A stretch of 40,731 nt of DNA, taken from Halobacteriales archaeon QS_4_66_20 (GTDB lineage Archaea; Halobacteriota; Halobacteria; Halobacteriales; Haloarculaceae). Shown here one piece after another: positions 1 through 40,731 of the stretch. Location of the stretch: contig PXRK01000036.1 in the NCBI GenBank assembly GCA_003021015.1, forward strand, positions 1 through 40,731, in the 5' to 3' direction. Position numbers and translations under genes: made by a program. Below the pieces are notes generated by a model. The model worked only from the letters and a program-made list of their open reading frames with translations, had not been told where the DNA came from and did no database searches. The stretch's first letter is position 1; each line of letters begins with the position of its first letter.

Positions 1-516
1 TCACGCCGCTCACTGTGAAGCGTGATGGGAGTCAGACGGGTGGACTGTCCAGAAATCATGGTAGTAACACGGCTGTGCAGCCAGCCAAACGGAGTATCAA
101 CACACACGCTCTCACCGCGTGTTACACAGTGTGGTCATATACTCCCGAATACTACTGAAAATCAGAACGGTATTGGTCTACAACCAACTTCACGATCCGC
201 CACCCGGTGACGTTCTCGATGCAGTGATGGCTATCGACGCAGCGTACGAGTCGAACCAGGAAATCATCGAAGTGGTTCCAGGGAACTGGGTCTAACTGTC
301 AGCCATATTGGAGTTTATACGGGCAAAGCCTGTGCTCAATCCCAGATCGCAAGTAGAATAGGCAACGATAACCACTGTACAGCGGCCGAATTGTAGACGA
401 AAATCGACGGTCACGCAAATCCCCGACCGAGCATTCTGGCTGTATAGCGAGTTTCTTGATCCGGACAGCCGCCGAACTGCTCGCGGCACAGTTGCACCTA
501 CAAATAAGAAGCGCCG
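1..516. other. Intergenic region without a convincing gene
   Basis: No ORF here has recognisable family features. A plus-strand reading frame, open from about 68 to a TAA at 293-295 with a possible GTG start at 119, ends in a hydrophilic, protein-like tail (PPGDVLDAVMAIDAAYES...GNWV). It may be the 3' remnant of a decayed gene, but its upstream half reads like non-coding sequence. Base composition is lower in GC than in the neighbouring genes. I assign no function. Confidence 0.4.
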
Positions 517-942
517 CTAGTCGTCCTCGGTGACGGTCTTGTCGACCTCTTTCTCGCCGAAGTAAATGTCGGTGCCGTCCTGTGCGACCTTCTCGGCAAG
601 GACAGCACACTTGACGCGCATCGGCGAGATGTCGACGCCGAGCATGTCGATCATGTCGTCGCGGTCCATCTCTTTCAGGTCCTCGATGCTGGTACCGGGA
701 AGTGTCTCCGAGAGCATCGAGGCCGCAGCCTGGGAGATGGCACAGCCGTCGCCGCGGAACGCGACAGCCTCGATCGTCTCCTCGTCGTCGTCGAGGACGA
801 CGTCCATCTCGATCGTGTCCCCGCACATCGGGTTCTCGCCGACGTGGCTGAACGTCGGATCCTCGATCTCCCCGTAGTTGCGGGGGTTCTTGTAGTGATC
901 GAGGATCTGCTGCCGGTACATGTCTGAGCCGCCAATTCCCAT
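517..942 (-). CDS. iscU: Fe-S cluster assembly scaffold, IscU/SufU-like (NifU N-terminal family)
   Basis: This 141-residue cytoplasmic protein is a scaffold on which Fe-S clusters are assembled before transfer to apoproteins. It opens with the family signature MYRQQILDHYKNPRNYG. It carries the three cluster- or zinc-ligand cysteines, Cys40 (in PMCGD, followed by the conserved Asp42), Cys67 (GDGCAIS) and Cys112 (VKCAVL). Length is normal for SufU-type scaffolds. I chose the ATG at 942 (MGIGGSDMYRQQ); an ATG at 921 also exists, and the longer frame to 1029 runs into a repeat half-copy. It has no sulfurtransferase neighbour here, so it is probably transcribed alone. Family assignment is firm; whether it follows the SufU or IscU mechanism cannot be read from sequence. 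Confidence 0.93.
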   Translation of the reverse strand: MGIGGSDMYRQQILDHYKNPRNYGEIEDPTFSHVGENPMCGDTIEMDVVLDDDEETIEAVAFRGDGCAISQAAASMLSETLPGTSIEDLKEMDRDDMIDMLGVDISPMRVKCAVLAEKVAQDGTDIYFGEKEVDKTVTEDD

Positions 943-1023
943 TGTTGGACTGAGATATGGGCGTTCCGCCGAAAAAGGTTCCGAGTCAACTGCTCGCTTG
1001 GGGAGACTCCGATACCCGAAAGT

Positions 1024-1043
1024 ACTCACGAACGACCGTATGA
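1024..1043 (+). repeat. Half copy of the hairpin repeat found at 18.5 kb
   Basis: ACTCACGAACGACCGTATGA here is identical to the right arm of the hairpin at 18512-18566. The upstream bases (gatac then ccgaaa) also match that element, except that its left arm is missing, as if removed by an internal deletion. It lies just upstream of the Fe-S scaffold gene and may overlap its promoter region. Confidence 0.7.
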
Positions 1044-1115
1044 CGGCGGATGTCGATGCCCAGGGGACGGAAAGCCGATAGAGTTTAGTTAGGCGCTCGG
1101 GTACGGACGGACAGC

Positions 1116-1221
1116 GGGCCCGTAGCTCAGTCTGGTAAGAGCCCCCGGCTCATATGGCGGCGAGTTCGGTCTCGGTGTCTGGGACACCGGGTATGCGGTG
1201 GTTCAAATCCGCCCGGGCCCA
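1116..1221 (+). tRNA. trnM: tRNA-Met (CAU), elongator type, with a 31-nt archaeal intron
   Basis: The acceptor stem GGGCCCG (1116-1122) pairs with CGGGCCC (1214-1220), with discriminator A at 1221; CCA is not encoded. The D stem is GCTC/GAGC (1125-1128 with 1139-1142). The anticodon stem is CCCGG/CCGGG (1144-1148 with 1187-1191), with anticodon CAT at 1151-1153. The variable loop is TATGC, and the T arm is GGTGG-TTCAAAT-CCGCC (1197-1213). An intron follows anticodon-adjacent A1154. CAU can also mark initiator tRNA or the tRNA-Ile2 precursor, but the intron position and acceptor sequence agree with the intron-bearing elongator tRNA-Met known from haloarchaea. Confidence 0.93.
1155..1185 (+). 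other. tRNA-Met intron with canonical bulge-helix-bulge
   Basis: The 4-bp central helix CUCA (1149-1152) with UGGG (1180-1183) separates two 3-nt bulges: UAU (1153-1155) and ACA (1184-1186). Cleavage after the second base of each bulge gives exactly the intron 1155-1185. Inside it, 1156-1164 pairs with 1171-1179, with one mismatch, closed by a TTCGGT loop. This is the substrate form for the archaeal splicing endonuclease EndA. Confidence 0.9.
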
Positions 1222-1344
1222 CTTTTGACGACACCGCAACCGCGAGCGAAGCGAGCGGTCCGTGTCGTCTGTGTGGGCCACGCGGATTTGAACCCAGAGG
1301 GCGAGCGAAGCGAAGTCCTCGCGGTTCAAATCCGCCCGGGCCCA
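1200..1344. repeat. Direct and inverted copies of the tRNA-Met 3' end
   Basis: The last 22 nt of the tRNA (1200-1221) recur exactly at 1323-1344, 123 nt downstream. A near-perfect inverted copy of the same T-arm and acceptor end sits between them at 1274-1295. The intervening sequence also holds two GCGAGCGAAGCG-type repeats (about 1243 and 1301). The second direct copy ends one base before the stop codon of the downstream minus-strand gene. The arrangement resembles attL/attR scars of elements that integrate at tRNA 3' ends, or local tandem and inverted duplication. Confidence 0.75.
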
Positions 1345-1345
1345 T

Positions 1346-2293
1346 CTACACAACCCGGTTCGTCAGATCGTCGTCGGCGTCGAGCGCGGCGACGTTCTCG
1401 GCGAGGATGTCGGCGCGGCGGGCGAAGTACTCGGGGGTGTTGCCGGCGTTGTGCGGCGTGATCATCGCGTTCTCGAAGGTCCACAGCGGGTGATCCGCGG
1501 GCAGGGGCTCGGGGTCGGTCACGTCCAGCGCTACGCCGCCGACGTCGTTGGTCCGGAGCGCGTCGACGAGCGCGTCGGTGTCTACGACGGGGCCCCGTGC
1601 GACGTTTACCAGGAACGCGTCGGCGGGCATCGTCATCAGCACGTCGCCGTCGATCAGCCCCTCGGTCTCGTCGGTGAGCCGGCAGGCAACGATCACGTAG
1701 TCCGCCTCCGCGACCGCCTCGTGGATCCCATCGAACCCGTAGATTTCATCGGCCGGGCCGCCCTTCTCGGGGCTGTAGCGGACGCCGACCGTCTCGACGC
1801 CGAACGCTTCCAGTCGGGCGACGACCGCCTGGCCGATGGCGCCTATCCCGACGACGACGGCCCTGGAGTCCTGGAGTTCGCGCACGGGGTAGCTCTGCCA
1901 GGTGCGGGTCTCTTTCTGTCGCCAGGCTCGCGGGAACTGCCGCGCGAGCGCGACCATCGCGCCGACCACGTACTCGGACATGTTGGCCCGGTGGACGCCG
2001 GAGGCGTTGGTCACGGCGACGCCGTGCTCCTCGAAGGCGTCCAGGTCGAGGTGGTCGGTGCCAGCGAACACGCAGGCGAACAGCTCGAGGTTCCCGGCGC
2101 GCTCCAGGTCGTCCGGGGAGACGGCCAGCCCGGTCACGACGTCCGCAGTCCGGAGGAATTCCTGCTCCTCGGCGGGCGTCCGTGCGAGGCGGACCTCGCC
2201 GTCGGGCAGCCGCTCGGCGAGTTCGTCGCGGTAGATGTCCGCGTCCGTACCGTGGATCTTCTGTCGCAGTACGAGGATCTCTCTGTCTGTCAT
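1346..2293 (-). CDS. D-2-hydroxyacid dehydrogenase, NAD(P)-binding
   Basis: This 315-residue cytoplasmic oxidoreductase of the D-isomer-specific 2-hydroxyacid dehydrogenase family interconverts a 2-oxoacid and a D-2-hydroxyacid. The Rossmann motif GIGAIG lies at residues 149-154. The catalytic triad appears as Arg233 (VARGPVVD), Glu262 (TDPEPLP) and His281 (ITPHNAG). Length is normal. The start ATG lies only 4 nt after the TBP stop codon, so the two genes probably share a transcript. The substrate cannot be read from sequence; haloarchaea carry several paralogues often annotated as phosphoglycerate dehydrogenase-like. The gene ends next to the tRNA-derived repeats. Confidence 0.92.
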   Translation of the reverse strand: MTDREILVLRQKIHGTDADIYRDELAERLPDGEVRLARTPAEEQEFLRTADVVTGLAVSPDDLERAGNLELFACVFAGTDHLDLDAFEEHGVAVTNASGVHRANMSEYVVGAMVALARQFPRAWRQKETRTWQSYPVRELQDSRAVVVGIGAIGQAVVARLEAFGVETVGVRYSPEKGGPADEIYGFDGIHEAVAEADYVIVACRLTDETEGLIDGDVLMTMPADAFLVNVARGPVVDTDALVDALRTNDVGGVALDVTDPEPLPADHPLWTFENAMITPHNAGNTPEYFARRADILAENVAALDADDDLTNRVV

Positions 2294-2297
2294 TCGG

Positions 2298-2858
2298 TCA
2301 GTCGAGCAGGCTGAGGTCTTCGAGCCGCGAGACGATCTTGTCGACTGCTTCCCGGGCGTCGTCGGGCTGCTTGCCGCCGGTGATGACCAGCTTGCCGGAG
2401 CCGAACAAAAGCGCCACGACGTCGGGTTCGTCGAGGCGGTAGACGAGCCCCGGGAACTGCTCGGGTTCGTACTCGATTTTCTCCAGCCCCAGCCCGATCG
2501 CGATGGCGTTGAGGTTGAGGTTCCGGCCCAGGTCCGCGGAGGTGACGATGTTCTGGACGATAATCTCGGGGTCGTCCTCGACCTGGATGTTGAGCTCGCG
2601 CAGCTTGTCGAAGACGATCCGCAGACTCTGGTGGACGTCGTCCGTGCTTTTCGCGCCCGTGCAGACGATCTTGCCCGACCGGAAGATCAGCGCAGCGGAT
2701 TTCGGCTCCTGGGTGCGGTAGACGAGACCGGGGAACTGCTCGGGGTCGTAGTCCGCGCCTTCCAGATCCATTGCGACGCTCTGGAGGTCGAGCTCCTGCC
2801 CGATTCCGGTCGACGCGACGACGTTTTCGATATTGATGGTTTCCTTTGGATCTACCAT
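2298..2858 (-). CDS. tbp: TATA-binding protein (TBP)
   Basis: This 186-residue general transcription factor binds the TATA box and recruits TFB and RNA polymerase. The saddle-forming internal duplication is plain. Repeat one (INIENVVASTGIGQELDL, FPGLVYR, SGKIVCTGAKS) is mirrored by repeat two (IIVQNIVTSADLGRNLNL, FPGLVYR, SGKLVITGGKQ). An acidic C-terminal tail is typical of archaeal TBP. A palindromic TTTATAAA at 2886-2893 is its own promoter, giving a nearly leaderless transcript. The dehydrogenase gene follows 4 nt downstream. Haloarchaea usually have several TBPs; this one looks like a conserved, housekeeping copy. Confidence 0.97.
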   Translation of the reverse strand: MVDPKETINIENVVASTGIGQELDLQSVAMDLEGADYDPEQFPGLVYRTQEPKSAALIFRSGKIVCTGAKSTDDVHQSLRIVFDKLRELNIQVEDDPEIIVQNIVTSADLGRNLNLNAIAIGLGLEKIEYEPEQFPGLVYRLDEPDVVALLFGSGKLVITGGKQPDDAREAVDKIVSRLEDLSLLD

Positions 2859-2885
2859 GTTTCGGTTTAAACCTCGTATTTAAGA

Positions 2886-2893
2886 TTTATAAA
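2886..2893 (-). promoter_or_regulatory. TATA box of the tbp transcript
   Basis: TTTATAAA, a strong and palindromic TATA element, lies about 28-35 nt upstream of the tbp ATG at 2858. This predicts a start of transcription within a few bases of the start codon. Confidence 0.7.
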
Positions 2894-3040
2894 GCTTCGT
2901 GGGATGTGTCCGTCCGAGTGGACACCCGAAATATAGGATTTCCGTCAGGTTGGCGTTTATAACCGGCGAGTTTTGCCACTCGACGCAGCGCGGCGGGGGT
3001 AACCGACACGCTCATGGCTCGGGAGTGAGCCAGTACCGGC

Positions 3041-4060
3041 GTGTACGCTCTCGAGCTCGCGGGGCAGGACGACGCGTTCGCGGCCTACGAGGCCGAGCAG
3101 GCCGCGAGCGACGTGCACGTCCTCGCCCCGGGGCTGGCGCGGGCGCGCGGGATCACCGACCGCGTCCGCGACCTCGCGTTCACCCACCGCGTCAGCGACC
3201 TCGTCGGGCGCGCGACGGTGGATCCGGAGGAGGGCCTGACTGTCGCCGACGCGCGCGCCGTGCTGGAGGCAGCAGCGATCGACCGCGAGGGGACGATCGC
3301 GGTCCGGGCGGTCGACGTGCGCGGCACGACCGGGATCGACACCCAGCGCGTCGAGCGCGACCTCGGGCAGGTGCTGGTCGACCGCGGGTTTGCGGTGGAT
3401 CTGGACGACCCCGACCACCAGCTTCGGGTGCTGTTCTCGCGCGAACAGGGCCGAGAAGGGAACACGGAGGCAGACGGCGGGACCGTGTGCCTGCTCGGGT
3501 GGCTGGCAGTCGAGACGCCGCGGGAGTTCACCGGGCGCGCGCCGACCGGCCGGCCGTTTTTCCAACCGGGGAGCATGGACCCGATGCTGGCGCGCTCGCT
3601 GACGAACGTCGCCGGTGCTCGCGATGGGGCGACGGTGCTCGACCCGATGTGTGGCACCGGCGGCATCCTGATCGAGGCGGGGCTGGTCGGCGCCGACGTC
3701 CTCGGGATCGACGTCCAGCGGAAGATGGTGCGAGGCACTCGGGAGAATCTCGCGCACGCGCTCGACGGGGGGTGGGACGTTCTCCGCGGCGACGCCAGTT
3801 CTCTGCCCATCGCGGACGGCGCCGTCGACGCCGTGGTGTTCGACGCGCCGTACGGCCGCCAGTCGAAAATCGAGGGGAACCTCGGGGCGCTCGTCGAGGG
3901 CGCGCTGACGGAGGCGCGCCGCGTCGCCCCCCGCTGCGTGGTCGTGGGCGACCGACCCTGGGCCCGCCCCGCGAGCGCGGCCGGCTGGACCGTCGAGGCG
4001 TCGTTCGAGCGCCGCGTGCATCGGTCGTTGACTCGATACGTGTTGGTTCTCCGGCGTTAA
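3041..4060 (+). CDS. trmG10: tRNA (guanine(10)-N2)-dimethyltransferase
   Basis: This 339-residue enzyme is predicted to methylate G10 of tRNA using S-adenosylmethionine. The N-terminal part matches a THUMP-type tRNA-binding region. The C-terminal Rossmann methyltransferase domain shows motif I (VLDPMCGTGG, residues 199-208), an acidic ribose-binding Asp (GIDVQ, about 224), and the catalytic motif IV DAPYGR (268-273) in place of the common (D/N)PPY. FFQPGSMDP precedes motif I, as in this family. The start is GTG at 3041 (GTG TAC GCT), chosen because the protein then begins directly with YALELAGQD. It is transcribed away from tbp and appears monocistronic. Confidence 0.9.
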   Translation: MYALELAGQDDAFAAYEAEQAASDVHVLAPGLARARGITDRVRDLAFTHRVSDLVGRATVDPEEGLTVADARAVLEAAAIDREGTIAVRAVDVRGTTGIDTQRVERDLGQVLVDRGFAVDLDDPDHQLRVLFSREQGREGNTEADGGTVCLLGWLAVETPREFTGRAPTGRPFFQPGSMDPMLARSLTNVAGARDGATVLDPMCGTGGILIEAGLVGADVLGIDVQRKMVRGTRENLAHALDGGWDVLRGDASSLPIADGAVDAVVFDAPYGRQSKIEGNLGALVEGALTEARRVAPRCVVVGDRPWARPASAAGWTVEASFERRVHRSLTRYVLVLRR

Positions 4061-4095
4061 TATCGGGAGTTCAGCAGGTCGGCGCTTTCAAAAAC

Positions 4096-4323
4096 CAGCG
4101 TGTCATAGAAAGCTTCCCACGAAATTCGTGAACCGGTCAGTACAGATGGCTCACTTACCGCTCGCTTCGCTCGCGGTGCGTTCGCCATACCGCAAATAAC
4201 TGTGACAGCTGTGTTGCTCGCGCTCTGTCGGGCCAAGCGAGCAATTCGCACGCTTACTGAGCAGCTGTTTCAATCTGGACCTTGGCGAAATCAATTCCCT
4301 GTGAATGTTTCTATGACACGCTT
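4096..4323. mobile_element. Candidate miniature inverted-repeat element (MITE)
   Basis: A perfect 15-bp inverted repeat bounds this gene-free region: AGCGTGTCATAGAAA at 4097-4111 and its complement at 4308-4322. The pentamer AAAAC occurs just outside each end (4091-4095 and 4324-4328), a possible target duplication. The interior is AT-richer than its surroundings and contains a GCTCGCTTCGCTCGCGG palindrome near 4150. No transposase ORF fits inside. The right end stops 2 nt from the stop codon of the next gene. Confidence 0.6.
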
Positions 4324-4330
4324 AAAACGA

Positions 4331-4912
4331 TTACTTGGGCAACTCGCGTCCGTCCACACCCAGCAACTGCCACAACCGCGCCGAATCACCCTCCATCCGG
4401 GCGAGCAGGTCACCCGCAAGCTCACGGGTCGCGCCGTCGACGGTCACGCGGACCATCCCCTCGCCAGGCTGACCATAGACCGCCGTCGCCCCCGCCGGGG
4501 CCGCGAGAATGACGGGCAGCGTCGCCAGGTCCTCCTCGCCGTCGACGGTGAGCAGCGTGTTTGCCCCGTCGGCGTCCGCCCCCGCGATGGCGACCCGCAA
4601 CGCCAGCAGCAGCGACTCCGACAGGACGGCAGCGGGGTTCGTGACCGTCAGCTCCTGTTCGAACCCCTCGGCGCCGGCGACGGCGTCGGCCACCCAGTCG
4701 TCGACGGCCGCGCGCTCGGTGCGCTCGTCGACGAGCGCGACCGCGGGCGTGTGGCCGGCCTCCAGCAGGTGCGCAGTCACGACATCACCCACCGCGATCA
4801 GCGGCGCAGACGCGTCCGCAAGCAGCGCCGCTGGATCGGTGTAAACCGGGCCGAGCGGCTCCTTGAGTTCCGCGCGAAGCGACTCCTGGAGCCGGACAAC
4901 GGGATCGGACAC
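4331..4912 (-). CDS. GTP-dependent dephospho-CoA kinase (DUF359 family)
   Basis: This 193-residue enzyme is predicted to catalyse the last step of archaeal coenzyme A synthesis, phosphorylating dephospho-CoA with GTP. Family marks are the N-terminal AVGDVVTAHLLEAG block (conserved Asp-Val-Val), the LVDERTERAAV block (usually IVDxKTxR), and the C-terminal TVDGEEDLATLP and VYGQPGEG blocks. I start it at GTG 4912, two bases after the spt4 stop codon. Extending upstream would read through spt4 out of frame. It is the last gene of the aIF2-gamma to spt4 operon. The pairing of this kinase with spt4/rpo7 is a common archaeal arrangement. Confidence 0.9.
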   Translation of the reverse strand: MSDPVVRLQESLRAELKEPLGPVYTDPAALLADASAPLIAVGDVVTAHLLEAGHTPAVALVDERTERAAVDDWVADAVAGAEGFEQELTVTNPAAVLSESLLLALRVAIAGADADGANTLLTVDGEEDLATLPVILAAPAGATAVYGQPGEGMVRVTVDGATRELAGDLLARMEGDSARLWQLLGVDGRELPK

Positions 4913-4914
4913 GG

Positions 4915-5112
4915 CTACCGGACTTTCAGGGCGTACGTCCCGGGCTCGGTGACGCCCATCTCCTCGGCGATGTCGCTCTGTTCGGGGTGGCTGATGACGA
5001 CGTAGCCAGCCCAGTCCTCCGTGAGGGAGGTCGACCCGCAGCTCTCGCAGGCCTCGGCCTCCTCGGTTTCCTGGACGCGGTGGCACTCCCGACAGACGAG
5101 CCGATCAGCCAT
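4915..5112 (-). CDS. spt4: Transcription elongation factor Spt4 (RpoE'')
   Basis: This 65-residue zinc protein forms the NusG/Spt5-binding half of the processivity clamp on RNA polymerase. Two CxxC pairs (CRECH and CESCG) form the zinc finger, and the C-terminal half (DWAGYVVISHPEQSDIAEEMGV) matches the Spt4 fold. Its ATG overlaps the stop codon of rpo7 (ATGA), indicating translational coupling. It sits in the operon aIF2-gamma, PIN, rpo7, spt4, dephospho-CoA kinase. Small size is normal for the family. Confidence 0.95.
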   Translation of the reverse strand: MADRLVCRECHRVQETEEAEACESCGSTSLTEDWAGYVVISHPEQSDIAEEMGVTEPGTYALKVR

Positions 5113-5690
5113 CAGCTCTCACCCGGTCCCGCCTGGGCCTGTCGCTTCTCGCGTTCCTCTTTCAGCCAGCCGTGCTTGCCCAGCCCCACCTGTTTGGCGG
5201 TGAGCCCGATCTTCGAATCCCGCGGGTTGCGCTCGTCGATGCTCTTGGTGACGATCCGCGCCCGCACGGTGTCGCCGACCCCGAGCGTCCGGCTCGATTC
5301 CCGGGAGGCCAGCATCTGGTTCTCCTCGTCGTACGCCAGGTACTCGTCGGAGATCTGCGAAACGTGGAGGAGCCCGTCGACCGGACCGATGCCCACGAAG
5401 GCACCGAAGTTGACGACCTCGACGATCTCGCCGTCGACAACCTCCTGCATCTGCGGATCGAACGTGAGCGCGTCGAACTCCGCGTCGTAGTAGACGCCCG
5501 GTTCGTTCGGGAGGACGGCGCCCTCGCCGATGTCGTGGACCTCGATCACCGAGACGACCGAGCCGACGTCCTCGTCGACCCGGCCCTCGAGTTTGTCCTG
5601 CAGCAGTCGCTTGATCCGCTGTGGCGTGACGTCCGCCAGATGCTCCGGCGGTACCTCGACCGTGTCGCGTAGTGTGACCCGTTTGTACAT
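5112..5690 (-). CDS. rpo7: RNA polymerase subunit Rpo7 (RpoE')
   Basis: This 192-residue protein is half of the Rpo4/7 stalk, which helps open promoters and contacts nascent RNA. The N-terminal RNP-like domain begins MYKRVTLRDTVEVPPEHL. From about residue 85 an S1 RNA-binding domain follows (GEIVEVVNFGAFVGIGPVDGLLHVSQI). The acidic C-terminus is usual for halophiles. The partner rpo4 is not in the window. The ATG at 5690 lies 17 nt after the PIN gene, and its stop overlaps the spt4 start. Confidence 0.96.
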   Translation of the reverse strand: MYKRVTLRDTVEVPPEHLADVTPQRIKRLLQDKLEGRVDEDVGSVVSVIEVHDIGEGAVLPNEPGVYYDAEFDALTFDPQMQEVVDGEIVEVVNFGAFVGIGPVDGLLHVSQISDEYLAYDEENQMLASRESSRTLGVGDTVRARIVTKSIDERNPRDSKIGLTAKQVGLGKHGWLKEEREKRQAQAGPGES

Positions 5691-5707
5691 AGATAGGTTC
5701 GTCCTGA

Positions 5708-6088
5708 TTATGGTTGAGTGATAGCCAGTTTGTTCTTCCCGCGTAAACTAATTACTGATACGCCCTCGGCGAGCACCCGGTCCTGCAGCGGCCCGTCGTT
5801 GGTGACGACGTGGGTCGTCCCCGGGGCCGTCGCGAGTTCGACGACGGCGTCGTCGGCGTATTCAGCGTCGGTCGCGCGCTGCTCGCAGCGGTCTTTCGCC
5901 AGGTCCAGCCCGACGCTTGCCGCCCTCGCCTCCGTGCCGGTGCCGTCCGCAAGCTTCCGCAGTTCCTCGAGCACCGCGCGCGGCGCGACCGTCTGTGGCC
6001 CGTCGAGTAGGCGGTCGAGTTCGTCGAACAGCCTGACGTCACATTCGACGGGCATCATGAGTGCGTTGGTGTCGAGGACGACGCTCAC
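5708..6088 (-). CDS. PIN-domain ribonuclease-like protein (FAP1/Utp24-related)
   Basis: This 126-residue protein has a PIN nuclease fold. The sequence shows the first metal-binding Asp in [11 protein letters not shown] (residue 6), a central Glu in LEELRKLA, and late acidic positions at DAEYADDAV and [11 protein letters not shown]. Archaeal members next to aIF2-gamma resemble the Fcf1/Utp24 group, nucleases of small-subunit rRNA maturation. The actual RNA target here is not shown. I start it at GTG 6088, which overlaps the aIF2-gamma stop codon (GTGA), rather than at the upstream ATG at 6118 inside that gene. Confidence 0.88.
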
Positions 6089-7314
6089 TGTAGCGTTCCG
6101 TAGCCGATGAGCCGCCACCGGGCGCCGACCCGGCGGTTGATCGCGATGTTCACGCCCGGTTCGGCACAGACCGGCCGCTTGAGCCGGACCTCACACTCGC
6201 CGCTGCGTGCGCTGGTGACCGAGCCGACGGTCGTGGCGGTCCCGACGGTGAGCATCAGCGGTTCGCCGGTCGAGATCTCCTCGACCTCCTCGTCGCCGTC
6301 CCCGCCGACGATCCGATCGAGCAGTTCGACGTCCATCGTAAAGGCCTCGTGGACCGGCGGCAGCGTGCCGGGCGGGCCGGCGACCTGGCCGGCCAGCGCG
6401 TCGCCTTTCGTGACCGCCGGATCGAGGCCGGTGCCGACGCCCAGCAGGCCGCCCGGCGTCGCCTCCTCGACCTCCTCGCCGCCGGCCTGCAGCGACCGGA
6501 TCTCGGTTTCGACGGGCTGCCACTCGGTCTGGCCGCCCTCCTCGACCTCGCGGCCGGGGCGCAGTTCGAGCGTCTGGCCCGCCGTCAGCTTCCCCTGCGA
6601 GAGCGACCCGCCGAGGACGCCGCCGGTCAGCGACTCCCAGGTCGTCCCTGGGCGGTTGATGTCGAAACTGCGCGCGACCAGCAGCTCGGGGTCGGCGTCC
6701 GGGTCGCGCTCGGGCGTCGGGATCTCCTCCTCGATGGCCTGCATCAGCAGGTCCATGTTGACGCCCTGCTGGGCGCTGACCGGCACCACCGGTGCCCCCT
6801 CGGCAACAGTGCCCTCGACGAACGTTTCGATCTGCTGGTAGTTCTCGCGGGCCTGGTCGGCGTCGACGAGGTCGATCTTGTTCTGGGCGACGACGATGTT
6901 GTCGATACCGATGATGTCGAGTGCCATCAGGTGTTCCTCGGTCTGTGCCTGCGGGACGGGCTCGCTGGCCGAGACGACCAGGACGGCGCCGTCCATGAGT
7001 GACGCTCCCGATAGCATCGTCGCCATCAGCGTCTCGTGGCCCGGCGCGTCGACAAAGGACACCGTCCGGAGCGGCTCGCTCGCGCTCCCGTCGGGACACT
7101 CCTCCTCGACAGTGTACCGTTCGGGCTCGTCGAGTCCCGGACAGTGCCGGAACGCCGCGTCCGCGTAGCCCAGACGGATCGAAATCCCGCGCTTCATCTC
7201 CTCGGAGTGCTGGTCGGTCCACTGCCCGCTGAGGGCCTGGACCAGCGTCGTCTTGCCGTGGTCGACGTGGCCAACCAACCCGATGTTCACCTCCGGTTGC
7301 TTGTTCGCTGTCAT
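6085..7314 (-). CDS. eif2g: Translation initiation factor aIF2, gamma subunit
   Basis: This 409-residue GTPase is the core of aIF2, which carries initiator Met-tRNA to the small ribosomal subunit. G1 is [10 protein letters not shown] near the N-terminus, G3 is DAPGH, and G4 is NKID; two beta-barrel domains follow, ending in [12 protein letters not shown]. The start is ATG 7314 ([12 protein letters not shown]), which puts G1 at the normal distance. The frame is open to 7446, but the added residues look non-coding. It is first in the operon and overlaps the PIN gene. The alpha and beta subunits are not in this window. Confidence 0.97.
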
Positions 7315-7514
7315 CTCGGGAGTAATCTCGGTGAATCTTCGCCCTCTGCACCTGATAAACCTACTGTTTCGGGGATAGGACTGATCTGACCGGGACAGTT
7401 GCGGGCCGTGGGAGTCGCTGGATACGCCCGCCGACTGCGCGTGCATCCACTGCGCCGCTCGGGTTTGCGCACCTCCTGATCTGTTAATTATTTGATTTTG
7501 AAATCACGCCTCAA

Positions 7515-7521
7515 TTTATAT
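7515..7521 (+). promoter_or_regulatory. TATA-like box upstream of the histidine kinase
   Basis: TTTATAT lies in the AT-rich part of the 249-bp divergent intergenic region between aIF2-gamma and the histidine kinase, 43-49 nt before the kinase ATG. This predicts a short leader of about 20 nt. The rest of the gap shows no other structure that I can name. Confidence 0.5.
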
Positions 7522-7563
7522 GTGGAACTAGTTCATAGGGGCCGCTAAGAGAGTCAGCCCTCC

Positions 7564-9270
7564 ATGTTTCCGTCGTGGACAGTAATCGGCCTGCTGCTGA
7601 CCGACGTGTTCCTCCTCACACTGGCCGGTATCGCCTGGCGCTTCCGGACGAAACCGGGTGCGAAGCTGTTCGGGCTCCTGCAGATCCTGTCCGCAGTCTG
7701 GGTCGGCGTTACCGTGCTCGGCCTGTCGCAGTCTCCGGGATCGACCCGGCTCAGACTCTGGGGGGTCGGGACGGGGCTGAGTCTGCTCGTGGTCGTGTTC
7801 TGGTTCGGGTTCATCCTCGACTACACGGGACGGAATCAGTGGCTCAGCGGCTGGTCGTTCGGGCTCGCGTCGCTGCCACTGGTGAGCGGCGCGGCGCTGT
7901 ACTTCGTCGCGCCCGCCGCTTCCCCGATCGTCGACCAGGTCACGCAGACGACGACCCCCACCGGGACCGTGGTCGAGGCCACGATCGGGCCGATCGGGTT
8001 GGTCCTCGCGGCGTACCTGTACCTGGTGTTCCTCGTCGGACTCTGGTTGGTCGCTAAGACGGTGATCGAAGGCTCGAACCTGTTCGTCGGGCAGGCCCTC
8101 GCGTTCGGCCTCGGCTCGATGGTGACGATCGTCGCCAGCTTTCTGGTGATCCTCGAGATCCCCAGTGCCGGCTATCCCCTCACGCAGGTCGCGCTGGGCG
8201 TACAGGCAGTCCTCTGGGGGTACGCGGTGTTCGGCCAACAGTTCCTGCGAGTCGTCCCCGCGGTCGCGACGATCGGCGAACGGGCCGTCTTCGACGACCT
8301 GGACAACGGGGTGCTCGTCGTCGAGGATGACACGACGATCACCCGTGCGAACCCCCAGGCGCGAGCGTATCTCGGTGACGACGATCTGGTGGGGCAGTCC
8401 GTCGACTCGATTCTCGAGCGGATGGGCGTCTCGGCGCTCGCTGACCTCCCGACCCGGTTCCAGCACCGCGGGCGCACCTACCAGGCGACGGCCTCGCCGA
8501 TCACAAACTGGCGGGGGGAATCCGTCGGCCACGCGCTCGCGATTCAGGACGTCACGCCGCTCGTTCGGCGCCAACAGCGCTTGCAGGTGCTCAACCGGAT
8601 CCTCCGACACAACGTCCGCAACAACATGACGGTCTCCCTGAGCATCGCCGAGCAGTGCCAGCAACACGACGACACCGACGTGGCGTCGATGGGGGAGACG
8701 CTCGCCGAGAGGTCGCGTGACATGACGACGATCTGCGAGAAGGCGGTCGAGATCGATCGGACGCTCGACGACCCCGGGCCGACCCAGCGCGTCGACCTCG
8801 ACACCCTCGTCGAGGACGTCGTCTCACCGCTCGCCGAACAGTACTCCGAGGCGACGATCCGGACTGCCATCGAACCCGAGACCGTCGAAACGAACGCGCA
8901 GGTCCTCTCGCTCGTGCTGCGCGAAGCCGTCGAGAACGCACTGGAGCACGCCGGAACCGCCCCGGAGGTCACCGTGGCCGCCTCGCGCGCGGACGGCGAA
9001 CTCGACCTCATCGTTCGCGACGACGGCCCCGGGATACCGCGCTCGGAGGTCGAGCCCATCATCGCCGGCGAGGAGACCGCACTCGACCACGCGAGCAGCC
9101 TGGGCCTGTGGCTGGTGTCGTGGGGCACACAATCGCTCGGCAGCGAGGTGGACATCGACGCGACTCGGACGGGATCGGAGGTTACAGTCTCGATCCCGAC
9201 TAGTGAGAACCGCCAGGAGACGCCGGATTCTGGAGCTATTACGTCGAACCAATCCGACGTGGGTACCTGA
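7564..9270 (+). CDS. Sensor histidine kinase with N-terminal 7TM domain and PAS domain
   Basis: A 568-residue membrane sensor kinase. Residues 1-225 hold about seven hydrophobic helices, matching the 7TM histidine-kinase N-terminal domain. A PAS-like segment follows at about 240-335 (FDDLDNGVLVVEDDTTITRANPQA...). The phosphoacceptor is His349 in LNRILRHNVRNNM, the usual haloarchaeal H-box. The ATPase domain has its N-box at Asn458 (REAVENALEHAG) and G1 DDGPGIP (486-491), with a later SSLGLWLV G2 box. No response regulator is adjacent, as is common for orphan haloarchaeal kinases. The signal is unknown. Its TGA stop codon is the first trinucleotide of a repeat-element end (TGATAGTGATTG). Confidence 0.93.
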   Translation: MFPSWTVIGLLLTDVFLLTLAGIAWRFRTKPGAKLFGLLQILSAVWVGVTVLGLSQSPGSTRLRLWGVGTGLSLLVVVFWFGFILDYTGRNQWLSGWSFGLASLPLVSGAALYFVAPAASPIVDQVTQTTTPTGTVVEATIGPIGLVLAAYLYLVFLVGLWLVAKTVIEGSNLFVGQALAFGLGSMVTIVASFLVILEIPSAGYPLTQVALGVQAVLWGYAVFGQQFLRVVPAVATIGERAVFDDLDNGVLVVEDDTTITRANPQARAYLGDDDLVGQSVDSILERMGVSALADLPTRFQHRGRTYQATASPITNWRGESVGHALAIQDVTPLVRRQQRLQVLNRILRHNVRNNMTVSLSIAEQCQQHDDTDVASMGETLAERSRDMTTICEKAVEIDRTLDDPGPTQRVDLDTLVEDVVSPLAEQYSEATIRTAIEPETVETNAQVLSLVLREAVENALEHAGTAPEVTVAASRADGELDLIVRDDGPGIPRSEVEPIIAGEETALDHASSLGLWLVSWGTQSLGSEVDIDATRTGSEVTVSIPTSENRQETPDSGAITSNQSDVGT

Positions 9271-9297
9271 TAGTGATTGTTGGGAGTCTTTACCGCT
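9268..9297 (+). repeat. Solo end of the 110-bp hairpin family
   Basis: TGATAGTGATTGTTG followed by an AGTCTTTACCGCTGG block matches the element end at 24810-24840 (TCATAGTGATTGTTG ... CTCTTTACCGCTGG). The TGA is the stop codon of the histidine kinase. No right-hand partner is recognisable about 110 bp downstream, so this looks like a decayed or truncated copy. Confidence 0.6.
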
Positions 9298-9391
9298 GGA
9301 ACGTCACAGTTTGTACGCCTTACTGCATATTCTTTTCCTTACCCGGGAGACAATACCCACCTTTTCTACGGTGCCGCGCATACGGAAGCAT

Positions 9392-10150
9392 ATGACACAG
9401 TCCGATTCGGTGCTGCTGGCGGAGATGACGTGGCCGGAAGTACAGGAAGCGCTCGACAGTGGCGTCACGACGGCGATTGTCGCGGTCGGATCGATCGAAC
9501 AGCACGGGCCGCACCTGCCGCTACGGATGGACACGATGGCCGGCGACGAACTCTCCAAACGGATCGCCGAGCGCCTCGGTGATGCGGTCGCCGCGCCGAC
9601 CATCCGCCCCGGCTGTTCGGGCCACCATATGGATTTCCCGGGGACGATCACCGTCCCGCCGGAGACGCTGATGGACACGATCCGCGGCTACTGCCGGTCG
9701 CTGAACGAACACGGGTTCGAGCACATCGTCCTCGTGCCAACCCACGGCGGCAACTTCGCGCCGACCAACACGGTCGCGCCCGACATCGCCCGCGAGATCG
9801 AGGCGAACGTGATCGCCCTCGCCGATATGGACGAATACATGGGGCTGCTCAACGAGGGCCTGCAGGCCGCCGACATCGACTACGACGAACCCGTCTCCCA
9901 CGCCGGCGCGACCGAAACGTCGCTGGTGCTGGCCGCCGAGGAAGAACTCGTCCGCACGGAGGAGTACGAGCCCGGCCACGAGGGGCCGGTTTCGACCGCG
10001 CGCCTGCTCAGCGACGGGTTCGCCGCCGTCACCGAGAACGGCGTGCTCGGCAACCCGACGTATGCGGCCGCCCAGGCGGGCGAGGAGGCGTTCGAACTGG
10101 TCGCCGAGGAGTACGCCGAACAGATCGACGCCGAGCGGGACGCTGTGTGA
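9392..10150 (+). CDS. Creatininase-family amidohydrolase (ArfB-like candidate)
   Basis: This 252-residue cytoplasmic metal-dependent amidohydrolase keeps the metal-ligand pattern of the creatininase fold: Glu36 and His38 (GSIEQHGPHLP), Asp47, His118 (THGGN) and Glu175 (HAGATETS). In archaea this family includes ArfB, the formamide hydrolase of riboflavin and F420 synthesis, as well as enzymes of unknown substrate. Sequence alone does not decide between them. The start is ATG 9392 (MTQSDSVLLAEMTWPEV); upstream in-frame sequence overlaps the kinase gene and the repeat end. Its TGA stop codon is also the left flank of a 110-bp hairpin element. Confidence 0.85.
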   Translation: MTQSDSVLLAEMTWPEVQEALDSGVTTAIVAVGSIEQHGPHLPLRMDTMAGDELSKRIAERLGDAVAAPTIRPGCSGHHMDFPGTITVPPETLMDTIRGYCRSLNEHGFEHIVLVPTHGGNFAPTNTVAPDIAREIEANVIALADMDEYMGLLNEGLQAADIDYDEPVSHAGATETSLVLAAEEELVRTEEYEPGHEGPVSTARLLSDGFAAVTENGVLGNPTYAAAQAGEEAFELVAEEYAEQIDAERDAV

Positions 10151-10261
10151 TACTGGTGGCTGTAATTCTTTTACTCACCAGTCTCTGCTATCTGCGGATA
10201 CAGACTCTTTCCGCCTGGATTCTCAATTCGAGTTTCCACGTACTTACAGCCACCAGTATGA
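10148..10261. mobile_element. 110-bp hairpin element, copy at 10.15 kb
   Basis: A perfect 16-bp inverted repeat, ATACTGGTGGCTGTAA at 10150-10165 and its complement at 10244-10259, spans 110 bp. TGA occurs immediately outside TAC...GTA on both sides (10148-10150 and 10259-10261). The left TGA is the stop codon of the creatininase gene. The tip is related to the copies at 21.5 and 28.25 kb (ATACTG..GG..GT.ATTCT.TTAC), but the interior differs. Confidence 0.75.
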
Positions 10262-10383
10262 GCAACGGAGCGGAACGACGATGAGGGGGCCGGTCCGCCG
10301 GATCCCTCGCCCCAGTCGGAACCGGCTCGCAACAGGCTACTGTCGTGAACAACGTTTTTGCCCGCGCCGCGTTGCTCTCCGGT

Positions 10384-11346
10384 ATGGGACACGACGAGCA
10401 GAACATCCGCCGGATGGACGCCACAATCGAGCCCGAGGAGATGGCAACGGGCGACGTCTACGAGGCGACCGCCGCAGGCACGTCGGACCTCTACTTCGTC
10501 GACACCGGGCTGTACGACACGCCCGGCTACGGCTCGATCTACGTGCTCGACAGCGAGCGCCCGGCGGTGATCGAGACCGGCACCGGCTACCGCCCGGAGT
10601 TGATCGTCGACGCCGTCGAGCGCGTGGGGATCGACGCCGCGGATCTGGCGGTGATCGCGGTCACCCACGTCCACCTCGACCACGCGGGCGGCGCCGGCTA
10701 CCTCCTCGAGGCGTTCCCGAACGCCGACGTCCACCTCCACGAGGCCGGCACGCGGTTCCTCACTGACCCGGCGAAGATCTGGGAGGGGACGAAGGCTGTC
10801 GTCGGCGACCGCATCGAGTACTACGCCGAACCGAAGCCGATCCCCGAGGATCGCCTCGTCGCCCTCGATGACGGCGAGGTCGTCGACTTGGGCGATCACG
10901 AACTCCGGGTCCACCACGCGCCGGGCCACGCGTTCCACCAGGCGGTGTTCTATGACCCCGAAAACGACGGCGTGTTCACCGCCGACGCGGCGGGGATCAA
11001 CAGCCCGACTGTCGGCGGCCTCCGCCAGACTAGCCCGCCGCCGGGGTTCGATCTGGAGGGCTGTCTGGACGACATCGAACTGCTGGGAGACCTCGATCCG
11101 GCCGCGCTGTACTACGGCCACTTCGGCGACTACGAGACCGGCGACCTGCTGGCCGAGTACGCCGACCTGCTGGACTCGTGGGTCGAGCGCGTCGAGCGCA
11201 AGCGCGCGGAACTGGGTGACGACGAGGCCGTCGCCGAGTTCTTCGCGGACGAAGCAGAGGGGAGTGGCGCCTGGTCGGCCCAGCACGCCCGCCAGGAAGA
11301 ATGGATGAACGTCCAGGGCGTCCTCCACTATCTCGACGAGCGCTAG
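10384..11346 (+). CDS. MBL-fold metallo-hydrolase
   Basis: This 320-residue metallo-beta-lactamase-fold hydrolase shows the binuclear metal motif THVHLDH (His95, His97, Asp99, His100). Further ligands are probably His in HHAPGHAFHQ, Asp in FTADAAG and a C-terminal His in YYGHFGDYE. The family includes glyoxalase II and various lactonases and thioesterases, so the substrate is not predictable. I start at ATG 10384 (MGHDEQNIRRM). A T-rich CGTTTTTGCC about 30 nt upstream looks like the promoter, suggesting a leaderless message. It is separated from the creatininase gene by the hairpin element, so co-transcription is doubtful. Confidence 0.87.
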   Translation: MGHDEQNIRRMDATIEPEEMATGDVYEATAAGTSDLYFVDTGLYDTPGYGSIYVLDSERPAVIETGTGYRPELIVDAVERVGIDAADLAVIAVTHVHLDHAGGAGYLLEAFPNADVHLHEAGTRFLTDPAKIWEGTKAVVGDRIEYYAEPKPIPEDRLVALDDGEVVDLGDHELRVHHAPGHAFHQAVFYDPENDGVFTADAAGINSPTVGGLRQTSPPPGFDLEGCLDDIELLGDLDPAALYYGHFGDYETGDLLAEYADLLDSWVERVERKRAELGDDEAVAEFFADEAEGSGAWSAQHARQEEWMNVQGVLHYLDER

Positions 11347-11369
11347 GAAACGGAGTCGTGTGGTTGTTT

Positions 11370-12275
11370 TTAGATTTCAGAGTGTTCCGGCCGGAGACCG
11401 GAGTGAAGCTGCACCGCCAGTTCTGCGGCGTCGACCCAGTAGTAGATCGTCCGTTCGAGTGCGCGCGTGATCGTCACCAAGTAACCGTACATGTCCGGAT
11501 CGTACGCCGTCACCAGCTCGAACAGCTCATCGAGATTCCGGTGGACAGTCTCCTCACGGTCCCGGAGGTTGTCGTGGACCGCGAGCTCACAGTCGAAGCA
11601 GATCCGCGAGAAGTAGTCGTTGATCTCCGCGCCGGCAGCGAAGATGTCGGCCATGCGCTCGCCGACGATGCCGTTCGCGTCGGTGTCCTCGCGGCCGACG
11701 ACGTCGGCGATGAAACAGGCCCGATCCCCGACGATTTCGAGGTTCGTCGCGATCGTCGACAGATCCGCAGCGACGCGGTTGCCCGGCCAGTCGGTCGTCA
11801 GCGTGTAGGATTTCAGTTCCGCGAGGACCGCCGAGTAGCGTTCGTTTGTGAGCGACTCCAGGGTCTTGGCGGAGTGCTCGACGGGTTCGCCGAGAAACGC
11901 CGCACGCGCGGCGTCGTACTGGCGTGCGGTCACCGTCTCCAGGCGGTCGAGCAACTCCAGGACCTCCGTCCCGCGATCTGCCGTCTCCCCGTCTGAGACG
12001 ATTTCGCCGACAGCGTGGTCGCTGTCGTACAGCTTCGAGATGTGTCCCGAACTCTCGTACAGCGCCGCGTCGTCAACGACGTACCCCTTGCGCACGACGC
12101 CATCGCCTTTGAGTTCCTGCAACAGTTCCGAGAGATACTGCTCGGAGATGCCGACCGTGCGCGCGAGTTCTTCTTTCGTCTCGGGAGCGGTCCTGTCAAT
12201 TGCTTCGACGACCTGTGCACGCGTCGCGTCACGACCACCCGCTCCCAGCGGCCGTTGCCACGTTCGACGGGACAT
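11370..12275 (-). CDS. PhoU-domain regulator with N-terminal winged helix
   Basis: A 301-residue regulator. A helix-turn-helix lies at about residues 15-62 (ATRAQVVEAIDRTAPETKEELARTVGISEQYLSELL...LKGDGVVRKG). The remainder is all-helical and matches the PhoU fold (for example TIATNLEIVGDRACFIADVV and the C-terminal ITRALERTIYYWVDAAE). Such proteins regulate phosphate uptake in archaea, though no pst transporter genes occur nearby. It is divergent from another PhoU-type gene at 12467, with mirrored promoter boxes between them. The ATG at 12275 places the promoter box about 22 nt upstream. Confidence 0.85.
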   Translation of the reverse strand: MSRRTWQRPLGAGGRDATRAQVVEAIDRTAPETKEELARTVGISEQYLSELLQELKGDGVVRKGYVVDDAALYESSGHISKLYDSDHAVGEIVSDGETADRGTEVLELLDRLETVTARQYDAARAAFLGEPVEHSAKTLESLTNERYSAVLAELKSYTLTTDWPGNRVAADLSTIATNLEIVGDRACFIADVVGREDTDANGIVGERMADIFAAGAEINDYFSRICFDCELAVHDNLRDREETVHRNLDELFELVTAYDPDMYGYLVTITRALERTIYYWVDAAELAVQLHSGLRPEHSEI

Positions 12276-12296
12276 ACCTGCTGGTCTCGACTCCCC

Positions 12297-12309
12297 ATCT
12301 TAGGGTTGG
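12297..12309 (-). promoter_or_regulatory. Left copy of a mirrored promoter box
   Basis: On the minus strand this reads CCAACCCTAAGAT, ending 22 nt before the ATG of the HTH-PhoU gene. The same box, with two mismatches, faces the other way at 12429-12441. It may be a non-canonical TATA region or a shared operator. Confidence 0.5.
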
Positions 12310-12428
12310 CCCACAGACTGTCCGGACGGGTATGTACTCCCACAATCGGGCCCTGCACGAGCCGGGGTAGTCCATCGGACTGCGATGTACTGGTATGTAC
12401 GCCTCACGACGCCAACGGACCCCTCATA

Positions 12429-12441
12429 CCAAACCTAAGGT
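12429..12441 (+). promoter_or_regulatory. Right copy of a mirrored promoter box
   Basis: CCAAACCTAAGGT ends 26 nt before the ATG at 12467 of the AbrB-PhoU gene and matches the opposite box (CCAACCCTAAGAT) at 11 of 13 positions. Its location fits either a promoter or a regulator site governing both divergent PhoU-type genes. Confidence 0.5.
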
Positions 12442-12466
12442 GTTCTCGGTTCATGGCGGACCGTAT

Positions 12467-13483
12467 ATGGAGACACGCAAAGTCCAGCTCTCCGGGGGGA
12501 CGACGTACACCATCTCGCTGCCGAAGTCGTGGGCACAAGAGCACGGCATCGACGCCGGCTCGACGCTGTCACTGTATCCGAACGGCGACGGGTCGCTGCT
12601 GGTCGAGGCCGAGGGGAATCGGTCGACGGAGACGCGGTCGACGACCATCGACGTCTCGACCGACTCGGACAGCGCCATCAGACAATGGATCGACGCGCTG
12701 CACGCCGTCGGCTGTGATACGGTGACGCTGGTCGACCGGACGGGCCACTCCGCCGAGCGCCGCGGTGTCGTCGAGGACACCGTCACAAACCTCTCGGGCT
12801 TCGAGCTGCTGGAGGCCGGCGACACGAGGATCCAGCTGACGAACCTGATCGACGCCGAGAACGTCGACGTCCGCAAATCCGCGCTGCGACTCCGACTCGT
12901 GATTGTGGGGATGCACCGCGACGCGGTGAGTGCCGTCCTGACCGGCGAGGAGACGCTGGCACAGCGCGTCATCGACCGCGACAACGAGGCGGACAAGCTG
13001 TTCGCGATGGTGACCCGTCACTTCCGGCGGGCGTTGACGAACCTCCACGAGGTCGAGAAACTCGAATACAGCCGGGACGAACTGTTCGAGTACTACTACG
13101 TCTGCCGGCAGTTCGAGCGGATCGCCGACCACGCCGAGAAAATCGCGCGGTTTACGCTCGATCCCGAGGCCACGATCCCGGCGACGTTCGGGGACCGAAT
13201 CGAGGAACTGGCAGCGAGCGCCAGAGGGATCGTCGACATCGCCGCGGACGTGATCCTCGCCGACGCCGGCATCGAAGGGGCACAGACAGCACTGACCAAA
13301 CTGGACGACCTGACGGCCGATCTCAGAGCACTCGACCGGGACCTGTACGCACACGACGATCCCGCCGAGGCATATGTCGTCGGCCTCCTTCTCGACAGCA
13401 TCCGCCGCACCGGCGAGTACGGCGCGAACGTCGCCAGTATCGCCGTTCAGCAGGTCGCCCGCGAGCGTGAACATCTCGATTGA
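12467..13483 (+). CDS. PhoU-domain protein with N-terminal AbrB/SpoVT-type DNA-binding domain
   Basis: A 338-residue protein. Residues 1-50 (METRKVQLSGGTTYTISLPKSWAQEHGIDAGSTLSLY) form a swapped-hairpin AbrB/SpoVT-type domain. The rest is two helical PhoU repeats, with the DRDNEADKLFAMVTRHF and CRQFERIADHAEKIAR signatures. This domain pairing is the standard archaeal PhoU-like phosphate regulator. The start is ATG 12467, since METRKVQ is the family N-terminus; the frame is open to 12395 but crosses the promoter. Divergent from the HTH-PhoU gene; their adjacency suggests one regulatory unit. Confidence 0.9.
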   Translation: METRKVQLSGGTTYTISLPKSWAQEHGIDAGSTLSLYPNGDGSLLVEAEGNRSTETRSTTIDVSTDSDSAIRQWIDALHAVGCDTVTLVDRTGHSAERRGVVEDTVTNLSGFELLEAGDTRIQLTNLIDAENVDVRKSALRLRLVIVGMHRDAVSAVLTGEETLAQRVIDRDNEADKLFAMVTRHFRRALTNLHEVEKLEYSRDELFEYYYVCRQFERIADHAEKIARFTLDPEATIPATFGDRIEELAASARGIVDIAADVILADAGIEGAQTALTKLDDLTADLRALDRDLYAHDDPAEAYVVGLLLDSIRRTGEYGANVASIAVQQVAREREHLD

Positions 13484-13642
13484 CGGCGAGGTCAACGGAG
13501 GTGATCTCTCGAAAATGTCGAGTCTCGGTCTCCTGTTCTGGCTGGCCTGTTCGAGAATATCCCCCCGGACGTGACCTTCCCGCTGATCGTCATTTCGTGC
13601 GGTGTGTTAACTATTAGTGGGCCGCGTCCATACGGGCTGTGT

Positions 13643-14683
13643 ATGCGCGCAGCACGGCTGAACGAGTTCACACACGACATGGCGAACGGGCTGTCAATCG
13701 AGGATGTCTCCCGGCCGGCGGCCTCGGCCAGCGACGACGTCGTGATCGAGATCGACGGCGCAGGCTGGTGCCAGACGGACAACCACATCATCGAGGGGAT
13801 GTGGGAGCCGTACGTCGGCAAGCCGCTGCCGATGACGCTGGGCCACGAGAACGCCGGCACGGTCCAGGCGGTCGGCGACGAGGTGACGGTCGTCTCGCCG
13901 GGCGACCAGGTGATCTGTCACCCGGTCCAGACCTGCGGGACGTGCCGCCCCTGTCGGCAGGGCGAGACGATGTACTGCGAGAACGGCGCGTTCAACGGGC
14001 TGACGGTCGACGGCGGGTTCGCCGAGGAAATGATCACGAACGAGCGGGCGGTGATCCCGCTGCCCGACGGCGTCGACCCGACGGAGATCGCCCCACACGC
14101 CGACGCGGGGATCACCGCCTACCACGCCGCCAAGAAAGCCGTCGACGAACTCAACCCCGGCGACGCTGTCGTCGCCATCGGGATCGGCGGCCTCGGCCAC
14201 ATCGGGCTCCAGTGCGTCGACGCGATGAGCGCGGCGGACATCGTGGCCGTCGACATCAAGGAGTCCGCGCGGAACCTGGCCGAAGACCTCGGCGCGGACG
14301 TGACGATCGACCCGACCAGCGAGGACGTCGGCGAGGAGGTCGGGGCGTTGACCGACGGGACCGGCGCAAAGCAGGTGCTGGACTTCGTCGGGAGCGACGA
14401 GACGACGGCGATGGGGCCGGAGATCTGTGCGGCCGGCGGCGACCACCACGTCATCGGCTACGGCGGGCACGTCCACGAGCCCGCACAGGCGTTCGTCGAC
14501 GGCGAGTTCGCCTACCGCGGGACGCTCGTCGGCCGCTACGCCGAACTCCAAGAGCTGGTCGCGCTGGTCGAGCGCGGCGACGTGGACCTGCACACCTCGC
14601 GGTACGACCTCGAGGACGTCAACAGGGTCGCCGAGATGCTGGAGCACCGCGAGATCGACGGCCGGGCCGTGATCACTCCCTGA
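13643..14683 (+). CDS. Zinc-dependent alcohol dehydrogenase (MDR family)
   Basis: A 346-residue medium-chain dehydrogenase/reductase. Catalytic zinc ligands are Cys43 (GWCQTD) and His68-Glu69 (LGHENAG). The structural zinc lobe has Cys98, Cys101, Cys104 and Cys112. The NAD(P)-binding motif is GIGGLGHIG. The expected reaction is reversible oxidation of an alcohol to an aldehyde or ketone; the natural substrate is unknown. A TTAACTATTA stretch 26-35 nt upstream of ATG 13643 is a likely TATA region, giving a leaderless transcript. It has no obvious pathway partners adjacent. Confidence 0.93.
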   Translation: MRAARLNEFTHDMANGLSIEDVSRPAASASDDVVIEIDGAGWCQTDNHIIEGMWEPYVGKPLPMTLGHENAGTVQAVGDEVTVVSPGDQVICHPVQTCGTCRPCRQGETMYCENGAFNGLTVDGGFAEEMITNERAVIPLPDGVDPTEIAPHADAGITAYHAAKKAVDELNPGDAVVAIGIGGLGHIGLQCVDAMSAADIVAVDIKESARNLAEDLGADVTIDPTSEDVGEEVGALTDGTGAKQVLDFVGSDETTAMGPEICAAGGDHHVIGYGGHVHEPAQAFVDGEFAYRGTLVGRYAELQELVALVERGDVDLHTSRYDLEDVNRVAEMLEHREIDGRAVITP

Positions 14684-14808
14684 CGCACTGCTGGGGATGA
14701 TCGGGCGGCATTCAGATACCGAGTCGTATTCGCGGCAAACTCTCTCCTACACACTCCCACAGCTCCATCGCCCCGACGTTTTTGTCTGTCCACGACGGAG
14801 CAGCGAAC

Positions 14809-16377
14809 GTGCTGACGAAAGACCTCCTGCGGGTTTCCCGGCGCGGCGGCGGGTACAGCCCGCAGTTCGCCGACGCGAGCCACGAGGAACTGGCAGCCAG
14901 CGTACTCGGCTGCTACCAGGGTCACGTCGGCGAACCCCGTGAGCGCCTCCAGGAGGCGCTGACGGAACTCGAACGCGAGAGCGACGACTTCAAGCTGGTC
15001 CGGGGGTTCGCCAAACTCCTCGACCGGGACGCCAGTTGGGAGGTGCAGTCGCCGGTCGACCCCGGGGGGGCGCGGCGAACTGCCTTCGCTGCGAGTGAGC
15101 AAATCGGGGTCGTCACCGCTGCGGAGCGACAGCAGGCGCTCGACCACGCGGCCGACCGCCTGGACGCGACGCCGGAGGCCATCGAGCAGTCGCTGTACGC
15201 CGACCTCGACCGCCGGGAGATCCTGGCGGCGGTCGACCCGCGCTGGGGTCCGGCCGAGCTGGTGGCGCGATACAACCTCTCGCTGGCCCAGACCGCGCTG
15301 TTCGACGCCACCGAGGTCCGGCTCCGGAGTTCGGACCCCCGGTCGCTCGTCTCGGCGGTCAAGCGCCTCGGCCTGATGTACGAGGTCTACAGCGGGGAAA
15401 CCGGCGACGGACACAGCAACGAGGGCGCGAGCGGAAGCGAGGGCGCGGGCGCAGGGAACCGTCGCGACTGGGAACTGGTCGTCACCGGGCCGGATCGGCT
15501 GTTCCGGTCGACGCGGCGGTACGGCACCCAGTTCGCCCGCCTGCTGCGGACGGTCGCGAAGACCGACGACTGGCAGCTCACAGCGACCATCGACGACCGC
15601 GGGACCGAGCGCACGATGGAGCTTTCGGACGACGACCCGGTGGCGGTGCCGGGCGCCGAACCGCTCGCGGAGGACCAGTTCGACAGCGCCGTCGAGGCGG
15701 AGTTCGCGACCCGCTTTCGATCCCTCGATTTCGACTGGAGCCTGGTTCGCGAGCCCGCCCCCCTGGAAGCCGGCGGGCGGGTGATGATCCCCGACTTCGC
15801 CTTCGAGTACGAGCACGCCGACTTCCGGGTGTTTTTCGAGATTATGGGGTTCTGGACGCCCGAATACGTCGCGAAGAAGCTCGGCCAACTCGACGCGGTC
15901 GACGCCATCGAGATGCTGGTCGCCGTCGACGAGAGCCTCGGCGTCGGCGAGGAGATCGAGGCTCGCGACCACCGCGCGATCACCTACGCGAAATCGATCC
16001 GCCTCAAGGACATCCGCAACGCGCTTCGGCCTTACGAAGAGGAGCTGACGGCGGCGGCTGCTGCCGACCTCCCCGACGAACTCCGGCCCGAGGCCGACGT
16101 GATCACCCTCGGCACGCTGGCAGCCGAGTACGGGGTCAGCGAGGCCGCCGTCGAGGACGCGACCGTTCCCGAGCACGAGCGCGTCGGGCGCACGCTCGTG
16201 CGACCCGCCGTCCTGGAGACGCTCGCCGAGGACATCGCCGCCGGCATGTCGCTCGAGGAGGTCGAGGCCGTCCTCGACGAGCACGGGATCGATGACGCCA
16301 GCGCGACGCTCGCCGCACTGGGCTACCGCGTCGAGTGGGAGGGCCTCGGCGGGGGGACGATCCGCGAGCGTGAGTGA
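14809..16377 (+). CDS. DUF790 family nuclease (Bax1-like, XPB partner)
   Basis: A 522-residue protein starting VLTKDLLRVSRRGGGYSPQF, the hallmark of the DUF790/Bax1 family. Archaeal Bax1 is a nuclease that works with the XPB helicase in nucleotide excision-type repair. A PD-(D/E)xK-like core is visible: IPDF at Asp329, FEIMGFW at Glu344, then Lys356-Lys357. No XPB helicase gene is adjacent, although the two are often paired in archaea; it could be elsewhere in the genome. I prefer GTG 14809 over the TTG at 14782, because family members begin at this motif and a T-run (CGTTTTTGTC) sits 25-32 nt upstream. Confidence 0.87.
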   Translation: MLTKDLLRVSRRGGGYSPQFADASHEELAASVLGCYQGHVGEPRERLQEALTELERESDDFKLVRGFAKLLDRDASWEVQSPVDPGGARRTAFAASEQIGVVTAAERQQALDHAADRLDATPEAIEQSLYADLDRREILAAVDPRWGPAELVARYNLSLAQTALFDATEVRLRSSDPRSLVSAVKRLGLMYEVYSGETGDGHSNEGASGSEGAGAGNRRDWELVVTGPDRLFRSTRRYGTQFARLLRTVAKTDDWQLTATIDDRGTERTMELSDDDPVAVPGAEPLAEDQFDSAVEAEFATRFRSLDFDWSLVREPAPLEAGGRVMIPDFAFEYEHADFRVFFEIMGFWTPEYVAKKLGQLDAVDAIEMLVAVDESLGVGEEIEARDHRAITYAKSIRLKDIRNALRPYEEELTAAAAADLPDELRPEADVITLGTLAAEYGVSEAAVEDATVPEHERVGRTLVRPAVLETLAEDIAAGMSLEEVEAVLDEHGIDDASATLAALGYRVEWEGLGGGTIRERE

Positions 16378-16412
16378 CGAACTGCTCGACTGCCGAACTG
16401 ATCGCGTCGTCT

Positions 16413-16853
16413 TCACCTCTCTGTGTCCCACTGTTCGCGCCGGCGCTGGTACGTCTCGTCGTTGCGCACTCTGTCGAGGTACTCGCGGTACACCTGCGAG
16501 ATGTCGTACTTCTCCTCGTCGTACCACTCCTGTGGCTCGCGCTCGGTCCCGTCGTCGTACTTGCGGCCGCCGGGGTACTTCGCGTAGCGCAGGCTCCGGG
16601 TCCACCCCATCTGGAGATATTTGCGGGCCATGTCCATCCCCGGGAATTCGTCGTTTCGTTTGTACTGTTCGAACTGCTCGTAGATGCGCTCGGCTGCTTC
16701 TTTCGCACTGTCGAGGGTTTTGATGGTCCACAGCTCGAGTAGCTCGTCTTTGTACGGCTGGACTTTGAACGCGCCCTCCTCGCCGCGGCCGATCTCGTAC
16801 GCCTCGGGGTGTTTGCGGAAGTTCACGTCGTACTCGGGGTTGTCGTCTCCCAT
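16413..16853 (-). CDS. DUF4385 family protein
   Basis: A 146-residue soluble protein rich in charged and aromatic residues, with conserved stretches YDVNFRKHPEAYEIGRGEEGAFKVQPYKDELLELW and MARKYLQMGWTRSLRYAKYPGGRKY. These match my recollection of DUF4385, a family without established function that also occurs in bacteria and phages. No catalytic motif, signal peptide or membrane segment is evident. It converges on the DUF790 gene with a 35-bp gap and is divergent from the MATE transporter. Confidence 0.8.
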   Translation of the reverse strand: MGDDNPEYDVNFRKHPEAYEIGRGEEGAFKVQPYKDELLELWTIKTLDSAKEAAERIYEQFEQYKRNDEFPGMDMARKYLQMGWTRSLRYAKYPGGRKYDDGTEREPQEWYDEEKYDISQVYREYLDRVRNDETYQRRREQWDTER

Positions 16854-16983
16854 CCGGCGCTGGTAGGGCCTGGACTCGCCTAAGCGTCACGTTCGTCGGC
16901 TTTGTTCCGGTCTGTGTGGCTGTTCGAGCCGCAGCCACGTACGAAGCGTCGCTTTCATGGCCGGGCACCCCTAACTACGGGGA

Positions 16984-18495
16984 GTGCCAGAGAGCGAGCG
17001 CAAGCGGGTCGACATGACGACGGGGACGATCGCCCCGAAGCTGCTGGTGCTGGCGTACCCGCTCGTGCTCGGCAACCTCCTGCAGACGTTCTACAACCTC
17101 GCCGATATGTTCTGGGTGGGACGGGTGAGTCCTGACGCAGTGGGCGCGGTGTCGCTCATGTTCCCACTCACGTGGATGTTCGTCTCGACGGCGATGGGGA
17201 TCACGGCGGCGACGATCGCGCTCGTCTCGCAGTACGTCGGCGCCGGCGACGACCGGCAGGCCGACCGGGTGGTCGCCCAGACGATCCTGCTGACGATCGC
17301 CGTGTCGGTGACGCTCGCCGCCCTTGGATGGACGTTCCGCTACGAGCTGCTCTCGACGATGGGTGCGGAGGGGCAGGTGTTCGTCGACGCGCTCGACTAT
17401 ATCGAGGTGATCTTCTTCGCGCTGCCGCTGACGTTTCTGTTTTTCGCGTTCCGGGCGTCACTGCAGGGCGCCGGCGACACGAAGACCGCGATGTGGCTGA
17501 TGCTCGGCTCGGCGGGGCTGAACGTGGTGCTGGACCCGTTCCTGATCCTGGGCTGGGGGCCGTTCCCCGCGATGGGCACCCGCGGCGCGGCGTGGGCGAC
17601 GTTCGCCGCGCGGGCGTTCGTCACCGCCGCTGGCGTCGGAATCTTGCTGCGGGGCGGCTTCGGCGTGAAACTCCACCCGCGGGGTCTGGTGCCCGATCCC
17701 GCCATTCTGAAGAAGCTGGTGGACGTCGGCTACCCGGCGACGATCGACGGCTGGGCGCGCAGCTTCGCGGCGGTCGCGATGGCGTCGTTCGTGACGCCCT
17801 TTGGGACTGCTGCAATCGCGGCGTACGGGATCGGCGTGCGGCTCATGTCTGTCTCGTGGTCGGTGGCGGGCGCGGTCGGGCAGGCAACCTCGACTGGCGT
17901 CGGGCAGAACATCGGGGCGAACACGGCCGACCGGGCGGCCAGGGTCACGTGGGTCGCCACCGCTGCGACGATGGGCTTTCTGTTCGCGGCAGCGGCGGTC
18001 TGCGTCGCCTTCCCCCGGTTCATGATGGGGATCTTCGTCGACGACCCCGAAGTGATCGAGGAGGGCGTGACGTTCCTCTACTACATCGCACCGTTCTGGG
18101 CCTTTTTCGGCGGGACGATGGTGATCCAGGGCGCGTTCCGCGGCGCCGGCCAGACGAAGGTGGCGATGGCGCTATCCTTCCTCTCGCGGTGGGTGTTCCG
18201 GATTCCGGTCGCGCTCGGGCTGGCCTTTTCGACGCTCGCGATCCCGGGGACTGCCATCGCAGTCGAGGGGCTGGGTATCGGCGTCGTGGGCATCTGGGCC
18301 GCCTTCTCGGTCGGTGCGTTCGCCTCGTTCGTGCTGGCCGTGTTCTGGTTCCGGCTGGGCCGCTGGACGGAGGGCGTGATCGAGGACGACGCTGGTCCGG
18401 GGGCGGAGGTTGGTGAGGTCGAGGGTGAGGTGGATACTGTTGACGACGAGCGCGGTGGACCTGTCGGCGGCTCGGAGTTTGACGTAGAGGATTGA
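16984..18495 (+). CDS. MATE family efflux transporter
   Basis: A 503-residue integral membrane protein with about 12 hydrophobic helices in two similar halves, as in MATE cation-coupled antiporters that export drugs or metabolites. The N-terminal half has ...APKLLVLAYPLVLGNLLQTFYNLADMFWVGR; the second half repeats the pattern (VDVGYPATIDGWARSFAAVAMA). The C-terminal tail is strongly acidic and low in complexity. The GTG at 16984 (VPESERKRVDMTTG) is taken as the start; ATG 17014 is an alternative that removes ten residues. The transported compound is unknown. A short hairpin lies just after the gene. Confidence 0.92.
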   Translation: MPESERKRVDMTTGTIAPKLLVLAYPLVLGNLLQTFYNLADMFWVGRVSPDAVGAVSLMFPLTWMFVSTAMGITAATIALVSQYVGAGDDRQADRVVAQTILLTIAVSVTLAALGWTFRYELLSTMGAEGQVFVDALDYIEVIFFALPLTFLFFAFRASLQGAGDTKTAMWLMLGSAGLNVVLDPFLILGWGPFPAMGTRGAAWATFAARAFVTAAGVGILLRGGFGVKLHPRGLVPDPAILKKLVDVGYPATIDGWARSFAAVAMASFVTPFGTAAIAAYGIGVRLMSVSWSVAGAVGQATSTGVGQNIGANTADRAARVTWVATAATMGFLFAAAAVCVAFPRFMMGIFVDDPEVIEEGVTFLYYIAPFWAFFGGTMVIQGAFRGAGQTKVAMALSFLSRWVFRIPVALGLAFSTLAIPGTAIAVEGLGIGVVGIWAAFSVGAFASFVLAVFWFRLGRWTEGVIEDDAGPGAEVGEVEGEVDTVDDERGGPVGGSEFDVED

Positions 18496-18511
18496 GATGG
18501 AGCCGAGGTTC

Positions 18512-18566
18512 TGATACGGTCGTTCGTGATTCGTTGTCCCGAAAATACTCACGAACGACCGTATGA
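18512..18566. repeat. 51-bp hairpin, mini form of the TGA-bounded family
   Basis: ATACGGTCGTTCGTGA at 18514-18529 pairs perfectly with its complement at 18549-18564. TGA flanks TAC...GTA on both sides (18512-18514 and 18564-18566). It lies between the convergent MATE and cheR genes and could also act as a transcription barrier. The right arm recurs at 1024-1043. Confidence 0.7.
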
Positions 18567-18582
18567 CTGTGTTCCGACAGTA

Positions 18583-19392
18583 TCAGCTGCGCCTGTAGAT
18601 GCGGTGCTGTTTGTACACCGGTTCGAACTCGTCGCGGCACTCCGTCGGGAGCGTCTCGGTCATCCCGATCATCAGGTAGCCGCCGTCGCGCAGCGACCCG
18701 TGGATCGTCCGGAAGATCGGCGTCTTGTAGGAGGCATCGATGTAGATCAGCAGGTTCCGACACAGCACCAGGTCGAAGTCCCGCCTGAGATCGTCACGGA
18801 TGAGGTCGTGCTGCTCGAAGCTGATCTTCTGTCTGATGGCGTCCCGGACGACGAACCGGTCGGCCTCCTCGTCGACGTACTGCGAGGGGTCCTCCAGCGG
18901 TTCGAGCTCCGCGGCGATGTCGCTGGTCTGTGAGGGCTCGTAGGCGCCGGCTCGCGCAACCGCCAGGATGTCGGGGTTGATGTCGGTGGCGGTGATTTCG
19001 ACGTGGCGGTCGTCGATCTCGGGGTCCTCCATCGCCAGCATCGCGACCGAGTACGGCTCGCGGCCGTCCGCGCACGGCGTGCTCCAGATCCTGACGGTCT
19101 CGTTGCCCTCGGTGAGTTCGCGCAACACGAGCCGGAGCTGCTCCCAGGCTTCGGGGTTGCGGAAGAAGCCGGTGACGTTGATCGACAGCGAGTCCAATAG
19201 CGCCTCCCGCTCGCTCTCGTCGCGCTCCAGCAGCCGCCGATAGGCGGTGTAGTCGTCGTGGTCGGTGCGGCGCATCCGCGCCGTGATCCGCCGGTCGAGG
19301 TACGCGTCGTTGTAGAAGCCGGACTCGAACGCCATCTCCTCCTCGATGTACGACAGCAGGTCGTGAAACGCGCGCTCGTCGTTGGGGCTCAT
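18583..19392 (-). CDS. cheR: Chemotaxis protein methyltransferase CheR
   Basis: A 269-residue SAM-dependent enzyme that methylates glutamates of chemoreceptors during adaptation. The N-terminal helical domain is followed by SINVTGFFRNPEAW, the CheR receptor-interaction block. Motif I reads STPCADGREPYSVAML, with the conserved EPYS but an unusual CADGR in place of the common C(S/A)(S/T)GEE. An acidic motif ATDINPDIL and a catalytic-domain block DLVLCRNLLIYI follow. Its ATG overlaps the cheA stop (ATGA), so it is translationally coupled and last in the cheB-cheA-cheR transcript. Confidence 0.95.
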   Translation of the reverse strand: MSPNDERAFHDLLSYIEEEMAFESGFYNDAYLDRRITARMRRTDHDDYTAYRRLLERDESEREALLDSLSINVTGFFRNPEAWEQLRLVLRELTEGNETVRIWSTPCADGREPYSVAMLAMEDPEIDDRHVEITATDINPDILAVARAGAYEPSQTSDIAAELEPLEDPSQYVDEEADRFVVRDAIRQKISFEQHDLIRDDLRRDFDLVLCRNLLIYIDASYKTPIFRTIHGSLRDGGYLMIGMTETLPTECRDEFEPVYKQHRIYRRS

Positions 19393-21437
19393 AGCGTAAC
19401 CACGTCGAGGATGTGGACGATGTTCCCGTCGCCCAGCACGGCCGTCCCGGAGAGGCCGGCGGTGCCGCTGAGGATCCCCTCCAGCGGCTTGACGACGACC
19501 TCCTCCTGGGCGTTGACCGAGTCACACCGGATCGCGATCTGTCGCTCGGACTCACGGATGCGGACGAGCACCCCGCTCCTGTCGTCGGTCGCGAGGGCGC
19601 TCCCGCCAGGGTCGTGGGCTGCCGTCGCCCCGTCGTCCGTCGACGCGCCGCCGTCCTCCGCTGTCGCCACACCGCTGTCGGCTGCCGAGCCACCGTCGGT
19701 CGCGGCCGTCCGACCCGGAACGTCGAACCGCTCGGCGAGGTCGACGACGGGGTAGATCTCGTCGTTGTGTTTGATGACGTCCCGGCCGTTGATGCGTTTG
19801 ACCTCGTCGGCGCCGGTGATCTCGTCGACGTTCTTGATCGGGATGCCGTACTCCTCCTCGCCGACCTGGACGAAAAGCACCGTGAGGATCGCCATCGTCA
19901 CGGGCAGGCGCAGCGATACCGTCGTTCCCTGGCCGGGCGTGCTGTCGACGTCGACCGAGCCGTCCATCTGGGTGACGGTGTCGTGGACGACGTCCATCCC
20001 GACGCCGCGGCCGCTGGTGTCAGTCACCTCCTCGGCGGTCGAGAACCCGGGGTGGAACACCAGGTCGTAGATCGCCGAGTCGTCCATCGTCTCCAGCTCC
20101 TCGGGCGAGCGCACCTCGTTCTCGATGGCCGTCTTCTTGATCTGCTCGACGCCCAGCCCCGCGCCGTCGTCCTGGACCTGGATGACGACGTGGTCGCGCT
20201 CGCGGGAGGCCCGCAGCGTTACCTGCCCCTCGCGGGGCTTGCCCGTCTCGACGCGCTCCTCGGGCGGCTCGATCCCGTGATCCAGGGCGTTGCGGATGAT
20301 GTGCATCAGCGGATCCGAAATCTCGGTCAGTATCGTCCGGTCGAGTTCGATCTCCTCGCCCTCGATCTCGAAGGCCACCTCCTTGTCCAGCTCCCGCGAG
20401 AGGTCCCGCACCATCCGCGGGAACTTCCCGACGACCTTCTTCAGGGGGATCAGCCGCATGTCCATCACCGTGTTCTGGAGGTTCGCCGTGAACTTGTCCA
20501 GCTCGTCGAGCGTCTCGCTCGCCGAGTCGAGGTTCTCCTGCTCGACCGCCCGGCGGAGCTTGATGCGGCTCGTGACCAGCTGCTCGACCAGCCCGTGGAG
20601 GTCGTCGAGCTGGTCGACATCGACCCGGACGGACTTGATCTCGTTGACGGAGTGCTCCTCGTCGTCGTCGGCCCCCACCGCCGCCGTGTCGCCGGTGTCC
20701 AGCACCTCGTCGGTGACGTCCGCGACGGTCGCCGAATCGATCTTCCCGACGGCGTCGAGCTCGGTGTCGACGCGGCCGAGGTCGTCGGCGTCGAGATACA
20801 GGCTGAAACCGTCCTCGTACTCGCCGTCCTCGATGGCAGCCCGCTCGGGTGCCGTCGCGAGGAACTCGAACACCTCCTCGACGGCCTCCATGGCGAACAT
20901 CGCGTCGATCCCGGGCATGGTCGAGTCGCCGATGTCGACCGCTGCGTGGACCACCAGCTCCCCGACGTCGCCGGCGTCGATGTCGACGTCGTCGTGGTCG
21001 TCGGACGGCCCGTCATCGGACTCCTGCTCGGCCGTCCCGGCGGCGCCCTCGCCGGTCGAGCCCTCCTCCAGGACGGCCCGGAGCTGGTCGACGGTCGCGC
21101 TGGTTTCCTGCGAGGACTCGCCGTGCTCCTCGATCTCGCCGACGATCGCCTCGATCCCGTCGACGCCGGCGAAGATCAGATCCATCACCTCCGGCGTCAC
21201 CTCCATGTTGCCCTCCCGCATCTCGTCGAGCAGGTCCTCCATCGCGTGGGCGAGGTCCGCAGCGTCCTCGAACCCCATCGCGCTGAAGTTGCCCTTCAGC
21301 GTGTGGGCCGTCCGGAAGATCTGGTCCATCGCCTCCCGGTCGCCCGGATCCGACTCCAGCGCGAGCAGCGAGTTGTTCAGCTTCGTTATCTCCTCTCCGC
21401 TTTCCCTGATGAACGCGTCGAGATACTGGTCATCCAT
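19389..21437 (-). CDS. cheA: Chemotaxis histidine kinase CheA
   Basis: This 682-residue kinase phosphorylates CheY and CheB under receptor control. Domains in order: HPt with phosphoacceptor His45 (FRTAHTLKGN), a linker, a CheY-binding-like segment (about 155-255), the dimerisation domain (VRVDVDQLDDLHGLVEQLV...), the HATPase domain (MHIIRNALDHGIE, QDDGAGLG, DTSGRGVGMDVV) and a C-terminal CheW-like regulatory domain. A low-complexity Ala/Asp/Gly insert (about 595-620) interrupts the CheW-like domain. It is preceded by cheB, with a 183-bp gap containing a 110-bp hairpin element, and followed immediately by cheR. Confidence 0.97.
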   Translation of the reverse strand: MDDQYLDAFIRESGEEITKLNNSLLALESDPGDREAMDQIFRTAHTLKGNFSAMGFEDAADLAHAMEDLLDEMREGNMEVTPEVMDLIFAGVDGIEAIVGEIEEHGESSQETSATVDQLRAVLEEGSTGEGAAGTAEQESDDGPSDDHDDVDIDAGDVGELVVHAAVDIGDSTMPGIDAMFAMEAVEEVFEFLATAPERAAIEDGEYEDGFSLYLDADDLGRVDTELDAVGKIDSATVADVTDEVLDTGDTAAVGADDDEEHSVNEIKSVRVDVDQLDDLHGLVEQLVTSRIKLRRAVEQENLDSASETLDELDKFTANLQNTVMDMRLIPLKKVVGKFPRMVRDLSRELDKEVAFEIEGEEIELDRTILTEISDPLMHIIRNALDHGIEPPEERVETGKPREGQVTLRASRERDHVVIQVQDDGAGLGVEQIKKTAIENEVRSPEELETMDDSAIYDLVFHPGFSTAEEVTDTSGRGVGMDVVHDTVTQMDGSVDVDSTPGQGTTVSLRLPVTMAILTVLFVQVGEEEYGIPIKNVDEITGADEVKRINGRDVIKHNDEIYPVVDLAERFDVPGRTAATDGGSAADSGVATAEDGGASTDDGATAAHDPGGSALATDDRSGVLVRIRESERQIAIRCDSVNAQEEVVVKPLEGILSGTAGLSGTAVLGDGNIVHILDVVTL

Positions 21438-21494
21438 TGTCAGTCACCTCTGTGTCGTCCGCCCGTCGCGGCGCTGGTGGAAATCTCCACGTAC

Positions 21495-21608
21495 TCATAC
21501 TGCCGGACGTGATTCCGTTCCCACCCGGATAGCGCTCAGCAGCTGAGACAACCGAAACCCCCAGTCCGAGCATCACTCGGAGTAACAGAGTCACGTCCGG
21601 CAGTATCA
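21495..21608. mobile_element. 110-bp hairpin element, copy at 21.5 kb (inside the che operon)
   Basis: ATACTGCCGGACGTGATTC at 21497 is matched by its imperfect complement ending at 21606. TCA (TGA on the minus strand) bounds both ends (21495-21497 and 21606-21608). By eye it is about 96% identical to the inverted copy at 28253-28366 (four differences in 110). It separates cheB from cheA. A further 15-bp copy of the element end (CACGTCCGACAGTAT, 21607-21621) abuts it and supplies context for the cheB stop codon. Confidence 0.85.
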
Positions 21609-21620
21609 CGTCCGACAGTA

Positions 21621-22676
21621 TCACTGTGGCACCTCCCTGCTGGCGGCGTCGAGGATGCCGTCGGTCAGTTCGCCGATCGGCAGCACCTCGTCGACGGAGC
21701 CCGTCTCGATCGCCCGCTTTGGCATGCCGAACACCGCCGAGGTCTCCTCGTCCTGTGCGATGGTCGTCCCGCCGACCGCCTTGATCGACTCGATCCCGGC
21801 AGCGCCGTCCTCGCCCATGCCCGTGAGAACGACGGCGAACAGCGGGTCGTCGATCACCTCGGCGGCGCTGCACATCGTCATATCCACGGCGGGCCGGACG
21901 CTGTTGACCGGCTGGTCCTCGGTCAGTTTCACCCGGAGGCGTCCGCTGTGGTAGTTCGAAATGACCATGTGCGTGCCGCCCGGCGCGATCAGCGCCTCGC
22001 CGGCGCCGATGCGGTCGCCGTCCACCGCCTCCTGGATGTCGTAGTCGCTGCGGGCGTCGATCCGGGCCGCGAACCGGTCGGTAAAGCCCTCCGGCATGTG
22101 CTGGACCACCAGTACGCGGAACCCGGCCTCAACCGGTAGCTCCGAGAGGAGCTGCTCGACTATCTTCGGACCGCCAGTCGAGGAGCCGATCACGAGCGTC
22201 GGATGCTCGACGTACGCGCCGCCGGCCTCGTCTGGCGCCCCGTCGTCGGACGCCGCTGGCGCGTCCTCGCCGGGCGACGTGCCCGCGACTGACCGGACCA
22301 TCTCGACGAGCTGGCTCTCCAGCCGGGACATCTCCATTGACACCTCGCCGCCGGGCTTGGTGAAAAAGTCAACCGCACCCTTGTCCAGCGCCTGGAACGT
22401 GACGTCGGCGTTCTCGTTGGTGTGGGCCGACAGCATCACCACGGGCGTGGGCTGGTCGGCCATGATCCGCTCGACGGACTCGATCCCGTCCATCTCCGGC
22501 ATCTCGACGTCCATCGTCACGACGTCGGGCCTGTGCTCCCGGACGGCAGCGACGGCTTCACGCCCGTTGCGGGCCTGTCCGATGACCTCGACGCCGCCGT
22601 CCTCCAGGATGTCGGTGATGACGCTCCGCATGAAATGCGAATCGTCGGCGACGACTGCCCGTGGCCTACGCTGCAT
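21621..22676 (-). CDS. cheB: Chemotaxis response regulator and methylesterase CheB
   Basis: A 351-residue protein that removes methyl groups from receptors (and can deamidate) when phosphorylated by CheA. The receiver domain has acidic pair Asp11-Asp12, phosphoacceptor Asp56 (TMDVEMPEMDG) and a late Lys (FTKPGG). A variable acidic linker leads to the esterase domain with catalytic Ser in VIGSSTGGP, His in VVQHMPEGFT and Asp in LTGMGEDGA. The start is ATG 22676 (MQRRPRAVVADDS); the frame stays open to 22808 only by reading through a repeat element. Its TGA stop overlaps a repeat end. Confidence 0.95.
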   Translation of the reverse strand: MQRRPRAVVADDSHFMRSVITDILEDGGVEVIGQARNGREAVAAVREHRPDVVTMDVEMPEMDGIESVERIMADQPTPVVMLSAHTNENADVTFQALDKGAVDFFTKPGGEVSMEMSRLESQLVEMVRSVAGTSPGEDAPAASDDGAPDEAGGAYVEHPTLVIGSSTGGPKIVEQLLSELPVEAGFRVLVVQHMPEGFTDRFAARIDARSDYDIQEAVDGDRIGAGEALIAPGGTHMVISNYHSGRLRVKLTEDQPVNSVRPAVDMTMCSAAEVIDDPLFAVVLTGMGEDGAAGIESIKAVGGTTIAQDEETSAVFGMPKRAIETGSVDEVLPIGELTDGILDAASREVPQ

Positions 22677-22709
22677 CACGAACACCAGTGGTTGCGACGC
22701 CGCGCCGAT

Positions 22710-22820
22710 ATACAGCCGGACGTGACTCCGTACAGTGCCAGGACAGTCCATCGGCTGTATCATGGCCCGAACAACGGGAGTTGGGACGGCATGGCGTACC
22801 TGAATCACGTCTGGCTGTAT
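22710..22820. mobile_element. Diverged 111-bp hairpin element, copy at 22.7 kb
   Basis: ATACAGCCGGACGTGACTCC starting at 22710 pairs imperfectly with a sequence ending ACGTCTGGCTGTAT at 22820. Length and tips match the family at 21.5 and 28.25 kb, but the flanking TGA is not kept on either side and the interior differs. It sits directly upstream of cheB and may move or supply its promoter. Confidence 0.65.
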
Positions 22821-22908
22821 AACGCGTCGGCTGCATTCACGGGCACTGGGGTGAGTGTGCCAATAAAAACTCCGCCCACGTCATCAAACGTGATACTCCG
22901 GAGGGCAG

Positions 22909-22915
22909 ATTTAAG
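22909..22915 (+). promoter_or_regulatory. TATA-like box of the cheW transcript
   Basis: ATTTAAG, about 85-91 nt before the cheW GTG, would start transcription near 22937 and leave a leader of about 60 nt carrying a Shine-Dalgarno GGAGG. That differs from the leaderless pattern of most genes here. Confidence 0.45.
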
Positions 22916-22999
22916 TCCGATCCGTCGCTTCTCACGAACGAGAACTGACGGCCGGAAGCTGGATCGCGGCCACTCCGGTACCGGCGCCGGGAGGACAGC

Positions 23000-23458
23000 G
23001 TGACCGACACGGCACCACTACGGGAGGAGGGCTCTATGGCAACGAACGGACAGGTACTCGAATTCAAGCTCGGCGAGGAGATGTACTGCGTGAGCATCGA
23101 CTGCGTGACCGAGATCGTCGACGTCGGCGAGCTGACGTCGGTGCCGGACTCGCCACCACACATCGAGGGTGTCATGGACCTCCGCGGCCGCACGACCTCG
23201 ATCGTGAACCCGAAGACGGTGTTCGACATCGACGCTGACACCGAGGCCCAGCGGATCGTCGTCTTCGAGCCGGAGCTCGTCGGCGACCAGGCGGCCGCCG
23301 GCTGGCTGGTCGACGAGGTCGACCAGGTGGTCCAGGTCGACTACGGCGACGTCGACGAGTCGCCCGCCAGGGACGGCCGGGCGGTCCACGGCGTGATCAA
23401 ACAGGAGTCCGGCGCGTTCATCATCTGGGTCGATCCCAAAGCCGTCCACGCGGCGTGA
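23000..23458 (+). CDS. cheW: Chemotaxis coupling protein CheW
   Basis: A 152-residue adaptor linking receptors to CheA. The sequence is a single CheW domain: VLEFKLGEEMYCVSIDCVTEIVDV, then GVMDLRGRTTSIVNPKTVF and a C-terminal VHGVIKQESGAFIIWVDPKAV. Two starts are plausible: GTG 23000 with GGAGG five nt upstream, and ATG 23036 with GGGAGGAGG seven nt upstream. I list the longer form because related proteins usually have a dozen or more residues before the VLEF strand. It is divergent from the cheB-cheA-cheR unit and begins the plus-strand half of the island. Confidence 0.94.
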   Translation: MTDTAPLREEGSMATNGQVLEFKLGEEMYCVSIDCVTEIVDVGELTSVPDSPPHIEGVMDLRGRTTSIVNPKTVFDIDADTEAQRIVVFEPELVGDQAAAGWLVDEVDQVVQVDYGDVDESPARDGRAVHGVIKQESGAFIIWVDPKAVHAA

Positions 23459-23569
23459 CTGTCTGTTTGGCCGGCCAATGCCGATCCGACTCCGCGGGAG
23501 CGACCACCCCCTGGTTGGCAAGACTTTTTTCTGTGGGGGCTGCAGTCTAGACAAATTCCACCCCGAACG

Positions 23570-24295
23570 ATGGTTGAACTAACGAAAACAGGGATCGACG
23601 GTCTCGACGAGATACTCAACGGTGGCATCGTGCGTAACTCGACCACGCTGGTCAGCGGCAACCCGGGTGCCGGAAAGACGATTCTGGGGCTACAGTACAT
23701 CTACAACGGCGTCGAGCTGTACGACGAGAAGGGCATCTTCCTCTCGTTCGAGGAGAACGCCGAGGACCTCCGGGAGGCGGCCGAGTCGATCGGACTGGAT
23801 GACTGGGGCAAACACGTCGAGGGGGGGAACATCAAGGTGTACGACAAACAGGAGCTCCTGCGGGAGAACGATTTTAGCTCCTCGCTCGAACTTCTGTTGA
23901 GCGACCTCGACGACGAGAGCTACGAGCGGCTGGTGCTGGACTCGCTGACGATGTTCCAGCTGTTTTTCGACAGCGAGCGCGAACAGCGCACGTACCTGCT
24001 GAAGTTCACCGACATCCTCAGCGAGAACAACCTCACGACGCTGATGACCAACGAACAGGGGACCGTCTTCCCCGAGACCGAGGTCGGCCTGGAGAACTTC
24101 CTCACCGACGGGAACATCTTCCTGCTCCAGACGCCGACCGAGTCCGGGGTCAACCGGTACCTCTGGGTCGCGAAGATGCGCAAGAAAAACATCGACACCG
24201 ACATCTTTCCGATGGAGATGGGCCAGGGCGGGATCACCGTCCACAAGAACGCCAGCGCCTTCTCCATGATGAGCGAGGAAGATTCGCCTCTCTGA
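23570..24295 (+). CDS. KaiC/RAD55-type RecA-fold ATPase, single domain
   Basis: A 241-residue ATPase with one RecA-like domain. It starts TKTGIDGLDEILNGGI, with Walker A GNPGAGKT (about residues 30-37), the KaiC-type catalytic glutamates FLSFEENAED, and Walker B RLVLDSLTMF. The C-terminus MGQGGITVHKNASAF resembles archaeal KaiC-like and FlaH-like proteins. It has only one ATPase domain, so it is not a clock-type KaiC duplicate. It sits between cheW and cheY, followed by a winged-helix gene, so a role in motility or gene control is plausible but unproven. A T-run (GACTTTTTTC) about 40-50 nt upstream may be the promoter. Confidence 0.88.
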   Translation: MVELTKTGIDGLDEILNGGIVRNSTTLVSGNPGAGKTILGLQYIYNGVELYDEKGIFLSFEENAEDLREAAESIGLDDWGKHVEGGNIKVYDKQELLRENDFSSSLELLLSDLDDESYERLVLDSLTMFQLFFDSEREQRTYLLKFTDILSENNLTTLMTNEQGTVFPETEVGLENFLTDGNIFLLQTPTESGVNRYLWVAKMRKKNIDTDIFPMEMGQGGITVHKNASAFSMMSEEDSPL

Positions 24296-24406
24296 CAAGA
24301 CTTCGTTATTAGATTCGAAAACACCACGCAGAGTCCGTGAAAACTGAGTTTTAGCCCCTCTCACAGCCAGTTTTTACAATCTGAAACACTCTCAGAACCC
24401 GGTAGA

Positions 24407-24413
24407 TTTATGC
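24407..24413 (+). promoter_or_regulatory. TATA-like box of the HTH gene
   Basis: TTTATGC begins 34 nt before ATG 24441 within a markedly AT-rich stretch (24400-24440), predicting a leaderless transcript separate from the ATPase gene. Confidence 0.5.
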
Positions 24414-24440
24414 TCCTCGTAATTTATAATTTGATAACCA

Positions 24441-24776
24441 ATGTCTTCAGTGGATCTGTTGCAGACGCTGGGGAACAAATACAGCGCCGAGATCCTGGAT
24501 GCGACCGACGAGCCACGGTCGGCCCAGGAACTGAGCAAGGAACTCGACATCCCGATCGCAACCTGTTATCGGCGGATCGACGAGCTGACCGAGCACGACC
24601 TGCTGAAACTCCACGACAATATCCTCTCGGATGACCGGCGACGCATCAAAGTGTACCGGCGGAACATTGACGCGGTCCGCGTCGAGTTTGACGAGGCGCT
24701 CACGGTCGACATCGAGGAGCGCTCCAAGGTGACGAACGCCCTGGACGAAGCCTGGCGAACACTTTCGGAAGGCTGA
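24441..24776 (+). CDS. Winged helix-turn-helix (ArsR-like) transcriptional regulator
   Basis: A 111-residue protein with a winged helix at about residues 5-70: LLQTLGNKYSAEILDATDEPRSAQELSKELDIPIATCYRRIDELTEHDLLK, ending in a wing with basic residues (DDRRRIKVYRR). The C-terminal helix is acidic. No metal-binding cysteines for an ArsR metal sensor are present (its one Cys is in the recognition helix region). In haloarchaea such regulators often precede a small three-helix membrane protein, as here. Its position between the KaiC-like ATPase and cheY suggests local control, which is an inference. Confidence 0.88.
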   Translation: MSSVDLLQTLGNKYSAEILDATDEPRSAQELSKELDIPIATCYRRIDELTEHDLLKLHDNILSDDRRRIKVYRRNIDAVRVEFDEALTVDIEERSKVTNALDEAWRTLSEG

Positions 24777-24809
24777 TCTCCCTTCCTGTCGCTCGCTCCA
24801 TCGTCTGTC

Positions 24810-24923
24810 TCATAGTGATTGTTGTAACTCTTTACCGCTGGGTATTCCTCAGACGCCAGTTTCGGGCCGTGAAACCGCCGCTATTGCGACATGGTGCCGA
24901 AAATAATCGCAACAGCACTACCA
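24810..24923. mobile_element. Probable diverged 110-bp hairpin element, copy at 24.8 kb
   Basis: TCATAGTGATTGTTGTAACTC at 24810 matches the solo end at 9268 and the tip of the 10.15-kb copy. A weak complementary end (GCAACAGCACTACC) lies about 110 bp downstream, near 24921. The rest of the 268-bp gap before the next gene holds no other identifiable feature. Confidence 0.45.
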
Positions 24924-25044
24924 CTCCTGCAGCCCGGCTATCTAGTCTTCACCGCACGTACGCGACCGGTTTCGCCGGCTTTCACCCGTCGACGGCTGTC
25001 GATTCGCGGCCTTTTTCTCATTATCAGCCGAGATAGTTGCGAGG

Positions 25045-25365
25045 GTGGATTTAACACGGGTAGTCGATAAGCCCCAACTGGTGTCCGCAATCATCGAACT
25101 CCTGTATGTGGGAACGACGCTGGTGTTCATCGTCACGGGGCTCACGATGGTAGGGATGGCGATCCGGGCGTACGTCGAGACCGAGCGGATGGCGATGCTC
25201 CACCTCTCAGTGGGGTTCTCGCTGGCCGTTGCAGGCGCAGCCGCGACGATGATCAGCGCGTTTCTCACCGACTTCCAGGGTACCCGGTCACTGCTGCTGG
25301 TCAAGAGTTCCCTGTTTACCTTCGGGTTCCTGTTCGTGATGTACAGCCTGACCACATACGAGTGA
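25045..25365 (+). CDS. DUF7521-like three-helix membrane protein
   Basis: A 106-residue hydrophobic protein with three predicted transmembrane helices (about 15-38, 50-72 and 80-102) and short charged ends. It resembles the haloarchaeal DUF7521 family, which is typically encoded beside a winged-helix regulator as here. I start it at GTG 25045 (VDLTRVVDKPQ); no in-frame ATG precedes the first helix. Function is unknown. It may be the regulator's membrane-bound signal partner, but this is only an inference from gene order. Confidence 0.72.
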   Translation: MDLTRVVDKPQLVSAIIELLYVGTTLVFIVTGLTMVGMAIRAYVETERMAMLHLSVGFSLAVAGAAATMISAFLTDFQGTRSLLLVKSSLFTFGFLFVMYSLTTYE

Positions 25366-25460
25366 ATCAGGTCCGGGTGGTGACGGATACAGGCCGATCT
25401 CGACAATCACTGTGACACCGCAACACGAAGGGAGTATCAACGCCGATAATCACCGGGACA

Positions 25461-25470
25461 ATTTTATTTA
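25461..25470 (+). promoter_or_regulatory. TATA box of the cheY-cheC-cheD operon
   Basis: ATTTTATTTA ends 30 nt before ATG 25500, the spacing expected for a leaderless archaeal transcript. It would drive cheY, cheC and cheD, which follow with gaps of 1-2 nt. Confidence 0.65.
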
Positions 25471-25499
25471 GGTGATTCCGGAAATATCCGGTAGTAGGC

Positions 25500-25859
25500 A
25501 TGGCAGAAGTACTGATAGCCGACGACTCGGAGTTCATGCGCAACCTCCTGCGGGAGATTCTGGAGGAGGATCACACGATCGTCGGGGAAGTCGAGAACGG
25601 CGTAGAGGCGGTCGAGGTGTTCACGGAGGAGCACCCCGACCTGGTGATGATGGACATCGTGATGCCGATCCGGGACGGGATCGAGGCGACCGACGAGATC
25701 AAGGACACGAGCCCGGACGCGAACGTGGTCATGTGCACGAGCGTCGGGCAGGAGGAGAAGATGAAGGAGGCGGTCAAGGCCGGCGCCGACGGGTACATCA
25801 CCAAACCGTTCCAGAAACCCAGCGTGATGGAAGCCATCCAGGACGTCGTGCCCTCGTAG
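25500..25859 (+). CDS. cheY: Chemotaxis response regulator CheY
   Basis: A 119-residue single receiver domain, the phosphorylated output of CheA that in archaea acts on the archaellum motor through adaptor proteins. Visible residues are the acidic pair Asp8-Asp9 (IADDSEFMR), phosphoacceptor Asp52 (VMMDIVMPIRDG), Thr/Ser in CTSVGQ and Lys in ITKPFQ. There is no output domain. It is first of the tight cheY-cheC-cheD operon, ending 2 nt before cheC. The archaellum genes and CheF adaptor are not in this window. Confidence 0.97.
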   Translation: MAEVLIADDSEFMRNLLREILEEDHTIVGEVENGVEAVEVFTEEHPDLVMMDIVMPIRDGIEATDEIKDTSPDANVVMCTSVGQEEKMKEAVKAGADGYITKPFQKPSVMEAIQDVVPS

Positions 25860-25861
25860 CG

Positions 25862-27076
25862 ATGAAGGTCGACGTCCAGTCGCTCGACACCTTCAACCAG
25901 CTCGCCCACGAGGGCGCCGAGGCAGCGACGCGGTCGCTGACCCAGATGACGGGGATCGAGGCGACCGTCGACGTGACGCGGATCTCGCTGCTCGACCGCG
26001 AGGACGTCGGCGAGGAGCTCCGCGGAACGGCGTTCGCCGGCGTCCAGTTCGGCTTCGAGGGCGCACTCGCCGGCGAGACGGTGCTGGTGTTCGAGGAGAA
26101 ACGGGTCGGCGACATCGTCGAGGCCCTGATGCCCGGGGGCTGTGCCGACGAGAGCATGGCCCAGTCCGGCGTCGAGGAGATCGGCAACATCATGATGAGC
26201 GGGTTCATCGACGGCTGGGCGGAACACCTGAACGCGACGATCGATCACACGCCCCCGACGTACATCGAGCGCGAGGGCGCCGCCGTGGTGCCCGACGGGC
26301 CGGAGACGGGCGCCCGCGACCAGGTGTTCGTGTTCCGCAGCGAGATCGAGTGGGCCGGCGAAGACGTGAACTTTTACATCTACATGCTCCCCGGGTACGG
26401 CTCGATGGCGGAGCTGTTGGCCGAGCACGTCGACACCGCGGGCGACGCCATCCCGATCGAGAAGCTGGCGGTGTTCAACCAGATGACCCGGGAGGGCGCC
26501 GCCAAGGCCGCCGAGAACGTCCAGATGATGTCCGGCATCGAGACCGAGGCCGAGGTCGCCCAGCTCTCCTTTGTCCCCATCGAGGACGTCCCAAGACAGT
26601 TCGGCGAGGACACCTACGTCGGGACGGTCGTCGAGTTCACGGGCACGCCCAGCGGGTTCCTGCTGGTGCTGTTCGACGAGGCGTCGGCGGTCACGGTCGC
26701 GGAGGCGCTGCTGCCGGTCGAGCCCGACAGTGACGGGCTGACCGAACAACACGAGTCGGCGGTCACCGAACTCGGAAACATCATGACAAGCGGGTTCGTC
26801 GACGGCTGGGCGAACGTCCTCCAGCAGAGCGTCGACCACACCCCGCCCCGGCTCGTCCACGACATGGGCCAGGCGATCATCGACCCGCTGGCCGCCCAGC
26901 TCGGCCGCCACCAGCGCCACGCGTTCATCATCGACGCCAGAATGCAGACCGACGAGGTCGACTTCGAGAGTGAGATCCACGCGCTGCCAAACGAGCAGGA
27001 ACTCCGGGCGGCGCTCGACGAACTCGTCGTCGACCGCGCCGACCAACTGGAGGCCGACGCCGAACAGATCTTCTAA
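25862..27076 (+). CDS. cheC: CheC-type phosphatase, tandem two-domain form
   Basis: A 404-residue protein made of two CheC-like domains. Each opens with a matching helix (LDTFNQLAHEGAEAATRSLTQMTGIEA and LAVFNQMTREGAAKAAENVQMMSGIET). Each carries an active-site-like ExxGN motif (EEIGNIMMSGFIDGWA and TELGNIMTSGFVDGWA). CheC dephosphorylates CheY-P and binds CheD. Both copies keep the Glu and Asn of the motif, so both may be active. The start is ATG 25862; the same frame is open upstream through cheY but there reads as a shadow. One nucleotide separates it from cheD. Confidence 0.94.
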   Translation: MKVDVQSLDTFNQLAHEGAEAATRSLTQMTGIEATVDVTRISLLDREDVGEELRGTAFAGVQFGFEGALAGETVLVFEEKRVGDIVEALMPGGCADESMAQSGVEEIGNIMMSGFIDGWAEHLNATIDHTPPTYIEREGAAVVPDGPETGARDQVFVFRSEIEWAGEDVNFYIYMLPGYGSMAELLAEHVDTAGDAIPIEKLAVFNQMTREGAAKAAENVQMMSGIETEAEVAQLSFVPIEDVPRQFGEDTYVGTVVEFTGTPSGFLLVLFDEASAVTVAEALLPVEPDSDGLTEQHESAVTELGNIMTSGFVDGWANVLQQSVDHTPPRLVHDMGQAIIDPLAAQLGRHQRHAFIIDARMQTDEVDFESEIHALPNEQELRAALDELVVDRADQLEADAEQIF

Positions 27077-27077
27077 C

Positions 27078-27599
27078 ATGAAAGTCTACGACGGGAGCCA
27101 GTCCGACGACGGGCCCGAAGCCGAGCCCGAACGCGTCAAGGTGGGCATCGCCGAGTACGAGGTGACCGCCGACGACGCGGAGCTGACCACGAGCGGCCTG
27201 GGCTCCTGTGTCGGCGTCGCGCTGTACGACACCGAAACCGGCGCCGCTGGGCTGGTGCACGTCATGCTGCCGGTCGCCGAGGAGATGGACGAGGGCAAGG
27301 CCGCGAAGTTCGCCGACTCCGGCACTCAGCTGCTGATCGACGAACTGCACGCCATCGGGGCTAACCCCAGGACGGTCCAGGCGAAGATCGCCGGCGGGAG
27401 CGACATGCTGGACTTCTCCGAAGGTGGCTCGGGGATCGGCGACCGCAACGTCGAGCAGGTCCGGGCGACGCTCGCCGAGAACGACATCCCGATCGTCGAC
27501 GAGGACGTCGGCGGCGACCACGGCCGCTCGCTCCGCCTCGAGGCTGCCTCCGGCGACCTCGTCGTCAAGAGCGCAAACCGGGAGAAACGGACGCTTTAG
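27078..27599 (+). CDS. cheD: Chemoreceptor glutamine deamidase CheD
   Basis: A 173-residue enzyme that deamidates receptor glutamines and binds CheC. The catalytic Cys44 is in SGLGSCVGVALYD and His61 in GLVHVMLP, with the family block AKIAGGSDML downstream. The start is ATG 27078 (MKVYDGSQ), two nt after the cheC TAA. The N-terminal 20 residues are acidic and variable. It is last in cheY-cheC-cheD. The family assignment is clear. Confidence 0.95.
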   Translation: MKVYDGSQSDDGPEAEPERVKVGIAEYEVTADDAELTTSGLGSCVGVALYDTETGAAGLVHVMLPVAEEMDEGKAAKFADSGTQLLIDELHAIGANPRTVQAKIAGGSDMLDFSEGGSGIGDRNVEQVRATLAENDIPIVDEDVGGDHGRSLRLEAASGDLVVKSANREKRTL

Positions 27600-27729
27600 T
27601 GACCGGGACCGCGATCGCCCCGTTGCTCCTTCCAGTTCGTCCTCGTGGCCTGGGTTGTCTCGCGGCTCCGCCGACTCCGGCGGCGGGCGGTTTCGGTGTG
27701 CTTTTCCACGGCCTGCGCGAACGACGGGT

Positions 27730-28170
27730 ATGGCAACGGCACGCGGGGAGTTCCTGGCCGGTGAGCGCCCGGAGGACGTCCACATCTACCTCCACGAGGG
27801 CGCCGTCTCGGACATCGAGGCACTGACGGAGTACGGCGAGCGCGTCGAAGACGGCATCGTGCTCGTGCTCGACGGCGAACAGGCCCGCGGCGTGTTCCAG
27901 CGCGCGACCGGCATCGACCCGATGGGGTTCGCACGGAAGGCGATGGATACCGACGGCGAGGTCGACCGGGACTGTGCCGGTGGGATGTGTCCCGCTGGTG
28001 AGGGGGAGACCGGGGGGGAGCACCGGGCGCGGTTCGTGTTCGCGTTCGCCGAGGAACAGAACGAGGAGGCCGGCGGGCTGTACGCCGAGGGGCCGGTGAT
28101 CCACGGCTACGTCTCGTGTGTCTGCGGCGAGAGCTACTCCGAGAAGTGGGTCGCCAACGAGCAGGATTGA
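27730..28170 (+). CDS. DUF5807 family protein (haloarchaeal hypothetical)
   Basis: A 146-residue soluble acidic protein starting MATARGEFLAGERPEDVHIYLHEGAV. Four cysteines occur, two near the middle (DCAGGMCP) and two in a C-terminal CVCGES motif, which could bind a metal. It resembles the haloarchaea-specific family DUF5807, with no known function. The ATG at 27730 has a GCTTTTCC promoter-like stretch about 28 nt upstream, so it is probably its own transcript rather than part of the che operon. No membrane segment or signal peptide is seen. Confidence 0.75.
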   Translation: MATARGEFLAGERPEDVHIYLHEGAVSDIEALTEYGERVEDGIVLVLDGEQARGVFQRATGIDPMGFARKAMDTDGEVDRDCAGGMCPAGEGETGGEHRARFVFAFAEEQNEEAGGLYAEGPVIHGYVSCVCGESYSEKWVANEQD

Positions 28171-28252
28171 CGCTTCGAGGTCGACTCGTCCGGGCAGAAC
28201 GGCGGCTGGTCGCGACGCGCTTGGCGATCCGCGACGGCTGGCCGCCAGCTAC

Positions 28253-28366
28253 TCATACTGCCGGACGTGACTCTGTTACTCCGAGTGATGCTCGGACTGG
28301 GGTTTTCGGTTGTCTCAGATGCTGAGCGCTATCCGGGTGGTAACAGAATCACGTCCGGCAGTATCA
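28253..28366. mobile_element. 110-bp hairpin element, copy at 28.25 kb
   Basis: This is the reverse complement of the 21.5-kb element at about 106 of 110 positions, with TCA (TGA on the minus strand) at 28253-28255 and 28364-28366. The inverted terminal repeats extend about 25 bp with few mismatches (ATACTGCCGGACGTGA...). It lies between convergent genes, in a 289-bp gap that otherwise contains only a short tandem duplication. Confidence 0.85.
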
Positions 28367-28433
28367 GCCAGTACCACCGTCACGCGGACGGCTCACCCAG
28401 ACAGCCGGCGGTGGAACAACCGATCGCTCCACC

Positions 28434-28469
28434 CGTGACTGTTAGTCGTCACGTGACTGTTAGTCCTCA
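28434..28469 (+). repeat. 18-bp tandem duplication over a stop codon
   Basis: CGTGACTGTTAGTC(G/C)TCA occurs twice head to tail (28434-28451 and 28452-28469). The downstream gene's TAA (28460-28462, minus strand) lies in one copy, and the other copy provides a second in-frame TAA. Confidence 0.6.
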
Positions 28470-29566
28470 GCCTCGGCTGCGTCGTCCGCTGCTTCGACGT
28501 CGTCCTCGACCTCTAACCGCCGGAACGCGTCGATGATCGCCTGCTTGGCGACGGCGCCGCGGGTCGACCAGTGGTGGGCGTAGTCGAGCATGTCGTCGTA
28601 GATGTCGGGCTTGCAGCCCGCCGCCTTCGGGTGGCCGCCGCCGTTGACCTGCGCGGCGACCTCGTGGCAGCGCTCGAAGGAGTCGGTGCCCCGCAGCGAG
28701 GCGGGGCCGGAGGGTTTGACGATCACGGCGGCGTCGGCGCCCTGCTCGCGCAGCGCCTCGGCGACCTCGTTCTGCGAGCAGCGGCCGTAGGTGACCCCGA
28801 CCGTCCAGGGGCCGACCTCGCGGAGTTCCGCCCGCTCGATCGCCTTCTCGATCAGCGCCTCCTTCTCGACGCGGCGCTCGGCGAGCATGTCCTCGACTTC
28901 GGGCGGGAGGTCCGCGCCGTGTTCCGTGACGGTGGCGACGTACTCCTCGGGTTCGGCCCAGTGAGAGAAGTCGGCGAGGTCGTCCGAGCGCTCGTCCTCC
29001 CGGATCCAGAGGTCGTGGTCGCGGGTGGCGGCGGCGAGGTCGACGAACCGCTCGGGGAACTCGTGGTCCAGTTCGGCCACGGCGACGTCGGCGGTGCAGA
29101 CCTCCTCGGAGTCGCCGACCACGAGGTCGACGCCCGCGTCCTCGACGGCGGCCGCGAGGTCGTCGTCCCACTGGTGGTGGTCGAACCACCGGACGTCGGC
29201 GACGCGGTCGATGACTGCGTCTAGGTGTTCGACGTCGCTCCCGTGGTCGGGGCACAGATCACAGACGTAGAGGTCGGCGTCGCGGGGCGCGTACTCGGCG
29301 ACCCAGGCGAGCGCCTCCCGAATCTCGTGGGGGCCGGCCGGCAGCAGCGCGCCGGCGCCGCGGGCGGTCCGGATCAGCGCGGTGCAGGCGAGGCCGTCAG
29401 CGTCGCCGTCGGCGACGACCACGACCTCGGCGTCGGACAGCGTTTCGGCGGCCTCGCGCTCGGCCTGCTCCTCTTCGACCGAGTCCGGTCGGAAAAACCC
29501 CTCGCCCGGGAGTACCGACTTGCGCCCGATCGAGAGCCGCTCGTCGTCGATGAGCCAGTCTTCCAT
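28460..29566 (-). CDS. DHH-family phosphoesterase (RecJ/GAN-like)
   Basis: A 368-residue soluble protein with the DHH phosphoesterase core: VVVADGDADGLACTALI (motif I aspartates), a second Asp block (DLYVCDLCPDHGSDVEHLD) and the defining DHH in RWFDHHQWDD. The C-terminal DHHA1 subdomain carries NGGGHPKAAGCK. Such archaeal proteins act as single-strand nucleases or oligonucleotide phosphodiesterases; which one cannot be read here. The ATG at 29566 gives MEDWLIDDERLSIG. The C-terminus is highly acidic. Its stop codon lies in an 18-bp tandem duplication. Confidence 0.9.
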   Translation of the reverse strand: MEDWLIDDERLSIGRKSVLPGEGFFRPDSVEEEQAEREAAETLSDAEVVVVADGDADGLACTALIRTARGAGALLPAGPHEIREALAWVAEYAPRDADLYVCDLCPDHGSDVEHLDAVIDRVADVRWFDHHQWDDDLAAAVEDAGVDLVVGDSEEVCTADVAVAELDHEFPERFVDLAAATRDHDLWIREDERSDDLADFSHWAEPEEYVATVTEHGADLPPEVEDMLAERRVEKEALIEKAIERAELREVGPWTVGVTYGRCSQNEVAEALREQGADAAVIVKPSGPASLRGTDSFERCHEVAAQVNGGGHPKAAGCKPDIYDDMLDYAHHWSTRGAVAKQAIIDAFRRLEVEDDVEAADDAAEAED

Positions 29567-29724
29567 ACAGCACGCTGGGAGGCGAGCGCAAAGAAGGGCC
29601 CGGTCCGCGTCGGCCGATCAACCCCGCCTTACAGTCACCATCTCATCCGACAGTAAAAACGGTCTCTTGTGCCTCATACTTGGTTCACGCTCTCGTGGGG
29701 TAGCAGCGTTTCCATCGAGTGGTA

Positions 29725-29895
29725 TCAGACCTCCCGCTCGAACAGCAGTCCGATCGTCGTCCCGTCCTGTTCGAGGGTCTCCGCGAGCCGCCAGCCCTCG
29801 CGGGCGTACTCGTTGATGATCGATTCCATGTTCCCGATTTTCCGGCTGCGGGCTTCCGTCTCGTGGGCGGTGTAGACGTAGCGCTGGTCTGCCAT
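29725..29895 (-). CDS. DUF4177-like small protein
   Basis: A 56-residue protein (MADQRYVYTAHETEARSRKIGNM...EGWRLAETLEQDGTTIGLLFEREV). The pattern of a strand, a helix ending in EGW and a final strand with FER matches DUF4177, a small domain of unknown function. The ATG at 29895 is preceded about 28 nt upstream by a CCTTTTTGTTCC promoter-like stretch. Codon use is like that of neighbouring genes. Too small for most gene finders, but the reading is convincing. Confidence 0.75.
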   Translation of the reverse strand: MADQRYVYTAHETEARSRKIGNMESIINEYAREGWRLAETLEQDGTTIGLLFEREV

Positions 29896-29948
29896 GCACG
29901 ATCAACGCACGACGGGAACAAAAAGGGTGGCCGCGCGGGCGCCGCCAG

Positions 29949-30083
29949 CTAGAGGCCGCTGAAGAGCAGAAACGGGACGACGAACAGCAGCAGCGTCATC
30001 ACGACGAGGATTAGCCCGTAGCTGACGATTGTGCCGATCGCGGTCCGCAGTGCCGGATGGTCAAACTTCCCCGGGAGGTTCAT
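29949..30083 (-). CDS. Small single-helix membrane protein (DUF7550-like)
   Basis: A 44-residue protein (MNLPGKFDHPALRTAIGTIV...LFSGL) whose residues 14-43 form one long hydrophobic helix. It resembles short conserved haloarchaeal membrane proteins; the family name is from memory and tentative. Start ATG 30083, stop TAG at 29949-29951, preceded by the DUF4177 gene downstream in the same direction. No function can be assigned. Confidence 0.65.
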   Translation of the reverse strand: MNLPGKFDHPALRTAIGTIVSYGLILVVMTLLLFVVPFLLFSGL

Positions 30084-30192
30084 ACCCGGGCTTGGGAAGG
30101 CGACGACTTAACTTCCCGTGTCTGGGCCAGGTGACCCGTTGTCGACCGGATCGGATCGTAGCACTTTCGCCGTCCTGGCGCCAACGGCGGGT

Positions 30193-30789
30193 ATGTTCAC
30201 GGGCATCGTCGAGGAGACAGGCGAGATTACCGACGTCACCATGACCGACGAGGGTCGGCGCCTGCGCATCGCGACGAGTTTCGACGGCCTCAGCCAGGGC
30301 GCGAGCATCAGCGTCAGCGGCGCCTGCCTCACCGTCGAGGCGTTCGGCGACGGCTGGTTCTCGGTGTTCCTGGCGACCGAGACGCTCGACCGGACGTACC
30401 TCGGCGACCTGGCGGTCGGCGATCAGGTCAACCTCGAGCGGGCGATGGCCGCCGGCGACCGCTTCGATGGCCACGTGGTCCAGGGCCACGTCGACGGCAC
30501 GGCCGAGGTCGTCGGCGTCAAGCGGATCGGCGACGACTGGGAGTTTACGTTCTCGCTGCCGGATGCGCTGGCGGGCTACGTCGTCGAGAAGGGATCGATC
30601 TCCGTCGACGGGATCAGCCTGACCGTCGCGGCGCTCGACGGCGAGCAGTTCGCGGTCGCGATCATCCCTGAAACCTACGACGTCACGACCCTCTCGGAGA
30701 AGTCGGCTGGCGATCCAGTTCACCTCGAGGTCGACGTGGTCGCAAAGTATGTCGAGAGTCTCGTCGAGGGGTACCCCGACGGCCGGTAG
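30193..30789 (+). CDS. ribE: Riboflavin synthase, bacterial (lumazine-fold) type
   Basis: A 198-residue enzyme that dismutates two 6,7-dimethyl-8-ribityllumazine to riboflavin. The internal duplication is clear: MFTGIVEETGEI begins domain one, and domain two starts near FDGHVVQGHVDGTAEV. Conserved blocks are SGACLTV, ERAMAAGDRFDGH, and VDGISLTV. This is the trimeric bacterial type, not the RibC form of methanogens. The start is ATG 30193, because MFTGIVE is the invariant N-terminus; the frame is open to 30118. It lies where nusA or polymerase genes often precede rps12 in archaea. Confidence 0.96.
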   Translation: MFTGIVEETGEITDVTMTDEGRRLRIATSFDGLSQGASISVSGACLTVEAFGDGWFSVFLATETLDRTYLGDLAVGDQVNLERAMAAGDRFDGHVVQGHVDGTAEVVGVKRIGDDWEFTFSLPDALAGYVVEKGSISVDGISLTVAALDGEQFAVAIIPETYDVTTLSEKSAGDPVHLEVDVVAKYVESLVEGYPDGR

Positions 30790-30863
30790 CGCCGAAACCA
30801 GGACCGACTGCTGGCCGGGATCCACGGCCAGGACCTGCTCCACGGATCGGGCGAGCGGTGGAC

Positions 30864-30970
30864 CGGTCGGCTCGACACCAACTACAGGACAGAGTGATCG
30901 GTCGGCTCGACACCAACCACGGGACAGGAGTGACCGGTCGGCTCGACACCCACCACGGGACAGGAGTGGC
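30864..30970 (+). repeat. Three tandem 35-36-bp repeats upstream of rps12
   Basis: Units start at 30864, 30899 and 30935, each beginning CGGTCGGCTCGACACC and ending GACAG(G)AGTG. Copies two and three differ at two or three positions. They are contiguous, without spacers, in the gap between riboflavin synthase and rps12. No ORF over them looks real; the 36-nt period would preserve a reading frame, but the translated phrase resembles spurious tRNA-antisense peptides. Confidence 0.85.
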
Positions 30971-31023
30971 CGGGTGCGAGCCCCCTGCCAGCGAGCGACA
31001 CGTCGGCGGGCGAAAAGAGGAGT

Positions 31024-31029
31024 CTTAAG
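31024..31029 (+). promoter_or_regulatory. TATA-like box of the rps12-rps7 operon
   Basis: CTTAAG starts 33 nt before ATG 31057 in an otherwise GC-rich gap, the spacing of a leaderless archaeal promoter. Confidence 0.5.
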
Positions 31030-31056
31030 TGCCTCCACCGGATACCGACGGGTACT

Positions 31057-31485
31057 ATGGCAAACGGCAAGTACGCCGCGCGCAAGCTCAAGAAGGACCG
31101 CCAGAAACACCGGTGGTCCGACTCGGAGTACGCGCGACGTGAACGGGGGCTTCGCGAGAAGTCCGACCCCCTCGAGGGCGCGCCGCAGGGCCGCGGCATC
31201 GTGCTCGAGAAGATCGGTATCGAGGCAAAGCAGCCGAACTCGGCGATCCGGAAATGCGTCCGGGTGCAGCTGATCAAGAACGGCAAGCAGGTTAGCGCGT
31301 TCTGCCCCGGTGACGGCGCCATCTCGTTCATCGACGAGCACGACGAAGTGACCATCGCGGGCATCGGCGGCGCGAAGGGCCGCGCGATGGGCGACATCTC
31401 CGGTGTCAACTACAAGGTCGAGAAGGTCAACGGCGTGTCGCTGATCGAACTGGTGCGCGGAAACGCGGAGAAGCCGGTGCGATAA
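31057..31485 (+). CDS. rps12: 30S ribosomal protein S12 (uS12)
   Basis: A 142-residue small-subunit protein at the decoding centre. Archaeal S12 blocks are visible: [22 protein letters not shown], the universal [15 protein letters not shown] and the C-terminal [28 protein letters not shown]. The ATG at 31057 is the family start. It is followed 2 nt later by rps7. In many archaea nusA and polymerase subunit genes precede it, but here riboflavin synthase and a tandem repeat do. Confidence 0.98.
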
Positions 31486-31487
31486 CG

Positions 31488-32093
31488 ATGTCGACAGACC
31501 AGCCAGACCCCGACGCACCCGCCGGCGACGAGGACACGAGCGCCCTCCTCTTTGGCAAGTGGGAGACCGAGGGCATCGAGTACAGCGACGTCTCGACCGA
31601 GCGGTACATCAAGGTCACCCCCATCGCGAACACGATGGGTCGCCACGCCGACAAGCAGTTCAAGAAAAGCGAGATCAGCATCGTCGAGCGGCTGATCAAC
31701 CGCCTGATGCAGACCGACGAAAACACCGGGAAGAAACAGCTCGCCACCCGCATCACGCGGGAAGCGTTCGACATCATCCACGACCGTACCGGCGAGAACC
31801 CGATCCAGATCCTCGTCGGGGCCGTCGAGAACAGCGCGCCCCGCGAGGAGACCGTCCGCCTGAAGTACGGCGGCATCTCGGTCCCGCAAGCCGTCGACGT
31901 CTCGCCCCAGCGCCGCGTCGACCAGGCGCTGAAGTTCATCGCCGAGGGCGTCCTCAGCGACTCGTTCAAGTCCGACACCGACGCCGCCTCGGCGCTCGCG
32001 AGCCAGCTGATGGGCGCCGCGAACAACGACGTCGGCACGTACGCCGTCGACCAGAAAGAGGAGAAAGAGCGCGTCGCGGCTGCCGCACGATAA
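31488..32093 (+). CDS. rps7: 30S ribosomal protein S7 (uS7)
   Basis: A 201-residue 16S rRNA-binding protein of the small-subunit head. After an acidic N-terminus (MSTDQPDPDAPAGDED, typical of halophiles) come the S7 blocks IANTMGRHADKQFKKSEISIVERLIN, GENPIQILVGAVENSAPREET, and QALKFIAEG. Start ATG 31488, 2 nt after rps12, marks an operon. The aEF-2 gene, commonly next in archaea, lies 4.4 kb downstream, after the biotin importer and two other genes. Confidence 0.98.
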   Translation: MSTDQPDPDAPAGDEDTSALLFGKWETEGIEYSDVSTERYIKVTPIANTMGRHADKQFKKSEISIVERLINRLMQTDENTGKKQLATRITREAFDIIHDRTGENPIQILVGAVENSAPREETVRLKYGGISVPQAVDVSPQRRVDQALKFIAEGVLSDSFKSDTDAASALASQLMGAANNDVGTYAVDQKEEKERVAAAAR

Positions 32094-32172
32094 CCCCGTT
32101 CGCGTCGCAGTACCCGCCAGCCATCTTCTTCCGTCTCCGGCCTGCCACCGACCGGTCCGTCCGCCGACAGGT

Positions 32173-32202
32173 CGTAAACCGACATATTGAACTTGGTTGA
32201 CG
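32173..32202 (+). promoter_or_regulatory. BirA-like biotin operator overlapping the bioY promoter
   Basis: CGTAAACC (32173-32180), a 14-nt spacer and GGTTGACG (32195-32202) form an imperfect palindrome (7 of 8 positions). It matches, from memory, the conserved BirA operator form (GTAAACC-N14/15-GGTTTAC) reported in bacteria and archaea. An ATATT TATA-like core (32184-32188) lies in the spacer about 29-33 nt before ATG 32217. Binding would therefore block transcription of bioY. Confidence 0.7.
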
Positions 32203-32216
32203 GAGAGCGTGGAAGT

Positions 32217-32801
32217 ATGTCACAGGAGTACTCGGACTCCGTCGACCTGGTGAACGCAGGGACAGTAGCGTACCTGAGTGGCGCCGTACTCATCGCGGCG
32301 CTGACGGCAGTACTCGCACAGTTCTCGATCGATCTCCCGGGCGGCGTTCCGTTCTCCTTCCAGCCGTTCGGGGTGTTCTTCGCCGGGATCCTGCTGGGCC
32401 CGATCTGGGGCGGGTTCTCGATGCTGCTGTACCTGCTAGTGGGCATCGCCGGCGCGCCGGTGTTCTCTAACGGAACGGCCGGGGTCGGAATCGTGCTCGG
32501 CCCGACCGGCGGGTTCCTGATCTCGTACGTGTTCGCCGCGGCAGCCATCGGCCTGGTAGCCCACCGCTCGCTCGCCCCCGTCTCCGTCGACGACCTCCCG
32601 GCGGTCGGGGTGACCGCTGGGCTCGTCGTCGGCAGCGCGATCATCTACGCGATCGGTGTCCCGTGGTTCGCCGAAGTGCAGGGGTGGACCCTGCCGCGGG
32701 CGGCGGGCTTCATGGCACCGTTCGCGGTCGGCGACGCGATCAAGATCGCCATCACCGTCGGGATCGTCGCCGGCGGGAACGAACTGCTGGAACGGCCATA
32801 G
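32217..32801 (+). CDS. bioY: Biotin transporter substrate-binding subunit BioY
   Basis: A 194-residue membrane protein, the S component of an energy-coupling-factor transporter that binds biotin. About six hydrophobic helices and the family block PFSFQPFGVFFAGILLGPIWGGFSMLLYLLVG...GPTGGFLISY are present. I use ATG 32217 (MSQEYSDSVDL), giving a leaderless message from the operator-overlapped promoter. It is followed by ATPase and T-component genes, with a 1-nt stop/GTG overlap, forming a BioYMN-type operon. Confidence 0.95.
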   Translation: MSQEYSDSVDLVNAGTVAYLSGAVLIAALTAVLAQFSIDLPGGVPFSFQPFGVFFAGILLGPIWGGFSMLLYLLVGIAGAPVFSNGTAGVGIVLGPTGGFLISYVFAAAAIGLVAHRSLAPVSVDDLPAVGVTAGLVVGSAIIYAIGVPWFAEVQGWTLPRAAGFMAPFAVGDAIKIAITVGIVAGGNELLERP

Positions 32802-32812
32802 TGGCGAGTCGG

Positions 32813-33526
32813 ATGATCACAGTCCGGGACCTCGTCCACGAGTTCGACGGCGAGCGGGTCCTCGACGGCGTCTCGCTGACCATCGCGGACGGCGAGTGGG
32901 TGGTGCTCGCCGGGCCGAACGGCAGCGGCAAGACGACGCTGGTCCGGCAGTTCAACGCGTTGCTGGAGCCCGACGCCGGCGAGGTCCAGATCGGCGGGGT
33001 GCCCGCAGCGGAGAATCCGGTCAGGGCGCGCACGAGCGTCGGGATGGTGTTCCAGTCGCCGCGCGACCAGTTCGTGGCCGCCACCGTCGGCGCCGACGTG
33101 GCGTTCGGCCCGGAGAACCTCGGCCTCGACCACGACGAAATCGACCGGCGGGTGGCTGAGGCGCTCGGAGCGGTGAACATGGCGGACCGTGAGGAAGAAC
33201 GCATCGACGAGCTCTCCGGGGGCGAGCAGGCCCGGGTGGCGATCGCCGGCGCGCTGGCGATGGAGCCGGACCATCTGGTGCTTGACGAGCCGTTCACCGG
33301 CCTCGACTGGCCGGCTCGGCGGTCGGCACTACAGCGGCTGGACAGTCTCGCCGCTGACGGCACCGGCATCGTCTTCGTCACCCACGACGTCCGCGACGTG
33401 CTGGACCGGGCGGACAGGGTGGTCGGTCTCGAATCGGGGACGGTGGCGTTCGACCTCCCGCCCGACGACGCCCGCGAACGGCTGGCAGAGATCGACGTTC
33501 GGGTCCCAGGGCCCGGTGCGGGGTAA
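32813..33526 (+). CDS. ecfA: ECF transporter ATP-binding subunit (BioM/EcfA-like)
   Basis: A 237-residue ABC ATPase. Walker A is GPNGSGKT, the Q-loop is FQSPRDQF, the signature LSGGEQARVAIAGAL, Walker B HLVLDEPF and the switch His in VTHD. It powers biotin import with BioY and the T component next door. The start is ATG 32813; an in-frame GTG at 32801 that overlaps the bioY stop (TAGTG) would add four residues. Only one ATPase is present, so it presumably forms a homodimer, as BioM does. Confidence 0.94.
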   Translation: MITVRDLVHEFDGERVLDGVSLTIADGEWVVLAGPNGSGKTTLVRQFNALLEPDAGEVQIGGVPAAENPVRARTSVGMVFQSPRDQFVAATVGADVAFGPENLGLDHDEIDRRVAEALGAVNMADREEERIDELSGGEQARVAIAGALAMEPDHLVLDEPFTGLDWPARRSALQRLDSLAADGTGIVFVTHDVRDVLDRADRVVGLESGTVAFDLPPDDARERLAEIDVRVPGPGAG

Positions 33527-33529
33527 TCT

Positions 33530-34234
33530 GTGCTCACCTACACACCGGGTGAGACGCTCGCTCACCGGCTCGACCCGCGGGGCAAGCTGGCCGTCCAGTT
33601 CTCGTTCGCCATCGCCATCTTCGCCGGGCCCGCTGTCCCCTGGCTCCCGGCGATGCTGGCGCTCGCCGTGGGCTGTCTGTTGCTGGCCGGGCTGTCGGTG
33701 TGGCGGGCACTGCGTACGTACTGGGTCGTGTTGCTCGTCCTGTCGCTGGGGCCCGTCCTCGGCGCCGTCACGCTCGGCCCGCCGTGGATCCAGCCCGAGC
33801 GGGGGCTGGACTCGCTGCGATCGGTCGCCCGCGTGGTCCCGGTGCTGTTCGTCAGTGCGGCGTTCGTCCACTCGACGCCGGTCAGGGAGACGCGAGCGGC
33901 GATCCAGCGGACGGTGCCGGGACGGTTCGGCCAGTTACTCGGCGTCGGCGTGGCGCTGACGTTCCGGTTCATCCCCGTCGTCCGCGAGGACCTGCGCCGG
34001 ATCAGGGAGGCGGTCCTCGCCCGGGGCGGCGAGCGCCGGCCGCTGCGGGATCGGGCGGGGCGGATCACCACGCTCGCGCTCGCCCGGTCGATGGCCCGTG
34101 CAGACCGGCTCTCGGTGGCGCTGCAAGCCAGGTGTTTTGCCTGGAATCCGACGCTGCCGCGGCTGTCGTTCGCGCCGGTCGACTACGCCGTTCTCGCGCT
34201 CGCCGCTGGACTCGCGCTGTCGCCGCTGCTGTGA
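33530..34234 (+). CDS. ecfT: ECF transporter transmembrane subunit (BioN/EcfT-like)
   Basis: A 234-residue membrane protein with four to six hydrophobic helices. It opens TPGETLAHRLDPRGKLAVQF, close to the EcfT motif LDPR(T/G)KL. A coupling-helix segment SMARADRLSVALQARCF near the C-terminus matches the paired Ala-Arg-x motifs that touch the ATPases. The start GTG 33530 follows the ATPase stop by 3 nt. Together with bioY and the ATPase gene it completes the importer. Confidence 0.92.
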   Translation: MLTYTPGETLAHRLDPRGKLAVQFSFAIAIFAGPAVPWLPAMLALAVGCLLLAGLSVWRALRTYWVVLLVLSLGPVLGAVTLGPPWIQPERGLDSLRSVARVVPVLFVSAAFVHSTPVRETRAAIQRTVPGRFGQLLGVGVALTFRFIPVVREDLRRIREAVLARGGERRPLRDRAGRITTLALARSMARADRLSVALQARCFAWNPTLPRLSFAPVDYAVLALAAGLALSPLL

Positions 34235-34253
34235 CTGTAGCGCCACGGTGGGA

Positions 34254-35003
34254 TCAGTCCGCAGCGGGCCTCTTCCCGCCGGCGTACGCGCGGGTGACAT
34301 CGACCAGCGCCTTCCGGTACTCGCTCTCGTCTGGGTCGGGATCGAGCGACCGGAACGCCTCCCGGAACGCCTCGAACTCGACCGCCGGGGCGTCAGCGGC
34401 CGCCGCGTGCGCGAGGTCGTATATCGGGTGCCCGTCGCCCACGAGCCCGTTGCGTTCGACCAGACCGAGCGCGAACGCCGCGTTGACGGCCGTGATTTCG
34501 GGGTCCGAAGCGGGCGTCAGTCGTTCCCAGGCTGGCGGGTCCGCCGGGCGGTCCGCGACCGCGGCCGCGAGGCTCGACTCCAGGAAGGCAACCAGCTTGT
34601 CCGCCGGCGCAACGTCGAGCCAGAGGTCGTCGGCGTAGATGTCCTTCATGTGGTTGGCGATCTGGTAGCAGTGGGTGAGTTTGCGCTGTTCGACGCTCCT
34701 CCCGGCGAGCGCGAGGAAGATCGCCTCCTCCGTCGACTGGGTGTGCGAGGGGTGGCCCTGCTCGTAGAGGTGCATGTGGGCGAACTCGTGGAGGGCGAGT
34801 TCGCGGGCCATCGCGCTCGTGGCGGCCTGCCGCGAGATGGTCAGCCAGTGGCCCTCGTCGGTGTGGCCGACGCGCGTCCGCTCGTCGGGATCCTCGACGA
34901 TCCGGACCGTCACCGGCCGCTCGACGGTCCGTTCTGTCTCGAAGAGGTCGCGCGCTCCGAGAAACGGCGCTTCCGGGCCGGCTCCCTGGACCTCGACGTC
35001 CAT
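34254..35003 (-). CDS. DUF5781 family protein with HExxH metallopeptidase motif
   Basis: A 249-residue soluble protein with LALHEFAHMHLYEQGHPSHT, a HEXXH zinc-protease-type motif, and acidic residues downstream (STEEAIFLAL) that could supply a third ligand. It resembles the haloarchaeal family DUF5781. Proteolysis is inferred only from the motif; no substrate or partner is visible. The start is ATG 35003 (MDVEVQGAGPEAP); the frame extends to 35057 without further conserved residues. It converges on ecfT. Confidence 0.78.
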   Translation of the reverse strand: MDVEVQGAGPEAPFLGARDLFETERTVERPVTVRIVEDPDERTRVGHTDEGHWLTISRQAATSAMARELALHEFAHMHLYEQGHPSHTQSTEEAIFLALAGRSVEQRKLTHCYQIANHMKDIYADDLWLDVAPADKLVAFLESSLAAAVADRPADPPAWERLTPASDPEITAVNAAFALGLVERNGLVGDGHPIYDLAHAAAADAPAVEFEAFREAFRSLDPDPDESEYRKALVDVTRAYAGGKRPAAD

Positions 35004-35118
35004 GTGGGGTACTATCGGTGATAGAACTGTATTACTCTTACGCGGAATCGACTGCACATCGGGGGTTCACAAACTGTCTGAACGGAGTGAAAGGGAGACG
35101 GCGCCCCAGCCGACCGGC

Positions 35119-36237
35119 CTACTGTTCGGAGACGACCGGACAGTTGACGGTGGGGCCGTCGGCGAGCCGCTCGGCGTCGAGCGCCGAATCAAGATCCGAC
35201 ACCGAGTCGAACTCGGCGTTGTTGTAGATCTTCACATCCCAGAGTGGCGAGTAGCTCGGGTCGCCGGGCACCGTCGCGACGACGTTGTGGGTCTGGTCGC
35301 TGCCTTCCTCGGTCATAAAGCCCGAGGGTGGGCCGCCGCCGTCTTCGCCGGGGTTGACGTTGAACGTCACGTGGATCGGCGAGGTCGGCATCTGGCCGCT
35401 CTGGGCCTCGAAGCTGTCCTCCTCGAAGACGAGGTAGGAGACGACCTGTCCCTCGTACCAGCCCTCGACCGTCCCCTGGGGACCGTCGTCCGCGGAGTGC
35501 TGTTTCGAGGCTGTCGAGCCCTCGGGCACGACCGGGCAGTTCTTGATCATCCCGGTCGGCTCGATGTCGTAGTCGTGTTCAAGCAGCGCGGCTGCGCTGG
35601 TGATCGTGTTCGCGGTGTAATCGTCCGGCACCGTCACCTTCTGGACGTGCCAGAAGTCGTTGTAGCCGTCGTCGCCCGGAACGGCGTCGATGATGTTGAG
35701 CTGGCTCTCGACGGGGTCGCCGTTCTCGTAAAACAGCGCGTAGATCGGCGCCGGAACGGTCGGCATCACGTCAAAGTTGTAGTACTGGACCGTGTTCCCG
35801 TCGGCGTCCAGCCCTGTCGTGATGAACGGTGCCTGGTCGAAGTCGATCGGTTCGTCCGCACCCGGAAGGGCATCGTTGTTCGCCCTGACGAACAGTGTCC
35901 CGGCGTCCTCGCTGAACCGGTCGACCTCGACGACCGGCGCCTCCTCGGGATCTGTCGGCTCCATCATGCCGTCGCCGCCGTTTTCCATCCCGTTCTCCTC
36001 GCCGTTTTCCATCCCATTTTCTTCGCCGTTTTCCATCCCGTTCTCCTCGCCATTCTCCATCCCATTTTCTTCGCCGTTCTCCATCTCGTTCTCGTCGTCC
36101 ATGCCGCTCTCGTTCTCCATCCCGTTCTCTCCGCTGCTACCGCCGTCGTCGTCACCAGTACATCCGGCCACGGCGATCATCGAGGCCCCGACTGCAGCCT
36201 GCAGAAACCGCCGTCGCGTGGAATTGCGTTCTACCAT
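35119..36237 (-). CDS. Tat-exported lipoprotein with Glu-Asn-Gly-Met tandem repeats
   Basis: A 372-residue secreted lipoprotein. The twin-arginine signal STRRRFLQ is followed by a hydrophobic stretch and the lipobox VAGC (cleavage before Cys at about 26). Residues about 35-92 are low complexity and acidic, built from the octapeptide GEENGMEN repeated four times and flanked by partial copies, a flexible surface tether. The remaining domain has two similar halves around FYENGDPVESQLNIIDAVPGD and VVATVPGDPSYSPLWDVKIYN, a duplicated fold resembling the haloarchaeal DUF7482 type, tentatively. Each half ends with a cysteine (KNCPVV, VNCPVV). Function is unknown. Confidence 0.85.
   Translation of the reverse strand: MVERNSTRRRFLQAAVGASMIAVAGCTGDDDGGSSGENGMENESGMDDENEMENGEENGMENGEENGMENGEENGMENGEENGMENGGDGMMEPTDPEEAPVVEVDRFSEDAGTLFVRANNDALPGADEPIDFDQAPFITTGLDADGNTVQYYNFDVMPTVPAPIYALFYENGDPVESQLNIIDAVPGDDGYNDFWHVQKVTVPDDYTANTITSAAALLEHDYDIEPTGMIKNCPVVPEGSTASKQHSADDGPQGTVEGWYEGQVVSYLVFEEDSFEAQSGQMPTSPIHVTFNVNPGEDGGGPPSGFMTEEGSDQTHNVVATVPGDPSYSPLWDVKIYNNAEFDSVSDLDSALDAERLADGPTVNCPVVSEQ
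35981..36076 (-). repeat. Four 24-bp in-frame tandem repeats inside the lipoprotein gene
   Basis: Units begin at 35981, 36005, 36029 and 36053; each encodes the octapeptide rich in Glu, Asn, Gly and Met. Copies alternate synonymous codons (cccgttctcctcgcc versus cccattttcttcgcc), so the array has been kept at protein level while drifting at DNA level. Such arrays change length easily. Confidence 0.85.
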
Positions 36238-36317
36238 TGCGTTCCGACCCTCGACCTATCAGTATAAGTCAATTTTTCAAATTCCAGATAAATTCCGGGG
36301 AAACTCGGTTCGAACTC

Positions 36318-36349
36318 CGTTGGAACTGCATTGAAATTTCGTTGGAACT
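36318..36349. repeat. Paired direct repeat, 22 bp apart, in the lipoprotein/aEF-2 gap
   Basis: CGTTGGAACT occurs at 36318-36327 and 36340-36349, a 22-bp (about two-turn) period within an AT-richer stretch of the 229-bp divergent gap. This could be an operator or simple duplication. No other signal is identified in the gap except a CCCTTTTGACC stretch about 30 nt before the aEF-2 ATG. Confidence 0.35.
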
Positions 36350-36466
36350 TCCGGGAGGGCGGCTGGCGAGTCCGTGTGGGGCGGTCCCACGGTCAAGCGG
36401 GAGTGACGGCCTCGGCGGTCGGAAACACTACCCTTTTGACCCTCCTGCCGGTAAGCGAGAATACTA

Positions 36467-39400
36467 ATGGGCCGACGCAAGAAAATCGTCCAGGAATGCG
36501 AGGAGTTGATGGACAAGCCTGAGAACATTCGTAATATCGCAATCGCGGCACACGTCGATCACGGGAAGTGTATCCGCGGCGACGCACGGATTTCGCTCGC
36601 CGACGGCCGCGTCGTCGAGGCCGAGGAGCTGTTCGCGGAGATCCGGGCCGACGGCGAACCGGCACCCGACGAGGGCGAGGCGTACACGCCGAGTAAGACG
36701 GTCGAGGTCGCGTCGTTCGATCGGGAAGCCAGCGAGACGGTCGCAGGCGAGATCGACTACGCCTGCCGGCGGACCGCCGACGAACCGCTCGTTACGGTTC
36801 GGACCTCGAACGGGCACGAGGTGGCCACGACACCGGAGCACCGGTATCTCGTGCTCACCGACGCGGGCGTGATGGAGTTCGAACGTTCCGACGAACTCGA
36901 ACCCGGCGATACGATCGTCGGTATCCGGAAGACCCCGAACCGGACACAGGACCGTGTCGAGGCCGACCTGCTTCGTCGACTCGCGGCTGACTACGGGTTC
37001 TACGTACGCGTCACCGAGGAGTTCAACGACCGGATCGACGCACACGACCGGGCGGAACTCCGCGAAGCTGCCGACTCCCGGCTGAAGCCAGACTCGTTCG
37101 ATCACGCTGTCTGGCGCGGCCAGTACCGCCTGCGCGACGTGGTCAACGTCTGTGAGGCGTTCGATATCGACCTCGCGGACCTGTACGCGAACGTCGAATC
37201 GCTCAACTACCGTGGCACCGACCAGCGCGGCGAACACTCCTCACTCGACGTCGATCTGCCCGAGGACCTCGAGCCGCTGTTCTATCTCGCAGGCGTGTTC
37301 TTCGGCGACGGCGACACCGAGGGCAACATCACGGCAAACGCCGCGGAGATGAAAGCGACTGTCGAGCGTCACGCGGCGGAACTCGGCCTCGATCCGATCG
37401 TCCGCGAGTTCGAGGGGCGCGGCGACCGCATCGAGATCGGCGGCAAGACGCTCGCGTCGGTCCTGCAGGCAGCCTTCGACTACCCCAGGACCGACAAATC
37501 GGCCTCGATCCGCATCCCCGAGGTCGTGTTCCGCGCCGGACGCGCGGAAACCGCCGCGTTCGTCCGCGGGTACGTCGACGCCGACGGAACTGTCGAGGAC
37601 AGCCGCTCGGCGGTCTCGGTCTCTTCGGTCAGTACGGGTATGCTGGCGGATCTCCAGTTGCTCCTCTACCAGTTCGACGTCGCGTCGAAACTCAATCGAA
37701 CGAACGACACGCTGTACGTCTCGGGGGCGCTCTCCCTGGAGAACTTCGCCGAGATCGGATTTGGACTCCCCACTAAACAGGAGCGGTTCGAGTCGCTGCT
37801 TGCATCTGCCGCCGCGGCGGACGTCGACCGCGTGCCGATCACGGGAGAGACGCTCCGGGAGATCCGGGCTGATCTCGGCTCGACTCAGACGGAAGTGTTT
37901 CCGTCCTACGGTACCTACGAGCGCGACGAAGCCACCCCGACCAAACTGTCGCTGTCCCGGATCGCAGATCGCTTCGAGGAGCTCGACGACGGCGACGACA
38001 TCCGGGTATCGCGGCTCCAGGGGCTGGCCAACGCCGACACCTCCTTCGTCGAGGTCGAATCTATCGATCGCGAGGGGTGCGAGTACGTCTACGACTTCGG
38101 CGTCGCCGACCACCACAACTTCGTCTGTGAGGGCGTCGTCGTTCACAACACGACGCTGACGGACAACCTGCTTGCGGGCGCGGGCATGATCTCCGACGAG
38201 ACGGCTGGCGAGCAGCTGGCGATGGACACCGAGGAGGACGAACAGGAACGCGGCATCACCATCGACGCGGCGAACGTCTCGATGACACACGAGTACGAGG
38301 GCACCAACCACCTCATCAACCTCATCGACACGCCGGGCCACGTCGACTTCGGCGGGGACGTCACCCGGGCGATGCGCGCGGTCGACGGCGCGCTGGTGGT
38401 CGTCGACGCCGTCGAGGGCGCGATGCCCCAGACTGAAACCGTCCTCCGGCAGGCGCTGCGCGAGGGCGTCAAGCCGACGCTGTTCATCAACAAGGTCGAC
38501 CGCCTGATCTCCGAACTCCAGGAAGGGCCCCAGGAGATGCAAGAGCGCATGACTGCGGTCATCCGCGACGTCAACGAGCTGATCCGCGGCATGACCGAGG
38601 AGATGGAGGACATCGACGACGACTGGACGGTCTCCGTCGAGGACGGCACCGTCGGCTTCGGGTCGGCGCTGTACAAGTGGGGCGTCTCGTTCCCGTCGAT
38701 GCAGCGCACGGGGATGGACTTCGGCGACATCATCGAACTCGAGCGCGCCGACAAGCGCCAGGAACTCGCCGAGCGGACGCCGCTTGCCGACGTGGTGCTG
38801 GACATGGTCTGTGAGCACTTCCCGAACCCCGTCGACGCCCAGCCCCGGCGTATTCCCCGGATCTGGCGCGGCGACAGCGACTCGGACGTCGCCGAGACCA
38901 TGCGGCTGGTCGACGAGGGCGGCGAAATCGTGTTCATGGTGACCGACATCTCGATGGACCCCCACGCGGGCGAGATCGCGACCGGCCGCGTGTTCTCCGG
39001 GACGCTGGAGAAGGGCCAGGAGCTGTACGTCTCCGGGACCGCCGGCAAGAACCGCCTGCAGAGCGTCGGCATCTTCATGGGCGGCGAGCGCGAGGAGGTC
39101 GACCGCGTCCCGGCCGGAAACGTCGCCGCAGTCACGGGCCTCAACGACGCCATCGCCGGCTCGACGGTCTCCAGCGTGGAGATGACGCCGTTCGAGTCGA
39201 TCGAGCACATCTCCGAGCCCGTCATCACGAAAAGCGTCGAGGCGAAGAACATGGACGACCTGCCGAAGCTGATCGAGACGCTCCAGCAGGTCGCCAAGGA
39301 GGACCCCACGATCGAGATCGAGATCAACGAGGACACCGGCGAGCACCTGATCTCCGGGCAGGGCGAACTCCACCTCGAAGTGGTGACCCAGCGCATCGAG

Positions 39401-40237
39401 CGCAACCAGGGCATCCCAGTCACGACCGGCGAGCCGATCGTCGTGTTCCGCGAGGCGCCCCAGGCCGAGAGCCGCGAGGTCGAGGGCATCTCGCCGAACC
39501 GCCACAACCGCTTTTACATGACCGTCCAGCCCCTCGACGGGGATGTCGTCGAGGCGATCACCCGCGGGAAGGCGACGATGGACATGCCCGAACTCGAACG
39601 CCGCGAGGCGCTCCAGGAGGCCGGCCTCGAAAAGGAGACCTCCCAGGACGTCGAGCACATCCACGGCTCGAATATCATCGTCGACAAGACGAAAGGGATC
39701 CAGCACCTCAACGAGACGATGGAGCTGGTCATCGAGGGGATGGAGGAGGCGCTCAACGACGGCCCGCTCGCCAACGAGCCGGTCCAGGGCTCGCTCATCC
39801 GCCTGCACGACGCGCGCCTGCACGAGGACGCCATCCACCGCGGTCCGGCCCAGGTCATTCCGGCGGTGCGGAACTCGCTGCACAACGCCTTGATCGACGC
39901 CGAAGTCCGCCTGCTGGAACCGATCCAGGAGGTTCGCATCGACGTCCCCAACGAACACATGGGCGCCGCCAGCGGCGAAGTCCAGGGCCGCCGTGGCCGC
40001 GTCGACGACATGTACCAGGAAGGCGATCTGATGGTCGTCGAAGGCGTCGCGCCGGTCGAGGAGATGATCGGCTTCTCCAGCGACATCCGCTCGGCGACCG
40101 AGGGCCGCGCGTCCTGGAACACCGAGAACGCGGGCTTCCAGGTGATGGCCGACAACCTCCAGCGCGAGAAGATCATGGAGATCCGCGAGCGCAAGGGCAT
40201 GAAGCTGGAACTCCCCGAAACCGTCGATTACTTCTAA
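36467..40237 (+). CDS. fusA: Elongation factor aEF-2 precursor containing an intein
   Basis: A 1256-residue precursor. Removing the intein (residues 35-561) leaves a normal 729-residue aEF-2, the GTPase that translocates tRNAs on the ribosome. The extein shows AAHVDHGK joined to TTLTDN (G1), the RGITI switch, DTPGHVDF (G3), NKVD (G4), and domain IV with the diphthamide His in [11 protein letters not shown] (precursor residue 1124, mature about 597). The intein splits the Walker A motif between Lys34 and Thr562, so the unspliced protein should not bind GTP. The start ATG 36467 gives [15 protein letters not shown], the family N-terminus. The gene is preceded by a divergent lipoprotein gene, not rps7. 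Confidence 0.97.
36569..38149 (+). other. Intein with LAGLIDADG homing endonuclease, in aEF-2
   Basis: A 527-residue in-frame intein. Splicing motifs: Cys1 in [13 protein letters not shown] (block A), the block B TxxH as TTPEH with His at intein residue 91, block [23 protein letters not shown], terminal His-Asn, and extein +1 Thr. The endonuclease has two dodecapeptide motifs, [10 protein letters not shown] (precursor 274-283) and VRGYVDADG (366-374). Both keep the metal-binding acidic residue, so it may be active. Base composition is only slightly less biased than that of the extein. Confidence 0.95.
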
Positions 40238-40242
40238 CCCAC

Positions 40243-40310
40243 GTTTTTGTTCGAGGGGTTTCCTCGCTCGCTTCGCTCGCTGCGAGAACCCCTCGAACAA
40301 ATTTTTCGCT
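40243..40310 (+). terminator. Hairpin with T-run after aEF-2
   Basis: TTGTTCGAGGGGTT (40247-40260) pairs perfectly with 40287-40300. An inner stem CTCGC/GCGAG (40263-40267 with 40282-40286) encloses the GCTCGCTTCGCTCGC palindrome common in this genome. T-runs lie on both sides (GTTTTTG before and ATTTTTC after). This fits a transcription end for aEF-2, or a repeat element used as one. Confidence 0.65.
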
Positions 40311-40347
40311 GTCGGAACCGCCTTTTTTAGCCGTCGACCCCCTACCA

Positions 40348-40731
40348 ATGCGCATGCAGTTCGACGACCACGAGCGGATCCTGCTCGGCAGCGGCATATT
40401 TGGATTCGGTCTCGGCGCAGTCGGAGATGTCGCGCTCTTTCACCACGTCCTTCAGTGGCATCACCTGCTGTCGGCGCGAATCGACCCGTCGACGCTGGAC
40501 GGACTGCGACAGAACCTCCTCGCCGACGGCGTGTTCTCGCTCGCGATGCTCGGGGTCATGCTTGCGGGTACCGGCATCGTTTGGCGAAACCTCAATCGCA
40601 CCGAGGCGACACAGCCGATGGTTCGGCTGGTCGGAGCGACACTCGTCGGCGCGGGTGCGTTCAACCTCTTCGACGGCGTGGTCGACCACTACATCCTGAA
40701 CCTCCACGACGTGGTCCACGGGACGCAGGCG
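40348..40731 (+). CDS. DUF2243 family membrane protein (partial)
   Basis: The first 128 residues of a membrane protein that runs off the window. MQFDDHERILLGSGIFGFGLGAVGDVALFHHVLQWHHLLSA begins a first helix with several histidines. Further helices are at about 60-78 and 93-112, and VDHYILNLHDVVHG is a His-rich segment typical of DUF2243, whose role is unknown. ATG 40348 is taken as the start; the ATG two codons later is possible. A TTTTTTAGCC stretch about 20-28 nt upstream is a likely promoter. Confidence 0.85.
   Translation, partial: MRMQFDDHERILLGSGIFGFGLGAVGDVALFHHVLQWHHLLSARIDPSTLDGLRQNLLADGVFSLAMLGVMLAGTGIVWRNLNRTEATQPMVRLVGATLVGAGAFNLFDGVVDHYILNLHDVVHGTQA

Follow-up and report, generated by a model that had tools for sequence, protein, structure and literature searches.

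The window, by which we mean the whole 40,731-nucleotide stretch analysed, comes from a draft genome, of which ~11% is missing, in the genus of Halovenus salina. In the gaps between its likely genes lie small repeats (Table 1) of families that we call A, B, C, D, and E. Those of A, B, C, and E are mostly 108-109 bp long, follow the pattern TA(C/G)nG...CnGTA, and are normally bracketed by a 3-bp direct repeat of the form TNA, chiefly TGA or TCA; the related family D has a 2-bp TA repeat outside. The 108-109-bp elements have 15-bp inverted ends, perfect or nearly so (starting, for instance, TACTGG.. or TAGTGATT..), often with an inner motif like TTTACCG ~20 bp inside the end, and contain no transposase gene. 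They are best explained as miniature inverted-repeat elements (MITEs), and the question that they pose is a short one: what moves them?

Table 1. Repeat elements and remnants in the window
Feature	Position	Strand	Description
Family C half copy	1024..1043	-	single tip with TGA
Family E half copy	9268..9305	+	left tip with TGA
Family A element	10148..10261	+	core 10151-10258, 108 bp, TACTGGTGGCTGTAA tips; TGA at 10148-10150 and 10259-10261
Family C short element	18512..18566	+	core 18515-18563, 49 bp, TACGGTCGTTCGTGA tips; TGA each side
Family B element	21495..21608	+	core 21498-21605, 108 bp, TACTGCCGGACGTGA tips; TCA each side
B-like remnant tip	21606..21623	-	TACTGTCGGACGTGA with TCA; adjoins the 21495 B copy, TCA common to both
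Family D element	22709..22821	+	core 22711-22819, 109 bp, TACAGCC(G/A)GACGTGA tips; TA each side
Family E element, decayed	24810..24923	+	core 24813-24920, TAGTGATTGTTG left tip; TCA left, CCA right
Family B element	28253..28366	-	core 28256-28363, 108 bp; TCA each side; orientation opposite to the 21495 copy

An earlier note on this DNA had read these repeats as a single family, which they are not: the ends are akin and the middles differ. The copies that it placed at 10148-10261, 21495-21608, and 28253-28366 are indeed there, as 108-bp TACTG..CAGTA cores between direct repeats (TGA/TGA, TCA/TCA, and TCA/TCA, respectively), and so are the short relative with TGA on each side (family C) and the half copies at 1024-1043 and 9268-9297 (families C and E). 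Its diverged copies were recognized in part: the one at 22710-22820 is a full-length element but of a different family (D), with TA rather than TGA outside, and the one at 24810-24923 is a decayed copy with TCA on its left, but it belongs to family E and its right flank is CCA. The left TGA of the A copy is also the stop codon of an ORF at 9203-10150 (creatininase-like by eye), the ORFs flanking the 21495 B copy resemble cheA and cheB (by eye), and the 28253 B copy follows the ORF 27424-28170.

The elements occur in hundreds of copies in their host. The tip pattern ATACKGNNGNNNGTRA has 175 + 165 = 340 occurrences in the window's own genome vs. 1 for the reversed pattern used as a control, an excess over chance. 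Searching this genome with one A copy gave 43 matching pieces and with one B copy 81, numbers that are not copy counts because 40 candidates were scored in each search.

Target duplication and mobility

Among the loci examined, identical 3-bp flanks bracket 36 of 41 two-ended copies of family A, 22 of 26 of B (plus two B copies with TA), all 6 of C, and 8 of 9 of a further family, F. Pooled over A, B, and C, this is 64 of 73 copies, where a random 3-bp flank would match 1 time in 64, and it amounts to a target-site duplication. Direct repeats likewise flank 91 of 99 copies of family E, and TA flanks are found in 6 of the 8 two-ended copies of D among the loci examined.

Could the TGA or TCA nevertheless belong to the element itself, as its conserved outer edge (the alternative offered in the earlier note), or be a fixed hot spot, with neither target duplication nor mobility behind it? 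The strong preference for TGA or TCA, seen in most copies (87 of 99 in family E), is what one would expect on such a reading, which we regard as very improbable because some copies are bracketed by TAA/TAA or TTA/TTA, because the flanks repeat in the same direction (TGA..TGA or TCA..TCA) while the tips are inverted, and because elements are nested within one another (A and an E-like element within B, D and B within A), the target letters being single in copies without the insert and duplicated on either side of it. The direct flanks and the doubled targets of these nested inserts bear out a transposase-free element with a 3-bp target duplication. In the related genome G011, nine A-with-D composites lie at nine different places, matching 3-bp repeats flank 8 of the 9, and the composite is therefore a unit moving by its outer ends. 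The fixed length claimed for the elements is nearly true of full A-E copies but fails as a strict rule, since composites of 219-220 bp and short copies also stand between matching repeats.

Presence and absence also differ between close relatives, which is again at odds with fixed flanks. The 10148 A copy is missing from its place in G011 and has an internally deleted version in another relative, G010; the D element is present in G011 and missing from the same place in G010. Sites without an element can be read for these two window copies, but neither is letter-perfect: the G011 site has one base fewer than expected, and the G010 sequence differs from the expected empty site. In G003, the spacing of matches indicates a B place without its element and is consistent with absence at the D place. 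The 21495 B copy is common to the window and G011, the G010 region at the 28253 copy yielded no alignment, and where the window has the 9268 E half copy, G011 has a short E element and, after it, ~840 bp containing two small genes.

One might also imagine a host function (a terminator, a regulatory hairpin, or a protein-binding site) spread by gene conversion or selection rather than by transposition. The position of the window copies between likely genes would suit it, as would family E, with its near-fixed length of 109 bp and its partly conserved middle containing a dyad. We think it very unlikely, given that elements are inserted within each other and apparently also within a transposase gene (a 109-bp MITE in G005:C4), that the target duplications are precise, that the occupied places differ in close relatives, and that an Rfam search gave nothing at gathering score except a tRNA.

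The search for a transposase

If the elements are mobile MITEs, then a transposase with matching ends ought to lie somewhere, and we looked for it beside the tips themselves. Twenty stretches with unpaired A/F-type tips (17 in G001, 2 in G004, and 1 in G005) held no autonomous element, and 18 of the 20 had a partner 75-128 bp away. Of the other two, L156 has a core of 34 bp and L164 adjoins ordinary genes as a half copy; in L160, a second partner, 1927 bp away, proved to be a decayed tip lying past an ordinary gene. Among 41 exact E-pattern tips in H. salina, 13 pairs at MITE distance account for 26, and the 12 examined of the 15 unpaired ones gave no autonomous element, 11 having a partner at 108-109 bp and one at 507 bp. 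The tips beside the transposase gene in G005:C4, which gave the impression of an autonomous element, belong to the MITE already mentioned. In viral contigs, the tip search gave single tips only among the matches listed, the full E pattern was found 0 times, and 10 matches to the A/B pattern were ordinary sequence by eye. A plasmid search with A or B as query gave none, and neither did a phage search with E, the E end giving low-scoring partial matches. No autonomous element with A, B, C, or E ends over the whole 15 bp was found.

The analysis did trace autonomous relatives, similar in their ends and flanked by duplicated TNA, namely IS630-family elements of 1.0-1.13 kb with a DDE_3 transposase, found in H. 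salina, Natribaculum, Halorubrum, Natrarchaeobaculum, Halocatena, and Haloarcula. Natribaculum breve has two 1122-bp copies with TCA duplications; an H. salina element has six copies at four distinct sites (TTA, TCA, TGA, and TGA), and a second H. salina type has TCA. Those of Halorubrum ezzemoulense and Haloarcula sinaiiensis have TGA, that of Halocatena has TCA, and that of Natrarchaeobaculum has TCA in one copy and TA in a second. Their proteins match DDE_3 (88.6 bits) and HTH_33. Against the NCBIfam IS630 model, whose cut-off is 100, the first ORF scores 105.4 bits and the second 58.3; the candidate partners, in other species, encode a DDE_3/IS630 transposase. The full-length partner that the earlier note envisaged is thus represented in other haloarchaea but not in the own assembly: searches for DDE_3 in that assembly (G000, which is incomplete), G010, and G011 gave no match. 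Among 14 DDE_3 loci of the genus examined for ends, a TNA repeat was found only in L531, with weak ends (10/18), and TA in two; the rest had none. In a DDE_3 set of 13 places, L488, L490, L491, L493, and L494 gave no ends. The two flanks of a Natronococcus copy with C-like ends disagree, one being TGA and the other TCA.

How alike are the ends? We compared 16 bases of each with the best of 18 IS630 ends and with 4348 control words starting with TA; 18 ends were tried per family, and the control rates must therefore be multiplied by 18. The right end of E matches at 13/16 (0 of 4348 controls as good), the A end at 12/16 (2 of 4348), the C variant TACGGTCGTGCG at 12/16 (3 of 4348), the window's C variant TACGGTCGTTCG at 11/16 (13 controls), the left end of E at 11/16 (7 controls), the B end at 11/16 (37 of 4348), and the D end at 9/16 (218 controls); sequence links neither B, whose resemblance is weak, nor D to any IS630 end. 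The Natribaculum end was picked out by a plasmid search using the E end as query (E-value 0.1); its resemblance to E is thus a product of selection and not independent, and what that element adds as evidence is only its TCA repeats, its transposase, and the position of the end at the edge of the element.

An IS5-type transposase of the IS1031/IS427 groups, rather than IS630, is the competing candidate. These subgroups make TNA or TA duplications, with which the 3-bp and 2-bp repeats seen here agree, and PF01609 transposases occur in 13 of 18 genomes of the genus, with one match in the window's own. We consider this source unlikely: none of the 30 PF01609 places examined (94 matches in total) combines TA-starting ends (at least 11/16) with a TNA repeat, and the elements that were found with such ends and repeats are IS630. 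A weak tip pair at one PF01609 place (L179) led to another small element.

The fit to IS630 has its own difficulty. The family rule is a TA target duplication, and TNA, seen in A, B, C, E, F, and several autonomous relatives, is therefore a departure; TA flanks are found only in D, two B copies, one Natrarchaeobaculum copy, and copies of the ISNpe3 type. Haloarchaeal IS630 elements (ISNpe3, ISNma7, and two-ORF relatives of Natribaculum, Halovenus salina, and Halorubrum) share with the MITEs their TA-starting ends and, in several, an inner motif resembling TTTACC; TNA duplications are a further shared feature of the two-ORF group and of a 1070-bp group of Haloarcula and H. salina, whereas ISNpe3 and two similar copies have TA. 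The likeness is confined to the ends, these being 1.0-1.13-kb elements with a transposase. We describe the elements as IS630-like, judged by protein and by ends, with a target rule that departs, and not as standard IS630 MITEs.

Most likely, then, they are IS630-type MITEs that in this draft are cut off from their transposase. That they move in trans, by a transposase that is most likely IS630 (Tc1/mariner-like, DDE_3) and inserts at TNA or TA with duplication, we hold to be highly probable. As short gene-free DNA transposons with inverted ends, they would be mobilized by a transposase encoded elsewhere, one that would recognize an end starting TA(C/G)nG, often with a second motif like TTTACCG ~20 bp in, and would insert at T-N-A (TGA or TCA favoured; TA for family D), duplicating those bases. 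Judging from sequence, IS630 transposases of other haloarchaea or close kin may act on them; the source in the window's own organism may have been lost or may lie within the missing part of the draft.

Relation to other small archaeal repeats

The nearest parallel by description is SMR-A of Haloquadratum walsbyi (HqIRS42, HqIRS43, and HqIRS55), described as three families mutually without sequence similarity, ~110 bp long, with prominent inverted ends and up to 54 copies per genome; they are reported to lack a transposase, to duplicate no target, to have ends that show no relation to known transposons, and to prefer PATE/IS605 palindromes strongly (PMC3119063). Compared by that description only, the window elements are alike in length, prominent inverted ends, many copies, the lack of a transposase, and haloarchaeal host, and unlike in that they duplicate TNA and have ends resembling IS630; in view of the duplication, we do not class them as SMR-A. 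What is unusual in them is TNA in place of TA, the near-fixed length of E, and this resemblance to the unexplained SMR-A.

A bolder idea, which we offer tentatively and do not favour, is that a haloarchaeal IS630 branch came to target TNA instead of TA, duplicating 3 bp on insertion, and drives a large superfamily of elements with a near-fixed length of 108-109 bp and exchangeable middles, SMR-A included. The missing duplication of SMR-A would then be a matter of where the edge is placed (ATAC..GTAT going in at T|A would leave nothing duplicated), and the constant length would mirror the geometry of the transposase-DNA complex. If true, a single superfamily would extend across many haloarchaea, the enigmatic SMR-A among them, and a switch between 2-bp and 3-bp duplications inside one transposase family would be of interest for the Tc1/mariner mechanism. 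For very abundant gene-free haloarchaeal repeats, of a kind whose mobilization had been termed enigmatic in Haloquadratum, the analysis names candidate partners, a probable transposase family, and a rule for the target; haloarchaea are tractable, so that the link between MITE and transposase is open to an ordinary transposition assay.

IS630 has been named as a partner of an archaeal MITE before: in a table of archaeal MITEs, those of H. walsbyi are listed with IS4, IS1595, and IS200/605, and an 89-bp element of Methanosarcina mazei is listed with IS630 (PMC3852290). The latter is, like the window elements, gene free with inverted ends, and unlike them, it is entered with a copy number of 5 and with 0 as its direct repeat.

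Families, lengths and numbers

What are these hairpins, and are they one thing or several? The copies reported at 10148, 21495 and 28253 are present and exact, each with a core that starts with TACTG and ends with CAGTA. The earlier note had gathered them into a single family; their ends are indeed related, but their middles differ, and we divide them into families A to E. Its rule of TGA on both sides holds for the family A copy but not for the two family B copies, where TCA is likewise a 3-bp direct repeat.

Features of the window
Feature	Position	Description
Family A	10148	108-bp core, TGA/TGA
Family B	21495	108-bp core, TCA/TCA
Family B	28253	108-bp core, TCA/TCA
Family C	18512	short copy
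Family C	1024	half copy
Family D	22710
Family E	24810	decayed
Family E	9268	half copy
tRNA gene (Rfam)	1116-1221	22-bp 3' end repeated exactly ~100 bp downstream
tRNA 3'-end repeat	1323-1344	22 bp
ORF (-)	35119-36237	ENGMENGEE-like stretch
12-bp tandem repeats	35952-36146	encode that stretch
Elongation factor 2 ORF (+)	36467-40237	1256 aa; apparent in-frame intein after HVDHGK (translation, by eye)

A tip pattern common to the families, with D and E excluded, has 340 matches in the window's own 2.89-Mb draft genome, 431 in the relative G010 and 196 in the relative G011, and the reversed pattern, our control against chance density, is nearly absent (1, 2 and 0). Because each element has two tips, the own genome holds at least 170 elements and remnants, and E adds 49 further strict full copies; BLAST match numbers are not copy numbers, since 40 candidates were scored per genome.

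The fixed length claimed for the elements is better called a strong preference. With a pattern that permitted 94-124 bp, E measured 109 bp in 88 of the 99 matches listed (108 in nine, 107 in one and 105 in one), and the 109-bp copies (95 of 107 in the middle comparison) differ in their middles by a median of 38%. Composites and short copies also lie between matching repeats, however, so the length is preferred and not required.

Target duplication and occupied sites

We surveyed the flanks of two-ended copies of A to D and of F, a further family in the relative G001 (tips with at most 2 mismatches, 70-118 bp, loci covering part of the genomes). Identical 3-bp flanks bound 36 of 41 copies of A, 22 of 26 of B (2 more have TA), all 6 of C and 8 of 9 of F; D has TA flanks in 6 of 8. 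For E, a scan of genome contigs (93 loci) gave matching flanks in 91 of the 99 distinct copies among the matches listed: TGA 47, TCA 40, TTA 2 and TAA 2, which we write as TNA.

In nested copies, the target duplication is visible directly. The B site CATC-TGA-GACAACC has a single TGA in the uninterrupted window copy and TGA on both sides of the E-like inserts found there. Another B site, CAGTC-TGA-GCATC, was the target of A inserts and one E-like insert (uninterrupted B copies read CGA or TGA), and at the A site TGC-TA-TC, D and B have inserted with TA doubled. Nine A-with-D composites of 219-220 bp occupy nine different places in G011, and because eight of them have matching repeats, the composite must have moved as a single unit; the ninth (L112 236-454, contig 87) has D reversed relative to A. 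At L005 1464-1629 (contig 81 of the own genome), A lies in B between two different B TCA sites and the intervening B is missing, which is an insertion with adjacent deletion.

Empty sites, which the earlier note had proposed as a check, do occur, but neither is letter-perfect. The place of 10148 in G011 lacks the element and falls 1 base short of a perfect empty site, and in G010 it holds an internally deleted copy; insertion in a common ancestor followed by near-precise loss in G011, the order that we infer, fits these sites. The place of 22710 in G010 lacks D and differs otherwise at the join. Match spacing in the genus genome G003 indicates that the 21495 copy is absent and is consistent with absence of D at 22710; both are common to the window and G011. 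At the place of the window's E half copy (9271-9305), G011 has two small ORFs, toxin-antitoxin-like by eye (L141 1224-1918, contig 75).

A candidate transposase in other species

Who, then, moves them? No copy that we read holds a transposase gene, as had been claimed, and unpaired tips in relatives, where read, belonged to short elements or half copies only, with no autonomous element. Six of the 18 genus genomes have DDE_3. It was not found in the own genome, G010 or G011, an absence that is unproven because these drafts are only 89, 79 and 64% complete. As for a full-length partner with the same ends, we found IS630-type relatives in other haloarchaea; their ends are similar, but the species are others.

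A plasmid search with the E end as query led to Natribaculum breve, where two identical 1122-bp elements have TAGTGATTAGTTCGAATCTTTACCGG at one end and TCA flanking both sides of each. Their IS630 transposase lies in two ORFs (DDE_3, HTH_33), the first above the NCBIfam IS630 cut-off and the second below. Halovenus salina, a species of the window's genus, has six copies of a protein 84-85% identical to it; the elements that encode them measure 1121-1122 bp and occupy four different sites (repeats TTA, TCA, TGA and TGA). A second element type of H. salina, 1070 bp long, has ends that agree at 10/18 and a TCA repeat. On an H. salina plasmid (L361 and L362, contig 4), an E element apparently lies inside a PF01609 transposase gene, an arrangement that this plasmid has twice. 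A 507-bp E element of H. salina (L370 350-870) has matching TCA repeats and ~400 bp of other DNA within.

The target duplication known for IS630 is TA. A further survey sought such ends in 12 plasmid records, out of 63 matched by protein. The repeat is TNA for the IS630-type element of Halorubrum ezzemoulense and for the elements of Halocatena marina and Haloarcula sinaiiensis, TNA in one copy and TA in the second in Natrarchaeobaculum, TA for ISNpe3 and two similar elements, and TGA on one side with TCA on the other in Natronococcus. For Natrinema zhouii and ISNma7, the pairs detected were end-like but had no matching repeat, and the end search of the Halococcus record detected no ends; of the remaining DDE_3 loci of the genus that were read, two have TA and the others no detectable ends.

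How alike are the ends? Over 16 bases, each was scored against the best of 18 IS630 ends, with 4348 other TA-starting words as controls. E matched at 13 on the right (0 controls equal) and 11 on the left (7 equal); this best match is selected and not independent, because the E end itself was the query that found it. Against an independent end, that of H. ezzemoulense (found via protein), E has 12 matches. A matched at 12 (2 or 1 equal), C at 12 in its TGCG variant (3) and 11 in that of the window (13), B at 11 (37 or 32) and D at 9 (218). Allowing for the 18 ends tried per family, such resemblance would make a good case for a link to IS630 for A, a fair one for C and a weak one for B; for D, these control words leave none.

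Distribution and neighboring features

Strict E patterns occur in 8 of 392 genomes of the order (5 of 95 genera), and 78 of the 84 copies lie within the window's genus. Halorubrum plasmids have E elements with TCA repeats (one further Halorubrum copy reads TGA/TCA), and a Halobacterium plasmid has a 108-bp relative, TCA/TCA.

SMR-A of Haloquadratum resembles the window elements in its size, its ends and the number of its copies. It is reported to have neither target duplication nor a known transposase (PMC3119063), whereas the window elements duplicate TNA. MITEs (short transposase-free DNA transposons) of prokaryotes have been reviewed (PMC10969869), and an archaeal list includes one paired with IS630 (PMC3852290). 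Our literature search found no report of haloarchaeal MITEs with TNA, nor of IS630 with TNA.

Elsewhere in the window, the repeated tRNA 3' end is possibly the trace of an integration event.
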